Assembly: GCA_922989275.2 (NCBI GenBank)
Contig: OV277864.1
Location: forward strand, 4,650,001-4,714,000
Direction of reading: 5' to 3'
DNA from: Gari tellinella
Taxonomy: Eukaryota > Mollusca > Bivalvia > Cardiida > Psammobiidae
Length of the DNA stretch: 64,000 nucleotides
Shown here: one piece after another, positions 1 through 64,000 of the stretch
Position numbering within the stretch: the first letter of the stretch is position 1
Layout: every line of letters begins with the position of its first letter
Translations under genes and position numbers: made by a program
The notes under the pieces: generated by a model
The model's input: the letters and a program-made list of their open reading frames with translations, nothing else
Databases searched by the model: none
What the model was told of the DNA's origin: nothing

Positions 1-125
1 TAAATGTATCGATACGAGTGTCAAACAGTTTTGATCTAGATCAGACGCAGCGTAACTAGGTGTCTGATATGGATCCAAACTGTTTGAAATGTTGACTTAT
101 GCGACTCCGGCGGTGTAAGGGTTAA
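1..125 (-). mobile_element. Family B MITE (piggyBac-like), cut by window edge
   Basis: The hairpin (22-86) has imperfect arms from CAAACAGTTTTGATC to GGATCCAAACTGTTTG. It is followed by GTAAGGGTTAA, so a TTAA site closes the element at 122-125. The other end lies outside the window. Family assignment rests on the same order of motifs in the copies at 8167 and 48783. Confidence 0.6.
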
Positions 126-1983
126 GAAAATGTCATTCGAGTTTACACGAACTTTAATACAGATAATGCACCGAGTAATTAGGGTTCAAACCGTTTGCAA
201 TAAACTCGTAATCTCAAATTCGACTGCAGCATATAGAAATACAAACACCTTATAGTTCTAAATTAATTGACACTATTAATCAATATAACATGCATTTTCT
301 TACGACTGTATCAGCTTAATGACTGAAACGTATTTTGTATCAAGTGTTGTCGGCATTAAATGATACATATTCGAAATGTAGGTATTCATTCAAGAATTAT
401 GGAATCTAATAAAGCTGTCGTTTTACGAGACATACTGTGTTGGCTTTCTAGATGTTAAGACGTGGGAAATGGAAGGCATTAGTTCGTCTTCAAAATTGAA
501 GTAGTATGACACAAGTGATTTCACTTACAGTAACTATTAAAACAGTTATATTCACACCTCTGCATATAAGTGTGCTGGAACACGGAATATTAGCCTGTTT
601 CCCGAGAATATTGCTTTAAATATGCATGTCTTTCCACATATTCTCGAGAAAACTAAATCAAATCTGCTCGAACAACAAAAGAATTGAAACTTCATCAGCC
701 CTACGATATATTTACACTCGGAACTCAAACGATATAGAGGACGTCATGTACATTTTTTGTAAAAAGAAGATTGTTCTAAATATAACCATGCAACGTTAAG
801 AATGTACAATATTTCGCCGGATTTAGGCGACTGCGACCAAAGTTAAATGATCTCTAGTAAATTGCTACTAATGCGAGCTTTTTGTACACCTTTAAGCAGT
901 TTCTTAGAGGTTGTTCCATGTTTTTCATCAGTTATGATAATATGGATAATTGATTCAAAATATGCTACGTGAATGTCCTAATTAGTGTTCGTTCCATATT
1001 TAAACGACAAAATTGGTAATAAGGTACCAATATATCAATCATATGTTGTATAGTTGTAGAGAGGTTATGACCGGCTATATTTCATTTAGATTAGTGCCTT
1101 AAGTATTCTTTTTTTCATTCACATTGAAGTGTTACCTTGAGTCTGTTTTACATCAATTAATTTTTGTTTACCTCATGGTTATAAGCCAAATATATAAAAT
1201 AAAATGTATGCATATCGCAAGTTCCGGCAAGTACTTAGTCTCCACTACTACATATTGAATGAATATAATATGCTTATACAGCTAGATGATTTATCATTTA
1301 ACAGTATCGTTTGTCTTTACTTGATAATCTACGTTCAACTGCTGTCAAATTAAAAAATAATAGCTTGAATCTATACACTACTATGCTATTGAGACCTATA
1401 TTTGTTCAAATCTGTCACATTCCATAACTGCAAAACTAAGGCTAAAAGATTTGTCTCTTTACAAGATTTAAGCTTAGTTATACTCAGCAAAACTGTTAAA
1501 TACCCCAACATAAATATCATTTGTTATTTGAGTTTTGAATCAAATGAATTTTGTTTACACGCCAAATTATGTGTATGGAAATTCTTCATCGACTGAAACC
1601 GGTGTATGTGATGTTCAGTCAGCCGTTCCGTGTAGCCGGTACACAGGCTCGAACAAGGATAAATAGAACGTTCAAAAGAGCTGCTTTATTTTTTCACAAC
1701 TTTCACTTGAAAATATAACGCGTATACTTAAACAGTTGGCAAAAACATAAAATGGGTCCGATGTCTCTTCAAGAACGAGAACCATAGGACTCTTACAGAG
1801 CGAGCTGACCCATGCTGATGTAATTGAAAACGTCTTTCATTTTATCATCTTTATCACTGTTTCTGTCTCTGATACGCCATGGCACATGCATTGTCTGTTC
1901 AAGTAGAGTAATTTTCATCATATTTTGGTTACAGGTCGCTCACAGAATTGGGGTGAAAAGAAACGAATGGCAAAACTTCTGGT
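126..1983. other. AT-rich stretch, nothing recognised
   Basis: I see no long reading frame, no terminal inverted repeat and no hairpin of the families found elsewhere. The 64- and 93-codon frames here have no recognisable motifs and look like chance. Confidence 0.5.
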
Positions 1984-2342
1984 CACAGGGACCCAACACG
2001 ATTGAAAAACTGTCAAAAGGTATACAAATAGAGACAAGGTGTACAACTAATCGTCAGTATATTCTCGCCCTATCTCGACTCATTCGGGCATATCATGAAC
2101 AATAATTGTTGAAACGACACCCTTTTTGTATTTCTGTCCAGCTAATATAATACCCTTCCATAAAACAGAACATAAAGCCAACTGTAAGCATGCACTTTCA
2201 ACAGTAACTGCGTCTACTGACTGCAGTCACTGATTTTTGGAAAAAGGGACAGGGGTTTGTTCATAGCCGACACAGCATTGACCACTACTTAACGCTTGTT
2301 TAGGCGGTAGTATCAAAAACCCAATCGTGTTGGCTCCCTGTG
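1984..2342 (+). mobile_element. hAT-like MITE, copy 1 (359 bp)
   Basis: The ends are CACAGGGACCCAACACGATT and AATCGTGTTGGCTCCCTGTG, an inverted repeat with one mismatch in 20. Flanks are CTTCTGGT (1976-1983) and CTTCTGAC (2343-2350), an 8-bp target duplication with two differences. The interior matches the copy at 5011-5389 along most of its length. An 8-bp duplication and CAGGG-type ends point to hAT; no transposase is encoded. Confidence 0.75.
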
Positions 2343-4395
2343 CTTCTGACAAGGTATCGCAGAACCGGAAGTGTAGCAGATGACCAAAGACGTCCGCGAT
2401 TCCTGGACATAACATTCATCAGGAATTGCATCAAGTCTATGGTGGCTCGGTTCATGACTGTAGAGAGAGCTAACGGTGACACACACGTTATTGCTATAGC
2501 TCCAAAAATGTAACTTTTTGATTGGCACCGTGCCTTGTTCTTCATCTTATAAAAGCATAAATGCTCACAAACATTGTTATGTTTTCGTGGAATATTTAAC
2601 AAATGTTTATATTTCATGAATCTGAAAAACCCTTAACGTATTCACCATCCATGAAAAAGAAAATCACATCATAGTCCCTGGGGCACTTAGTAGTTTTGCC
2701 AATTATATATATATTGTTTTATGAAAGTGTTTTAAAAGTTATTGTAACTATATCACTTGAAATACTTCTTTCCGCGTTTCCGCGTAATGTGATCTGGCGA
2801 AAAATAATGAAGCAGTTACTATTTTTATCGTTTATTATTTGTTTAGTTAGTCGGTTAAATAATTGAATAATCGACAGAAAATCGCGTGATAATCAAGAAA
2901 TGATATTACTAATTACCCGGCATTATAACATTTTTTATTAAAATATTTTTAGTAGCTACATGTATTACAAATTGCATGTGTTATTACATTCAAGTAACGA
3001 CTGTCGGTAGAAATGTGTATTGACCAGGTTCTACACATTTTGTCATAAGGCAGTTTATTCTATCAAATATAAACGTTAATTAAAGACGAACTAAGCGAAT
3101 TTGAAACTGAAAGCGCCAATTCAAGTTTCAGGGGTGAATGAGTTAGCCAGTTATTGAAAGAGGTAATCCAGATCTTAAAACCAAAGTGAAATGTCTGTAT
3201 ACATAATAAATGTGGTGATTTGTTGTAATTTCAACGACGCTTTCCGACAAAGCAGTTAATCACAGACCGTTTGTGTTTCTTCCGACAAGCCCAAATGCAG
3301 CAAAACATACAACATGACAAATAGTCACCCTAAGTTATCCAACTATAGTTGAATATACGTTTGTAAGAAAATTAAGATTGTCATTTCCTTAAGGCATACA
3401 GCAAGATTAGTATTTTCTGCCGTTTCTGAATATAGGAGATAAATGCTTCTATATATAGAAACAAACACAGATACTCGGTCGTTTTGTCGAGATTTTCGAC
3501 ATCAACATCTAGTGTGAATATAGGTCATTTCTTTGGGGGAAAAGTTTGTTGTTAACTAAGAATATTTTCGTAAATTACTAATGCATTTAACACCGTTTCT
3601 TTTAACCCCTTAGTTGTCAAGCTCGACAAAAATACATGTTTCAACAGTTAAGATACAGATCAAACGCAGAGAAACATGACTTCCAATTAAGGTCCAAACT
3701 TTTCAACACTCTTATCAATACGTGTTTATTCAATCTATCTGAATTGCTACACCTTAGAACTACAAGCAAACGAAATACGAGCGTACCACGGCGATAAATG
3801 GCTTTTGGTGTCTTAAAGACAATGAACGTATAAAGTAAACCACACTGGAGTACATGTAAGATTTATAATTCTGTTCGTAATGCACTGTCATGCGAACATT
3901 ATATTATTTTGAAAACTGACAATAACTACAGTTGATCTTGTATCACAGGATCAATAATAGTCGTTTGAACATGTGTAAGTAAATGGATACAGATAACGCA
4001 TAACAGAGATTTAAGAACTTATATTTATACGACAGTAAGAAATATATCCAATATTTGATGACACTTGCTGTTAACGACATTCTAAAATATTGAAAACTAT
4101 TGTTTGGTTTGCTTTATCATGTTATATACATGTGTGGGTGTGTGTTTTATATAGTTTGAACTACATTCTCTGATATGGTAACATCTATTGTATGGACTTC
4201 TGTTTACAACAGTGAAGTCATATTCCGCTAAACATTCATTAGTCAAATTCGTCACTACCATAACATCATAAATTGAGTATCGAGTAAAATTAGTTATATT
4301 TTACAATCCTGGTTGTAAAGAGTTTTCTGTTTAACAATTGAAGTAAACACATATGGATTCAGTAATTCAAGTCAATTAATATCTAAGTGTTAGGC
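2343..4395. other. AT-rich stretch, nothing recognised
   Basis: No reading frame above about 105 codons, no named repeat and no family hairpin. The frames at 2227-2617 lie mostly over the end of the hAT-like MITE and are not credible genes. Confidence 0.5.
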
Positions 4396-4637
4396 CAGGG
4401 CTGCCATTTCTCCGGATTTTTCCTAAATCTTCGGATTTTTTTTCTAGTACATGGTAGCTTAAAACAGACTGAAAGTAAAGCAGAATGCGTCTGCTTTACT
4501 TCCAGCCTGCTTTAAGCAGGCACGTGTCAACAAAACTAGAAACAGGCGAGGGGTAAAGGTACGATTCGTAAAATCGCACTTGAAAAATGCAAATTTGGAA
4601 TTCTTAGGATTGTTCATGTCAACTTATGGCAGCCCTG
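4396..4637 (+). mobile_element. hAT-like MITE with GGCTGCCAT ends, copy 1 (242 bp)
   Basis: Ends are CAGGGCTGCCAT and ATGGCAGCCCTG. Flanks TGTTAGGC (4388-4395) and TGCTAGGC (4638-4645) form an 8-bp target duplication with one change. The centre holds hairpin module 2: CTGAAAGTAAAGCAGAATGC meeting GTCTGCTTTACTTCCAGCC and ending in TGCTTTAAGCAG. Other copies are at 16767-16985 (inverted) and 61506-62386 (split). Confidence 0.8.
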
Positions 4638-4949
4638 TGCTAGGCAGATGTTGACAGTGCCATTTATCATCCTATTAGACGTCCCCGCTTATTATGTTTC
4701 ATAAATATTGCCAGAAGGTAGTAAGGCATGGTAATTATCTGACACCTCTAAGCTTAAATTGCTCTATCTCTAGGCTTGTGATATATTGTCTTCTAGGGGC
4801 CCGTTACGTTACACATTGGTAAAAAGTGTGTAGGTAAAGCAACTTGAAGTTTTAAAGCAAATATTCTGCTTTATTTAATCATGCTGAACGATGTTAAATG
4901 CGATGATACCAACAATGCTTCTAAAAGTGTTTATGAAGAGTTTGTACCA

Positions 4950-5425
4950 CAGTGCTCCCTTTCTACAACGACACCTAAATGGAGACAGAGAGTGTGTGTG
5001 TTGTTCGGAGCACAGGGACCTGACACGATTGATTTTGAGAGAAACAAAATGGCAGAAGGTATGTATAGAGTCAAGGGGTACAACTGATTGTCAGTATATT
5101 ATCACCCTATCTCGACAAAACCCGGACATTTCATGATAAATAATTGATCAAACGACAACCTATTTGCATTTCTGTCTAGCTAATATAATACCCTTCCATA
5201 AAAACATAACATAAAGCCAACTGTAAGCATGCACTTTCAACAGTTACTGCGTCTACTCAATGGAATCACCGATTTTTGGAAAACGGGACAGGGGTTCGTC
5301 CATAGGGGACACAGCATTGTCCACTACTGTACGCTTGTTTAGGCGGTAATATCGAACATGACAGTCACACAGTTCCATAGGTCCCTGTGGTTCGGAGGGA
5401 GTCGTTATAGGGAGGGAAAATTAAG
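4950..5425 (-). mobile_element. Family E MITE, partial, carrying a nested hAT-like insert
   Basis: CAGTGCTCCCTTTCTACAAC at the left and GGAGTCGTTATAGGGAGG after 5397 match the outer part of the family E copies at 34943-35283 and 40697-41054. In those copies the two parts are contiguous; here they are separated by the element at 5011-5389. The rest of the family E interior, including its hairpin, is missing. Confidence 0.65.
5011..5389 (+). mobile_element. hAT-like MITE, copy 2 (379 bp) with perfect 8-bp target duplication
   Basis: Starts CACAGGGACCTGACACGATT and ends AGGTCCCTGTG. It is flanked by identical GTTCGGAG at 5003-5010 and 5390-5397. The unoccupied form of this target, with a single copy of the 8 bp, is visible in family E at 35222-35232 and 40988-41000 (as its reverse complement CTCCGAAC). 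This is direct evidence for the element boundaries. Confidence 0.88.
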
Positions 5426-5552
5426 ACTTCCTTTTGGCTGCGAATCAGCGAGTGAGATGAAAATCACCTATTTGGCTTCCTTTATAGTTCTGCGCAGAGG
5501 GGATAATTTTGGCAAAAAAAACCCTAAAACTACACAGACCCTATGACAATTA

Positions 5553-5799
5553 CAGTGGAGAATATGTTATTCTTTCCCGTTTAAACGGAAACGTACGCAA
5601 ACGCAAAGCGCTAAAACGTAGAAAAGAACAACTTTTGGACAATTCTGATATTTCATGTTTATCTTGGTGGCACACAGTTTGGAGCCTGATCAGACGCCGG
5701 GTTACCCGGCGTCTGATCTGGCTCCAAACTGTTTGCACTGCAAATAATAGTTTTAGCGTAAAACGCGTTTATTGGGAAAGAATAACGTTTTCTCCACTG
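5553..5799 (+). mobile_element. Family A MITE (Tc1/mariner-like), full length
   Basis: Flanked by TA at 5551-5552 and 5800-5801. Left end CAGTGGAGAATATGTTATTC, right end GAATAACGTTTTCTCCACTG; about 28 bp of terminal inverted repeat includes TTATTCTTTCCC. The middle is the 65-nt hairpin with GTTTGGAGCC arms and a GGGTTACCC apex. There is no coding capacity: the short frames seen on both strands of every copy arise because the palindrome reads alike both ways. TA duplication and CAGTG ends suggest mobilisation by a Tc1/mariner transposase, which is not in the window. Confidence 0.85.
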
Positions 5800-5801
5800 T
5801 A

Positions 5802-6161
5802 AGCCCGAGAACCGCGACAAGCTAGGATGACACATCAACAGGGATGCAATTTCCATGACCACATTAAAAGATTATAAAAAGTGTAAAGCATTTTACACAA
5901 AGGCCCTAAATGAATCGAATTACACAGCTGTTAACAATTTGATTTGATAGCAAACGTAAAGTGTTTCTTCTTCTGCAACTGATACAAATAATCCTGGAAA
6001 TACTAACAGAGTTATCTCCGCTTTAGTTTATATGGTATGAGTGTAATCGAAGCTAAAAACACATAAAGAAATCATTATTGCATGTCATCATTTACCAAAA
6101 TTGCTATGGGGACACGCCTATTCATATTGCAATGGTGTTACAAACAATAAATGCACATGTG
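5802..6161. other. Unassigned spacer
   Basis: No repeat end, hairpin or plausible reading frame seen. Confidence 0.4.
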
Positions 6162-7138
6162 ACCCGCCACACGAAAAGGGCCCTTCAGCGTGAAAACAAT
6201 CAAAACTGGTATTTTCATGGTAAACTGTAGACACATCCTTCCTCTATCTGAAATTGGGAATCATTTTGCTGATATCATTACCTAAATGCCATTTTTTCGA
6301 GTTTAGTTACCCCACCCATCGCTTTAAACATGAAAAATTAAGTATCTCGATATTGATAATTTTGCTTAAATTATGCAACATATAATGAAACATTATACAC
6401 GATCTTTAGATCTTAAACTGTAGAACATTCTTACCGATTTCTATACGCGGCATTCACCTTTCTAAGAATCGTCTAATGTTTTAATTTACCCCACAAACTC
6501 TTTTTAACATAGAGAAGTACAAGTCTTGATACTATTTGTGTACTACATGTAGGAGTAGATTCTAGATCTAGTCCCTGGACACAACCCATTTTATTGTTCA
6601 ATTGTTTAAAGAAAGGATGGGTTTAAATAACTGTAATTCACTTCGTTTACTAGATCCAGATATTGTGTTTATTCGTCGTTCGTCAGATCATTTAAACTCA
6701 GAACACAGTGAGAAGATACATGTAAATTTAGCCGTGCTTTCATTTACGACTCTTCAGTTAGCCTTGCTAGCCATATTCAAACAAAAAAAATCAAATTTCA
6801 TCATATTAATGATCCCTAGAATCTTGAAACAATCAAGTAGATCTAGATCTATATACACGTTACATTACGATATTTACATTAGAGAGATACACTAGATTGA
6901 TAAGGCATTCGCTGATAAATGCATGTTTGCGACAATGAATCGCTACAGGAAAATGTTGAAAAATGAGCTATTGACTTGTTGAAAGTATCGATTAGATGCC
7001 ACTCATTTTAAATTGTGATTTCTGCATTTAAATTAGTTGTAGTTTATTCACAGCGTACGTCATGTGGGTTAAATAGACGTTTTCGTTGTACGAACTTGGA
7101 CGTCGTTTTTCTCCAAATGACCTTTTCGCGTGGCGGGT
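6162..7138. mobile_element. Possible 1-kb element with inverted ends
   Basis: ACCCGCCACACGAAAAGG at 6162 and CCTTTTCGCGTGGCGGGT ending at 7138 are inverted repeats with one mismatch in 18. The 1-kb interior is AT-rich with no transposase; a 97-codon frame (6602-6895) has no motif. I could not define a clean target duplication, so this may be a non-autonomous element or a pair of related ends. Confidence 0.45.
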
Positions 7139-8162
7139 TATGTGGATAAACGATAGGTGAATATATGTAATTAGAGAGAGGGCGGAATCCATCATTCATA
7201 AATTCACCCAGGGTAGGAATAATTCAACTTCTGAAATGGATACTAATGATGTAAAGTTATATTTTACTTTCGGATGTTTAAGTAAATGGCAGTATCTGTA
7301 TGACCTGTTCGGTAAAGGTAATTTAAGCATGTGAGGGGTAGAACTTGGGGATTAAAACCGAATATTGCTAAAAGCTGTTTGATTTTAGAATGTATGCACT
7401 TCAATACAAGTAAATAGGGTCTAATCACCTCTAGCTTGTTTGAAAATGTGTCGCATTTTTGTGTCACCTGCTATAGGCAGCGGTGGCACTTAGGGATCAC
7501 TTTTCTGGCGTCTGTCTGTCTGTCCGTCCGTCTGTCTGTCCGTCACGCTTTTTTAACCATGCTTCAATACTCCTATTCAACTGAAGCTTTTAAGATGACA
7601 CTTTATTTATGGAAATACCCTGAGAAGTGGAATTGTATTGTGAGAGTTATTTCAACATTCTGAAGCAGCCTCTCATTCCCCCGGTCTGTGAAGGATTCCG
7701 TGTAAGGCCGTCGGAAAACTTTCCAAGACTTGAAACCAACGACAATATTGACCGATTGTCCATGGTGCACTACGTTTCGAGCAAACGTGGCTGCCGTGGC
7801 TTCCGGGAAGATAACGTAAACGTAGCACTTAGTAGTGTAATCATCTTGTTTTTTTTTTAAATGTTCCCATTGCTCTTAGAAGTAACCTGCCAGTAACACC
7901 AAACTATTAACACACTAGAAGTATTTAATTGTGTAGGACACTACAGGAGGATTATTCATTTGGTCACAGCATATACACATGATTTGCAACTTCTCTTCGT
8001 CTTATATCTATCATTGGTGCTTCAATTATTCTATTATTGTTGAATCAGAAATACGATGAGTTTATATTCCTGTATTGAACCGATTCCGATTTCAATCAAT
8101 AATGCACAACCAAATTCCATTCTTCGTCAATAAACTGGCAATGAAATTTATACTTCAGTGTG
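7139..8162. repeat. Spacer with a (GTCT/GTCC)n tract
   Basis: 7505-7545 is a run of GTCTGTCTGTCCGTCC-type tetramers inside a segment (about 7470-7860) that resembles a dispersed repeat I associate with bivalve genomes. Frames of 75-77 codons cross it but carry no motif. The remainder is unassigned. Confidence 0.4.
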
Positions 8163-8377
8163 TTAACCCCTGCACTGCCTTACCCCCAAGTCCAGTAGTT
8201 ATTCGCAAACAGTTTGGATCATGATCAGACGCCGCGTTATGCGGCGTCTGATCAGGATCCAAACTGTTTGACACTCGTGTCAATATTTCTTAAGTCAAAA
8301 TACCGAAAAATTGATTTTTAGAAATAGAAGCAGATGACAATTGTTTAAATTTGATGACGTCATGGCAGTGAAGGGGG
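8163..8377 (+). mobile_element. Family B MITE carrying a CRE-type palindrome
   Basis: TTAACCCCTGCACTGCC opens it at 8163 and GGCAGTGAAGGGG closes it, an inverted repeat typical of the family. The hairpin at 8206-8270 has GTTTGGATC arms and a GCGTTATGC apex. TGACGTCA lies just inside the right end. TTAA plus CCC ends resemble piggyBac. The right TTAA is not intact. Confidence 0.7.
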
Positions 8378-9061
8378 GAAGGGTGTATTGATGCCACTTA
8401 AAGAACGTTCATTAAACTCATGAGATCATCATTTCCCTGTCAAGAAGGGGATTGCCAGAGCCACAGGTTTTCGGCGCGTAAGCTATGACCCCCCCCCCCC
8501 CCCTCGCTGCTACCCCCCATAAATCTTTCAAAACGAGTCAAAATACATCCATATGTTCAACAAACATCCTTAACAAATGTTTCAAGAAGTTTCAAGAAGT
8601 TTCAAAAAAAATAATTTTTTTTCGTATCATGTATGTATACAATGAGAAGGTGGATGTGTATTCAGGGCCATCAACTTCCCAACCTTGTCATTTTGTCATT
8701 TTTGGGCCGATTTTGACAAATGATGGCTAATTATTTACATTTAACAGTTCTGTTCAAAGAAAGTTAGCTCACAGCCCAAGCAAGACACGAGCACAAGTGA
8801 AGAAATAAAAAGTTCGATAGGCACCTTATATCGGAATCCTTCTGTCACCTTAATTTTTGGACTTGTTCGTCAGTCATTCACTGATTCAGCGATTAACAAG
8901 TGCATTTGCGACCATGCATTACACCATGGTACGGGTAATTAATAGAAAATGAAATATATAATAAATACCTTTTGAATTATCGGTAAATGAGCATTTTCTG
9001 TTACGAAATAAATTTCTAGATAACTTTCGTTTAGTTTCGGTTGACAAACGGATATGATATC
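8378..9061. repeat. Spacer with a 15-C homopolymer
   Basis: A run of 15 C lies at 8489-8503. The 81-codon frame crossing it (8485-8730) begins in the homopolymer and is not credible. Nothing else recognised. Confidence 0.4.
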
Positions 9062-9294
9062 ATTGGTCGTATTCGAATCATTCAATTTGTTGTCAACGAA
9101 AACTAGGCGGAGCAAATGCTCGAAGATTTACTGATGACAACGTTTTTGACCCGACTCGAATCGAAATTGTGGTCAACAATTTGATGGTTTGACAACATTT
9201 TGTCAACGGAAAACATCAAGTGGTGATTCGAATAGATCCTGTTGACAACACGTCCAACTAACGTGGTAGTTGTCCTGATTCGAATACGACCAAT
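9062..9294. mobile_element. Small element with 19-bp perfect inverted ends (233 bp)
   Basis: ATTGGTCGTATTCGAATCA at 9062-9080 is the exact reverse complement of 9276-9294. The interior repeats TTGTCAAC/GTTGACAA motifs in both orientations, so most of it folds back on itself. No clear target duplication was seen and the superfamily is unknown. No other copy in the window. Confidence 0.65.
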
Positions 9295-9857
9295 TGAGGC
9301 GATTGACTTTTGCGTCATTTCCTGCTTTGAAGCTGGTTCTCGGGTTCGCTAGAATGATAATAGTTTGACTGGGCAACCAGTCGTTTGTTTGGGAAAATTT
9401 TGCGTGACAGATGGTTTCCGAATAAGGGGTCTCCCCACCCTTCGAGTCCCCATGCGCGTATTCGCCGATTGCTTTGAATTTTTTACCAATTATCGTCAAA
9501 GAAAACTGTTTGCTGTAAACAATGAGCCATCATCTGTCCAGATCGTCCAAGATTTGACAAAATGACAGGGTTGTGAACTTGAGGGTTGCTTCTGCAAGGC
9601 GCTTTTTCATGGCAGCCTTTACTATTTTACTTATAAATTAGCAAAAAAAAAATTTTTTTTAATTTCACGAAACTTCAGGAAATGTTCTTTTATGATGATT
9701 ATTGAATGTATGGATAGATTTTAGGGTATTTTATCCACGTTTGGTCGTGGTGGAGGGGGGTTATAGCAGCTAGGGGTAGTGTCATAGCCAACGGGCCGAA
9801 TGCCTATGGCCAGAGCCTGTAATATTACTGTTTCCACGCGAAGCTGTTTTGGTTTTA
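9295..9857. other. Spacer, nothing recognised
   Basis: Short frames of 66 and 98 codons overlap on opposite strands with no motif. No named repeat. Confidence 0.4.
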
Positions 9858-9872
9858 TGACATTCACGAGTA

Positions 9873-10114
9873 CAGTGAAATACGTTATTATTTGCTATGT
9901 ATACGCAAACGAAACGCAAACGCATTACAATTAACTAAAGAAAAAGACACCAATCTTACAATTCTGAATTCTAAATTTAATCTGAATGGCAAACAGTTTA
10001 AAGTCTGATCCGACGCTGGGTTTACCCGCGTCTGATTTTTCTCCAAACTGTTTGCAATGAAAATTAAAAATTTAGTATAAACGCGTTTATCGGGAAAGAA
10101 AAACGTCCTCATTG
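9873..10114 (+). mobile_element. Divergent family A copy (A2), unit 1
   Basis: Starts TA|CAGTGAAATACGTTATT and ends GTCCTCATTG|TA. The hairpin arms read GTTTAAAGTCTGATCCGACG, with weaker pairing than standard A. Differences from the consensus are spread along it, so it is older. Confidence 0.7.
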
Positions 10115-10612
10115 TACATGTAAGGAGCTAGGGCTCGACTGAATATTGATCTTGACTGGCCTAAAGCTGTCATTTGGAATGTCAGTTTGAATTAGAAAAA
10201 CTTGTATTAGGTTGGGTAATGCTTTTAGGTTTAGCTACATTAAATATATTTCCAAAACGGAGTATAAATGATTCAGTATAGAATATACAACAGTGACTTT
10301 ATAGTATCTACATCAATAATATCCGTAAAATCAAGTTTACAAGTACATGTAGACTCTAAGGCTTTGTAACTAATTGCATTATATAAAGTGTATGTTCCAC
10401 TAATCTACTCATAATATTTCATATGAACAATGTATGTTTGTTATTACATCTAGTTAATTTCTTATTAATTAGGAATGGTTTTAAAACTAAATTGCCAAAT
10501 GACAATATTACATGCCATAACTGTCCTCTAGGAGCTCTCCGATCTTAGTCTGTCTGCTCTGTTTGCATAGGTGAAAAAACAACACAAATAAAGAATGTGT
10601 TAACAGAAGATA

Positions 10613-10858
10613 CAGTGGAGAATGTGTTATTCTTTCCCAATAAACGCGTTTACGCTAAAACTATTATTTGTAGTGCAAACAGTTTGGAGCCAGATCAGAC
10701 GCCGGGTAACCCGGCGTCTGACCAGGCTCCAAACTGTTTGCCACCAAGATAAACATGAAATATCAGAATTGTCCAAAAGTTGTTCTTTTCTACGTTTTAG
10801 CTCGTCGCGTTTGCGCACGTTTGCGTTTAAACGGGAAAGAATAACAGATTATCCACTG
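10613..10858 (-). mobile_element. Family A MITE, unit 1
   Basis: Intact TA-flanked ends; hairpin with GTTTGGAGCCAGATCAG and a GGGTAACCC apex. Its right TA joins directly to the start of tandem unit 2. Confidence 0.85.
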
Positions 10859-10875
10859 TATGACATTCACGAGTA

Positions 10876-11117
10876 CAGTGAAATACGTTATTATTTGCTA
10901 TTTATACGCAAACAAAACTCAAACGCATTACAATTAACTAAAGAAAATGACACCAATCTTACAATTCTGAATTCTAAATTTAATCTGAATGGCAAACAGT
11001 TTAAAGTCTGATCCGACGCTGGGTTTACACGCGTCTGATTTTTCTCCAAACTGTTTGCAATGAAAATTAAAAATTTAGTATAAACGCGTTTATCGGGAAA
11101 GAAAAACGTCCTCATTG
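10876..11117 (+). mobile_element. Divergent family A copy (A2), unit 2
   Basis: Duplicate of 9873-10114 with a few substitutions, for example GGGTTTACACG at the apex instead of GGGTTTACCCG. Confidence 0.7.
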
Positions 11118-11610
11118 TAAGGAGCTAGGGCTCGACTGAATATTGATCTTGACTGGCCTGAAGCTGTCATTTGGAATGTCAGTTTGAATTAGAAAAACTT
11201 GTATTAGGTTGGGTAATGCTTTTAGGTTTAGCTACATTAAATATATTTCCAAAACGGAGTATAAATGATTCCGTATAGAATATACAACAGTGACTTTATA
11301 GTATCAACATCAATAATATCCGTAAAATCAAGTTTACAAGTACATGTAGACTCTAAGGCTTTGTAACTAATTGCATTATATAAAGTGTATGTTCCACTAA
11401 TCTACTCATAATAGTTCATATGAACAATGTATGTTTGTTATTACATCTAGTTAATTTCTCATTAATTAGGAATGGTTTTAAAACTAAATTGCCAAATGAC
11501 AATATTACATGCCATAACTGTCCTCTAGGAGCTCTCCGATCTTAGTCTGTCTGCTCTGTTTGCATAGGTGAAAAAAACAACACAAATAAAGAATGTGTTA
11601 ACAGAAGATA

Positions 11611-11857
11611 CAGTGGAGAATGTGTTATTCTTTCCCAATAAACGCGTTTACGCTAAAAACTATTATTTGCAGTGCAAACAGTTTGGAGCCAGATCAGACG
11701 CCGGGTAACCCGGCGTCTGATCAGGCTCCAAACTGTTTGCCACCAAGATAAACAAGAATTATCAGAATTGTCCAAAAGTTGTTCTTTTCTACGTTTTAGT
11801 GCTTTGCGTTTGCGTACGTTTGCGTTTAAAAGGGAAAGAATAACAGATTATCCACTG
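11611..11857 (-). mobile_element. Family A MITE, unit 2
   Basis: Duplicate of 10613-10858 with a few differences (AACAAGAATTATC for AACATGAAATATC). TA on both sides. Unique DNA follows. Confidence 0.85.
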
Positions 11858-12123
11858 TATGCCATGCTTGCTTTGACATTTGTATCTATTCAATTGGGAT
11901 TTCACTAATATAAAATGCTGATGAGCAAACCAAAAGAGTATGGGGTTGTTATTTTGTAAGCATACACTTAAACTTACCGAACCTGATAACCTACTATACC
12001 ACTATTTTAGACTTAAGGTAACGCGGTACGGAACTCCTACACTGCATTACGTTTGTATGAGTATTGATGCATCACAAACTAATTGAATTAACCCTATCAG
12101 CACGAAATTAATCATGAGGTATT

Positions 12124-12325
12124 TGACCCCTTCACCGCAATATTATCATCTGCTTCAATAGTATCATCTTCAAGATTGATTAAAAGTTAGATTTAGATTA
12201 GTTTTACTCGAGAAATATCGATATTTTTTGTCCAAAAGTTTGGATCCAGGTCTAACGCGGCGTCTGATCTGAATCATAACTGTTTGAAATGTCGACTTAT
12301 GCAACTTATGAGGCAAAAGGGTTAA
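12124..12325 (-). mobile_element. Family B MITE
   Basis: Begins TTGACCCCTTCACCGC and ends AAAAGGGTTAA with TTAA at 12322-12325. Hairpin degraded: GTTTGGATCCAGGTCTAACG against GCGTCTGATCTGAATC. Between them lies the typical B interior (ATCTGCTTCAATAGT, AAAGTTAGATTT). Confidence 0.65.
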
Positions 12326-12644
12326 ACACTTAGCCATTGGCTTACATGGATACAGTGGAGAATGTGTTATTCTTTCCCAATAAACGCGTTTACGCTAAAA
12401 CTATTATTTGCAGTGCAAACAGTTTGGAGCCAGATCAGACACCGGGTAACCCGGCGTCTGATCAGGCTCCCAACTGTTAGCCACCAATATAAACATGAAA
12501 TATCAGAATTGTCCAAAAGTTGTTCTTTTCTACGTTTTAGCGCTTTGCGTTTGCGTACGTTTGCGTTTAAACGGGAAAGAATAACAGATTATCCACTGTA
12601 TGAGGCGAAAGGGTTCAACACTTAGCCATTGGCTTACATGGATA
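12309..12644 (+). repeat. 44-bp direct repeat flanking a family A copy
   Basis: TGAGGCAAAAGGGTT...ACATGGATA at 12309-12352 recurs at 12601-12644 with two differences, exactly on either side of the A element at 12353-12598. A TA target duplication would be 2 bp, so this needs another explanation, most simply a local tandem duplication ending at the A right end. Confidence 0.85.
12353..12598 (-). mobile_element. Family A MITE inside the 44-bp repeat
   Basis: TA-flanked ends intact. Hairpin has minor changes (CAGACACCGGG; CTCCCAACTGTTAG). Confidence 0.85.
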
Positions 12645-12652
12645 CGATGTTA

Positions 12653-12899
12653 CAGTAGAGAATGTGATATTCTTTCCCGTTTAAACGCAAACGAAACACA
12701 AACGCATGGCAATAAAACGTAACAAATGACAACTTGTTGACAATTCCGACTATTTATTTTAATCTGAGTGGCAATCAGTTTGGAGCCTGGTCAGACTCCG
12801 GGTTATTCGGCGTCTGATCGGGATCTAAACTGTTTGCAAGTGAAATACTAGTTTTAGCGTAAACGCGTTTATTGGGAAAGAATAACGTTTTCTCCCCTG
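12653..12899 (+). mobile_element. Family A MITE, diverged
   Basis: TA|CAGTAGAGAATGTGATATT to TTTTCTCCCCTG|TA, beginning 6 bp after the 44-bp repeat. Hairpin GGAGCCTGGTCAGACTCCGGG with an ATCGGGATC right arm is partly mismatched. Confidence 0.8.
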
Positions 12900-12901
12900 T
12901 A

Positions 12902-13368
12902 GGTTCAGGTGTCAAAATACCAAAAAAAAAAAACGCTTAAAATGAATCTAATGCTTAAAATACACTGCAAATGCCTCGTGCATTCTCTGCAATTTGACAT
13001 GAGCATACATTGTACATGATTTCTATTTGAACCAACGTTTATGGTAGTCCTGAAAATAACCCATACTCATCTACTCTATCAACTACGAACATGCAGAATT
13101 AATTGTTTGGCAAAATAGGTTAAACTATACAAGGAGTATTAGCACTCGCGTTAATGATACTCTATTTATAGGTTAACCCATTTAATTGAACAACTAATTC
13201 TTTATAATTGACGTCTAGGAGTAATGGTTGTATTACATAGATTGAGATTGACGAATGTAATGCGATATGTGTTTATAAAGAAGTAAAGGCAGTGTTGAGT
13301 TTCAGCCTTTGAATGTCGGTTGCTCTATATTCACTACCTTAAAAATCATCCCGCATAACTACTGTACT
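12902..13368. other. Spacer, nothing recognised
   Basis: AT-rich, no repeat ends or reading frames. Confidence 0.4.
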
Positions 13369-13370
13369 TA

Positions 13371-13615
13371 CAGTGGAGAATCTGTTATTCTTTCCCGATA
13401 AACGTGTTTACGCTAAAACTATTTTTTCTTTTACAAACAGTTTGGAGCCAGATCAGACGCCGGGTAATCCGGCGTCTGATCAGGCTCCAAACTGTTTGCC
13501 ACCAAGATAAACATGAAATATCAGAATTGTCCACAAGTTGTTCTTTTCTACGTTTAGCGCTTTGCGTTTGCGTACGTTTGCGTTTGAACGGGAAAGAATA
13601 ACAGATTCTCCACTG
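13371..13615 (-). mobile_element. Family A MITE
   Basis: TA-flanked CAGTGGAGAATCTG to GATTCTCCACTG, full hairpin with apex GGGTAATCC. Confidence 0.85.
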
Positions 13616-13818
13616 TACATTAAACTTGAACTTATTGCTGTTCTCACAAAGAGATTTGTCCAAATTGTGCAAACTGAATAGCAAACAGCATAGACTCTGA
13701 TTAGAATTCTCCTTAAGGAGCAGTCAGATCAGGCCTGTGTGTCCCTATATTCAGAATCATTACGCTCTATTTAAAGGATTGAGCGTGTACAATTTGTTCT
13801 AAACTAAACATCAAACAT

Positions 13819-14065
13819 ACAGTGGAGAATCTGTTATTCTTTCCCGTTTAAACGCAAACCTACGCAAACGCAAAGCGCTAAAACGTAGAAAAGAACAACT
13901 GTTGGACAATTCTGATATTTCATGTTTGTCTTGGTGGCAAACAGTTTGGAGCCTGGTCAGACGCCGGGTTACCCGGCGTCTGATCTGGCTCCAAACTGTT
14001 TGCACTGCAAATAATAGTTTTAGCGTAAACGCGTTAATTGGGAAAGAATAACACATTCTCCTCTG
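13819..14065 (+). mobile_element. Family A MITE
   Basis: Left TA at 13817-13818; right end TTCTCCTCTG followed by AA instead of TA. Hairpin intact. Confidence 0.82.
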
Positions 14066-14548
14066 AACTAGCACCTTTTCGCTCCTTTTAAAATAAAATC
14101 GTAAGTTTAACATTGCTTGTCGCTAATCACTGTTTTAGATTAAATTATTCATTAAAATCTAAATGCAAAGCTTATCGACAATCACACAAGCAATACAAAG
14201 ACTGCAAATAATCGTCCTATATCACATTACTGCGACACTCTACTAGCCTTGTCAGACATTCTTATGATACCAATCGAAATCGCTTCGTACCAACAACTAA
14301 AGTAGTTTGATTAAATATGTTAGTGTGTTGAATAACCATTGACTTTCAAAATATGTTTTTAACAGTTACATTTAACTTCGAAACCATCAGTACCATTTCA
14401 AATGATGTTCATCCTGAGAAACGTCAACTTTCTCAGCGTCTCATAAGTATATAAGATAAACCATTTTGACAAGATTTTTAATAATGTCTAATTGCAGAAC
14501 AGTAGCAGACTATGATATTATAAAGTGTTCATAGTCTGATGAAGATTA
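14066..14548. other. Spacer, nothing recognised
   Basis: AT-rich, no named repeat. A short hairpin around AGTAGCAGACTATGA / TCATAGTCTG lies at about 14500-14540. Confidence 0.35.
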
Positions 14549-14552
14549 ATTA

Positions 14553-15033
14553 ACTCGTTCAACACTGAGTAACTCTTGCGGGCTATAAGTTTCCCTTGTG
14601 GCTCTTTAGTTACCAAAAACTCGAGTCAGTTCACTTGGACTTCTGAGTAGTGAAAATAAATACTGGTCTAGAATAGAAAACAGTGTAGAACCAGATCAGA
14701 GGGTTCCTACAGGAGCCTTCTGATCTGAGTTTGCACTATTTGCAAATGAACTGAATATATTCTAAACAGGTACAGTGGAGAATGTGTTATTCTTTCCCAA
14801 TAATCGCTTACGCTAAAACTATTATTTGCAGTGCAAACAGTTTGGAGCCTGATCAGACGCCGGGTAACCCTGCGTCTGATCAGGCTCCAAACTGTTAGCC
14901 ACCAATATAAACATGAAATATCAGAATTGTCCAAAAGTTGTTCTTTTCTACGTTTTAGCGCTTTGCGTTTGCGTACGTTTGCGTTTAAACGGGAAAGAAT
15001 AACAGATTATCCACTGTATATGGTGTTGAAAGA
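14553..15033 (+). mobile_element. Family F MITE (TTAA-type) interrupted by family A
   Basis: TTAA at 14549-14552, then CTCGTTCAACACTGAG; the other end is GTGTTGAAAGAG followed by TTAT at 15034. Before interruption the element was about 235 bp. Its hairpin (14678-14742) has the GAGGGTTCC variant: AACAGTGTAGAACCAGATCA against TGATCTGAG...GCACTATTTG. The A copy at 14773 sits in a TA near its right end. Copy F2 lies at 15169. Confidence 0.65.
14773..15016 (-). mobile_element. Family A MITE nested in family F
   Basis: TA-flanked ends; hairpin GGAGCCTGATCAG with GGGTAACCC changed to GGGTAACCCTGC. Confidence 0.85.
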
Positions 15034-15168
15034 GTTATGTACAGCTACAACTAGGAACGGTGTACGGGAAATCAATGGCACAAGTGTAAAAGTCGTGATT
15101 GGTTTTCGGTGTAATTGACATGTACCTCATTGATGGTATTTAGAATAAATTCTCGTAATTGAAGTTAA

Positions 15169-15404
15169 ACTCTTTGAGCACCATTGACCTGTTTAAAATA
15201 TACTTATTATACTTGCAAACAGTGAACACCCAGATCAGCGGACTCCTAAAGGAACCATCTGATCAGGGTCTACATTGTTTGCTAATTTAGACCAGTATGT
15301 ATGTAACTACCTATAATTCCAAGTAAACTGTTTCGTGTTTTAGTAACAAAAATGATCCACAAGAGAACATGATTACTCACAAGAGTTACTTAGTGTTGAA
15401 AAAG
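15169..15404 (-). mobile_element. Family F MITE, inverted copy
   Basis: TTAA at 15165-15168; the left end ACTCTTTGAGCACC and the right end GAGTTACTTAGTGTTGAA match the F1 ends in the opposite orientation. Hairpin around 15216-15281: CAAACAGTGAACACCCAGAT against ATCAGGGTCTACATTGTTTG. Confidence 0.6.
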
Positions 15405-15865
15405 TAAAGTAGAAATGATTCGCATAAAATCAAGAACATATATACGCTTATTGTGCCTTTGATTTATTCCTCTACTAAACAAACTGTTCCCTGGTTTACA
15501 GTCACAAATATGCTTCATAATAATACCGGTACAATGTAGTTCCCATATCCTAAAATATGGTAGCTTAAAGCAAGTTTGAGGTACGGTCTGCTTTACGTTC
15601 ACCTAATAATGATTGAGTGAGCCAGGAAGTCGAATTTTACGGCACTGTGACACGGAAACTGTCATGCTTATAGCGCCAGTCTTGGTTTAGGCGGTGATCT
15701 GATATAAAATTAGAAAAAGACTGGGTGAAAAAGAATGGAAATGAACTAAATAAATTGTTGTAGATGACATTTTTTCAAAATGGTATCCTACTTTAGCACT
15801 AGCGCACGTTTAAGGAAAATAGTGCGCATTGGATTTCACAGTATAGTAATAGGATATCTGTAATG
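15405..15865. repeat. Spacer with module 2 remnant
   Basis: 15552-15605 contains TGGTAGCTTAAAGCA...GTCTGCTTTACGTTCACCT, a decayed module 2 hairpin. 15634-15680 (TTTTACGGCACTGTGACAC) is a fragment also seen at 22175 and 36163. Confidence 0.4.
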
Positions 15866-15902
15866 TAATCTCTACATTGCCTCACCCCGAATCTAGTAGA
15901 TA

Positions 15903-16119
15903 CAGGATAATCTGTTATTCTTTCGCGTTTAAACGAAACGAAACGCAAACGCAAAGTACTAAAACGTAGAAAAGAACAACTTTTGGACAATTCTGATATT
16001 TCATGTTTATCTTGGTGGCAAACAGTTTGGAGTCTGATCTGGCTCTAAACTGTTTGCACTGCAAATAATAGTTTTAGCGTAAACGCGTTTATTGGGAAAG
16101 AATAACACATTCTCCAATG
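15903..16119 (+). mobile_element. Family A MITE with hairpin tip deleted
   Basis: TA at 15901-15902 and 16120-16121. Left end CAGGATAATCTGTTATTC. The centre is only GTTTGGAGTCTGATCTGGCTC: the tip between two CTGATC repeats is gone, leaving a 14-bp stem. Confidence 0.8.
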
Positions 16120-16121
16120 TA

Positions 16122-16433
16122 CAGTACTGAACCTTATTAAATTAAATTGATAATCGCAAGCGAATTGCCATCGAATTTCCATCGAATTGCCATCGAATCG
16201 GGCGCTTCAAAAAACAAATCCTACTTTTGAATATTTTAACGCCAATTTTCCTAAGCAGTTGTGACAAAAATGGAATCCAAAAAATTAACGAAGGCATATT
16301 TGCGAACATTTGTGAGATACACCATTCAAGAAAACTTATCCAAGGGTATAGTTACTTTTTTGAATCGCAAGCGAATTGCCATCGAATTGCAAGCGAATCG
16401 CAAAAATTGTTAATTTAATAAGGTTTAGTACTG
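16122..16433. mobile_element. Distinct TA-flanked MITE with GCGAATTGCCATC repeats (312 bp)
   Basis: Ends CAGTACTGAACCTTATTAAA and TTTAATAAGGTTTAGTACTG, inverted with one mismatch, flanked by TA. The left TA is the same dinucleotide that ends the preceding A copy. The interior has no family hairpin; instead CGCAAGCGAATTGCCATCG motifs recur near both ends. A 63-codon frame is probably chance. Confidence 0.75.
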
Positions 16434-16766
16434 TAGTTGCAAACAGGTTGGGCCCTAATCACACGCCGCTTTACGCGGTGTTATCAGAATCCAAACTGTT
16501 TAAAACTCATTTAAATATGTCTTAAGTCACAATTCCCAACTTTAATATTTAAGAAATAAAATCGGACGACAACTATTTAAAATTGATGACGTCACAGCAG
16601 TGAAGAGGTTAGTCTTCAAATAATGAATTGACAATGAGGCGACATGACAAATCTACGACAGTCCCTAATCTGCTAACAAACCACTGGAGTAAATCTATCA
16701 TTCTTCCTTAGCCTCTTTACTGTCACATTAAACACACAAGGTCATCAAATATCATTTGCATGGTGT

Positions 16767-16985
16767 CAGGGCTGCCATAAGTTGACATAAAAATCCTAAG
16801 ATTTCCAACTTTGTATTTTTCAAGTGCGATTTTACGAATTGTACCTTTCCCCGTCGCCTGTTTCTAGTTTTGTTGACACGTGACTGCTTAAAGCGCATTC
16901 TGCTTTACTTTCAGCCTGCTTTAAGCTACCATGTACTAGAAAAAATCCGAAGATTTAGGAAAACTCCGGAGAAATGGCAGCCCTG
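16767..16985 (-). mobile_element. hAT-like MITE with GGCTGCCAT ends, copy 2 (219 bp)
   Basis: CAGGGCTGCCATAAG to ATGGCAGCCCTG with TGGTGT on both sides (16761-16766, 16986-16991). Inverted relative to 4396. The flank (CCACTGGAGTA...CATCAAATATC) has an unoccupied relative at about 32500-32590. Module 2 is partly deleted (GCTTAAAGCGCATTCTGC). Confidence 0.75.
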
Positions 16986-17084
16986 TGGTGTGCTGTGCTT
17001 GTCCTTTAGTTCAGTCATTCGCTTGCTGAAGTAACGTCTGATGATATGCAAAGCAATGTGTACGGTAATAAGTTAAAATGTGTG

Positions 17085-17145
17085 TCAAACAGTCTGAATT
17101 AAGATCAGACCATGACTCGGCGTCCAATCTAAGTAAAAACTTGTA
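17085..17145. repeat. Decayed module 1 hairpin
   Basis: GTGTCAAACAGTCTGAATTA, then AGATCAGACC and GGCGTCCAATCT: a degenerate B-type hairpin. The rest of 16992-17169 is unassigned. Confidence 0.35.
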
Positions 17146-17169
17146 CTTACGGTCAAATCAAGACCGACA

Positions 17170-17382
17170 TGTTATTCTTTCCCAATAAACGCGTTTACGC
17201 TAAAACTATTATTTGCAGTGCAAACAGTTTGGAACCAGATCAGACGCCGGATAACCCGGCGTCTGATCAGGACCCAAACTGTTTGCCACCAAGATAAACA
17301 TGAAATATGAGAATTGTCCAAAAGCGCTTTGCGTTTGCGTACATTTGCGTTTAAACGGGAAAGAATAACAGATTCTCCACTG
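17170..17382 (-). mobile_element. Family A MITE, left end lost
   Basis: Begins in the TIR at GTTATTCTTTCCC without CAGTGGAGAA; right end GATTCTCCACTG|TA intact. It also lacks the usual TTGTTCTTTTCTACG stretch between hairpin and right end. Confidence 0.8.
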
Positions 17383-17384
17383 TA

Positions 17385-17779
17385 CGCGTATACAATGTAT
17401 AAAGTTGAATGCAAATTACAAAGACTGATTACAAAAATGTATACCCAAAAGAAAGTACAACATTTAAACCGTTTCGCTGCCAAAACCGATACATGTAACA
17501 CTGAACTTTGCAAACGTATTGGACACTGATAGGACATCGCGTGACGCGGCTTCCAATCAGAATCCAAACTGATGAAATCCATTTCACTGGTTCATGAGTC
17601 AAACAGTACATAGCATTCCAAATGTCATAAGTAAAATCAGGGGAAATATATAAGAACATGAATTACATAACTGTGTTTAAGACGCAAAGTTACGTCACAT
17701 GGGCACTAAACACTCGATTTGTTTCAGCATTGCAGTAGAATGAACCTCACCTATATCACATGGCGGCAGTTTGGACGTT
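17385..17779. other. Spacer with remnant of a module 1 right arm
   Basis: 17505-17570 (GCAAACGTATTGGACACTGA to CAATCAGAATCC) may be a very old module 1 hairpin. Otherwise nothing recognised. Confidence 0.3.
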
Positions 17780-17877
17780 GGTGGCGGGTTTCGCAGGGCT
17801 TAGCGAATTCACGTATTACTTTTGACGTCTCGAGTTCGATCCAGGGTCGGGACTGTACATGAGAAGGTTCATTTGTA
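17780..17877 (+). repeat. Possible tRNA-derived SINE fragment
   Basis: GAGTTCGATCCAGGG at 17830-17844 fits the RNA polymerase III B-box core GTTCGATCC. About 30 bp upstream, GCAGGGCTTAGCGAATTC is a weak A-box candidate. No 3' tail was seen, and family A starts at 17878. Cloverleaf pairing was not demonstrated. Confidence 0.3.
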
Positions 17878-18120
17878 CAGTGGAGACTCTGTTATTCATT
17901 CCCGTTTAAACGCAAACGTACGCAAACGCAAATCACTAAAACGTAGAAAAGAACAACTTTTGGACAATTCTGATAATTCTTGTTTATCTTGGTGGCAAAC
18001 AGTTTGGAGCCTGATCAGACGCCGGGTAACCCGGCGTCTGATCTGGCTCCAAACTGTTTGCACTGCAAATAATAGTTTTAGCGTAAACGCGTTTATTGGG
18101 AAAGAATAGATTCTCCACTG
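17878..18120 (+). mobile_element. Family A MITE
   Basis: TA|CAGTGGAGACTCTG on the left; the right end TTCTCCACTG is followed by AA. Hairpin intact with apex GGGTAACCC. Confidence 0.85.
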
Positions 18121-18772
18121 AAGCCTGTCCGTACACGTGGATTTCCCACAAGTACTCAAGCTTTTGTCAAAAAGAGATTTCAATGACATCACTACTGGAT
18201 CCCATGAGATTGATTTGCTTTATATGTTAGAACTTGTATTATAATCGAAGTAAGATAAACACTTGTTTTTCCTATAACTTAAGCCATGCATTGTTCATAT
18301 TTAAGCATATTTATACTATACAATGTAACCTATTGCAATATATGCTTTTAAATCAGACTATAAACAATAACAACGGTTGTGCAATTGAAGTAATTGAATC
18401 ACACCAAAACAAACAAGACTTATAAATCTAGTTCGGGTATGTCGTATAAACTTGATAAAAAGAAAACTTGCTATGAGAATGGTGTTTATGTCAACATGTA
18501 TAGCTGAAAGCAAATAACACTATTAAATGCTCATCTTTACTTTTATTTTGCTTTAAGTTCCAACCAATCTAAATCTTCGAGGAAACCACTTCTGGGTTGT
18601 TATACATGTATGTTGCAATATAACAACTTAGCATTGTGATTTAATATTCTTTTAATCTAATGTATTATTGTCAGTTAGCTTCGGTGTCCGGATTTGATAG
18701 AATGGTTATTAACTAAAGGCAAGATTTGCGCCAACAAAGAAGCATAACATAACAGGAATCACCAGGGGAATG
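18121..18772. other. Spacer, nothing recognised
   Basis: AT-rich; one 63-codon frame without motifs. Confidence 0.4.
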
Positions 18773-19378
18773 TTTTATTTACATAATCATGATTATGATT
18801 AAACTAATAATCAGAATCATGATTTAAGTGATAAAAAACAGCGTGATCAGACAATGATTATGATATCAAACTGCTAGCGTCTGATTAGTATCCAAACTGT
18901 TGACAAATTACCATTGTACATGTACTCGGGATAAGGCAACGGAGGAGTTAATTCAAATACAAATTTATTTCGAAAAGATAACTTTTGGGTAAATTTTGAC
19001 TTAAGATATAATGTAAGATGTGCCGAACAGTTTGAGACCTGTTCAGACACCACGAACGTTATTCAAGAAACTGGTTGCAAAAAGCAGTGAGTTTATTCAA
19101 AGGGGTTAATTTATTGCTCAAAGTTAATTTTAAATAAACAAAAGTTATAAAGCATAATGAGTGTCGAAAGACTGTTTAATTATTTTGCCAGGTGTAAATG
19201 AAATTGCTGGTTGAATCGACAAGTGCCATTATGATTACAATTTAATCGAGCGTTGGGCTCGATTATTTCTGATTAGCGTGATTACAGAACATGATTCTGA
19301 TTCGATTAAAAAAACGGCCGAATCACAATCATGATTGTAAATCATGATTATGATTTTGAATAAAAAAACACACCCCTG
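18773..19378. mobile_element. Composite element with AATCATGATT-rich ends (606 bp)
   Basis: Left CAGGGGAATGTTTTATTT and right AAAAACACACCCCTG are inverted, and both run into AATCATGATTATGATT. CAGGGG ends suggest hAT. The interior holds two decayed module 1 pieces (18841-18902, 19022-19055). No target duplication found. Confidence 0.5.
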
Positions 19379-19634
19379 TTGATCTAGTTTATGCATGCAG
19401 GCACTTAACGCAACAACAGACGTGTTTTGTGGTTCATTTACCCTTATCTTGTTTTTACGTTAATGGTTAAGATGGTGGTGAAAGCAGACAGGCTGTAAAA
19501 TGGGATGAATACCTGAATGCATAATGTGCTGCTTTCATCTAGCTTTAAACATTTACCTTTCAAAATGTAAGAAATGTTAAGCCATTTATCATGACAGGGA
19601 ATATTCATGACAACAACTTTCTATATGAGTTTTG
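19379..19634. other. Spacer, nothing recognised
   Basis: No repeat ends or frames. Confidence 0.35.
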
Positions 19635-19638
19635 TTAA

Positions 19639-19877
19639 CCCTGTCACTCTCAATGACGCCTTAAAGCTCGTTTGCAAACTGTATGGTTCCTGATCAGACG
19701 ACGCGTGCTGCAGCGTTTGGTCAGGCTCCAAACTGTTTGACACTCTCATCGATATTAATTAAGTTATAAAATCTTAAATCTAACTTTGAAACGTGCTTGC
19801 AGAAAACAATATTGAAGCAGACGACAATATGGCGGAGAAGGGGTAAAAATATCCCGAATAATTTGATAATAAAAGAG
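19639..19877 (+). mobile_element. Family B MITE, complete with TTAA on both sides
   Basis: TTAA at 19635-19638 and 19878-19881. Left CCCTGTCACTCTCAATG, right TTTGATAATAAAAGAG. The hairpin (19674-19739) is diverged, with GTATGGTTCC against GGCTCCAAACTG. This copy shows that the full B right end extends beyond GAAGGGGTAAAAATATCCCG to a second TTAA. Confidence 0.75.
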
Positions 19878-20056
19878 TTAAGTGTGAAAAGACGTTTCTA
19901 AGAAATAAAAGGTTAAGTGGGCACTTAGTACTGTGTTGTATCTACTTACGGAATGCAAATTAATACAATCTAAAGATATAATAAATATAACTATAAAACA
20001 TGTACTTACATGAAATAACGTCAGTTCAACTAGTGCACCACCTTAAAGAATCACGG

Positions 20057-20235
20057 ACCCTTTCACTGACAAGGCCGCAAACATTGACATTGCAAACAGT
20101 TTGGATCGCAACTAAACTGGCCGTCTGATCTCGATCCAAACGGTAAAACACTCACGCCAATATTCCTTAGTCATATCGTATAACACTCTATCTTATAAAA
20201 GTAAAAGCAGACGAAATTGAAAAGGAGAAGTCAAT
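20057..20235 (+). mobile_element. Family B MITE remnant
   Basis: CCTTTCACTGACAAGG, hairpin GCAAACAGTTTGGATCG ... CGATCCAAACGG with a shortened apex, CAATATTCCTTAGTC, and GCAGACGAAATTG at the end. Confidence 0.55.
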
Positions 20236-20454
20236 ATAGTAGCGACTTTGTTAGACGGTATGTTCGTCATAATGGCAGAGAAAGTGATAAAGTGCAAGTA
20301 GGATGAGCTAGAAAAATCATAAAATGTTCATATATCATTTTGTAAAGATGTATGAAAACTGAACTCGATCGGGTCGTACTATTAATGAACTTGCCACTCG
20401 TTGTTTCATATAATTCTGATCAACCCGGATAAGGGCCAGTGGCTGGTTGATATA

Positions 20455-20663
20455 CAATAATACCTCTCTATTACGATCACTAACTTTTTTAAGTTTACTT
20501 GTGTTTTAGAGAGAATATTACTGCTTGAAGCAAGGTGAACGTAAACAGAAAGCTCTTTCAGGAGAATTTTGTCTTACATTTACGTTTACCTTGAGTAAGG
20601 CTGTTACCTGTCGTTTATGCAGTCAATTAGCCTTTTTTGTGGTCGTACTTGAGAGTTGTACTG
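20455..20663 (+). mobile_element. Family G MITE (TA-type) with module 2 interior
   Basis: TA at 20453-20454 and 20664-20665. Left CAATAATACCTCTCTATTAC, right GTACTTGAGAGTTGTACTG. The centre GTGAACGTAAACAGAA...TTACGTTTACC is a relative of module 2. Overlapping 84- and 85-codon frames on the two strands are palindrome by-products. Confidence 0.65.
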
Positions 20664-20665
20664 TA

Positions 20666-21379
20666 ATGTATATAGTATTTCTTGAAGGCTTCGTACGTTC
20701 GTTGTGTGCATATAATAAAATTGAAAATAATGATAATAATAATTATAATAATAAAGGCGAGTTGCGTTTGTATCGTTAGCAAAGTATCTGTTCTTGTTTA
20801 TATTCGCAACTATTGCAAAATTCAGACATCTGAATGATTTTAAAGTGTACAGATAACACATAGTTAAATAACATTTAGACCATTATAAATTAGTTGATGG
20901 GTGAATAAAACTGCGACACAAACAGCAAATAGCAATTGTTTCTGATAAATTGTATTTCACTCTTAGAAAGAACGCCTATAAGCACATTTCAAAGAACTGC
21001 TATTATAAAGAGAGGCATATTTACTAATACATAATGCAGTTAAACAATATTTCATTTACTTTTTTTAACCATGAATTCTATGTTAAATCGCCCACTCAAA
21101 ACAAGAACCAAGGGCAGTAACTATGTAAGACAGTAGGTGACTAAACTAAAACTCCATGTGAGTTTCCGGTTTAATTTCAACCTGCTGTAAACAAGTCACT
21201 ATATATCGATAATACGTTGTCAAATGGTAACTAAAATGCCTGGTTGGGTATGTCAGAACTTTAGAGTAGATACTGACGTCAAAAGTATTGGATACCAAGG
21301 TGCTTGTCTTTATAAAACATTGGCCTTTAAAGAACATGTAAACTAAAAGGTCGCGTTGCCGTGTTATACTACTCTAGCA
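20666..21379. other. Spacer, nothing recognised
   Basis: AT-rich with an (AAT)n-like patch near 20727-20752. No credible gene. Confidence 0.4.
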
Positions 21380-21740
21380 TATAAATTTGTTAAACTGGAG
21401 CCATTTTGATTGAACAAAACTATCGATACCAGTGTGAAACATTTACCGTTTTCCCATTCGACTTTAGTCGCCTATTAGGGCGATGAAGGGGTAACTTAAA
21501 TGTGCATAAAAAGGTGGGAACGTGTGCGTTTGCACAAACTTACCTCAGGCAACTAAAAAGATTTTCTTTCAAATAACCTTTTGAATGCCGAATTCCCATA
21601 AATACGATTTTGTTAACAGTTTGGATTCTGATCAGACCCCGCGTTTAACACTCGTATCGATGTTTTATAAATCATACTACATGTACTTAAAACTAAGTTT
21701 GAAACGATCTCGCAGACATCAATGTTGGATAAGACAATAT
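21380..21740. repeat. Two decayed family B pieces
   Basis: 21420-21496 has TATCGATACCAGTGTGAAAC and GCGATGAAGGGGTAAC. 21614-21740 has AACAGTTTGGATTCTGATCA then ACACTCGTATCGATGTTTT and CGCAGACATCAATG. The right half of this second hairpin is missing. Confidence 0.5.
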
Positions 21741-21915
21741 TATCGTCGATTAATTTGGCACTGAACATGCAAAGCATTGTTAATGAGAGCAATTTTCCAA
21801 AGATATCGAAGAGAAGTAGCAATTTCTCGTTATTTGTTTTAAAATGTTCACATCGAAATTTACTATCCGTTTTAAATCACAGCCGTTATCCCTTTCATTA
21901 TAAAATTTATCGTGA

Positions 21916-22094
21916 GGTTTTTACCCCTTCACAGGTACATTGTCGTCAGCTTCAATAGTGTTGTCTGCAGTATCGTTTCAGTAATTCAGATTTAATTCAG
22001 TATAACTGACGTTATTTTAAAAACAAGTGACAAACAGTTTTGATCCTGATCATACGCCTCGTTACGCCATTGAGAGTGAATAGGGTAACATAAA
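21916..22094 (-). mobile_element. Family B MITE, truncated hairpin
   Basis: TTTTTACCCCTTCACAGG, CATTGTCGTCAGCTTC, then GACAAACAGTTTTGATCCTG and, after a reduced apex, CGCCATTGAGAGTGAATAGGG. The second hairpin arm is absent, so B's CACTCTCAATG end follows directly. Confidence 0.6.
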
Positions 22095-22621
22095 TAAGAT
22101 TTTGCAGGGAAATACTCACGCAATAAGTGACTAATAAGAAGTTGACTGCACTGTTTAGAATAATGATTGATATAGAAGGGTTTTACGGCCCCGCGACACA
22201 AACAAAAGTCATATGGAGCACAGTAACGGCAACATATATGCAAACACTAAAATAAAAAAAAACTCGAAAAAAGCACAAAAACAATGCGACAAATTTTAAC
22301 ACACGTTTTTGCTAAAATCATTCGTTGCGAGAATCGCATGGGATCAAAACCACCGACCGGTCTCCATTTTACATAAAATGTAGTTCTTGACAGAGGGAAT
22401 AATCTCGCTCTAATTAACTTAAACCATTCTCCGTGATAATTAAGCCCAAGAACCACAACATAGTATTAAGGTCTCTGGGGATCTTAAGAATAACCGGTAA
22501 AAGAGTTTCTTATTGTTTCTAATGCGAGTTTCATACAGTCTTGAGCCATATCAAAAGCCGAGCTAATACATTCGCAGAGGTAAGCTTCAAATCATGTGCG
22601 TACATGTGGATTTAACGCTTG
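22095..22621. other. Spacer with a dispersed fragment
   Basis: 22180-22220 (GGGTTTTACGGCCCCGCGAC) matches 36163 and 15634. Nothing else assigned. Confidence 0.35.
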
Positions 22622-22625
22622 TTAA

Positions 22626-22835
22626 CTCAATTACCTTAAAACTTCAAATGGACAGTCCTAATTTTCAGTGTCAGGCAAATATGATTTTTGATATTGAAGA
22701 AGTGTTTTATAATATATTGGGAAGTGTCAAATATTGTTGACCCTGATCAGAAGGCTACTTTATTATATTATACATTTGAACCTGACCACACTGTTTGCAT
22801 CGTCCAAGTGTACACTTGGTAACTACATTGTTTGT
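22626..22835 (+). mobile_element. Family D MITE remnant (TTAA-type)
   Basis: TTAA at 22622-22625 then CTCAATTACCTTAAAACTTC and AATGGACAGTCC, matching 30533 onward. The hairpin is decayed (TTGACCCTGATCAGAAGG ... CACACTGTTTGCAT). Right end uncertain. Confidence 0.5.
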
Positions 22836-24168
22836 ACAGGAATAATATACTTATTACTAGCGCTCACTGTGTTGAAAACAATTATGTATACAGCTGAGAA
22901 GATTTTATTGTAATATCTTGATGATTGCAAACTAAAGATTAAGAATTAAGATTAGCATAGCATTAACTGGTTCATATACTATTTAAAGAGTTCTGCGGAA
23001 ACACTTAATATGTTCTTTAGTGTTAACGCCATAACATTTTAAATATTTATTATATGCGGGTCTTTCATTGTGTCAGTTTATATTACTTATACCTAGCTTA
23101 CAAATAACTGTCATTCGTACAAACCCAGTTTTCCTTTGATTTATGAGATTGTAGATATACCTCGAAAACACTGCGAAATTGCCGAAATCTAAAGTATTGT
23201 CAAAATTCGTATTATAATAAATTGTGTATGATATATATCTATTATTTAGGACGCCCTATGAATAAACGACATCATAAGTGTGCGGTCATGTTTGCCAAGA
23301 ATATAAACCATGTGAAACTGGCAATATCTAATAATGTACCGTGAGCAACAACTTTTTTTCACAATAAACACGTATTTGTGCCATAACAATCATACAATTT
23401 AAAAAAAAAAGATCCATGGGAACCCGACCTCGATCAAATTTCAAACGGTTTGCCACTTATATAGAAAAATGTGTCAGCATTTGCAAACCGTTGCTTTTTC
23501 TTTATAAAATTGCATTGTGCTTGCGTTTAGTTTCATGCTAACGGGAAATTATAACACACTCTCAACACAATAAAACATGTGTCTTTTGTGAAGAATAACC
23601 AGTGTGCCGTTAACCACTACTTTGTATCAGTATATAATTATTTCTCATGCCATGGCAATAACAATGGTTTAAGGTTATTGCACATATGATCAGAAATTAT
23701 TATACATTGATACACAAATAGATAACAGTAGATAACAATTGGTTTCGGTGTTCTTCTGTTCAATGATTTTCTGAGATATCCACTTTTTGTTGAGTATAAC
23801 GGAGACAGCTCCTGCAGTAGCTCTTCATTATACTTTCAACTTACTTACTTTATACAACAACCAACTGGTACACAAAGAGAAAAATGTATAGTGCACTAAT
23901 AGTATACGGTCAGCCAGGTTCACATTCAGTGAAAATAATAACCAAATAACTCAAGTACAACCAACATATTGCCATACTCCATACCGCTTATCACTTGGAT
24001 TAGACTATTTTCATATTCTTGGTTTTCATAACATTTGGTGAGCGGTGATTGGCTGTATGTTTTCGTTTATATCCCCATTAAAAAATTTAAAAAATTAGGC
24101 CACACCTTGTCGGGATTACTTTCTCTTAGTCAAACTGTTCTCCACAAGCGCTGCATGAAGCAGTACGC
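22836..24168. other. AT-rich stretch with one A remnant
   Basis: 23385-23570 (TTTCAAACGGTTTGCCAC, CATGCTAACGGGAAATTATA) may be an old A copy. No reading frame of note. Confidence 0.35.
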
Positions 24169-24240
24169 CAAATGACGTCATTTGTGATGACGTTACTACA
24201 AAACAACGTCGCGTCTTGACAGCTATTACATGTATATAGG
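24169..24240. promoter_or_regulatory. CRE-type palindrome cluster
   Basis: CAAATGACGTCATTTG (24169-24184) is a perfect 16-bp palindrome centred on TGACGTCA, the consensus CREB/ATF site. GATGACGTTA follows within 2 bp and TGTATATAGG lies 45 bp downstream. Whether it drives transcription cannot be told from sequence. Confidence 0.3.
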
Positions 24241-25135
24241 GAGGAAGGGCTACAATATACCGCTTATAAGTGATAAATAATGAGTACTCATGTCAGATTC
24301 TCTCTTTGATTTCTTTTGATGCAATAAGCAATGCTATAGAATTATAAGTAATGTTTAGAACATTGATTGTTCCATGGAGGTATGAAAAACATATCTGATC
24401 ACACGGTAGTATACAGTGTAACCAAGTTTCATTTTCATGCCTCCATTGAAACAAAAATGAATTCTGTATAGTCCTAAAATAAATTCTATAGCTATATTTC
24501 AACATATGATTGCTTTGCATTCGCCTTGGAATCATAGATTCTCTTTTATTGTACAGTGTTTGTTTGACACGTTTTGAATTTACAAGAATATGCAAGTGAT
24601 TGCCATTAAATGCTCATTACTGTACATGATATTTGTTGAGCATCGGAATGTACAACAGCCGAAACATGTTGCTGTTTATATGCAAAGATCTTATGTGTCG
24701 AATCGTAAATTCAACTCTGGTTTTGACACAAATGGTTGCAGAACAGCATCCAAATTGGTCGTTTGTATATTTGAGGAAATCAATGATACATGCCATTATG
24801 TTTTAATATGGATAAGGGTTTTAGATCCTTATCAGGCGTTTGGTGTTCAGAACAACTTGCAGCACACATAGCCAGGTCGCACTTGTAACATACTATAAAA
24901 TACATATAAAGAACAGGGTACTGTACATAGTGTCATGCCACGATTATAGGAAATTTATACGCATGTAAACATAGTAAGGTAAAAAATGCTCAGCGTTTAA
25001 GCTTGAACAAAAATTGGTCAACGCTAAACATTTAAACTTAATCAATGAAATTTGAGATTAAACTACAAAGTAAATTGGTTATCCATCCTTTAAAAACATA
25101 ATGCTATGCTAGATTCAAAGCATTTATTAGGGAAA
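24241..25135. other. Spacer, nothing recognised
   Basis: Frames of 93 and 100 codons on opposite strands overlap slightly and show no motif, signal peptide or domain. Confidence 0.4.
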
Positions 25136-25345
25136 TATTATTTTCCAATAACAAGCGTTTCAAGAATGACTCCTCGTTTCCAACGGGTTTGAACCAGATT
25201 AAATGTCGAATGTCCGTGGACAGGCTCAAACCTGTTCGCCTCAGAGACAAATAAATTCTTAAACACTGTCAAAACCTTCACTTCTGATCATTATTGTATT
25301 TCACTTGCGTCTTGTTCTGTTTAAATTGGAAAGGATAACGTGGAG
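25136..25345 (-). mobile_element. Family A remnant
   Basis: TTATTTTCCAATAACAAGCG, then AACGGGTTTGAACCAGATTA against GGACAGGCTCAAACCTGTTC and TTTAAATTGGAAAGGATAAC. Order matches A; ends lost. Confidence 0.5.
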
Positions 25346-25359
25346 CTTTCTAATTTACT

Positions 25360-25441
25360 GTCGCATTGCTTTAATCAGTCCTCTGTCCTAAACACCTAAT
25401 TATTAACACAAGTTTGTGGTCGTTATAGAAAGATTTTACTG
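25360..25441 (-). mobile_element. Family G right end
   Basis: GTGGTCGTTATAGAAAG and TTTTACTG|TA at 25442 match the G right end at 53069. The left part is not defined. Confidence 0.4.
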
Positions 25442-25554
25442 TATTATTTTTCTGTTGAACATGCCCGATCCGCCCTTCAATTTCGTTCATTTGTGTGTTA
25501 CAATGGTGAACGGGTATTTCTGTTCCACTAAATGCGCTCTGCTAAAATCATTAT

Positions 25555-25745
25555 GTCAATTGCAACCAGTTTCTAGCCAGAACAGACGCTTGATAACCTG
25601 GCTTTTGATCAGGATCGAACCTGCTTTTTCTCAAATAAATATGAATTGTCAGAATTCTCAAAACGTTATCATGATCAACGATTTATTGCATTGCGATAGA
25701 GGTTAGTTTAGTTTAAACGGGAATAAAAACCGTCTTCTTATCTAT
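25555..25745 (-). mobile_element. Family A remnant
   Basis: TTGCAACCAGTTTCTAGCCA, AACAGACGCTTGATAACC, GATCAGGATCGAACCTG, then ATATGAATTGTCAGAATTC and TTTAAACGGGAATAAAAACC follow the A order with heavy divergence. Confidence 0.5.
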
Positions 25746-26005
25746 TGCACCATATTTTAACTACGGTCGTAACAAATGATCTTTCATGTATTTCATTACA
25801 ATCATGTATGTGAGATATCTGGAAACAAACGCGTTTTATTGATTAAATCATTACATAACCGTGATGACAATTTTATCTGATCCCATCAACTTCCGCGAAA
25901 ATAGTCTCTTTTAAAGACATGCACATTGTTGACGAAATAACTATCAATTCAAGTGTCAAAGAAACTTGGTCCTGACTAACGGCCAGTAAACTATCCCATA
26001 GTGTA

Positions 26006-26251
26006 CAGTGGAGAATCTGTTATTCTTTCCCAATAAACGCGTTTACTCTAAAACTATTATTTCTGTTGCAAACAGTTTGGAGCCAGATCAGACGCCGGGT
26101 AACCCGGCGTCTGATCAGGCTACAAACTATTTGCCACCAAGATAAACATGAATTATCAGAATTGTCCAAAAGTTGTTCTTTTCTACGTTTTAGTGCTTTG
26201 CGTTTGCGTACGTTTGCGTTTAAACGGGAAAGAATAACAGATTATCCACTG
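26006..26251 (-). mobile_element. Family A MITE
   Basis: TA-flanked, full hairpin (one arm reads GGCTACAAACTATTTG). Confidence 0.85.
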
Positions 26252-26289
26252 TAACTCCAAAGAGTTTGCAATGTAGCTTAATTATTGTT

Positions 26290-26334
26290 ATAGAAAAGCA
26301 TATGCGGGCATTCGGCGAAAGGCAGTGAAGAGGT
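26290..26334 (+). mobile_element. Family B right-end fragment
   Basis: GGCAGTGAAGAGGTTAA is the B right end with its TTAA; the remainder is missing or unrecognisable. Confidence 0.45.
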
Positions 26335-26363
26335 TAAATTACAAGAGAAATAACGACCTAGTA

Positions 26364-26605
26364 CAGTAGAGAATACGTTATTCTTTCCCAATTAACGCGT
26401 TTACGCTTTATTTATATTCCTTTGCAAACGGTTTAGAGCCATATCAGACGCCGGGTAACCCAGCGTCTGATCAGGCTTTAAACTGTTTGCAACCCAAATA
26501 AAAAAGATAGTGAGAAATTTCAAAACCTTTCAAATTATTGTCTACGTTTTAGTTCTTTGCGTTCAGTTTGCATTTAAACGAGAAAGAACAGCGCCTTCTA
26601 TACTG
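26364..26605 (-). mobile_element. Family A MITE, diverged
   Basis: TA|CAGTAGAGAATACGTTATTC to GCCTTCTATACTG|TA. Hairpin GGTTTAGAGCCATATCAG against TCTGATCAGGCTTTAAACTG. Confidence 0.75.
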
Positions 26606-26607
26606 TA

Positions 26608-27338
26608 CCCACCAAAGCAGTAAGCAGAAGGTGTCTACAAATGTTTGATGAATCGACATTATAGGATCGAAGGAACTTCTAGATACTGGGCGCAGACTCA
26701 CAAGAACTGTCGTTATACAAATAGGTAAATCATGGTTACAATTTCCTTATTGAATTTAAAATCGATGCCTTAATCCAAAATACCATTTCCGTCGTCCTTA
26801 ATGCAAACATTGGATGGACTTCCTTTAGACTTTCGTCTATTGTATACAAAAATACTCATTTATTATATTGATGCAATTACTAAATCCTTCAGTACGACAC
26901 ATAAAACTTATTTTAGATATGTCCCGGATATATGACCCAGTTTTACTTCGAAAACAGAGTTACACTTAGTATTTTGAATGACTATATGTGTTTTAACCAT
27001 GTGTATGAGTATAAGGAAATGCATTAGTGCCTGTTTCTCAATATGTGTACGAATGTCACATAAAGCAAAAACTTTCTTCCCAGTGCAACTTCAGAATATA
27101 TAATGAATTCCGTCTGTTCGTAAAATGTGTTAAACGTGACGGTATTTTGAATATCTGTTGTGAATTTCAATCTTAAACATGCCTGACATTCAATGCAGCG
27201 AGTGGTAGATATACAATACTATAAAGGTATATCTACGAGTCGTATATAAATGGAAAATATAAGTGTAAAAAAACCAAGATGGTAATACCATAGCTTATCC
27301 ATTATCTGACTCCTAAACAATGTAAACGGGTGTACATG
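26608..27338. other. Spacer, nothing recognised
   Basis: AT-rich, no repeat ends or frames. Confidence 0.4.
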
Positions 27339-27340
27339 TA

Positions 27341-27586
27341 CAGTGGATAATCTGTTATTCTTTCCCAATAAACGCGTTTACGCTAAAACTATTATTTGCA
27401 GTGCAAACAGTTTGGAGCCAGATCAGACGCCGGGTAACCCGGCGTCTGATCAGGCTCCAAACTGTTTGCCACCAAGATAAACATGAATTATCAGAATTGT
27501 TCAAAAGTTGTACATTTCTACGTTTTAGTGTTTTGCGTTTGCGTACGTTTGCGTTTAAACGGGAAAGAATAACAGATTATCCACTG
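27341..27586 (-). mobile_element. Family A MITE, first of three in a duplication array
   Basis: TA|CAGTGGATAATCTG to GATTATCCACTG|TA; hairpin intact. Confidence 0.85.
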
Positions 27587-27631
27587 TAGAATATTATAAG
27601 CGCTTATTGCTACACAGAACATTCGCGCATA

Positions 27632-28023
27632 CAGTGAATACTACATAGCCTTTTCCCAATCGAAGCAGTTACGCTAAAAAGCTAATATCTATAGCAAACA
27701 GTTTGGAGCAGAGTAGACGCCGGTCACAGAAGCAATATGGTCTACATCCTAGCAGATGATAGCTTAAAGCAGCCTGAAAGTTTAATGCCAATCTGCTTTT
27801 TAAGTGATCACCTGTTCTCAATACTAGACAAAGGCAGTTAGGGTAATGGCTTTATCATTTTTAAACATTTCTGACGGTTAATTTTAATATGAGTGACAAA
27901 CGGTTGAAGCCCGTTCAGGCTCTGGGAAATCCGGCGTCTGATCTGGATCCAAACTGTTTGCACCGAATTAATAGTTTTAAGGGATAACGCGATTTTAGGG
28001 AAAGGATTAAGTTTTCTCCACTG
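27632..28023. mobile_element. Composite A-ended element with module 2 inside, unit 1
   Basis: TA|CAGTGAATACTACATAG at left and TTTTCTCCACTG|TA at right. Both ends are the CCCAATAAACGCG-type A terminus, facing each other. In between are half of a module 1 hairpin, a module 2 piece (GATAGCTTAAAGCAGCCTG ... TCACCTGTTCTCAATACTAG) and a second, complete module 1 hairpin region (27896-27963). Confidence 0.6.
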
Positions 28024-28403
28024 TAAATTCAGAGTAAATATATAGCTGACGTCAGTAGTAATAGTTTTATTGGTTACGGTTATGATGATGCTACAACTCT
28101 TGAACTACTTAAGGACGCTCCTCCAAATCCCATGATTATTATTTCTCGTCAAATCGTGTCACTGCTACCGTCGGTTTTATAACTGTTTCCGCGAAAAGCC
28201 GTTTTTGGATTTATGACATGCTGGAAATATGCGCCCGGGCTCTACTAAACATTGATCAAGGCTAACCTAAAGATGTCATTTAGACGTGGAGGAACACAAT
28301 GTCATTTTTCTTTTACAACTTAAATCATTCTGCAAGCTATAGGCAGTTTTATGATAACAATCACGAACTTCTTAAAACAATGACCATAATAATTATATTC
28401 GTA

Positions 28404-28649
28404 CAGTGGAGAAACTGTTATTCTTTCCCAATAAACGCGTTTACGCTAAAACTATTATTTCTTTTGCAAACAGTTTGGAGCCAGATCAGACGCCGGGTGA
28501 CCCGGTGTCTGATTAGGCTCCAAACTGTTTGCCACCAAGATAAACATGAAGTATCAGAATTGTCCAAAAGTTGCACTTTTCTACGTTTTAGTGTTTTGCG
28601 TTTGCGTTTCGTTTCGTTTAAACGGGAAAGAATAACAGATTCTCCACTG
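28404..28649 (-). mobile_element. Family A MITE, second in array
   Basis: TA-flanked ends; apex GGGTGACCC replaces GGGTAACCC. It carries GCGTTTCGTTTCGTTTAAACG, like 29513, in place of the GTACGTTTGCG version. Confidence 0.85.
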
Positions 28650-28694
28650 TAGAATATTATAGGCGCTTATTGCTACACAGAACATTCGCGCATA

Positions 28695-29084
28695 CAGTGA
28701 ATACTACATAGCTCTTTCCCAATCAAAGCAGTTACGCTAAAAAGCTAATATATATAGCAAACAGTTTGGAGCAGAGTAGACGCCGGTCACAGAAGCAATA
28801 TGTTCTACATCCTAGCAGATGATACCTTAAAGCAGCCTGAAAGTTTAATGCCAATATGCTTTAAGTGATCACCTGTTCTCAATACTAGACAAAGGCAGTA
28901 AGGGTAATGGCTTTATCATTTTTAAACATTTCTGACGGTTAATTTTAATATGAGTGACAAACGGTTGAAGCCCGTTCAGGCTCTGGGAAATCCGGCGTCT
29001 GATCTGGATCCAAACTGTTTGCACCGAATTAATACTTTTAAGGGATAACGCGATTTTAGGGAAAGGATTAAGTTTTCTCCACTG
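28695..29084. mobile_element. Composite A-ended element, unit 2
   Basis: Duplicate of 27632-28023 with small differences (TATGTTCTACATCC for TATGGTCTACATCC). The 114-codon frame across it is not a gene. Confidence 0.6.
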
Positions 29085-29512
29085 TAAATTCAGAGTAAAT
29101 ATATAGCTGACGACAGTAGTAATAGTTTTATTGGTCACGGTTATGATGATGCTACAACTATTGAACCACTTAAGGACGCTCCTCCAAATCCCATGATTAT
29201 TATTTCTCGTCAAATCGTGTCACTGCTACCGTCGGTTTTATAACTGTTTCCGCGAAAAGCCGTTTTTGGATTTATGACATGCTGGAAATATGCACCCGGG
29301 CTCTTCTAAACATTGATCAAGGCTAACCTAAAGATGTCATTTAGACGTGGAGGAACACATTTTTCTTTTACAACTTAAACCTTTCTGCAAGCTATAGGCA
29401 GTTTTATGATAACAATCACGAACGTTTGAATTCAGTTGAGCCATCGATATACTTCGGCTTCACAAATGGACACTAACTTCTTAAAACAATGACCATAATG
29501 ATTATATTCGTA

Positions 29513-29758
29513 CAGTGGAGAAACTGTTATTCTTTCCCAAAAAACGAGTTTACGCTAAAACTATTATTTCTATTGCAAACAGTTTGGAGCCAGATCAGAC
29601 GCCGGGTGACCCGGCGTCTGATCAGGCTCCGAACTGTTTGCCACCAATATAAACATGAATTATCAGAATTGTCCAAAAGTTGCACCTTTCTACGTTTTAG
29701 TATTTTGCGTTTGCGTTTCGTTTCGTTTAAACGGGAAAGAACAACAGATTCTCCACTG
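29513..29758 (-). mobile_element. Family A MITE, third in array
   Basis: TA-flanked ends; apex GGGTGACCC shared with 28404, supporting common origin by duplication. Confidence 0.85.
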
Positions 29759-29831
29759 TAGTCGAACGGTACGTATTCTAGTCTGTAACACATTACCCCA
29801 TAACATGTTTCAAGCTTTGAAGACAGACGAC

Positions 29832-29905
29832 CACTTAAAGCAGTTGAGTGTAAAGCAGAATGCGGCTTACAACACATTCTGCTTTCCTGTCTAAAGTTAC
29901 CTACC
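29832..29905. repeat. Module 2 hairpin
   Basis: CACTTAAAGCAGTTGAG, GTAAAGCAGAATGCGGC then ACACATTCTGCTTTCCTG. Isolated; surrounding 29906-30188 has no other feature. Confidence 0.5.
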
Positions 29906-30190
29906 ACCTGCTAGACTATGGAAAATATAATTATATGTCTGCTAAATGTTCGTCTGTTTCAACTTATAAAAAATGAAACTATAGGCGGCTTTTAGACATA
30001 AGAAACACGTTGTTAAAGCATGTCTCAAAGTAAAAGATAATTAGTCTTCAAAATATGTGATAAAAGTGCAAAAGAAATTATTTATGAAAAGCACACGCTA
30101 TAATTATGACAATGATACAGCTTATAAAATGTAATGAACTTATAAGGCTGAACAGTCTCGGCGTCTGATCTGGCATTATTCTCCTCTATA

Positions 30191-30436
30191 CAGTGGAGAA
30201 TGTGTTATTCTTTCCCAATAAACGCGTTTACGCTAAAACTATTATTTTCAGTGCAAACAGTTTGGAGCCAGATCAGACGCCGGGTAACCCGGCGTCTGAT
30301 CAGGCTTCAAACTGTTTGCCACCAAGATAAACATGAAATATCAGAATTGTCTAAAAGTTGTTCTTTTCTACGTTTTAGTGCTTTGCGTTTGCGTACGTTT
30401 GCGTTTAAACGGAAAAGAATAACAGATTCTCCACTG
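30191..30436 (-). mobile_element. Family A MITE
   Basis: TA-flanked, full length; hairpin intact except CAGGCTTCAAACTG. Confidence 0.85.
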
Positions 30437-30532
30437 TATAACGGTTCGGATACTTGTATATGAGGCATGTACGAGTACAAGAAAGATATTCATGACACGT
30501 TTATCTCAAGTGAGAATTATACAGACCTTTAA

Positions 30533-30775
30533 CTCATTATCCCCTGAAACTTCCAATGGACAGTTCCAATTTGCAATAAAGGCTGGTCCATTTTAGACTA
30601 TTTAGGGTTATTTTTTGTAATAAATTTCAAAAAACCAAACAGTGAAGTCCCTGATCAGAGGGCTCCTGCAGGAGCCCTCTGATCAGGGACATCACTGTTT
30701 GCATAGGACAAATGTACTCTTCAAAGGTACACATTTGTTAAAGGACGCATATATGCGTCACTAGGGCTCAATGAG
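30533..30775 (+). mobile_element. Family D MITE, complete (243 bp)
   Basis: TTAA at 30529-30532 and 30776-30779. Ends CTCATTATCCCC and GGGCTCAATGAG. The hairpin at 30636-30701 is CAAACAGTGAAGTCCCTGAT...GAGGGCTCC, TGCA apex, with one mismatch between arms. Smaller inverted repeats (AAATGTAC/GTACACATTT; GCATATATGC) flank it on the right. Confidence 0.8.
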
Positions 30776-31102
30776 TTAACTCATACAACACGAAATGTAC
30801 ATGTAATAAAGAAAATGAAGCAATCAAGATCATTTTTTCTATAAACAAGAATCTAGTTTGAATCCAAACTGTCGCTAAAATCCTGTTATGGAAAATACAT
30901 TGAACATATTATGTATACATTAAGCAGAAATCATTTATTTCAATCGATGGTTTTTGTGTTGAAACGGATGACCAATTCATGGATAATGACGGACATGTTT
31001 TTCTGCAATTGGCGAGATATATCTTATGTATGGCACTATTGTGTGAATCGATAGGTTGACAATTCATCAATCTTACATGTCCTAGGCCTCCATATTGTGC
31101 TA

Positions 31103-31598
31103 CCTCGGCGGAGAAAACATTATTATTTCCCAATAAAAACGCGTTTACGCTAAAACTATTATTTCTATAGCCAATGTTTTGGAGCTAGACCAGACGCAGG
31201 GTAATCCTGCATCTGAACAGGCTCAAAACTGTTTGCCACTCATACTAAAATGAATCGCTAGAAATGTCTAAGAATGAAATTTGCTACAGTGGAGAATCTG
31301 TTATTCTTTCCCGTTTAAACGCAAACGTACGCAAACGCAAAGCGCTTAAACGTAGAAAAGAACAACTTTTGGACAATTCTGATATTTCATATTTATCTTG
31401 GTGGCAAACAGTTTGGAGCCTGATCAGACGCCGGGTTACCCGGCGTCTGATCTGGCTCCAACCTGTTTGCACTGCAAATAATAGTTTCAGCGTAAACGCG
31501 TTTATTGGGAAAGAATAACACATGCTCCACTGTATATTATACTGCAATGCGTTTGCGTTTCGTTTGCGTTTAAACCGGAAAAAAAGTCTTCTCTAATG
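31103..31598 (-). mobile_element. Old family A copy hosting a younger one
   Basis: TA then CCTCGGCGGAGAAAACATT; hairpin GTTTTGGAGCTAGACCAGAC against TGAACAGGCTCAAAACTG; right part CAATGCGTTTGCGTTTCG and TCTTCTCTAATG|TA after the insert. Removing 31287-31532 and one TA restores one A-length element. Confidence 0.75.
31287..31532 (+). mobile_element. Family A MITE nested in an older A copy
   Basis: TA-flanked; hairpin intact. Opposite orientation to its host. Confidence 0.87.
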
Positions 31599-31824
31599 TA
31601 CTTGAATCCGGACAGTGCTGTAAAAGTTTTAACTTTTCAGATATTTGGAAGATTGTTTATAAACGGATTTATCCAGATTACAAGGTTTGACATGGATAAG
31701 TATCCGATAATCCAGACCAAGTAAAACCTTCCGTTGAAGAAATGACAAAATCAGCATCACATGTTTAATGCTGGATAAAGGTGATGTAGAAAACTCATGC
31801 ATGCGTTTTCTGCTTTCTGACTTA

Positions 31825-32070
31825 CAGTGGAGAATCTGTTATTCTTTCCCGTTTAAACGCGAACGTACGCAAACGCAAAGCGCTAAAACGTAGAAGAGAA
31901 CAACTTTGGGACAATTCTGATATTTCCTGTTTATCTTGGTGGCAAACAGTTTAGAGCCTGATCAGACGCCGGGTTACCCGGCGTATGATCTGGCTCCAAA
32001 CTGATTGCATAGGAAATAATAGTTTTAGCGTAAACGCGTTTATTGGGAAAAAATAACGTTTTCTCCACTG
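31825..32070 (+). mobile_element. Family A MITE
   Basis: TA-flanked; hairpin with a few changes (GTTTAGAGCC, GGCGTATGATC, CTGATTGC). Confidence 0.85.
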
Positions 32071-32419
32071 TAACTGTCTCTTGAATATAAACGTCTACTT
32101 ATAATTTATTTTGTACTTTTAAAATTTGTAATTATATGCGTTTTTGACTTACAAGGAACATTGATATGAGTGTTACACAGTTTGCATATGTTAGTGTTAT
32201 AGAGCTTGTCAGTGAAAGCGTTGGGAATCTAATATATTTAGAAGTTCATGTGCCCCTTTAATGAATGGCCTATAACACAAACATGATTGTATAACTCAAC
32301 AGGACACGTGCCAGTTGTCTCAAAACAGGTTTCTGTTTTGAATAATTACAAAGCTAAAATTAAAGTTAATGTCGGACTCTGCATATCCGGTGCCATCGTT
32401 TGTCATTCTTATCTCGGAT

Positions 32420-32600
32420 ATCTTACATTTGCAGTTTTTTTGCGAATCGATAGTTCGGCTGTTTGACAAATCTGAGATATTTCCATAGGCCTACTAACGA
32501 GCCACTGGAGTAGCTCCATCAGTCTTCCTTATCCACTTTTCCGTCACGTTAATGAACCAAGTTCATCAAATATCCTTTCCGTGGTTTTCCCATCTCCTTA
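32420..32600. repeat. Relative of 16640-16766 without the hAT-like insert
   Basis: CTAACGAGCCACTGGAGTAG, CATCAGTCTTCCTTATCC and TCATCAAATATCC line up with 16670-16760. At the place where 16767-16985 is inserted, this copy reads on through GTGGTTTTCCC. The preceding 32073-32419 is unassigned. Confidence 0.6.
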
Positions 32601-32635
32601 ATCATTATCATGGTAAACGCGACTTGGCTAAAATT

Positions 32636-32808
32636 TGCAAACAGTTTCGATCCTGATCAGATGCCGCGTAACGCGGCGTCTGATCTGGATCAAAACTGTT
32701 TGCCACTCATATTAAACATTTCTTTAGCTAACAAAGCATAAAAAACTGATCATAAGCTTGTTCGCAGACGATATATTTGCAGCAGACGACTTTTCATCAT
32801 GATAAGGG
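32636..32808 (+). mobile_element. Family B MITE, left end unclear
   Basis: Hairpin 32638-32702 with GTTTCGATCCTGATCAGATG against GCGTCTGATCTGGATC; then CACTCATATTAAAC, GCAGACGATATATTTGCAGC and GATAAGGG|TTAA at 32809-32812. Confidence 0.65.
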
Positions 32809-33190
32809 TTAATCCTTACAGTGTTGAAACATGAACCCACACTTTTAGAAAATGACCTGTTAGTTTTGATACTTGAAGTATATATTAAGGTCAAAATTGA
32901 CTTAAAAAAACATTGAAGGCGCTTTTCGAAAACCATCTAATACGTTGTTATTCTGAATGCACATGATGGATATACTGGTTTCTCAGAGTAAGGATAATTA
33001 TTATAAAGGAAGCTGAGATATTGATTTCCTGTTGAATGAACCACAAACAAACGTGAGAACCAGGAAAGCAAATTGAATGCAACACCACAAAAATGAATAA
33101 CATATTACCATTCGGTAACTAACACATATTCTTTCAATTATCTTTTAACCCCATACGATGTTTCTAATTTGAAGTCAGTTGATCACGTAA

Positions 33191-33437
33191 CCCTTTTACT
33201 CTCAATTAGACTTTAAAGCGCGTTTGAAAACAGTTGGGTCCTGATCAGACGCCGAGTAACGCGGCGTCTTTTCAGGACCCAAACTGTTTGACACTCTTAT
33301 AGATATTTATTAAGTTATTCAATCTCAAATCTAACTTTGACACTTTGACACGTGTCTTGCAGAGAACACTAATGAGGCAGGCGACAATAAAGCACTGAAT
33401 AGGTAAAAATATCCCGAATAATTTGATCATGAAAGGG
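33191..33437 (+). mobile_element. Family B MITE
   Basis: GTAA|CCCTTTTACTCTCAATTAG to GATCATGAAAGGG|TTGA, so both TTAA sites carry one change. Hairpin about 33229-33292 has the GTTGGGTCC variant with matching GGACCCAAACTG. Confidence 0.7.
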
Positions 33438-33441
33438 TTGA

Positions 33442-34136
33442 AGCAGATTGAATGAAACCTACTGATAGTATATAATGTTTAATCTTTGGTACGTATCTAT
33501 GACTGTATAAAGTGGAATATTTGTAAACAGTGGAGGAATGAATTTAAGGAGTAACAATTGTTTTGAAAGGATGGTGGGTTAAATCATTATTGACAGATGA
33601 CAGACGTAGTTTGGCTAAATATGTAACATGTATGTCTAATATAAGCGTTTAGTTTTTCTGAGGTGATTTTACGTCAGATCTGCAACCAATTATAAACGTG
33701 TCTTCACTTTTAAATAGATTAGATGTTTGAGGTGTTTCACAGCCGATACATTTCAAACCAACTCAACACTGTTATACAGATTTTCATGTGATTACTATGC
33801 CTACATGTAAGTGTTTGTAAAACTGAGTGAATAGGTTTTCCTAATAATGAGTCTAAGTGTGTTATTCAAAACATTGATAAAGGATATCAATATTTGATTT
33901 GATAACTTATTGTATTTCTAGTGCCGCTATACGAGCCGTTATATATACTAAACGGTTATAATATATAAATCGTATAAAGGATGAACATTACTTACAAAGT
34001 AGACACGCTCTATATTAAAACGTTTTAAGTGGCATATTACCCTTTACTAAATATATACGCCTTAGTTAACTATTTTCCTGAAAGAAATATAGTTCCTTTT
34101 CATACAGTAAAGAATGTGCAACATAAGAAATATAAC
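33442..34136. other. Spacer, nothing recognised
   Basis: AT-rich, no repeat ends or frames. Confidence 0.4.
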
Positions 34137-34140
34137 TTAA

Positions 34141-34359
34141 TCCACTTACGTCCAGTGGATTCTTCCATGTTTTATATTGGATTAGTCAATTTTTTATCAA
34201 AGGGATGGCTGGTCAAAATTTTCATTTCATTTTATTTTATTTTTAAATTCCTATCAGCAAACAGTGTAGACTCTGTTCAGGCGCCGCATAATGCGGCGTC
34301 TGATCAGAGTCTACACTGTTTGCCGATGTCCCATATATGGGATCGTGGACACAAATAGG
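34141..34359 (+). mobile_element. Family C MITE, copy 1
   Basis: TTAA at 34137-34140; ends TCCACTTACGTCCAG and GTGGACACAAATAGG with TTAT after it. Hairpin 34258-34322 has the GTGTAGACTC variant with apex GCATAATGC. The 109-codon frame covering it has no motif and is a by-product. Module 2 remnant follows at 34365-34440. Confidence 0.75.
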
Positions 34360-34440
34360 TTATCAGATGGTAGCTCAAAACAGACAGAAAATAAAGCGAA
34401 TGCGCCTTAATACGCATTTTTGTTTATTTTCAACCTATTT

Positions 34441-34942
34441 AATAATTTAATTAACAATAAATAATAAAGACTTTATTTAACGAGAGAACCCATTTGGTAA
34501 AGACCAATCTTCCATGAGGCCCTCCACAAAAGCAACCATTTGTCTACAAAACGAAGAAACATGCTTATAGGGTAACGGTTTAAAGATAAAACATTCGGCA
34601 ACATAAACTCATTAATCATTAGGTCTAAAGATATAAAATGCAGTGTTACGCCCTGACTGCATGGGTTTTAATTTCCCTAAAGATTGTGCATTGCCTTTTT
34701 ATTATTCTGATCGATTGTGCAAGCTTTTTCTGTTCTTTTTCTAATCTAAGTTTTTAGTGAATTAATTCGCTAGTGTGTGTGTTACTATCAAAAGAGTTCA
34801 TTAACTCAATAAAGGTTCGAGGTAATCTGACTGAAATGAATGCTTCTTTTACAGGCGCTGTGATTTATAGGTCATTCCCTACAACAAAGCAACAATAATG
34901 TGTAAACCGGTGAGAAGTGTTAAACGAAACACAAACAAAGTA
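34441..34942. other. Spacer, nothing recognised
   Basis: AT-rich, no repeat ends or frames. Confidence 0.35.
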
Positions 34943-35283
34943 CAGCGCCCCTCCCTACAACGACTCCCTCCTTACAACGACCATTGCCGCTGTTCCCTAA
35001 ACGAGACATGTATGTCCAACTCTTTCACTGCTGCAATATCGTCTGCCTTAAATTGTCGTCTGCTGCTTTTCTCAAAGTTACATTTTCGATATTTTGACAG
35101 AAAATACCTAAAGACGAGTGACAAACAGCTTGCATCCAGATCAGACGCCGCGTTATGCGGCGTCTGATCAGGATTCAAGCTGTTTGTAAATGTTAGCCAA
35201 TTTTCCTCCCTATAACGACTCCCTCCGAACAACGCACATACCTTTTGTCTCCCATTGGGTGTCGTTGTAAAAAGGGAGCGCTG
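34943..35283 (+). mobile_element. Family E MITE with family-B-like interior, copy 1
   Basis: Ends CAGCGCCCCTCCCTACAACG and TTGTAAAAAGGGAGCGCTG; TA on the left, CA on the right. Interior TTCACTGCTGCAATATCGTC, TTGTCGTCTGCTGC, CAAAGTTACATTTTCG and GACGAGTGACAAACAG run in the order seen in reversed family B. Hairpin 35122-35186 has the CAGCTTGAATCC variant. A clean GTTCGGAG target (reverse complement at 35225-35232) shows the empty site for the 5011 insertion. Confidence 0.75.
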
Positions 35284-35344
35284 CAATTCTATAAAAGAAA
35301 TGGCAAGTTCTTGAAATTATCAACAAGTATTCGAATCTGAATGA

Positions 35345-35662
35345 ATCAGTTTTGAGCCTGATCAGACGCCGTTCGTACAGTGGAGAATCTGTTATTCTTT
35401 CCCAATAAACGCGTTTACGCTAAAACTATCATTTGCAGTGCAAACAGTTTGGAACCAGATCAGACGCCGGGTAACCCGGTGTCTGATCAGGCTCCAAACT
35501 GTTTGCCACCAAGATAAACATGAAATATCAGAATTGTCTAAAAATTGTTCTTTTCTACGTTTTAGCGCTTTGCGTTTGCGTACGTTTGCGTTTAAACGGG
35601 AAAGAATAACAGATTCTCCACTGTATCACTTGGCATTCAATCAGACTCCAAATTGTTAGCAA
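35345..35662. mobile_element. Module 1 hairpin split at its apex by family A
   Basis: CAGTTTTGAGCCTGATCAGA at 35347 and ATCAGACTCCAAATTGTTAG at 35640 are the two arms of one diverged hairpin. The A copy at 35378 lies between them at a TA. Confidence 0.65.
35378..35623 (-). mobile_element. Family A MITE inside a hairpin apex
   Basis: TA-flanked ends; GTTTGGAACCAGATCAG and GGTGTCTGATCAGG arms. Confidence 0.85.
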
Positions 35663-37799
35663 TATACTTTATTGTAAAACATGAAGTGCACACTCATTTA
35701 TCGGTAAGACATTTTGTTGACGGATTTTATTCAAATTATGTAACGAAATTGTATACTGCAGCGTTGCATTTCACTTATAATTGAGAATGTGTTATCCTAC
35801 ACCAAAAACGAAAGGAAATACCAACCCCAAAACAAAATATATATATAAAAATTCACCCGTGCTCACATAATGATTTCTTATGCAAATAGTTTCGAGCCTA
35901 ATTAGACGCCAAGTACCTTAGCGCCTAATCACCCGTTACTTTCGTAGTCTTATTCCAAATATGTAACTTCATGTTCATGTACTAAAAGCAGTTTGTAAAT
36001 AAAGCTGAATTAGTTTTAAGGAACTTTCGGCTTTACTTCATAATCTGTTTAAGCTCCTTTCTTTAGGGGTTGAAATGCTTTTATATTTCGGTTATAGGAC
36101 TTGATAGCTAGGTACAGCTTTTCCTAGCATATGATAGATTGAATGATTGATTGGGTTGGTTTTTACGGCGCCGCGACACATAAAAGGGTAAAATGGCGCC
36201 ATTCTTACCACATGAATGCTTGTATTGGGTAAAATAGTTAAGTACTGTAGTTATGACACTGTAATACGCCTACATTTTGTCTTCTACGAAACTTGAGACT
36301 GGTAGAATGTTTCCTAAAGTGTACTCCTGAAGATAACACGTTTCACCATAATGATATAATTCGAAACACTATAAAACCAGACGAACTGTTAGTATGCACG
36401 TACAATTGGGTTGTATGCATTTACACTTGTCACAATACCTACACGTCAATATTTAGTATACCATAAAGACGAACTAAATGAATAAGTAAATGTAGTTTCA
36501 GCAAATATAATGGTTTAAATTACATTGGGCGAACGTTATTATTTCCCGCTTAAACGAATATAAATGCAATGCAATACACTGGAGAAAGTATATCGATATA
36601 AGCATTTTTGAGGCAATGTTTATGAGTTACTTTAATCAGACGCCGGTTCGGCTGATCTCTATTCTTGCCCCAAACTGCTTGTAATGAGCATACATTTCAA
36701 AATAAACACACTTATTAAAAAATAATAACATCTTCCTCACCATCACCAGTGTTTACACTGCATTTTAGCAAATAACAACAATATGTTGTTCCCGATTCAG
36801 TGACATTCGTTTGATTTATATTCTGTTAGAAGCGGAGAACGTTATGAAGATTAAACATAAATGAATCGCGTTGCTACATAGCCACAATGGTACCTTTGTT
36901 GCAATATTGAGTGCAGTACACTCCTAACAACCAAATCTTACTGTGTTCTGTACAATGTCACCCTATCCTATCGTACACCGGAACTAGCTGTTCGTGTGCA
37001 ACAGTTTAGTCAACGAGGTGTTCGGGTGAATGTGTTTCAAATATCATTGAAAGTAAAGTTCCAACTACAATCTGATGTCTTAGAGTAAACATGAACACTA
37101 GCGACACATTGAACCGTTAAGCTGAAAGAATAATATTTTTTTCACTGAAGCAAACATTTGGTAACTCGACGACTGATATGGGTTTATATGTTTGACGTCA
37201 CTACAAACTTTATTAGGAGACAGGTAGCAACTTATCGTTTCTTACCAATACTCAACAATATTTTTGCAAATTTATATGCTCTCAAAAAGGATACCTATGA
37301 CGGCGGAAAAGTGGAAAATGACGACGATTTGAAAATGTTGAAGATTCATTTGTATCTTAGTGGCAAACAATTTGCTGATTGATCAGACAACGAGTTACCA
37401 ATACGTGCTGCAGTTGACACCATTGTTTAAGAACAAACGCGTTTATTGGAAAAGAATGATTTCATCGTCTCATCGTTGATACAAATCCAATATACTACAT
37501 GTAGTCAGATGACACTATTCAATTTTATTATATGCTTTCGAGTGATATCGAGCGTTTCCGCGTGTATTTGCAGAGTAAAATACAAGAGTCTGTATCAGCC
37601 ACCTTGTATCAGCCACTTTGTATTTTACTCTGACCTCGCTTTCGATTTGACGTGACGTCATTTACGTACATGTACGAGTGCCGCGTTATTCTTTGTGACA
37701 TACACAACATCTTGTTCTGCTTCAAATAACTAATACATTTTGGATATAAAATGATTTAAACAACTATTTAGTTGTTTCTGGTGTGCATTCAAGGCATAT
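35663..37799. repeat. Spacer with remnants only
   Basis: 35788-35945: possible old A piece (TTTCGAGCCTAATTAGACGC / GCGCCTAATCACCC). 35975-36060: module 2 (AAAGCTGAATTAG ... TTTCGGCTTTACTTC). 36160-36190: GGTTTTTACGGCGCCGCGAC, as at 22180. 36530-36740: old A piece. 37645-37670 carries TGACGTCA. No gene found. Confidence 0.4.
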
Positions 37800-37983
37800 A
37801 ATAAACACATCACCAGTTGGCAGTGCGCAACAGAGTGTTGCATTTAGCTCTCGACGTTTTTGGCGGAAACAACCGATCAGACTCGCGCCAAGGCGCTCGT
37901 CAGATCGGCTATTTCCGCCAAAAACGTCTCGAGCTAAATACATCACTCTGTATCGCACTGTCAACTGGTAATGTTTATAGAGA
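37800..37983. repeat. Long foldback, arms of about 85-90 bp
   Basis: TCGACGTTTTTGGCGGAAAC at 37851 mirrors TTTCCGCCAAAAACGTCTCG at 37912; pairing extends from CATCACCAGTTGGCAGTGCG to CGCACTGTCAACTGGTAATG, with the centre AA at 37890-37891. Arms are roughly 85% alike. It is unrelated to modules 1 and 2 and occurs once. Frames of 62-75 codons on both strands mirror each other because of the palindrome. Confidence 0.8.
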
Positions 37984-38145
37984 TAATACATGTATTGATC
38001 AGCCTATGACGTTAAACAAAACGACAACGAAATTTCCTTAAATCTTGAAAATGACATGTTCCTGCAATTGATGGAGGCTTAAAATTAGATTTGTTTACTC
38101 AATTATTGTATAACATAATCCCATTTACAGACTATTGCGTTGTTA

Positions 38146-38392
38146 CAGTAGAGAAAACGTTACTCATTCCCGTTTTAACGTAAACGAAACGCAAACGCAT
38201 TGTAATAAAATGAAGAAAATGACAATATTTCGATAATTCTAAATGTTGACTTTATCCTTGACGGCAAACAGTTTGGAGCCGGATCAGACGTCGGGTTACT
38301 CGTCGTCTGATCTGGCTCCAAACTGTTTGGAAAGGAAATATTAGTTTGATCGTAAACGCGTTTATTGGGAAAGAATAAAATGTTCTCAACTG
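38146..38392 (+). mobile_element. Family A MITE, diverged
   Basis: TA|CAGTAGAGAAAACGTTACTC to ATGTTCTCAACTG|TA; hairpin apex TCGGGTTACTCGTCG. Confidence 0.8.
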
Positions 38393-38404
38393 TAGAACAT
38401 TGTA

Positions 38405-38615
38405 CAGTGGAGAATCTGTTATTCTTTCCCGTTTAAACGCAAACGTACGCAAACGCAAAGCGCTAAAACGTAGAAAAGAACAACTTTTGGACAATTCTGA
38501 TATTTCATGTTTATCTTGGTGGCAAACAATTTGGAGCCTGATCAGACGCCGGCACTGCAAATAATAGTTTTAGCGTAAACGCGTTTATTGGGAAAGAATA
38601 ACACATTCTCCACTG
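38405..38615 (+). mobile_element. Family A MITE lacking the second hairpin arm
   Basis: TA-flanked, ends intact. The sequence goes from GATCAGACGCCGG straight to CACTGCAAATAATAG: apex and whole right arm are deleted. It starts 12 bp after the previous A copy. Confidence 0.85.
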
Positions 38616-38617
38616 TA

Positions 38618-40278
38618 ATCTGCTGTGAGAAGACTCGATGTTGTGTCAAACAGTTAGTTACTTCGTGTTTAATTGACAATTATCAAAACTGTTGTAACTT
38701 ACAAGTGTGTAGTGAGTGCAGTGAAGATATTAATTATTGATCCCCATATAAGCATTACAGGATATTATGTTAAATAATTTTATTAAATCTTAACACTGTT
38801 AACCATCTTAATCATTTAGTAGGCGTGGGACTTTTCATTTGTATGATTTATTGCACATGATTAGCGAAATAATAACTGCCGTTTATCAGTGTCAATGTGG
38901 GTTTCAACAGAAGCTTCCCTGTGGCTTTTTGTTTTATGAATTATGCTGTAATGTATTATTAATATTTTAATGCACATAGCTCTGCTGCAAATATTGAAAA
39001 GTGAAACATACTACGTCTAATGTTTGTATTAATGGTTTATTTATCTGCACGTTATGCTATGTTATAGTATTTCATTTTATATAGCTGTATTCGTCTCGAG
39101 TTGAAAGAGTGAAATCGGAGTACATCAAATACATTGCACAAGTTTAACAAACTGTTTCTACAAAGTCTAACCAACGTTAAAGGAACACGTGTTGGTTCGA
39201 TTCTTGCTTTAGTTGTCATTGATTTGTTGCGTCACAAATACCTTAGGGCACATTGATCATTACTTATTAAACATTTGGTTAAGTAATTCCTGGATATAAG
39301 GACTTTACAATATAATGTATATAATTATTTCGTTACAAAATCCTTAATTGCTAAATTCTGATCAGACGCCCTGTTTTATGTTGCCTATAACGGGAAAAGG
39401 GTTAAAGCGGAAAGGTGTTTAAATGAGCGTCATTGTATATTTTTCCCCTTGTCAACTTTAAGGATGCTTCCGGAGTGACAAATATGTTATACGTGATACA
39501 AACAAATTACATGCTAGGTTACTCAGCACCTCATCTGAATTTAAACTGTTCGAAATTTTGATGCTAGTTTTTGAAGGCAACTGGAGATAAATCAATTTTC
39601 AGATTTTCTGCAGGCGGCCAGCTTGAACATAGCTGCAACTCTAGCTTCATAGCGTGCTTAATGTTAAGGTGTCATGTTTTTGAATACCATCATTAAATTG
39701 CCGTAATGACAGAGCGTTTCTTCTTTCTTTTAGATTCGCATGGTGGTATTATTTGCATTAATCTGTCAAAACAGATACAATTGGATCTGTGTTTCATTGA
39801 ATCAATTTTTAGTATCAGCAATTGCAACAATACTTGTATTATGCAATATGTTTTACATTAACTCATGAGCATGTAGTTTATAGTTGAACAGGACATAATA
39901 ATGATATACACCTACACGATATCTAATCACAATGTCACGGTGCGGATATACCACCATATGTGGTTGAAGTCGAATTCGCGCAAGATCCAGATCAAAGGCT
40001 GAGATAACCGGAGTCAAGTTAAGAAGCTAAAATGATTGACATTCATTCTTATACTTCCCCTTCCGCGTCTGCTTAATATTGTGGTCTGCTATTTTTTCTC
40101 AAAGTTACATATACGAGGGGCATTTCAAGTAGTGGCAACTGATGAATAATTTCAATATAATAAGTGCAAAATCCATGTGTATATATCATTTTAAAGAACA
40201 ATTATTTGCCGACACGATAGTATAATAAACTCTTCAAGTGTGATCGTAAACATATAACCTTGTTCTAGATTCGCTAAA
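38618..40278. other. AT-rich stretch, nothing clear
   Basis: Faint B-like traces (38640-38740; 39355-39410 CTGATCAGACGCCCTG). No gene or intact repeat. Confidence 0.4.
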
Positions 40279-40282
40279 TTAA

Positions 40283-40550
40283 CCCTTTCACTCTCAGAAC
40301 CGCTTCAAAACGCATATGCAAACGCGGCGTCTGATCTAGACCGAAACTGCTTGACACTCTTATCGATATTTATTAAGTTATACAACATAAAACCTAATTT
40401 TAAAACGTGTTTGTGGCAATAAAAGCTCATGAACTTATGTTGATTGTTGACCATATGCGACGTTAAATAAAGCTTACCTTTACCTCCTAAGCAGACGACA
40501 AAAAACGGTAAAGAGTAAAACTCTCTCGAACAAAATGATTATGAAAAAGG
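40283..40550 (+). mobile_element. Family B MITE, first hairpin arm deleted
   Basis: TTAA at 40279-40282, CCCTTTCACTCTCAG, then GCAAACGCGGCGTCTGATC: most of the left arm and apex are gone. CACTCTTATCGATATTTATT and AAAATGATTATGAAAAAGG follow, as in other B copies. Confidence 0.65.
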
Positions 40551-40696
40551 TTCACGCCAACGGAACAGTAGGGCGTGCCAGTTTATAACGTACACGTATT
40601 GCTGTGGTTACTTAATTTCAGTTTGTAATGTGCAGTTATCAAAGTTTAGAAAATGGTTGTCATCAATTTAATATGCTTACAATGGAGAAAACGTTA

Positions 40697-41054
40697 CAGT
40701 GTTCCCTCCCAACAACGACTCCCTCCTTACAACGACCCTTGCCACAGTTCCCGAAACAGGACTATTGTCTAACGCTTTTACTACTGCAATATTGTCTGTA
40801 ATTTGTCGTCTGCTGTTGTTTTTCAAAGTTACATATAAGTGGCGATTTTTATAGAATACAATATACATATAATGACGAGTGACAAACAGCTTGAATCCAG
40901 ATCAGACGCCGCGTTACGCGTCGTCTGATGTGGATTTAAGCTGTTTGCAAATGTAAGCCACTCCTTAATTTCCCCTCTCTTTAACGACTCCCTCCGAACA
41001 ACACACACAATCTGTGTCTCCCGTTGGGCGTCGTTGTAGAGAGATATAGCACTG
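40697..41054 (+). mobile_element. Family E MITE, copy 2, TA on both sides (358 bp)
   Basis: TA at 40695-40696 and 41055-41056. Ends CAGTGTTCCCTCCCAACAAC and GTTGTAGAGAGATATAGCACTG. Hairpin 40883-40947 (CAGCTTGAATCCAGATCAG, GCGTTACGC). B-like interior as in 34943. Contains the empty GTTCGGAG site. Confidence 0.8.
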
Positions 41055-41210
41055 TACATGCATCCTGCTTACACCATACTTCCCGTCATATGTTCTGTCA
41101 GTTATACGTTCATATATACAACAACGTCGTCTATTTTGCACTAAGAAGCTTCATTCCTACAAGTTCGGAACACTGAAAAGTCAAAATATGACTGTATATA
41201 ACCTAGATTT

Positions 41211-41541
41211 ACTTACGGAACTTAGACTTGTATGACTTCACTGCATTACCAGTTTAATGGTTCTAAATGTATGCCTTAAAGGAAATTACTGCTTCTTCAA
41301 ACAACCTTTCAAAGCACGGTGGAGAAGAAGATTTCCTTTCCAAATAGTATAAACGTTAACAGATATTTCCTTTAAAAGCTTGGAGTAAGGTCAGACCTTT
41401 GGCAACCCGGCATCTGATCAGGCTCCAAACTGTTTGCCACTCAGATGAAAAATAAAATATTCGCTTTCAAATAGTTTATTCCATTGCGTTTCTTTTGTTT
41501 AACCTTCGTTCAAAAGGAAAATAAAAAAGAGTTCTCCACTG
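41211..41541 (-). mobile_element. Diverged family A copy plus upstream flank shared with 46519
   Basis: TTTACTTAC, then ATGACTTCACTGCATTA and GTTCTAAATGTATGCC match 46520-46600, so flank and MITE were duplicated together. A part from CGGTGGAGAAGAAG (about 41317) to AGAGTTCTCCACTG|TA (41541). Confidence 0.65.
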
Positions 41542-41769
41542 TAAAAATAGTATCAGTTATTCATGAATACATGGCGTCTAGATTACCATTGTATTTACAT
41601 CTTCAACACTGAGCAGCCGTCGTCGTACAATGATATCTGTTAAAATGCTGATATGTGCTGCATTGTGTTTGTATTACAAGAATCAGGATCGAATAAATAA
41701 ACAATTGGGTCCAGATCAGGGCCAAAGTTAAGCTATGCAGTATCTGCCATCGAAACAAAAACATTAAAA

Positions 41770-41774
<5 letters not shown>

Positions 41775-41798
<24 letters not shown>
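41775..41798 (+). repeat. Poly(A) tract, 24 bp
   Basis: Uninterrupted A run. It could be the tail of a small retroposed sequence on the plus strand, but no source could be named. Confidence 0.6.
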
Positions 41799-41800
<2 letters not shown>

Positions 41801-41813
41801 TGTTGAAAGGGTT

Positions 41814-42005
41814 GCAGTAGAAAACACATATATCTTTCCCAGTAAGCGCCTTTGGGCTAAAACAATTAATCAATATCAAACAGCTTGGTGCCAGAATAGA
41901 CGACAGATAACTCGGCGCCTGACCATGGTTCAAAACTGTTTGACAATCTGATAAAGAATCAAAACATTATCCAATTTTATTAAACACAACGTCTTCTAGA
42001 CGTGT
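41814..42005 (-). mobile_element. Family A remnant
   Basis: CAGTAGAAAACACATATATC, TTTCCCAGTAAGCGCCTTTG, AACAGCTTGGTGCCAGAATA, CGGCGCCTGACC and AACGTCTTCTAGACG; order as in A, strongly diverged. Confidence 0.55.
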
Positions 42006-42470
42006 ACATGTATGTATGGTAATTGACTGCATAACATGCTTAATCCTTTCCCACGCGCATATTAAATTTATATCTCAACTGAAGAAAATTGTTAAACCTA
42101 TACAATTATGAATATGTATCATGAGACATGTTTTCTATATTTTAGCATATGGTTGCTTTAATGCACATTCTGCTTTACTTTTAACCTGCTTGATGTAGTC
42201 ACCTGTTCTCAAAACTAAATACAGGCTATGGGGTAAAGCATTAATACATGTATCACGATACAAAAAGAGTTATTAAAAATGAGTTAAAGAAGTATCATTG
42301 TGTTACATTTTGTAATTTTGTAGTAATCAAAGGCATTGTTTGCTTATTTACACTATAATTCTCGTCATCACTGCTGTCAACTTTTCGCTGGTATTCCCGA
42401 AACCATTCGTATGTAGTGCACCCGGAATTCGTACTAGGAATCAACTCTGCAATGTAAAATTACGATAGCA
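42006..42470. repeat. Spacer with module 2 remnant
   Basis: 42155-42240: TTTAATGCACATTCTGC, TTACTTTTAACCTGCTTG and AGTCACCTGTTCTC. Nothing else assigned. Confidence 0.35.
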
Positions 42471-42586
42471 TATTAGTAGTATCTTTATTTCCATCATATT
42501 TGATGAGCAAATACAAATAATGAACAATATAGAAACAAAGATAAATAAATCTAGAAAGGAACTTGATAAAGAAAATAAGGAATTAA

Positions 42587-42806
42587 CCCATTCACGCCCA
42601 GTAGATTGTTCCAAGCTTATATATTGTATTAGTCCATTTTTATGTAAGGGTTGTATGGTCTAAAGTTTCATCTTCATTTTGTTTTATATTGAAATTCCTA
42701 TCAGCAAACAGTATAGACTCAGATCATACGCCGCATAATGCGGCGTCTAATCAGAGTCTACACTGTTTGCCTACGTCTAATATATGGGATCGTGGGCACA
42801 AATGGG
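42587..42806 (+). mobile_element. Family C MITE, complete (220 bp), in the LINE 3' region
   Basis: TTAA at 42583-42586 and 42807-42810; ends CCCATTCACGCCCAG and GTGGGCACAAATGGG. The hairpin (42705-42769) is CAAACAGTATAGACTCAGAT against TCTAATCAGAGTCTACACTG, apex GCATAATGC. TTAA|CCC...GGG|TTAA is the piggyBac pattern. Confidence 0.85.
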
Positions 42807-43103
42807 TTAAGCAAACATTGAAAAGAGGAAAAATGATGATAATACAAAAGACACACATGTCAGCTAATCCTGTATTAAGCGACCATTAAACAGAAGATGC
42901 GCGGTCTAAAACAGAATACAGTTGACCGCCGAGTGCTGGACATTAAAGATGCATAGAGTTCCAACTGGGACTCCCTACATCAGTTCTATCCCTCACCAAG
43001 CAGCCAGCGGCCACCAGAGATGTCCAAGGTACATCCAATAGTGGTCAATAATAACAGATTAGCTGAATACAACACTATAATATACAACACAGAAATGCTA
43101 CTT

Positions 43104-46100
43104 TTATATCATGTTAAACATGACAGCTATGTATCTGCTTGTCTTTTTGTAGAAATACAAAATGTGTTGGTCACTCGCCATAAGTGTACGGAAACCCGTC
43201 AACAATGCTATTACCCTGAGCCTGGGCTTGAGGTCGAAGAATAATGCCAACCTTTCCCTGCCCCACACAGAAATGATAACATTATATACTTCTATTCTGG
43301 ATACCAGTGTATATTTACATGTACACAGAATATGCTCAACAATAGAATTGGGACACTTATGAGTAAAAGTGTCAGAAAAAAGTTTGCAGAGTATTTGCAA
43401 GTATACATTTGCACATTTATTAAAGATAGGAATATATCTACTAAAGTATAGTAAATCTAATGGGTTTTGGAGAACAGGTTTCACCTGCAGAAAATCATGG
43501 AGTATTAAACTTGAACTAACACGATCAAACCAGTCTTTCTCAGCAAGATAGCTTACTGCTTGGCGGAGAGTTACCTTCCATACACCTTTAGATGGAAAAA
43601 CACCATTTTCTAAAAAACTTGATAGAAAGTTCTGTAACTTGTATTTTTTTAGCAAACGATTAATTTCGCAAGCAAAGCCCGTTTGAATAGTATCACTATC
43701 TTTGTATGATGCAAGCCTGTACATGAATACCCTTTGAGAAATGTGGTTGTTATCTAAGCGACATAGCTGTCCCAAAAAGGTAAGTTTCTTCAAGTCAATG
43801 TCATATTCAATATTCCTACTACCTATAAGGCTCATACAAATGTCCGTTTTTGTGTACACAGGCACACGTTCAATGTATTTTATACAAAATCTGTGTGCTT
43901 GTTCAATTAGCAGCTGCTTACTATGTGTTAAAGAGGGCCACAGTTCACAGCCATATAAGGCTTTTGGAACTACAATAGATTTATATAATATATATCCTGT
44001 CATAGTAGTCAGTCCATTAGGGTGTAACCCAGCATTAACTAGACCTAAGAGAGTGCCGCGAAGCTTCATACAACTTGTTTGTACATTTTCAGAAAAGTTA
44101 AGGTACTTATTTAGATTTATACCTAGGTGGTTGTATTGATCTGATTCACATATTAAGTCCTGACCTAATGACCAAGATCTTGATTGGGATTTGTAAGCAT
44201 GTTTAGTCTCGTTAAAGACTATTACTGAACACTTGCTATGGTTATATTTGAAACGCCACTTCAGTGAATACTGATAACATATGCTTATCATAGCTTGAAG
44301 GCCTGATTTTGAAAATGATAACAATGCCATGTCATCGGCAACGCTTAAGGAACTACAACTGTGACCGGTTATGCAAAACCCATGACCTGATTGTTCTAGT
44401 TCAGTAATTAGATCTTCAATGTACAAGAGATACAGGGAAGGACTGCTTACACCACCTTGTCTTGTTCCTTGCATAATAGAGACTGGTGACGAAAGCATAC
44501 CCTGATGCCTAACAACACTTGTTGAGTTTTTATACATACTCATAAAACAGTTTATCGTGCACCTGTCGAAATTTGTCTGAAAAAGTTTATAGAAAAGGCC
44601 TTCTAGCCATACTCTATCAAAGGCCTGTTTACAGTCAAGAAAGCACACATACAACTTGCTATTGTTTTCCTTAGCAAAGTATATACTTTCTGTAAGAGCA
44701 AAGGATGTCATAATACAGCCCAATCCCTTTCTAAAGCCACCCTGTAAATGATGAGTCACATTAGTAGACTGTTCGAGCCGTTTGACAAGAACTTGTTCAA
44801 ACAGTTTCAATATCGTTGACGAAAGAGTTATCGCCCTGTAACTATTTGGATCCTTTCTATTTTTGGAACCCCCTTTATATACAGTAAAAATGATACCTTC
44901 CTTCATTAAAATTGGAATATGACAATAGCGCAGCATGGCAGAGAAAAGCTTATTTAAGAGTTCCAAAATTATACTACCTCCTAAACGCATATGCTCATAA
45001 GTAATACCATCCTTACCAGGAGCTTTATTGCTTTTCATTTTTTGGAGAATGGACTGTAAGAAGCTAGGTTTTATATTGCAGTTATTGTAAGCCTCGAGTG
45101 GATGTTGTTTGTCAGACAAATATTCGGACACATATTTTGCAAATGAATTATCAAAGCTTTTGTCATAGTCTATACTGTACAAATTACTGAAATAACCATG
45201 CCAGCCTTTAAGAATGGATTCAGTGCTATTGCAAGAATTGCCGTCAAACATAATTTCTGCGCCTACTGCCCTATTTGAATTACTCCTTTTTTGATTGACT
45301 AGATGCCAGAATTTCTCTTGGTCAACTTCTGCCGCTTCATCGATTTCGTCATACAACCTAGAAAAATATGTATCTACAGCTGTCCTGTGGGCATTTTGGA
45401 ATATTCGTTTTGAGTTTTTGTACTGGTCAAAAGTATAACCATGTCTCGGTCTGCCAGCCAAGATCCAAGAGAGTCGACACTGTTTCATATATTTATGATG
45501 AATGGAAAGGGTCTCACACCAGTATGGTTTAAGAAAGGGCTTGAAACGCTTCCTAGGAACATATAATGAAGCGGTGTTTTTCATGGCGCTAACTATGACA
45601 TTGTATAGAGTGTCTATATCAGAGCTGCTCGATATGTCTAAAGACATAGCTGCTTGCAGGCCTGCATCACAATTTAATGCATCGCTATAACATTGCTTCG
45701 CCTCATCAGAAACATTATGCCATTTAGTATGATAGAGAAAATCCGCATTAATAGGAGTCGAGAGGCATGGAATGTTTAGCAAACAGATGAGAGGGCGATG
45801 ATCGGAATAACAGAGAGCATCGTCATCAATAACCTTGCATGATGTTACCCAGTTTAAATCATCCTTTGGGATAAGAATGTGGTCTACCAAGCTCTGGCCA
45901 GTCTTGCAATCATAAGTTGATCGTGGACCAGTACAAATATCTAAGGTAGGGACCGAAACCAGACTCGATGTGTTTAGAAAGCTTTGAAATTTAATATCTC
46001 TACTGTCTAGCGTTTTGGTAAATTTACTGCAATTAACATGGCAGTTCATATCCCCCCTAAAGATAACTAAACCCTTGGTGCTATATTCATCGTATGTATT

Positions 46101-46517
46101 AACTAGGTTATCAAAGTAACTGCAGAAAAGATCAACTGTATTATTCTTTGATGGCAAGTATGTTTGGAAAATAAAACCCCTATTATTTGGACTAATCTCT
46201 AACTGTATGCCTATAATCCTGTCACTCAACAATGGTAATCTAGACACACGCTTGTCAAATGATTTGTTCCATAAAAGGGCAACACCGCCTTTACCAACTT
46301 TTCTTGTGTCTAGTGAGCTAAGGTGTTTATCTGACACTGCATAATAATTGAAGGAGTTGTTAATACGACCAAGAAAGTGTAAATCTCCCTCGAACAGCCA
46401 GTGTTCGGATATACCACAAACGTCTATTTCGTACTCAAACAGTTTTTCAGCAAGGTAAGAAGAGCTTGTTGTTATGCATGCTGCATTCCAAGAAAATAAT
46501 TGAAGTTTAAAATCCAT
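43104..46517 (-). CDS. LINE endonuclease / reverse transcriptase polyprotein, intact 1137 codons
   Basis: Would nick target DNA and copy its RNA by target-primed reverse transcription. Residues 5-245 form an apurinic-type (EEP) endonuclease: FSWNAA (8-13), SEHWL (37-41), FRGDMNCHV (153-161) and YSDHRPL (237-243) hold the expected Asn, Glu, Asp/Asn and Asp-His. Reverse transcriptase spans about 495-800: APGKDGITYEHM (499-510), SYRAITLSS (559-567), LQGGFRKGLG (591-600), FLDCKQAFD (626-634), GTRQGGVSSP (684-693) and VADD (726-729), where the usual FADD has Val. HLGI (797-800) ends it. The C-terminal 300 residues include a Cys/His cluster (HKCPN...EHILCTC) of the kind seen in CR1/Jockey-type elements, but degenerate. 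There are no stops or frameshifts, so the copy is young. The ATG is 5 residues before the endonuclease core, typical of an ORF2 start. The exact clade is not assigned. Short frames on the opposite strand are shadows. Confidence 0.93.
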   Translation of the reverse strand: MDFKLQLFSWNAACITTSSSYLAEKLFEYEIDVCGISEHWLFEGDLHFLGRINNSFNYYAVSDKHLSSLDTRKVGKGGVALLWNKSFDKRVSRLPLLSDRIIGIQLEISPNNRGFIFQTYLPSKNNTVDLFCSYFDNLVNTYDEYSTKGLVIFRGDMNCHVNCSKFTKTLDSRDIKFQSFLNTSSLVSVPTLDICTGPRSTYDCKTGQSLVDHILIPKDDLNWVTSCKVIDDDALCYSDHRPLICLLNIPCLSTPINADFLYHTKWHNVSDEAKQCYSDALNCDAGLQAAMSLDISSSSDIDTLYNVIVSAMKNTASLYVPRKRFKPFLKPYWCETLSIHHKYMKQCRLSWILAGRPRHGYTFDQYKNSKRIFQNAHRTAVDTYFSRLYDEIDEAAEVDQEKFWHLVNQKRSNSNRAVGAEIMFDGNSCNSTESILKGWHGYFSNLYSIDYDKSFDNSFAKYVSEYLSDKQHPLEAYNNCNIKPSFLQSILQKMKSNKAPGKDGITYEHMRLGGSIILELLNKLFSAMLRYCHIPILMKEGIIFTVYKGGSKNRKDPNSYRAITLSSTILKLFEQVLVKRLEQSTNVTHHLQGGFRKGLGCIMTSFALTESIYFAKENNSKLYVCFLDCKQAFDRVWLEGLFYKLFQTNFDRCTINCFMSMYKNSTSVVRHQGMLSSPVSIMQGTRQGGVSSPSLYLLYIEDLITELEQSGHGFCITGHSCSSLSVADDMALLSFSKSGLQAMISICYQYSLKWRFKYNHSKCSVIVFNETKHAYKSQSRSWSLGQDLICESDQYNHLGINLNKYLNFSENVQTSCMKLRGTLLGLVNAGLHPNGLTTMTGYILYKSIVVPKALYGCELWPSLTHSKQLLIEQAHRFCIKYIERVPVYTKTDICMSLIGSRNIEYDIDLKKLTFLGQLCRLDNNHISQRVFMYRLASYKDSDTIQTGFACEINRLLKKYKLQNFLSSFLENGVFPSKGVWKVTLRQAVSYLAEKDWFDRVSSSLILHDFLQVKPVLQNPLDLLYFSRYIPIFNKCANVYLQILCKLFSDTFTHKCPNSIVEHILCTCKYTLVSRIEVYNVIISVWGRERLALFFDLKPRLRVIALLTGFRTLMASDQHILYFYKKTSRYIAVMFNMI

Positions 46518-46518
46518 A

Positions 46519-46898
46519 ATGTTTACTTACAAAACAGAGACTTCTATGTCTTCAATGCATTAACACTTTTATGGTCCTAAATGTATGCCTAAGATAAAAT
46601 TACTGCGTTTTCAAAAAACCCTTCAAAGAAGGCAGATTTGAAGCCCGATTTGAAGACGCTTCCCTTTCCCAATATACACGTTAGTATAAACGGTTATTTC
46701 CTTTTCAAAATATTTTGAGCCAGATCAAACGTCGGGTAACCCAGTGTTCGATCAGGCTCCAAGCTGTTTTACATTAAGACAAAAAACCGTGAGAACTTTT
46801 AAAAACTGTCATATTCTATGATTTATTAAATTTAATATTACTGTTATGTTGTTTGGAATTTAGTTTAGGCGGATACGAATAAAGTATTATCCGCTGTT
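46519..46898 (-). mobile_element. Diverged family A copy with flank shared with 41211
   Basis: GTTTACTTAC, CTTCAATGCATTAACAC and GTCCTAAATGTATGCC match 41211-41290. A-like part from about 46640: TTCCCTTTCCCAATATACAC, TTTTGAGCCAGATCAAACGT against GTTCGATCAGGCTCC, and AAGTATTATCCGCTG. Confidence 0.6.
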
Positions 46899-47144
46899 AA
46901 AACAATTACAATTATTCATCAAAACCTGGCGTTGAATTAAACATTGTAGATCTATCAATTTTTCATAAGTGTAGTCTAAAAATGACATCGTCTGCGATGT
47001 TAATATTTGTTGGGGATTTTAATACAACATTACACCTAATGGGACAGATTTCATATCTTTAAAATGAGTTCCAAAATGTTTTGAGAATAGTCGGTCGCCA
47101 TAGTATTCGATGCCCGACATGGCTCTGTATGCATTTACAATGTA
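46899..47144. other. Spacer, nothing recognised
   Basis: No repeat ends. Confidence 0.3.
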
Positions 47145-47145
47145 G

Positions 47146-47597
47146 TAGTGGAGAGAACGATAGTCTTTCATAATACAGTGGAGAATCTGTTATTCTTTCC
47201 CAATAAACGCGTTTACGCTAAAACTGTTATTCGCAGTGCAAACAGTTTGGAGCCAGATCAGGCTCCAAACTGTTTGCCACCAAGATAAACATGAAATATC
47301 AGAATTGTCCAAAAATTGTTCTTTTCTACGTTTTAGCGCTTTGCGTTTGCGTACGTTTGCGTTTAAACGGGAAAGAATAACAGACTCTCCACTGTATACG
47401 CGTTTTTACTAAACAATTATTTTAATCGCAAAAAGTTTAGAGTCAGATGAGACGCCGGTACCTGATCAGATTTATTCAGTTTGTCTCACATATTAAACGA
47501 AATCGACAATTATGATGAAAACAAAGAGTTTTTATTGTTCTTTTTCGTGTTAGTTTAGTTTCGATTAAAAAACGGGAACTATTAACGTCTTCCAGTA
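47146..47597 (-). mobile_element. Old family A copy hosting a younger one
   Basis: TAGTGGAGAGAACGATAGTC then TTTCATAA|TA is the A left end. After the insert it resumes TACGCGTTTTTACTAAAC, AAAAGTTTAGAGTCAGATGA and GATTAAAAAACGGG ... CTTCCAGTA. Removing 47176-47394 gives one A-sized unit. Confidence 0.7.
47176..47394 (-). mobile_element. Family A MITE nested in older A; hairpin tip deleted
   Basis: TA-flanked, ends intact. Hairpin reads GTTTGGAGCCAGATCAGGCTC: the tip between two GATCAG repeats is removed. Confidence 0.87.
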
Positions 47598-47627
47598 AGT
47601 ACTAAGCGTCATACTGCCTTTCAATTA

Positions 47628-47718
47628 ACTTTGAAACGTGTCTTGATATTGAAGCAAACGACAATACAGCGACGAAGAGGTAAAAATCACCCGAATAATT
47701 TGATCATGAAAGCGTTAA
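47628..47718 (+). mobile_element. Family B right-end fragment
   Basis: CTTTGAAACGTGTCTTG, GAAGCAAACGACAATAC, GAGGTAAAAATCACCCG and GATCATGAAAGCG|TTAA match the B right part at 33330-33440. Confidence 0.6.
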
Positions 47719-48368
47719 TATTAATGTTATCATGTTCATACGAGTAACAGTTTCTAAATGTTGTCTAAATTAGTCAAGAAAACAGCTTAGCGGATAATCT
47801 GACTGTGAGGGATTCATATTGTTGTAAATATTTGATGATCATACCACGACATAAATCAAAATACGCTCGTACATTGCAATGTCATTCTGTTCATTGCCCA
47901 ACTGCACATCAAATTGCACATGAGAAACTTGAATTTGATCGTATCAAGTTAAAATGCAGAATATGCAATTTTTTAAAATTTCAGATAGGCAAACAGTTTG
48001 TGTCTTAACACAGCGTATCAATTTTTTGCATTGGAAAAATGTTTTTTCGTTTGAATTGGCAAAATAAGGTATTTTGAAAGGTTGTCGTAAAGCAGCATAC
48101 ACATAATGCAGAATTGAGTCTACGGGTGTATCTATCGTTAGAATTCCAGCAGTACATGTATTTACACAATCGACGACAGGGGGACAATACGTTTAATAAA
48201 TACGAAAGACTCAAGCAGGAAACGTAACACAAACAATACACCCACCTCTCAAGCAGAACACACACACACAGTCATACCACAACAAACACACACACACACA
48301 CACGCAATACCATTCAAACATCTACACACAAAATAGAAAACAACACGCAAGACAAACATAAAGCAAAG
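47719..48368. repeat. Spacer with (AC)n tracts
   Basis: ACACACACACA at 48250-48260 and a longer tract at 48286-48302. The frames of 67 and 86 codons show no domain; the second is partly the microsatellite read on the minus strand. Confidence 0.45.
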
Positions 48369-48501
48369 TGAATATAGGAGCCCGCCTTGGTACAATCAGT
48401 AGCAATCAATAATTAACTATAAATTAATTAATTATTAACAACCACTGGGGGTTAAACCTGGGTTTAGGGGCGCCCAACCTCACACTTATCTCCTATATTC
48501 A
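48369..48501. mobile_element. Short foldback with GTGAATATAGGAG ends
   Basis: GTGAATATAGGAG (48369) is the exact reverse complement of CTCCTATATTCAC ending at 48501. Inside are TTAATTAATTATTAA-type sequence and GGGGTTAAACCTGGGTTTAG. No second copy seen. Confidence 0.5.
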
Positions 48502-48782
48502 CCTATAAAGACAAACAGTGTACATAAAATATAAACCCTGTTCCACAACCTCACAATCAAAAAGACCGCCAGCACAAGTAAACAAGTAAATACATGTTAA
48601 ACATTTAACAAAAAGTCTATGACAAGATCATTAGTAACATGGGAAAGAATTAAACATTCAAGCCCGTGTTAAAAATAACCCACTATGGCAACGGCCAAAT
48701 TGTACTCAAGCGACTAGTCTGTAGTTACGAGTAACTGTAAGACATGGAAGGGTCCAGGGTACGACAGAGAGGGAGAGAAAAA

Positions 48783-49007
48783 ACCCTTTCAGTATCAAAT
48801 TATTTGGGAGATTTTTACCCCCTCACCGCTTTATTGTCTGTTTCAGTATTATTGTCTGTAAGACACGTTCCAAAGCTACATTTAAGGTTGTATGACTTAA
48901 TGAATATCGACAAGAGTGTCAAACAGTTTGGGTCCTGATCAGACGCCGCTGATCAGGACCCAAACTGTTTGCAAACTCGTTGTATAGCGTCATTGAAAGT
49001 GAAAGGG
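48783..49007 (-). mobile_element. Family B MITE with shortened hairpin
   Basis: Left CCCTTTCAGTATC...TTTTTACCCCCTCACCGC, right CATTGAAAGTGAAAGGG|TTTAA. The hairpin 48920-48971 has GTTTGGGTCC arms that pair perfectly but a reduced apex (GATCAGACGCCGCTGATC). Confidence 0.72.
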
Positions 49008-49109
49008 TTTAACAAAACTAAACGCACACATGATGCCGATAAATTTCGACAACAAATAGCGGTTTGAAAAGTCTAACATATGTTCTGTTTCTCTTTTTTT
49101 CCATGGTTA

Positions 49110-49351
49110 CAGTGGAGAATATGTTATTCTTTCCCGTTTAAACGCAAACGTACGCAAACGCAAATCACTAAAACGTAGAACAACTTTTGGACAATTCTGA
49201 TATTTCATGGTTTATCTTGGTGGCAAACAGGTTGGAGCCTGATCAGACGCCGGGTTACCCGGCGTCTGATCTGGCTCCAAACTGTTTGCACTGCAAATAA
49301 TAGTTTTAGCGTAAACGAGTTTATTGGGAAAGAATAACACATTCTCCACTG
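49110..49351 (+). mobile_element. Family A MITE
   Basis: TA-flanked; a small deletion reads GTAGAACAACTTTTGG. Hairpin near intact (AACAGGTTGG). Immediately after it, 49354-49384 repeats a lone right arm GTGTCTGATTTGGCTCCAAA. Confidence 0.85.
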
Positions 49352-49431
49352 TACTTGGTGTCTGATTTGGCTCCAAACTGTTTGAAAACATGAGAAAATA
49401 TTAAACATAACGTTTTTTTCCATTCCTTATA

Positions 49432-49663
49432 CAGTGGAGATGTTATATTTTCCCGTTCAAACGCAAACGCTTTGCAATAAAATGTAGAAAATGGCAACTT
49501 GTAGACAGTTCTGATTATATTTTTAATTTTATTGGAAAACAATTTGGAGCCTTATCAGAAGCCATTTTACCATGCGTCTGAACTGGCTCCAAATAGTTGG
49601 CAATAGAAATAGTATTTTGAGCGAAAAGGCATTTATTGGGAAAGAATAACGTCCTCTCTACTT
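49432..49663 (+). mobile_element. Family A MITE, diverged
   Basis: TA|CAGTGGAGATGTTATATTTT to CGTCCTCTCTACTT|TA; hairpin GGAGCCTTATCAGAAGCC against GCGTCTGAACTGGCTCC. Confidence 0.75.
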
Positions 49664-49820
49664 TACACGGTAATTGACTGCATTAAAATGTTTTTAATGT
49701 AATGGTACATAGAGAGATATTAAAAACAAGTCTAATCCGTATCCATGTGTAACATTGTGTTATTGTGTAATACTAAAAGGAGTATTCTTTTTCTTATCCC
49801 TAGGTCTAGACCATTGTTAA

Positions 49821-50024
49821 CCCTTATCGTGCTGAATTGGCGTCTGCTAAAAATATATAGTCTGCGAAATAATACAAAAATAATTTTGATCTTCGTAAAC
49901 TTGGAAAATATTAAAATGAATGGCAAAACGCTTGGATTCAGATCAGACGTCGCGTTACGCGGTGTCTGATCTGGATTCAAGTTGTTTGCTAATATTAGTT
50001 AAAGAGCGCTAAGCACAATAAGGG
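49821..50024 (-). mobile_element. Family B-type MITE, complete (204 bp)
   Basis: TTAA at 49817-49820 and 50025-50028; ends CCCTTATCGTGCT and AGCACAATAAGGG (one mismatch). Hairpin 49923-49988: CGCTTGGATTCAGATCAGAC against GTCTGATCTGGATTCAAG. Confidence 0.8.
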
Positions 50025-50082
50025 TTAATGGAATCATATTGCAAAAGATCTATCCGGATTATTGACAAACGTCACCAATGTA

Positions 50083-50328
50083 CAGTGGAGAATGTGTTAT
50101 TCTTTCCCAATATACGCGTTTACGCTAAAACTATTATTTGCAGTGCAAACAGTTTGGAGCCAGATCAGACGCCGGGTAACCTGGCGTCTGATCAGGCCCC
50201 TAACTTTTTGCCACCAAGATAAACATGAAATATCAGAATTGTCCGAAAGTTGTTCTTTTCTACGTTTTAGCGCTTTGTGTTTGTGTACGTTTGCGTTTAA
50301 ACGGGAAAGAATAACAGGTTATCCACTG
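50083..50328 (-). mobile_element. Family A MITE
   Basis: TA-flanked; right arm altered (CAGGCCCCTAACTTTTTG), otherwise full. Confidence 0.85.
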
Positions 50329-50379
50329 TAAGTGGTAGTCTTAGTGACTTATCCTATACAGTAGATTATAACCCTTGAA

Positions 50380-50616
50380 CCCATTTATACCTAGTGTCCA
50401 ATAAAATGGACATTGACAAACAGTGCAGACCCTGATAAGACACCGCGTTACGCGGTGTCTTATCAGGGTCTGCACTGTTTCTATATTATATGAAAATATT
50501 GCGTTATGGACAAACAGTGCAGCGTCTTAAGATCACTCTTGTATATCTACAATAAGATCTTTCAGCAATTTAACTAGTATAAGGAGAGTGCATTGCAATA
50601 TCCAGGAATAAATTGG
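50380..50616 (+). mobile_element. TTAA-type MITE with a perfect 30-bp-arm hairpin
   Basis: TGAA|CCCATTTATACCTAG at left, GGAATAAATTGG|TTAA at right (50617-50620). Hairpin 50417-50480: CAAACAGTGCAGACCCTGAT, AAGACACCGCG, TTA, then its exact complement. A second partial arm ACAAACAGTGCAGCGTCTTA follows at 50510. Ends resemble family C. Confidence 0.7.
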
Positions 50617-50749
50617 TTAAATATGTTATATTCATTGTTTTGACTTGGGAAGATCAGTACAATTTCTGGAAACCTTACCCGTTGAAGTAAGGTATAATGA
50701 TCTGTTTAGAGAGGCTTCCGTCTTATAGAGATATAGCAGACTTAAAAGC

Positions 50750-51090
50750 TGGTTAGGACATTTGTCTGCTTAATGCAGAAAAAAGTATAATTTTGTGCAT
50801 TACTTCTGTTTTGCATTAAGCAGCCATTTGTCATAAAACCCATTACCCCATAAAAACATACGCCGTTTACGCATTAAATTGATTCCTCCGCTAAAGACAA
50901 AAAGGTCCCACTTTATACTTTCATAAATATGAAGCATAAGAAATAGTTTCTTTATTCAAGCAGATGTTAGCTTGAAACAGGCTGAAAGTAAAGCAGAATG
51001 CGCCTTCAAGCGCATTCTTCTTTACGTTCAACCTGCTTTAAGTAGTCACTTATCTTCAAAACCAGACAAATACTTTGGGGTAATAAGAAA
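50750..51090. repeat. Two module 2 hairpins
   Basis: 50765-50830: TCTGCTTAATGCAGAAAAAA...TTTTGCATTAAGCAG. 50963-51050: GTTAGCTTGAAACAGGCTG, AAGTAAAGCAGAATGCGCC, TTCAAGCGCATTCTTC, TTTACGTTCAACCTGC and TTTAAGTAGTCAC. The second is a nearly complete module 2. 50617-50749 and 51091-51385 show nothing else. Confidence 0.6.
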
Positions 51091-51387
51091 AGCTCTCTTT
51101 ACATAAACTGTATCACATGATGAAAGAAAAGGTGAACAAGCAGAATATTTTGATATGTGTATTTGTTCTGCTCTCAGAGAAGTATAGGCCCCAGGGTTAT
51201 GAAGCCTTTAAATAAAGTCTAATATAGTTCTCAATCAAATGCTTGAACACAATCTCAACCTAAACGTTTTATAACCTTGGGCGAGTTCTTTTTGATTTAG
51301 GAAACGTCGTTACGCGTGCATTTATTTTTATCAAGCAAAAGCACACAGCGGCTAGTCAACCGTTCTGTATACGAATGGTTGATTGTA

Positions 51388-51633
51388 CAGTGGAGAATCT
51401 GTTATGCTTTCCCAATAAACGCGTTTACGCTAAAACTATTATTTGCAATGCAAACAGTTTGGAGCCAGATCAGACGCCGGGTAACCCGGCGTCTGATCAG
51501 GCTCCAAACTGTTTGTCACCAAGATAAACAAGAATTATTAGAATTGTCCAAAAGTTGTTCTTTTCTACGTTTTATCGCGTTGCGTTTGCGTACGTTTGCG
51601 TTTAAACGGGAAAGAATAACAGATTATCCACTG
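51388..51633 (-). mobile_element. Family A MITE
   Basis: TA-flanked; hairpin perfect except the arm-adjacent mismatch shared by the family. Confidence 0.86.
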
Positions 51634-51767
51634 TAAATGTTTGCCCCTTGAAAGGGATAACTAATTTAGTATTGTTATTATTCGACATCAGCGAGTTAAT
51701 TTCATTGCATATACATGTAATGTGAAGTCTTATCATGACCTATTTGTTTTTACACTTGTACATGTAC

Positions 51768-51873
51768 AATGGAGAAAACGTTATTCTTTCTCAGTAAACA
51801 CAAATTGTTAGCAACAGAAGTAATACCGGTAGTTAGGCACACATGCATTTATTGGGAAAGAATAATGACCTCA
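51768..51873. mobile_element. Family A fragment, middle lost
   Basis: CAATGGAGAAAACGTTATTC and TTTATTGGGAAAGAATAATG are A ends with only about 65 bp between them and no hairpin. Confidence 0.55.
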
Positions 51874-52064
51874 ATACATCAAAGACAAACCCTGGTTACA
51901 TGTATTTACCAATTTCCTCCAAAGCTACATACAATGAAGCAGGTGGTTGCTAAAACTTAAATAATAAATTTCCCATGGGGAGATTTATTATTCGAGAGCA
52001 ACGCTACATGTACAAGCATTCACCTATCGAGATTTAGCAATAATTTTCTAGGGAATTTTTACCA

Positions 52065-52240
52065 AAATAAGGTAAAGACAGAAGAGCTTATTTCCCCAAA
52101 TAAATGCGATTGCCCTTAAAAATTTATTTCCTTTGCAAATAGTTTTGGGCCAGATCAGTTTGCATTTTCAGAAGGTAATATTTTCTACATTTATAATGCT
52201 GGTTTCGTTTAAATTGGAAATAGTAACGTCCTTCTTCCCC
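52065..52240 (-). mobile_element. Family A remnant, hairpin reduced
   Basis: TTATTTCCCCAAATAAATGCG, GCAAATAGTTTTGGGCCAGA then TCAGTTTGCATTTTCAG: right arm missing. TTAAATTGGAAATAGTAACG follows. Confidence 0.5.
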
Positions 52241-52315
52241 CAAGGTAGAAACAGAAGCATTACACTACTTTGAGGTATAAACGCACATTTATGATCAAGC
52301 GTTTCCTTTAGGGTT

Positions 52316-52476
52316 AGGATTAGAACACAATAAAACTTCTCAATTACGACCACTAAAACGAAGGATAATAAAGGAGCTTTCTGTTTCGCTGCCACCTTGC
52401 GTTAAGATGTCACCTGTCATAAACACCTAATAATCAACACATTTTAGTAGTCGTAATAAGGATGTTTTACTTTATT
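52316..52476 (+). mobile_element. Family G MITE, diverged
   Basis: ACTTCTCAATTACGACCACT and TTTTAGTAGTCGTAATAAGG are inverted ends. Interior GAGCTTTCTGTTTCGCTGCC and TGTCACCTGTC belong to the module 2 surroundings. Confidence 0.5.
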
Positions 52477-52670
52477 TCAAATGCTACGTGTTGCTGTACA
52501 TGTATGTACGAAACTAGTCGAAGAGTACAAGAGAAAATATAGTATGTTTCCAACAAAAACACAGCGCCATATCAAAAGACAATTTTTTTTCAACTCAAGA
52601 ACATGGTATTGCATTGCATTTAGTTTAGTTTCAACGAAATCATAAAAGTTTTTCTTAACTGTATTAAATA

Positions 52671-53069
52671 CAATAGAACCTCTCTATTACGACCATTCAA
52701 TAGGGTTTAGTATAAGGTGTTTACAACAGGTGACTGTTTAACCCTTTACCTGATAGCATTGTTTCTAGTATTGAAGATATGTGACTACTTAAAGCTATTA
52801 ACTGCTAGAATAAGGAAAATATTTAATATGACACATATTCATTAAGGTATAATTTGGAACTATTTTCTTCAGCGGATGAATAAAATGAATGTGCTAAAAG
52901 TCGCTTCTATAAGAGAAAGGGTTAAAGCAAAGTGACATAAAATAGAAAGCTCCTACATAACACCAGGAAGCTCTTGATGGAACTTTCTGTTTTATTGTCA
53001 CCATGTCACATGTATTTAGTGCAACCAATTGGCTTTCATTTAAGTGGTCGTAATAGACAGGTTTTATTG
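52671..53069 (+). mobile_element. Family G MITE, TA on both sides (399 bp)
   Basis: TA|CAATAGAACCTCTCTATTAC to GTAATAGACAGGTTTTATTG|TA, inverted with few mismatches; ACGACCATT against AAGTGGTCG continues it. Interior includes GAAAGCTCCTAC...GGAACTTTCTG, a weak hairpin. The 74-codon frame is not a gene. Confidence 0.75.
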
Positions 53070-53285
53070 TACCAGAAATGGTTTTATTCGTTTGCTCTTT
53101 ACCGATCTGTAGTTCCAATCCAAATACTATTGCAGATCATTTCTTTCTAGATACGACACCGTATATTTGTGATATACTGATTGTCTACATTTTATTGCGT
53201 TTACAGGCGTTTGAAGAACTCATATTGTATGTCAAGAACATTGATAAACACATAACTTAGTGAAATAGGCGAAACTTGATATATA

Positions 53286-53536
53286 CAGTGGAGAAAACGT
53301 TATTCTTTCCCAATAAACGCGTTTACGCCAAATCTTTTATTTCCAATGCAAAAAGTTTGGAGCCAGATCAGACGCCAGTAAACCCGGCGTCTGATAAGGC
53401 ACCAAACTGTTTGCCGTCCAGGTTACAATAACATTCAGATTATTTTGTCAAAAAATTATAATTTTCTTCATTTTATTGCAATGCATTTGCGTTTTATTTG
53501 CTTTTAAACGGGAAAAAATAACGTTTTCCCCCACTG
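53286..53536 (-). mobile_element. Family A MITE, diverged
   Basis: TA|CAGTGGAGAAAACGTTATTC to TTTTCCCCCACTG|TA; hairpin AAAGTTTGGAGCCAGATCAG against TCTGATAAGGCACCAAACTG. Confidence 0.8.
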
Positions 53537-53858
53537 TATGTATGTAAAAGTAAAACATATCAAAGACATTAAATGATTTTTTCAATTTCTTTTTAAAAAT
53601 TGATCTATGGTATATTTGCTTTTTCATGTTACTTTAAGTGTCATATATTGCAATTCGTTCAGAAATATTACAGCTGTGATGGCTTCTGGTTGCCAGCAAT
53701 AGTGTATGTTGGTGTTTAATTAGCAATGTAAATAAGCCAAAAACTGCATCTGTGTAAAAGAATACACAATAACTCACAGTTTAATTTGAATTTTCCTGGC
53801 TACATTGTAAACACATCAATTTACCAAGAAACTGACAAAACAAACTTCTCTTGTATTA

Positions 53859-53963
53859 CAGTGGAGAATCTGTTATTCTTTCCCGTTTCAACGCAAACGT
53901 ACGCAAACGCAAAGCGCTAAAACGTAGAAAAGAACAACTTTTGGACAATTCTGATATTTCATA
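53859..53963 (+). mobile_element. Family A left half (105 bp)
   Basis: CAGTGGAGAATCTG to CTGATATTTCAT; hairpin and right half absent because of the duplication breakpoint. Confidence 0.85.
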
Positions 53964-54098
53964 AAAAGTTAATTGGCAATGTAAATAAGCCGAAAACTGC
54001 ATCTGTGTAAAAGAATACACAATAACTCAAATTTTAATTTTCCTGGCTAAACACATCAATTTACCAAGAAACTGACAAAACATGCTACTCTTTTATTA

Positions 54099-54344
54099 CA
54101 GTGGAGAATCTGTTATTCTTTCCCGTTTAAACGCAAACGTACGCAAACCCAAAGCGCTAAAACGTAGAAAAGAACAACTTTTGGACAATTCTGATATTTC
54201 ATGTTTATCTTGGTGGCAAAAAGTTTGGGGCCTGATCAGACGCCGGGTTACCCGGCGTGTGATCTGGCTCCAAACTGTTTGCACTGCAAATAATAGTTTT
54301 AGCGTAAACGCGTTTATTGGGAAAGAATAACACATTCTCCACTG
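54099..54344 (+). mobile_element. Family A MITE
   Basis: TA-flanked, full length; hairpin AAAGTTTGGGGCCTGATCAG against GGCGTGTGATCTGGCTCC. Confidence 0.86.
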
Positions 54345-54385
54345 TATCTGTGGGTGTTTACATGTAGCATAAATTATCCAATTAA

Positions 54386-54524
54386 CCCTATCACTGCCAA
54401 GCCTTAGAATTTACATTTCGAAACAGTTTCGATTCCGATTAGACACCGCGTAAAGCTTCGTCTGATTAGGATAAAAAACGTTTTGCTAATGATCATTGTA
54501 CTTTGGATAAGACAGTGAAGAGGG
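54386..54524 (+). mobile_element. Family B MITE, short
   Basis: TTAA at 54382-54385; ends CCCTATCACTGCC and GACAGTGAAGAGGG. Hairpin AACAGTTTCGATTCCGATTA against TCTGATTAGGATAAAAAACG is decayed. Confidence 0.6.
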
Positions 54525-54593
54525 CTCGATAGATCCTTTGGGGAACACTTGTTCTTTTCAAACAGGGAATACCCTAAAATTCTATGCAAACAG

Positions 54594-54654
54594 TGAAATC
54601 CTCGATTAGAGGGCTCATTCAGGAACCCTCTGGTCAGCACCTGCACTGTTTGTC
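54594..54654. repeat. Module 1 hairpin, D/F variant
   Basis: CAAACAGTGAAATCCTCGAT, TAGAGGGCTC, then GAACCCTCTGGTCAGCACCT and GCACTGTTTG. Element ends not resolved. Confidence 0.55.
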
Positions 54655-54837
54655 ATTTTGCAATATATTAAAAAATCAAAGCGCTAAAAGCACTGAAGAG
54701 ACCCGCGATTAGTAAAGTATTATAGTTTAATTGAACCCTAGTGAAGAGTATACTCGTCTTATGAAAAAATGTATATGTAAAGAGTTTATTTGTTGTAAGA
54801 CCTTCCTACCTTATTGGGAGAAAAAATATTTTAAAAC

Positions 54838-57156
54838 AAGAGGCCCATGCGGGTCTAAATATCGCTCACCTGGAAAAACAAACACAAGGTCACATGACCC
54901 CTGGGGTGGGATCATTTTTCAGTGGAGCTGAATGGTTTCTATTTAGACCTATCCTTAAATTTTGCAAATTCTTAACCAATGATAACTAGACAGAAATCAA
55001 GGTTGAAAGTCACATGCTTAAAACTGAATGGGCTGATTGGATAGTAACCAGGGCTCCAGAAAAGGGTTGTATTTCAAAACTTAAAATCTTTATTTCTGCA
55101 TTAAACCCTATGGTGGAACAACTAATTTGAATCGTCTCTTCGAGATGATCAAAATTAGTAGTAACACCATAGGGTTTGGTGTTGAAATGAGTGAAAAAAT
55201 GTGATTTGTTCAGTTTACTCCCTCTTATCTGGAGCCCTGTAGGCTGGTCTATGCACACTTACAGTTTACCCAGATATGAATGGTGAGTGTAAAATTTAGA
55301 GACACAGACTGATTGTGCTGATGCAATCATGCTTCTATTTTAAGATTTTTTTCTAAGAAACTCCATTCATGAATTAAGAGTGATAGAACAGTAAATTAAT
55401 GTGAGGATCTCCTACCAGTAGCTAGGATACGGTTTTTAAAGAATTGTTTTGTTTTAAATTTTCTGTACATGATAGTTTTGCATTTTAAATAAAAGTTACT
55501 GTAATTGAATATGAATTGTTAGTGCAAAGAGTCTGCAATTGCTATGACAGCATGTTTCTATTTTTAAATATGGCATCTTTGTTTTAAGAAACTCCATTGA
55601 TAGAACAGTCGATTTATGCAAATATCTTATGAGCAGCAGGATACGGTTTAAATTATTGTTTGGTAGTATTGTAGAGGACAGACCATTTAGTAGCTATATT
55701 TTACATGAAAGTAACTGTAATTTATTGTTTTGCTTTTTAATCCAAGATATTACAATTCTTTGAAAACCTCAATTTCATTCAGTGTTGCACACCCATCTAT
55801 ATCATTAGTTCAACCACTCATTCCGCTGAATATCTTTTTTAAAGATATTTCTTGTTTACCCCAGAGACATAATTTCAAAAATCTTGCTGATGAACTTGAA
55901 AACTAAGTGTGCTGTCAAATATTTTCTACATGGATGGTTTCAGACAGGAAGACTTTTCATTAAAAAAAATCTATTTTTAGCTAAAATGACCCATATATGC
56001 AACAGACCTGAACCATTTCAGCAATATTGGTAAAGAATATCTAAAAGTGTCACTATGCTAAATATCAAAGCTCTTGCCATAGTGATTTCAGAGAAGAATA
56101 TATCACTACATAACAGTAAACTCTATGTAAAATTGGACCCCTAGGGCCTTGGCAGTTTGAACCCAAGGGGCATAATTTGAACAAACTTGATAGAGGACCT
56201 GTAGATGATGCTTTGTGCCAAATATCTAAGCTCAGGGTACTGTGGTTTCAGACGAGAAGATATTTTTAAGTTTTCATTGAAAAAATCTATTTTAGCTCCT
56301 GTGACCTAGATATGCAACTGACCGGAACCATATTAACAAAATTGGTTAAGGGCTTCTATAAGTGTCATCACGCCAAACATGAAAGCTCTGGCCATATTAG
56401 TTTCAGAGATAAAAATGTTTGAAGATTTCACTATATAACTCTATGTAAAATTACGATCCCTGGGGCGGGGTCATTTTAAACCACAGGCACATAATTTGAA
56501 CAATCTTGATAGAGGACCTGTAGATGATGCATTGTGTCAAATATCTAAGCTCAAGGTACTGTGGTTTCATACCAGAAGATTTTTGAAGATTTAATTGATA
56601 AAATGTATTTTTATCTCCTGTGACCTAGATATGCAACAGACCGGAACCATATTTACAATATTGGTTAGGGGCTTCTAGAAGTGTCATCATGTCAAATAGC
56701 ATAGCTCTGGCCATATTAAACGCAGAGATAAAGATGTTTGAAGATTTCACTATATAACTCTATGTAAAATTACGACCCCCCGCGGGGTCATTTTTTACCC
56801 AAGGGACATAATTTGAACTTTCTTGATAGAGGACCTGAAGACAATGCTTTGTGCCAAATATCTAAGCTCTAGGTACTGTGGTTTCAGACAAAAAGATTTT
56901 TTAAGTTTTCATTGAAAAAATCTATTTTTAGCTCGTATGACCTAGATATGCAACGGACCGGAAATGTTTGTACAACTTTGAAAGAGGACAATATAAGGGT
57001 CATTCAAGCCAAGTTTGGTAAAAATCTATCCAGTAGTTTCAGAGGAGATGTTGTTTAAAGAAATTGTTGACGACGAACGGATGGACGGACGAACGACGAC
57101 GGACAGAGGACGATCAAAATAGCTTACCTTGGCATTACGTGCCAGGTGAGCTAAAA
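54838..57156 (+). repeat. Large dispersed repeat with internal 317-bp tandem units
   Basis: Opens AAACAAGAGGCCCATGCGGG...TCGCTCACCTGG and closes GCATTACGTGCCAGGTGAGCT, so CACCTGG/CCAGGTG mark the two ends. TGACCTAGATATGCAAC recurs at 55987, 56303, 56621 and 56938 (316-318 bp apart). GACGGACGAACGACGACGG precedes the right end. I associate such ends with a widespread bivalve repeat; no protein is encoded. Confidence 0.7.
55049..55239. mobile_element. hAT-like MITE with CAGGGCTCCAGA ends (191 bp)
   Basis: CAGGGCTCCAGA and TCTGGAGCCCTG are exact inverted repeats. A central palindrome pairs TTAAACCCTATGGTG with CACCATAGGGTTT around GTCTCTTCGAGATGA. No target duplication found. It lies inside the large repeat. 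Confidence 0.65.
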
Positions 57157-57167
57157 ACTGACAGAGG

Positions 57168-57418
57168 GTCACCAATAGGCAGTTGTGTAAAATAATTTTA
57201 TTATTTACAATACTGACCAGTAGATTTTTAAGTGTTTTTGTTTTCAATTAGTTTCCATGGCAACCACAATTTCGATTGGATGACCTACATTCAAGGAAAT
57301 CTTAGAGAGTACCCTTCAAGGAACAATCTTATATACTTTTGAAGCAGACAGACCCAGAGGATGAACACATGGGGATCACAATAGCTCACCTTGGCACTTC
57401 GTGCAAGGTGAGCTAATA
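57168..57418 (+). repeat. Second copy of the CCAGGTGAGCTAA-type end
   Basis: ATAGCTCACCTTGGCACTTC then GTGCAAGGTGAGCTAA at 57389-57418 mirrors 57119-57155; the upstream 200 bp is shorter than the 54838 copy. Confidence 0.5.
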
Positions 57419-57579
57419 TGAAGCTAGCAGATTTAATAGTTCAGTAGTTATGACCAACGTCAGATTGGTACAACATGGATGTTGAAAGTATGACAATAGC
57501 TTATTGCTTTGTCAACGCCGATGTTTGACTGTTTTGTTATCCTAATAGATTAACAAAGATGTGAGGTATTCTTATTGCC

Positions 57580-58215
57580 TTTGTCTGTCTTGACTATTTG
57601 TTTGACATTCTACTGTGGGGCTCTAAATGACATTGACTTTTGTATGACATTACCAAACGTGTACCGAGCTCAAGAACTACTTAGGCTGCGTATAAATGAC
57701 AAATGTAAAGTCTCTTATCACATGCAGTTCCAAAGTAATAGGCAATGTTAATTCAACCTATTTGACCTCTGAATGACCTTGAACTTTGTCTGCCATGGCC
57801 AAACTTATACTAAACTCAGGAGCTTCTTGCGTTGTGCAGATATCCAAATACGAAGTGTGTATCACATGTTATTTTAGAGTTATGGGAAGTATCCTATTTG
57901 ACATTTTAATGACTTGACCTTTGTCTGACATGACTCTAGTTGTGTTGAACACAAGAGCCTCTCCAGTTGTAAACATATGGCAAATGTCAAGTCTCTATCA
58001 CATGCAGTTCCAAAGCTATGGCAAATATTAAACCAACTCTAGTTTACCTCTGAATGACCTTGACCTTTATTTGAAATGATCCAAATTTAACTGAGCTCAA
58101 TATCTGTTTAAAGTAAGTACATATACGAAATATGAAGTCTGTATCATATTTAGTTCTAAAGTTATGGCTAACTTTAAGATTTTGGACAACAACAACGCCT
58201 ACGATGACAACGCAG
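57580..58215 (+). repeat. Tandem array of about 145-bp units rich in TGACCTTGACCTTT
   Basis: AATGACNTTGACTTTTG-like starts occur near 57627, 57770, 57909 and 58054, each followed by TGACATG, GAACTC/GAGCTC, and TATCACATGCAGTTCCAAAG. Four diverged units. Confidence 0.65.
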
Positions 58216-59138
58216 ATGCCGAAGTGATGACAATAGCTTGTAGTTTCTTCAAAACAGACAAGCTTAAAATGGTTTTGACTTTATCAGAAACTGGAATTTA
58301 CCATTAAATGGATCTTGGGGGAATGAGTCAATGCATTTGTCCCGGAAGTTAACAATCTACTGATGTAGGAGTACTCAAAACAGAAGATTATATTAATATA
58401 ACTAGTTTTATTGCAAATTGCATAAAACAGTATTCAAAGTACCCAAGCTATGCTTAAAGTGTATCACAACTTTAACACTAACACATGTGCTGGTCGCATG
58501 CTGATGGCTATCCATGGAGAGTATTATTGATGTTAAATACATGCAGCAGCATGAAGCAAGAAGACAGTAAAGTTGAAAGGAGCTTCCTGCTTTACTTTCA
58601 TCTTGCTCTATGCAATAGTCTACCTTATACTTAATTGGATACAGGCAATTCTCTCTTCTGACTATGGAGAAAAATGTAAATGGTACATCTGGTATGACTA
58701 ATTCTAAATGAATTATCCAAGTTCAAAATACAGTAATACCTCTCTAATATGACCCCTATAACGATGTTTATTATGTTGTGTTAAGGCAGTTGGCTGATAA
58801 ACAATGTGAAGCTTTCTGTTTAACTTTTACATTACTTTAAGCTGCCACCTGTCTTTAAATGCAGAGGCGCTCCTGCTGAACTATTTAACCCATGAATTAC
58901 TCCATAGATACATCTTTTTACATATAAAGGATTAACAGTCATAATTGTGTATCACCAGTAGAATTTCTTCTATATTCTAGCAGCTAGCTGGTAGCTTTAA
59001 ACAGGTTGAACGCAATGCACCGTCCGCTTCACCTTAACCTGATTGACGTGGCTATCTGTCCTCAATAGCTCAAGAAACAGCTATGGACTCGGAGTAAAGG
59101 GTGATGAGTGACTGTTTGATACTGGATTTAACAATTTT
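58216..59138. repeat. Module 2 hairpins and a family G end
   Basis: 58548-58625: AGCATGAAGCAAG, AAAGTTGAAAGGAGC then TTCCTGCTTTACTTTCATC. 58731: TA|CAGTAATACCTCTCTAATAT, a G left end. 58988-59060: GCTGGTAGCTTTAAACAGG, CGCAATGCACCG and TCACCTTAACCTG. No gene. Confidence 0.5.
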
Positions 59139-59250
59139 TTACAAAAAGCTCAAATAATAATTTGAATCTGCAACAGTTCCATTCTTAATAGTTATATCTA
59201 ATTTCTCCTGTTGGTTAAATTGTCTAATCTGAAATTGTTTAAGCTCTTCT

Positions 59251-59361
59251 TCAACAGCAGTTGTCTTGCCTCTTTTCTTCAAGCTCATACAAGTAGGCAG
59301 AATTAACATCTTTCTGCATATCTTCTTTACTGCAGATCTGCTTTAGTCTGTTGATAGAAAT
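59251..59361 (-). pseudogene. Possible last exon or exon relic, function unknown
   Basis: Minus strand: TTTTTTGCAG acceptor (59363-59372), then an open stretch of 37 codons with a Lys/Glu-rich pattern (INRLKQICSKEDM ... YLYELEEKRQ) and stop at 59251. A second frame starting at 59288 stays open to 59139 (49 codons, KRGKTTAVEEELKQ). The two frames overlap at GAAGAAAAGAGG; a one-base slip there would join them into about 75 codons of amphipathic sequence. I recognise no family. It could be a decayed exon or chance. Confidence 0.3.
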
Positions 59362-59739
59362 CCTGCAAAAAATATCATACAATGTAAAATGCTATATAAA
59401 AATGACACCATCAAAAACTATAGCTGTTAAAAATAAAAACATTTTAATGTGTTGCTTATAGCACATCATCTAAGTCTTGATCTAAGAACTTATGACCATA
59501 TCCAGTTTATCCAAGTTTAATCCAGATCCATTCCAATTTGTAGATGCTAGAGTGTGAACAATATTTGAATATAACGAGAGCACCGCAAACGTGTGCTGGC
59601 CGCTCGAGTTTCATATACTTGAGATGGCTACATTTTCCAAACTTAAAGAATGTGTATGGGTGTTTGATGCTTTCTTGATCATAGAAGTTTGTAAGCAACA
59701 ACAACTCAAACATAATTGGACCTAAATGCCTTAGTATGG

Positions 59740-60295
59740 TCATATAAGAGGAATAGATAACTGCATATACATTCCATTAAAAGTAAATTCTAAGTCAAAC
59801 AAGGGTACTAAATCTGCAAAAACAATCAGAGAGTTAGCTGCCTTGTTGTAACGAATTACTCTTTTGGTAGTGAACAAGTACTGTACATATATTCCAAGTT
59901 TGAATTTCATACCTTTGACAGTCAATGATAACACGAATTAATAAGCTTATTAATTCGTGATGATAATATCCATTTAAAGTAAACAGTAAGTCAAAACAAG
60001 GACAATATCTTTGCCTGGCTTACCTGCCTTGTTGTAATGAGTTGCCATTTTGATACTAAACAAGTATTGGAAGTTTCAAGTTAATACCTTTGATAGTTAT
60101 TGAGAAATTTCAATTTACAAGTTTTATGTAAATAAAAACAAGGGCAATTACTCTGTTATGACACATCCCAGAACAACCTCCCTTGTTTGAATGAGTTGCC
60201 CTTTCGATATTAAACAAATATTTAAAGGTTCAAATTCATAACTTTCTACAGTTACTGGGAATTTTCATTTAACATTTTTGAGTCAAATCAAAAGC
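59740..60295. repeat. Three diverged tandem units of about 150-200 bp
   Basis: ACAAGGGTACTAAATC (about 59799), ACAAGGACAATATC (59997) and ACAAGGGCAATTAC (60140) each lead into TTGTTGTAA/TTGTTTGAA, GAGTTGCC, AAACAAGTATT and ACCTTTGACAGT. Confidence 0.6.
59932..59959. repeat. Perfect 28-bp palindrome
   Basis: CACGAATTAATAAG followed at once by its exact reverse complement CTTATTAATTCGTG, with no spacer, at the junction between the first two tandem units. Confidence 0.9.
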
Positions 60296-60299
60296 AACA

Positions 60300-61490
60300 A
60301 GAGTTGTCAGAGAGACAATAAAGCTCGCCACCGGCACATTTAGAAATTTAAAAGCACACTCAAGGTCACAGAGGTCAACCTTTTTGCCTGCATGGAAAGG
60401 TCTTGTCCATATACAAGTTGGCAAATCAAATATGAAAATAACACCTCAAGGGACATAGGAATTATAAGCATTTTTGAAACCTAAACGCAGATTTCGAAAC
60501 CTAACACCTTTCTCGACCTTAGTTTAAGGTCAAGGACACTGGGCTAATTTTTTTGCATGCATGGAAAGATCGTGTCCATATACACATGCATGCCAAATAT
60601 GAAAGAAATATCTCAATGGATATATGAGTTAAAGAAATTTTGAGAAACCTAAACCAGACTTTGAAACCTAAACGCGGGTCCTTAGTTCAAGGTCAAGGTC
60701 AGAGGGCTCAAACATTTTGCATGCAAGGAAAGATGTTGTCCATATACACATGCAACTGAATATGAAAGGAATATTCAATGGACATAGGAGAAATAAAAAT
60801 TTTGAAAAACCAAAACACAGATTTCGAAAACTAAACATTGGCCCTAAGTTCAAAGTCAAGGTCACAGGGGTCTAAATTTTGCAGTGCCTGGAAAGGTCTT
60901 GTCCATATACACACATAAACCAACTGAAAGCAATACCTCAAGGGACATAGAAGTAAAAGGCATTTTTCAAAACCTAAACACAGGCCCTAAGTTCAAGGTC
61001 ACAAGGGTCCAAATTTATCTGTGCATGGAAAGGTCTTGTCCATATACACACACATACCAACTATGAAAGCAATACCTCAAAGGATATAGAAGTTAAATGG
61101 ATTTTCGAAACTTAAACGCAGATTTCGAAACCTTAACACAGGCTCTTAGTTCAAGGTCAATGTCACAGGGGTCTAAATGTTTCTGTGCATCAAAAGGTCA
61201 TGCCCATATACACATACATACCAACTATGAAAGCAATACCTCAAAGGACATGGAAGTTAAAGGCATTTTTCTAAACCTAAACACAGGCCCTAAGTTCAAG
61301 GTCAATGTCACAGGGGTCTAAATTTTTCTGCGCATGTAAAGTTCTTGTCCATATACACATACATACCAACTATGAAAGCAATACCTCAAGGGACATAGAA
61401 GTTAAAGGAATTTTTCGAAACCTAAATGCAGATTTCGAAACCTAAACGCAGGTCCTAAGTTCAAGGTCACAGGAGTCTAAATTTTAAAAA
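60300..61490 (+). repeat. Tandem array of seven 140-170-bp units
   Basis: TTGTCCATATACA(C) recurs near 60407, 60575, 60739, 60899, 61036, 61200 and 61346. Between copies: CAAGGGACATAGAAGTTAAA, TTTCGAAACCTAAACGCAG, and GTTCAAGGTCAAGGTCACAG. Frames of 60-74 codons here read the repeat and are not genes. Confidence 0.75.
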
Positions 61491-61582
61491 TAGGGTTAAC
61501 GTCCTCAGGTCTGCCATAAGTTGATAAAAAAATCCTAAGATTTCAAATTTTTCAATTTTTCAAGCCCAGTTTTCCTGATTAT

Positions 61583-61729
61583 AGAGAATATTTGGTGACT
61601 AGCTTTGAATGAGAAATGTTATCTGGCAAGGCGTATGAATATATCTGGTGAGCCGCAGGCGAACCTGATATTTTCAGAAGCCAAGCCAGATAACAATTCT
61701 CATTCAAAGTTAGTCACCAAATATTCTAT
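61583..61729. repeat. Foldback with 45-bp arms
   Basis: AGAATATTTGGTGACT...GTTATCTGGC is matched by GCCAGATAAC...AGTCACCAAATATTCT with about two mismatches in 45. Spacer about 57 bp. The 70-codon frame (61605-61817) runs through it and is not credible. Confidence 0.75.
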
Positions 61730-61847
61730 TTATCCTTGTCACAATATCAAAATATATAGAGAATGGTTTTTTAGCACTAGAACCATTTTTGCTCTAAGAT
61801 TCTCGCTAAAGAGCTAAAAATGTTATTGTAGGAAAGCGCGCTATTAT

Positions 61848-62275
61848 ATAGATGACGTCGGTGACGTCACATCCTGGTAACGTTGAACCTTTAACAATCT
61901 AGTGTATTTTTACTCAGGACATCTAAAAGGTGAACGATTATAGAAGTAACGCAGCAAGCGACTTGTTGCGCGTACTCTCAAACATTTGATTGCAACAATA
62001 CTTCGAATAAGCGTCGTTACACGTCAGGATTCTGTTGATAAGAGTTTTAGAACAATTTTACTAACAGCGGGAAAAAATGAGCGTCTCTGTGTAAAAATAG
62101 TTCCGGCTACAGGTCATGTGACCAACTGACATAAAAACATCGGTCATGTGACCAACTAGCATAATAAAGCAAAGTTTATCTGTCACCCCTTTATCCGTCA
62201 GGAAAATAGGCACGTGACAGGATAAATACCTTTATCCCTTGGTCTGTTTCTAGTTTTTAAGACACGTGATGCTTA
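61848..62275. promoter_or_regulatory. Cluster of CRE and CANNTG (E-box/M-box) motifs
   Basis: TGACGTCG and TGACGTCA within 61852-61868; GGTCATGTGACCAACT twice (62112 and 62142); GCACGTGAC at 62210; ACACGTGATG at 62261. GTCATGTGAC and GTCACGTGAC resemble sites of MITF/TFE-type bHLH-ZIP factors, TGACGTCA those of CREB/ATF. Whether any gene is controlled is unknown. Confidence 0.35.
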
Positions 62276-62386
62276 AATCAGGTTGAAAGTAAAGCAGAAT
62301 GTGCCTTTAGGCGCATTCTTCTTTACTTTCAGCTTGTTTTAAGTTTCCATCTGTTGGAAGAAAAATCAGGAGAAATGGCAGCCCTG

Positions 62387-63036
62387 CATCCTCGCTATAA
62401 ACTATCTGTCCATCCATCACTAAACCTGCCATGTAACTTGAATATAAGGCTCTTAGAAACAATGCCGTATATCTCTGCGCTTTTTACTTTATTAAATGTG
62501 ACCGTTGGCGTAAAGCCGGTGCGTATACAGAGGTGTGCCTCCGTTCTGCACGCTTTCTCTTTGTCTAACATCATCATTTTCTAAAACAAGAACTCCTGAT
62601 GGATGACATTCAAATATGTGCTATTCTCATAAAGATAACGACCAAAATCTTCTGTAATAACGTCATAATGACGTCATGTTAAGCAGACGATAATTTGTCG
62701 CGCTTGATTTTAGTGTAGTTTGAATGATATCACTTTATGGAACGCACAGATAGCGGTTTTCTATGCAATTTCTGGGTTGTGCCGGATACGCCTACCATGG
62801 CTCTGTGAATCACGCATAATAATCATCTACTGTACATTGGATTTTTATTTTCATTCATCCATTTTATTGAAATTGAATGGCTCAAGGTATCAGTAGAATA
62901 TTATGGCCATTGAACGTCAGATTAGTAAAGTGTAAGCAAAGTCTATGCTTTACTGGGACAACCCTCGCATATACATTCCTATGGGCTCCATATATGAGTG
63001 ATTAAAATGAACATTACAAATGTTTCCCCTGATGCA
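62387..63036. other. Spacer, one B-like trace
   Basis: 62650-62700 has AATGACGTCATG then TTAAGCAGACGATAATTTGTC, recalling the right part of family B. Frames of 60 and 76 codons on opposite strands show no motif. Confidence 0.35.
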
Positions 63037-63136
63037 CACCAAACCCAATGTTGTGACTACTAATTAGAATATTTCAATTATCTCTGTGAGTATGAGATTA
63101 TTCAAATGACTGAGTTGTCACAACATAAGGTTTGGT
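63037..63136. repeat. Imperfect 100-bp foldback
   Basis: CACACCAAACCCAATGTTGTGACTA against GTTGTCACAACATAAGGTTTGG, continuing AGAATATTTCAATTATCTC / GAGATTATTCAAATGACT. Unrelated to the family hairpins. Confidence 0.6.
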
Positions 63137-63445
63137 TGAGACGCAGTCGTTATTATTTAAAATACTCTTCTTATTTAACACTCTAATACAATTTATCTGA
63201 CTATCTCTCACAACTCCTTCATTCCATCCAAACTGTCTCTTCTGCTCCATACTTGATACTTACAGGTAACTTCTTTGACTGTACTAGGCAATGGTTGACA
63301 AGCTGGATCTATAGATGTAACCTTCTGACTCCTTGCCAGGCTGTATAGGAATAGGGCATGTGGAGTTTGTCCAACTTGTGTCCATTACCATAATCCTGAA
63401 CTGGGTTGTTAATTGGAGCTGAAATACAAGTATTAACCTATTTAA

Positions 63446-63670
63446 CTCACAAAAGTTTAAAAAACTTCAGATCAACCATTCCATTTTCTAATAAATTAAA
63501 TATCAGTCAATTTGATACTATTTAGGGATGTATTTTATAATTCATAATTTTCAAAATGACAAACAGTGCAAATTCTGATCAGATGGATCTTTAGGTGTCC
63601 TATGGTGTGAAAATAACCTGCCTGCATGGGACAAATGCACTCTTCACACTTTCAGTCTTTGTAAAAGACG
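63446..63670 (+). mobile_element. Family D MITE, diverged
   Basis: TTAA at 63442-63445, CTCACAAAAG, ATACTATTTAGGGATGTATTT as at 30596-30615; hairpin left arm GACAAACAGTGCAAATTCTGATCAGATGG, right arm lost; GGGACAAATGCACTCTTC as at 30708. Confidence 0.55.
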
Positions 63671-64000
63671 ACTTTACTCTTAAAAGGACTCGCAACCGGA
63701 TGGTGTACTTGTCAAAATAAAATGAAATGCTCAAATAAAAGCACATTTGTGGCATTATTTGGCTTCTGACATTAAAAAAATATGATCAGTCCAAAAAAAG
63801 TATCAATAATCGTCACCGAATCTTAGTTATTTTAGATATTTTCCATCGTTTTTCTATAGCGTCAGCTGACGGTATAGTTGTTGTTGTTGCTTCTCTACAC
63901 GGGCTCAGACATAAACCCGAGCCGAATAAAGTATTATCGATCGCTACCAGTGAAGTATGTTAATTCGCTACCATATATATAGAGAGCGCTGGTAGCCGAG
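63671..64000. other. Spacer; possible start of a tRNA-like element at the edge
   Basis: The last 14 bases GCTGGTAGCCGAG-like match the 5' part of leucine/serine-type tRNA A-boxes (GGTAGCCGAG), as used by some SINEs. The window ends there, so this is untested. Confidence 0.25.

Follow-up and report, generated by a model that had tools for sequence, protein, structure and literature searches.

Covarying hairpins within several families of non-autonomous DNA transposons in the bivalve Gari tellinella

Short palindromic hairpins recur within several families of MITEs in a 64,000-nucleotide stretch of the Gari tellinella genome (the window), and between related families their two arms differ by complementary changes. 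The reading we favor, at a probability of roughly one half, is that the hairpin is a DNA module that depends on its fold, is selected in source copies while they transpose and goes unmaintained once inserted. The data suggest that the folded shape matters during jumping, not afterwards.

The hairpins and the elements that carry them

The eight hairpins named in the preliminary description are all present where it placed them, each 65 or 66 nt long (Table 1), and the window holds 27 exact CAAACAG-N-CTGTTTG palindromes. Collection of such palindromes from the whole 1.6-Gb genome yielded 336,710, against 750 for the backward-read pattern used as a control, and we estimate ~0.3-0.5 million hairpin-bearing copies in one genome. 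Family A, of TA target type, is the commonest by copy count. Searches for the hairpin returned no matches in viral contigs or in genome contigs of bacteria and archaea, and no published report of such a hairpin core appeared among the matches listed for open papers. Single-linkage clustering fused 169 of 233 hairpins into one group.

Table 1 Hairpins and hairpin-bearing elements in the window.
Feature	Position	Strand	Details
Class-I hairpin, family A, TA target site, 26-bp ends CAGTGGAGAATCTGTTATTCTTTCCC	5671..5735	+	element about 5551-5800
Family A hairpin	10676..10740	-	
Family A hairpin	11675..11739	-	
Family A hairpin	12416..12480	-	
Family A hairpin, old	12772..12836	+	
Family A hairpin	13434..13498	-	
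Family A hairpin	13938..14002	+	
Family A hairpin	14834..14898	-	
Family A hairpin	17221..17285	-	
Family A hairpin	17996..18060	+	
Family A hairpin	26069..26133	-	
Family A hairpin, old	26425..26489	-	
Family A hairpin	27404..27468	-	
Family A hairpin	28467..28531	-	
Family A hairpin	29576..29640	-	
Family A hairpin	30254..30318	-	
Family A hairpin	31405..31469	+	
Family A hairpin	31943..32007	+	
Family A hairpin	35441..35505	-	
Family A hairpin, old	38265..38329	+	
Family A hairpin	49224..49288	+	
Family A hairpin	50146..50210	-	
Family A hairpin	51451..51515	-	
Family A hairpin, old	53349..53413	-	
Family A hairpin	54217..54281	+	
Old A-like hairpin, 10 mispairs	9990..10054	+	near-copy 10993-11057
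Old A-like hairpin	27897..27960	+	near-copy 28958-29021
Family A hairpin, inner stem deleted	16018..16057	+	
Family A hairpin, inner stem deleted	47238..47277	-	
Class-I hairpin, TTAA-type MITE, family M (B-related)	8206..8270	.	element about 8163-8376, right end degenerate
Class-I hairpin, family M-like, 63 nt, old	16440..16502	.	
Class-I hairpin, family D, 66 nt, apex CTCCTGCAGGAG	30636..30701	.	element TTAACTCATT..., 30529-30779
Class-I hairpin, D-like type (D2)	14677..14742	.	another: 15216-15281
Class-I hairpin, D-like, 12 mispairs	54587..54652	.	
Class-I hairpin, family K	32638..32702	.	element TTAATCATTATCATG..., 32598-32812
Family K element TTAACCCTTATCGTGCT...	49817..50028	.	hairpin 49924-49988
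Class-I hairpin, family C (TGTAGACTC, apex GCATAATGC)	34258..34322	.	
Family C element TTAACCCATTCACGCCCA...	42583..42810	.	hairpin 42705-42769
Family E element, TA-type ends TACAGCGCCCCTCCC...GGGAGCGCTGCA	34941..35285	+	hairpin 35122-35186
Class-I hairpin, family E (TA-type ends)	40883..40947	.	
Class-I hairpin TGCAGACCC, 31/32 pairs	50417..50481	.	TTAA-like ends degenerate
Class-I hairpin, family B, old copy	19675..19739	.	
Class-I hairpin, family B, 64 nt	33227..33290	.	
Family B hairpin (GGGTCC arms), apex and one inner arm deleted	48920..48971	.	
Class-II hairpin, 72 nt, CTTGAAACAGG...	50971..51042	.	
Class-II hairpin	62272..62343	.	
Class-II hairpin, shortened apex	4457..4517	.	

DNA folding of nine hairpins (six class-I and one class-II from the window, plus one class-I each from L011 and L023) gave z values of -8.5 to -16.4 relative to shuffles. 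The arms and apices are family-specific, as the preliminary description held, but its picture needs amending in that single copies carry mispairs, the hairpin lies off-center in most delimited elements, and copies with deleted stems occur (e.g., 16018-16057 and 47238-47277). Among the matches listed, 78 hairpins of 65 nt include 3 with no mispair, 58 with 1-4 and 17 with 5-14; full pairing is a property of family consensi and not usually of single copies. The family A consensus itself retains one T.T mispair at pair 17, which is present in both old and young copies and in 99 of 100 family A copies among the matches listed. Hairpin 50417-50481 forms 31 of 32 pairs because its outermost pair is C-C.

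In seven of the nine delimited families, as in one piggyBac-family element of this genome, the ends consist of TTAA and then CCCTT, CCCAT or a similar sequence. Family alignments place TTAA at both ends of B, C, D, F, G, K and M, with degeneration in some old copies and in M; examples are L054:764-977, which is complete, the D copies in L010 and L012, and the window element at 42583-42810. Families A and E have TA target sites and inverted ends (TA-CAGTGGAGAATCTG... in A; TACAGTG... / ...CTACAACGACGCCC in E), and both are putative Tc1/mariner-type MITEs. A piggyBac-family gene at C10:20901945 (PF13843) is flanked by TTAA+CCCTTAGACCGCCACT and CCCATAGCCCGCCACC+TTAA, ends that resemble those of G-type MITEs at L005 and L054; TTAA+CCCTTAGACCGCCACT matches the G-type end CCCTTAGCCTGCCACT at 14 of 16 positions by eye, for one gene and one MITE type. 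Such an end pair was recognized for one of eight piggyBac-type genes (PF13843) and for none of the other seven. Judged by their ends, the seven TTAA families are putative piggyBac-type MITEs. The hairpin as a relic of an autonomous partner was considered and rejected: no palindrome lies within 1 kb either side of the C10 transposase domain, in the single piggyBac-type element for which both ends were recognized (L048 gave one unpaired fuzzy end-pattern match).

The families had been described as unrelated; B, E, F, G, K and M in fact have a common ~100-bp tail adjoining the hairpin. Pairwise tail matches between families range from 4e-7 to 0.2, and a B-tail profile, searched against the window and L001-L020, gave 35 matches at E<1e-3, the seed copies of the profile counted among them, and none in reversed sequence. 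Ten of 13 E left flanks match this profile, five of them at E<1e-3, and in the family E element at 34941-35285, whose ends were counted by hand from the alignment, the hairpin and left body constitute a TTAA-type core. On sequence grounds, family E is most readily understood as the body of a TTAA-type MITE set in new TA ends, which would make special mobility of the hairpin unnecessary for this family. Both TA and TTAA elements carry the hairpin, and nesting can account for the proposed move between these target types in family E. A nested origin of family A has as its sole basis the motif GAGTG, which adjoins the hairpin in 8 of 18 old A copies.

Complementary changes between families

Compared with family B, the consensi of A, B2 (4 of 15 B rows), C and E are changed in both arms at 11 pairs and in one arm at a single pair, with no G.T pairs; four of the 11 compensated pairs are double transversions, without a G.T intermediate. 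In 50 chosen class-I copies we counted 103 both-side-changed cells, against 28.9±3.9 when shuffled and 9-25 in a slid control. Simulation of independent arms on the hairpin tree gave 18.1±6.9 cells with a maximum of 41, and 0 of 400 simulations reached 103. Class II (72 nt) has 57 such cells, against 18.6±4.5 shuffled and 17.5±6.0 simulated, with 0 of 400 reaching the observed count. Both classes exceed the independent-arm expectation, which supports maintained pairing at the level of families. It is very improbable, in our judgment, that pairing was never maintained and that each family is one burst from a chance-palindrome founder, the rest being shared ancestry. Most copies within a family do have one arm sequence in common, and arms and flanks decay alike in inserted copies, but such bursts leave the complementary differences between related families unexplained, and the simulations run against them in each class.

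Pairing is not the sole constraint, since two blocks, CAAACAG and GATCAGACGCC, retain their actual sequence in both arms. These blocks, the lack of G.T pairs in the consensi and the concentration of mismatches at pairs 17 and 31 would suit a symmetric double-stranded site at which a dimeric protein reads both arms; both half-sites would then have to change together, and no fold would be required. Positions 8-17, however, change identity yet remain paired, the second hairpin class behaves in the same way with a different sequence and similar length, and half-sites of 32 bp without a spacer are unusually long. We regard a binding site of this kind as unlikely.

Selection on RNA pairing, in which the element transcript folds, for example as a small-RNA precursor, seems less probable still. 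Small-RNA precursors share the 65-72 nt size, and G.T exceed A.C mispairs in four overlapping samples (raw counts of 94:65, 55:41, 42:35 and 20:14). Against this, five consensi contain no G.T pair, double transversions make up four of 11 changes, the apex loops of the DNA folds are only 3-5 nt, and the window has no Rfam match at gathering thresholds (and no tRNA).

Decay of pairing in inserted copies

The preliminary description took the paired structure to be maintained. Between families this stands, given the consensi and the excess of both-side-changed cells; in inserted copies it is not supported, as 52 arm pairs have changed across 100 A copies among the matches listed and not one of them is compensated. 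Arms thus diverge independently in inserted copies and not between families. A sample of 37 young A copies carries private changes as often in arms (30/2242) as in flanks (74/4723; p 0.53), and homogenization between copies is for this reason disfavored as the source of arm conservation. Sites with a variant in at least four of these copies number 0/62 in the arms and 18/129 in the flanks (p 0.0009), a contrast that may be overstated, the flank variants possibly stemming from few linked events. Shared variants occur at 5/52 TIR sites of A copies, and old A copies do have them in the arms (9/62 sites). Across 59 A copies, 21 pairs have changes in both arms where 12.7 were expected; 7 of the 21 are complementary, with ~4.2 expected, and there may be a small excess of compensated changes. 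At pair 12 (G12-C54 to A-T), 163 A-type copies are compensated and 2,757 have the left change alone, with two of four classes counted.

Template-switch correction, mainly at transposition or gap repair, would copy one arm from the other, and new founders would start perfectly paired, giving covariation without selection. Apex extensions at L006_8564 and L005_6390 resemble such switches, the double transversions lack a G.T intermediate, and the compensated pair carried by 163 copies fits as well. Correction is nevertheless hard to reconcile with the uncompensated pairs of inserted copies, with the T.T at pair 17 of old and young A copies (although a tract reaching pairs 1-16 from the apex would pass through it), and with the greater number of shared variants in flanks than in arms, which correction alone would not produce. 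We consider it a rather doubtful account of the covariation, though the least improbable of the four alternatives. Efficient correction in inserted copies, as had been proposed, finds no support, given the absence of compensation, the equal private rates and the T.T retained in A; correction may act during transposition, or in place but slowly.

Two of 61 A copies lack 27-35 nt of the hairpin. We do not read such losses as evidence of extrusion, because inverted ends confounded the flank control.

Relation to known elements and proposed role

One point of comparison is the REPINs of bacteria, reportedly the subject of work by Bertels and Rainey in 2011. Like REPINs, the present elements contain short hairpins at high copy number; in REPINs the hairpin is the mobile unit, tied to a RAYT transposase. 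Spacer length and hairpin-forming capacity appear critical in REPINs, with compensatory changes common on either side (PMC3116915). Here, unlike in REPINs, the hairpins are not the whole mobile unit and lie embedded in inverted-end elements with TTAA or TA targets, in a eukaryote. Searches for joined flanks without the hairpin, at no more than 30% mismatches, gave no matches for A, C and E, three for B, five for D and one for F; the best B match, a candidate hairpin-less copy at L009:5263, was rejected as it retains one arm.

The Angel MITEs of zebrafish are said to fold as a whole, unlike the present hairpin, which is internal, has its own covariation and is common to several families. The likeness lies in the role in MITE amplification proposed for intrastrand pairing in Angel (PMC12628747). 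Similarly, the V domain of the MER6 MITE is a highly conserved, SINE-derived module, conserved as sequence, that a nested insertion brought into a TA-type MITE, with which it then spread (PMC6887750). The hairpin here differs in being a covarying palindrome in at least two end types. Bivalve pearl-family elements are likewise modular and non-autonomous, and they carry internal tandem repeats, with a conserved palindrome near repeat junctions in DTC84 (PMC5139131). No internal tandem repeats were seen in alignments of the present elements, which, unlike pearl-family elements, have inverted ends with TTAA or TA. Helitron/Helentron elements, such as pearl, have neither inverted ends nor a target-site duplication, and the inverted ends found here set the present elements apart from them.

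Under the fold-dependent reading, the non-autonomous DNA transposons described here would form a large clan, with the hairpin as the most conserved portion of their core; in family E, nesting followed by co-amplification would have carried the hairpin to another target type. Mutation affects arms and flanks of inserted copies alike, and group-shared variants, taken to mark lineages that transposed, are rarer in arms than in flanks; after insertion nothing would maintain the pairing. Pairing would be selected while the element propagates, probably through DNA structure, whether an extruded cruciform or a single-strand hairpin. The step helped may be independent of transposase type, for example uniting both ends of a 200-400 bp element or survival of gap repair. 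More tentatively, the hairpin could be a transposase-independent module in two classes of different sequence (65 and 72 nt), each in several kinds of MITE, selected for foldability as a cruciform hinge or structure-read site and spread by nesting; it would then be one of the main architectural units of this genome.

The common view is that MITEs require their ends only. If transposing lineages preserve the pairing while inserted ones lose it, internal DNA structure would contribute to MITE success, and nesting would be a route for modules between TA and TTAA transposons.

Hairpins in the window and across the assembly

All eight hairpins named in the preliminary description were recovered at their given positions in the window, which holds 27 exact CAAACAG-N-CTGTTTG palindromes. 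Across the assembly (1.598 Gb, 80 contigs), in which the window spans 4,650,001-4,714,000 of contig C9, there are 336,710 exact matches with the two ends 45-60 nt apart, as against 750 for the backward-read pattern used as a control. A relaxed search (at most two mismatches per end and 12 mispairs, with the second, 72-nt hairpin type, class II, taken out) yielded 106 class-I hairpins of 63-66 nt. Of these, the 64-kb window accounts for 42; the other 64 come from 20 loci, each of 10 kb, sampled at round coordinates on C1-C10, and extrapolate to ~511,000 per genome. Single-stranded DNA folding gives -32 to -39 kcal/mol for eight class-I hairpins and -22.5 kcal/mol for one of class II; z values for the nine are -8.5 to -16.4.

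Other features were observed alongside these. A 69-nt hairpin with CAAACAG ends but other arms sits in an element with GGGGCCCGTTTTACTAAAC... ends, which may add another end type to class I. Additional long, multi-copy palindromes (TTTCAAAGTTAAAACGTGGC..., CCAAGCATTTGATTGGTCAGATTTGAGCC..., AACCCTATGGTG...) may be further hairpin modules, and two longer window palindromes are perhaps MITEs made wholly of inverted repeat. The window also contains a LINE reading frame, open for 1,140 aa, with named relatives in Mercenaria mercenaria (42% identity) and Mytilus edulis (30%); its other matches comprise three from Sedimenticola-labelled MAGs and records without a name.

Positions of hairpins, palindromes and other features in the window, sampled loci (L) and contigs (C)
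Feature	Position
Class-II hairpins	window 50971-51042, 62272-62343, 4457-4517; also L001-L020
Long multi-copy palindromes	L002:5187-5251, L006:2920-2992, L006:5732-5774, L009_3152; L007_1882, L011_9907; L006_3648, L006_3876, window 55092-55188
Palindrome, 168 bp	window 37807-37974
Palindrome, 143 bp	window 61585-61727; relative at L016_1993
Hairpin, 69 nt, CAAACAG ends	L023:309-377
Complete G-type MITE	L054:764-977
LINE reading frame	window 43104-46526
Neighbouring blocks, 97-98% alike over ~450-770 bp	window ~9855-11860
Neighbouring blocks, 91-96% alike over 700-1200 bp	window ~27330-29760
A-type hairpins with apex GGTTAAACC	C1:5593319, C1:59037362, C12:68042856
Apex extensions	L006_8564, L005_6390, L020_5015, C1:408282

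Covariation between families

We aligned 50 class-I copies, all of 65 nt; this leaves out family D (66 nt), family F (register shift), other copies of different length and most A copies (seven A-type rows were kept), and 12 rows come from L021-L040, picked for unusual arms among exact-end hairpins. Pairing is found in 91.9% of cells (one base pair in one row). Both sides are changed in 103 cells, a count that includes three singletons taken for good pairing (50417, L014:7382 and L005:4521), as against 28.9±3.9 after shuffling and 9-25 with the partner slid. When the arms evolve independently in simulations on the tree of these hairpins, with site rates included, the count is 18.1±6.9; the highest of 400 runs is 41 and none reaches 103.

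Family consensi, which are less open to row choice, were compared with that of B: A (6 rows), B2 (a variant, 4 of 15 B rows), C (4) and E (12). The earlier claim that the opposite arm carries the complementary change is borne out: in 11 pairs both arms differ, always leaving a Watson-Crick pair, and one pair, number 17 of A (counting from the outside inwards), differs on a single arm and reads T.T. Of the rival explanations, a symmetric protein site in place of a fold is the hardest to exclude. Selection on pairing in a transcript, as an RNA hairpin, is also kept alive: among single-copy mispairs G.T exceeds A.C, with raw counts of 94:65, 55:41, 42:35 and 20:14 in four overlapping samples. However, the family consensi contain no G.T pair, and double transversions make up four of the 11 compensated changes (two of T-A to G-C, one of C-G to G-C and one of T-A to A-T). 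Because of these two features, we infer that the hairpin would play its role at the DNA level.

The class-II module (72 nt, CTTAAAGCAGG...) behaves as class I does, and its sub-type CTTAAAGCAATGTGAAAGTGAAACAG... has matched inner changes. Among 37 copies, admitted with at least 22 of 36 positions paired, which favours paired copies, the count of cells with both sides changed is 57, as against 18.6±4.5 shuffled, 9-27 slid and 17.5±6.0 in tree simulation (0/400 reach 57). At pair 12 the class-II arms look independent.

Element ends, kinship and nesting

The MITEs of family A measure ~250 bp, have TA as target site and carry ends of 26 bp; exact anchors in the flanks of the hairpin pick out 46,068 copies. 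In families B, C, D, F, G, K and M the element opens with TTAA, and the next bases are CCCTT, CCCAT or something close to these; some copies have degenerate starts. The hairpin sits off-centre: in B, for example, one end of the element is ~40 nt away, and in A 118 nt. Class-II hairpins (CTTAAAGCAGGCTG...) occur with three end types: TTAA-type, TA-type (TACAGTAGAACCTCTCTATTACGACC...) and elements ending CAGGGCTGCCAT. The genome has 86 matches to PF13843 (piggyBac-type transposase), and both ends (TTAA+CCCTTAGACCGCCACT and CCCATAGCCCGCCACC+TTAA) were identified for one of the eight such genes whose flanks were examined. The ends of G-type MITEs resemble those of this element (14/16, by eye), and no palindrome lies within 1 kb either side of its transposase domain. 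The complete G-type MITE in the table spans 214 bp, with a fully paired 65-nt hairpin.

The families had been described as unrelated, which does not hold for all of them: a tail of ~100 bp beside the hairpin, visible in the family alignment, is common to B, E, F, G, K and M. One-flank profiles of B, E, G, K and M match other families, including F, at about the same hairpin offset (E-values 4e-7 to 0.2). The B-tail profile has 35 matches below 1e-3 in the window and L001-L020, including 11 seed copies, and none in reversed sequence; a six-family profile has 59, with 0 below 1e-3 and 2 below 0.05 in reversed sequence. Compared between families (235 pairs), hairpins are 80% identical and tails 53%; as the latter figure barely exceeds the aligner's level for unrelated DNA, kinship of the tails rests on the profiles. 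C and D share the hairpin, with no common tail detected by flank profiles.

Family E carries a TTAA-type body inside its TA ends. This body opens with a degenerate CTAACGCTTTTACTGC and continues with the tail and the hairpin, which in some copies is followed by CAAATGTAAGCCAAGTC. This last segment has its match in CAAATTTTAGCCAAGTC of the K copy at 32638; the four remaining K rows agree less well. The B-tail profile matches 10 of 13 E left flanks, five below 1e-3. The simplest reading of these sequences is that a TTAA-type MITE body was nested in a TA-type MITE and amplified as a TA element. Of the proposed movement between TA and TTAA elements, the presence of the hairpin in both target types stands, with E most simply explained by nesting. 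Since the inner TACCCCTTCACCGCC of B resembles the end of M, MITE ends may, judging from the alignment, have been replaced more than once. GAGTG precedes the hairpin in 8 of 18 old A copies, and a nested origin of family A would be a guess.

Two stretches of the window contain neighbouring blocks with A and old A-like hairpins, whose likeness suggests local duplications. Three A-type hairpins have the apex GGTTAAACC instead of GGGTTACCC, paired on both sides, and perhaps form a small subfamily. Some apices are extended, by symmetric additions or by a short duplication of the tip, as slippage or template switching would be expected to produce.

Inserted copies and a proposed role for the fold

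Among 59 A copies spanning the hairpin, divergence from the consensus is 5.7% in arms and 13.0% in flanks. Single-copy substitutions in 37 young copies are equally frequent in both (30/2,242 arm sites versus 74/4,723 flank sites, p 0.53); decay after insertion is thus alike in arms and flanks. Arms have fewer shared variants: those in at least four young copies fall on 0/62 arm sites versus 18/129 flank sites (p 0.0009) and 5/52 sites of the inverted ends, those in at least three on 2 versus 20 sites (p 0.014), and those in at least four of 22 old copies on 9 versus 44 (p 0.0055), p values that are optimistic, given possible linkage among the flank variants.

Of the flank-anchored A copies, the first 100 in the list all come from C1; they contain 52 arm pairs changed on one arm and none on both, and pair 17 is T.T in 99 of them. 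In the 59 copies, 21 pairs are changed on both arms versus 12.7 expected, seven of them complementary (~4.2 expected), all seven in old copies. Genome-wide, 163 copies with otherwise A-type arms have G12-C54 compensated to A-T, and 2,757 have the left change at pair 12 alone; with equal frequencies of right and left changes, 163 would be the count expected under independence if ~46,600 copies were unchanged (2,757 squared/163). The compensated copies could point against an absence of repair in inserted copies.

The closest behaviour is that of bacterial REPINs, in which compensatory hairpin changes are also reported (PMC3116915); the elements here are not REPINs, because the hairpin is the mobile unit there and not here. 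The closest history is that of MER6, a TA-type MITE that gained its V domain through nested SINE insertion (PMC6887750). Bivalve pearl elements are likewise modular (PMC5139131), Pithovirus repeats are likewise high-copy palindromes (PMC10664404), and for Angel intrastrand pairing of the MITE has been proposed to aid amplification (PMC12628747).

We propose that selection on the fold would act in transposing copies, where one DNA step may serve elements with different ends. The hairpin might be a hinge that lets the ends meet or, alternatively, a structure read by a host factor.
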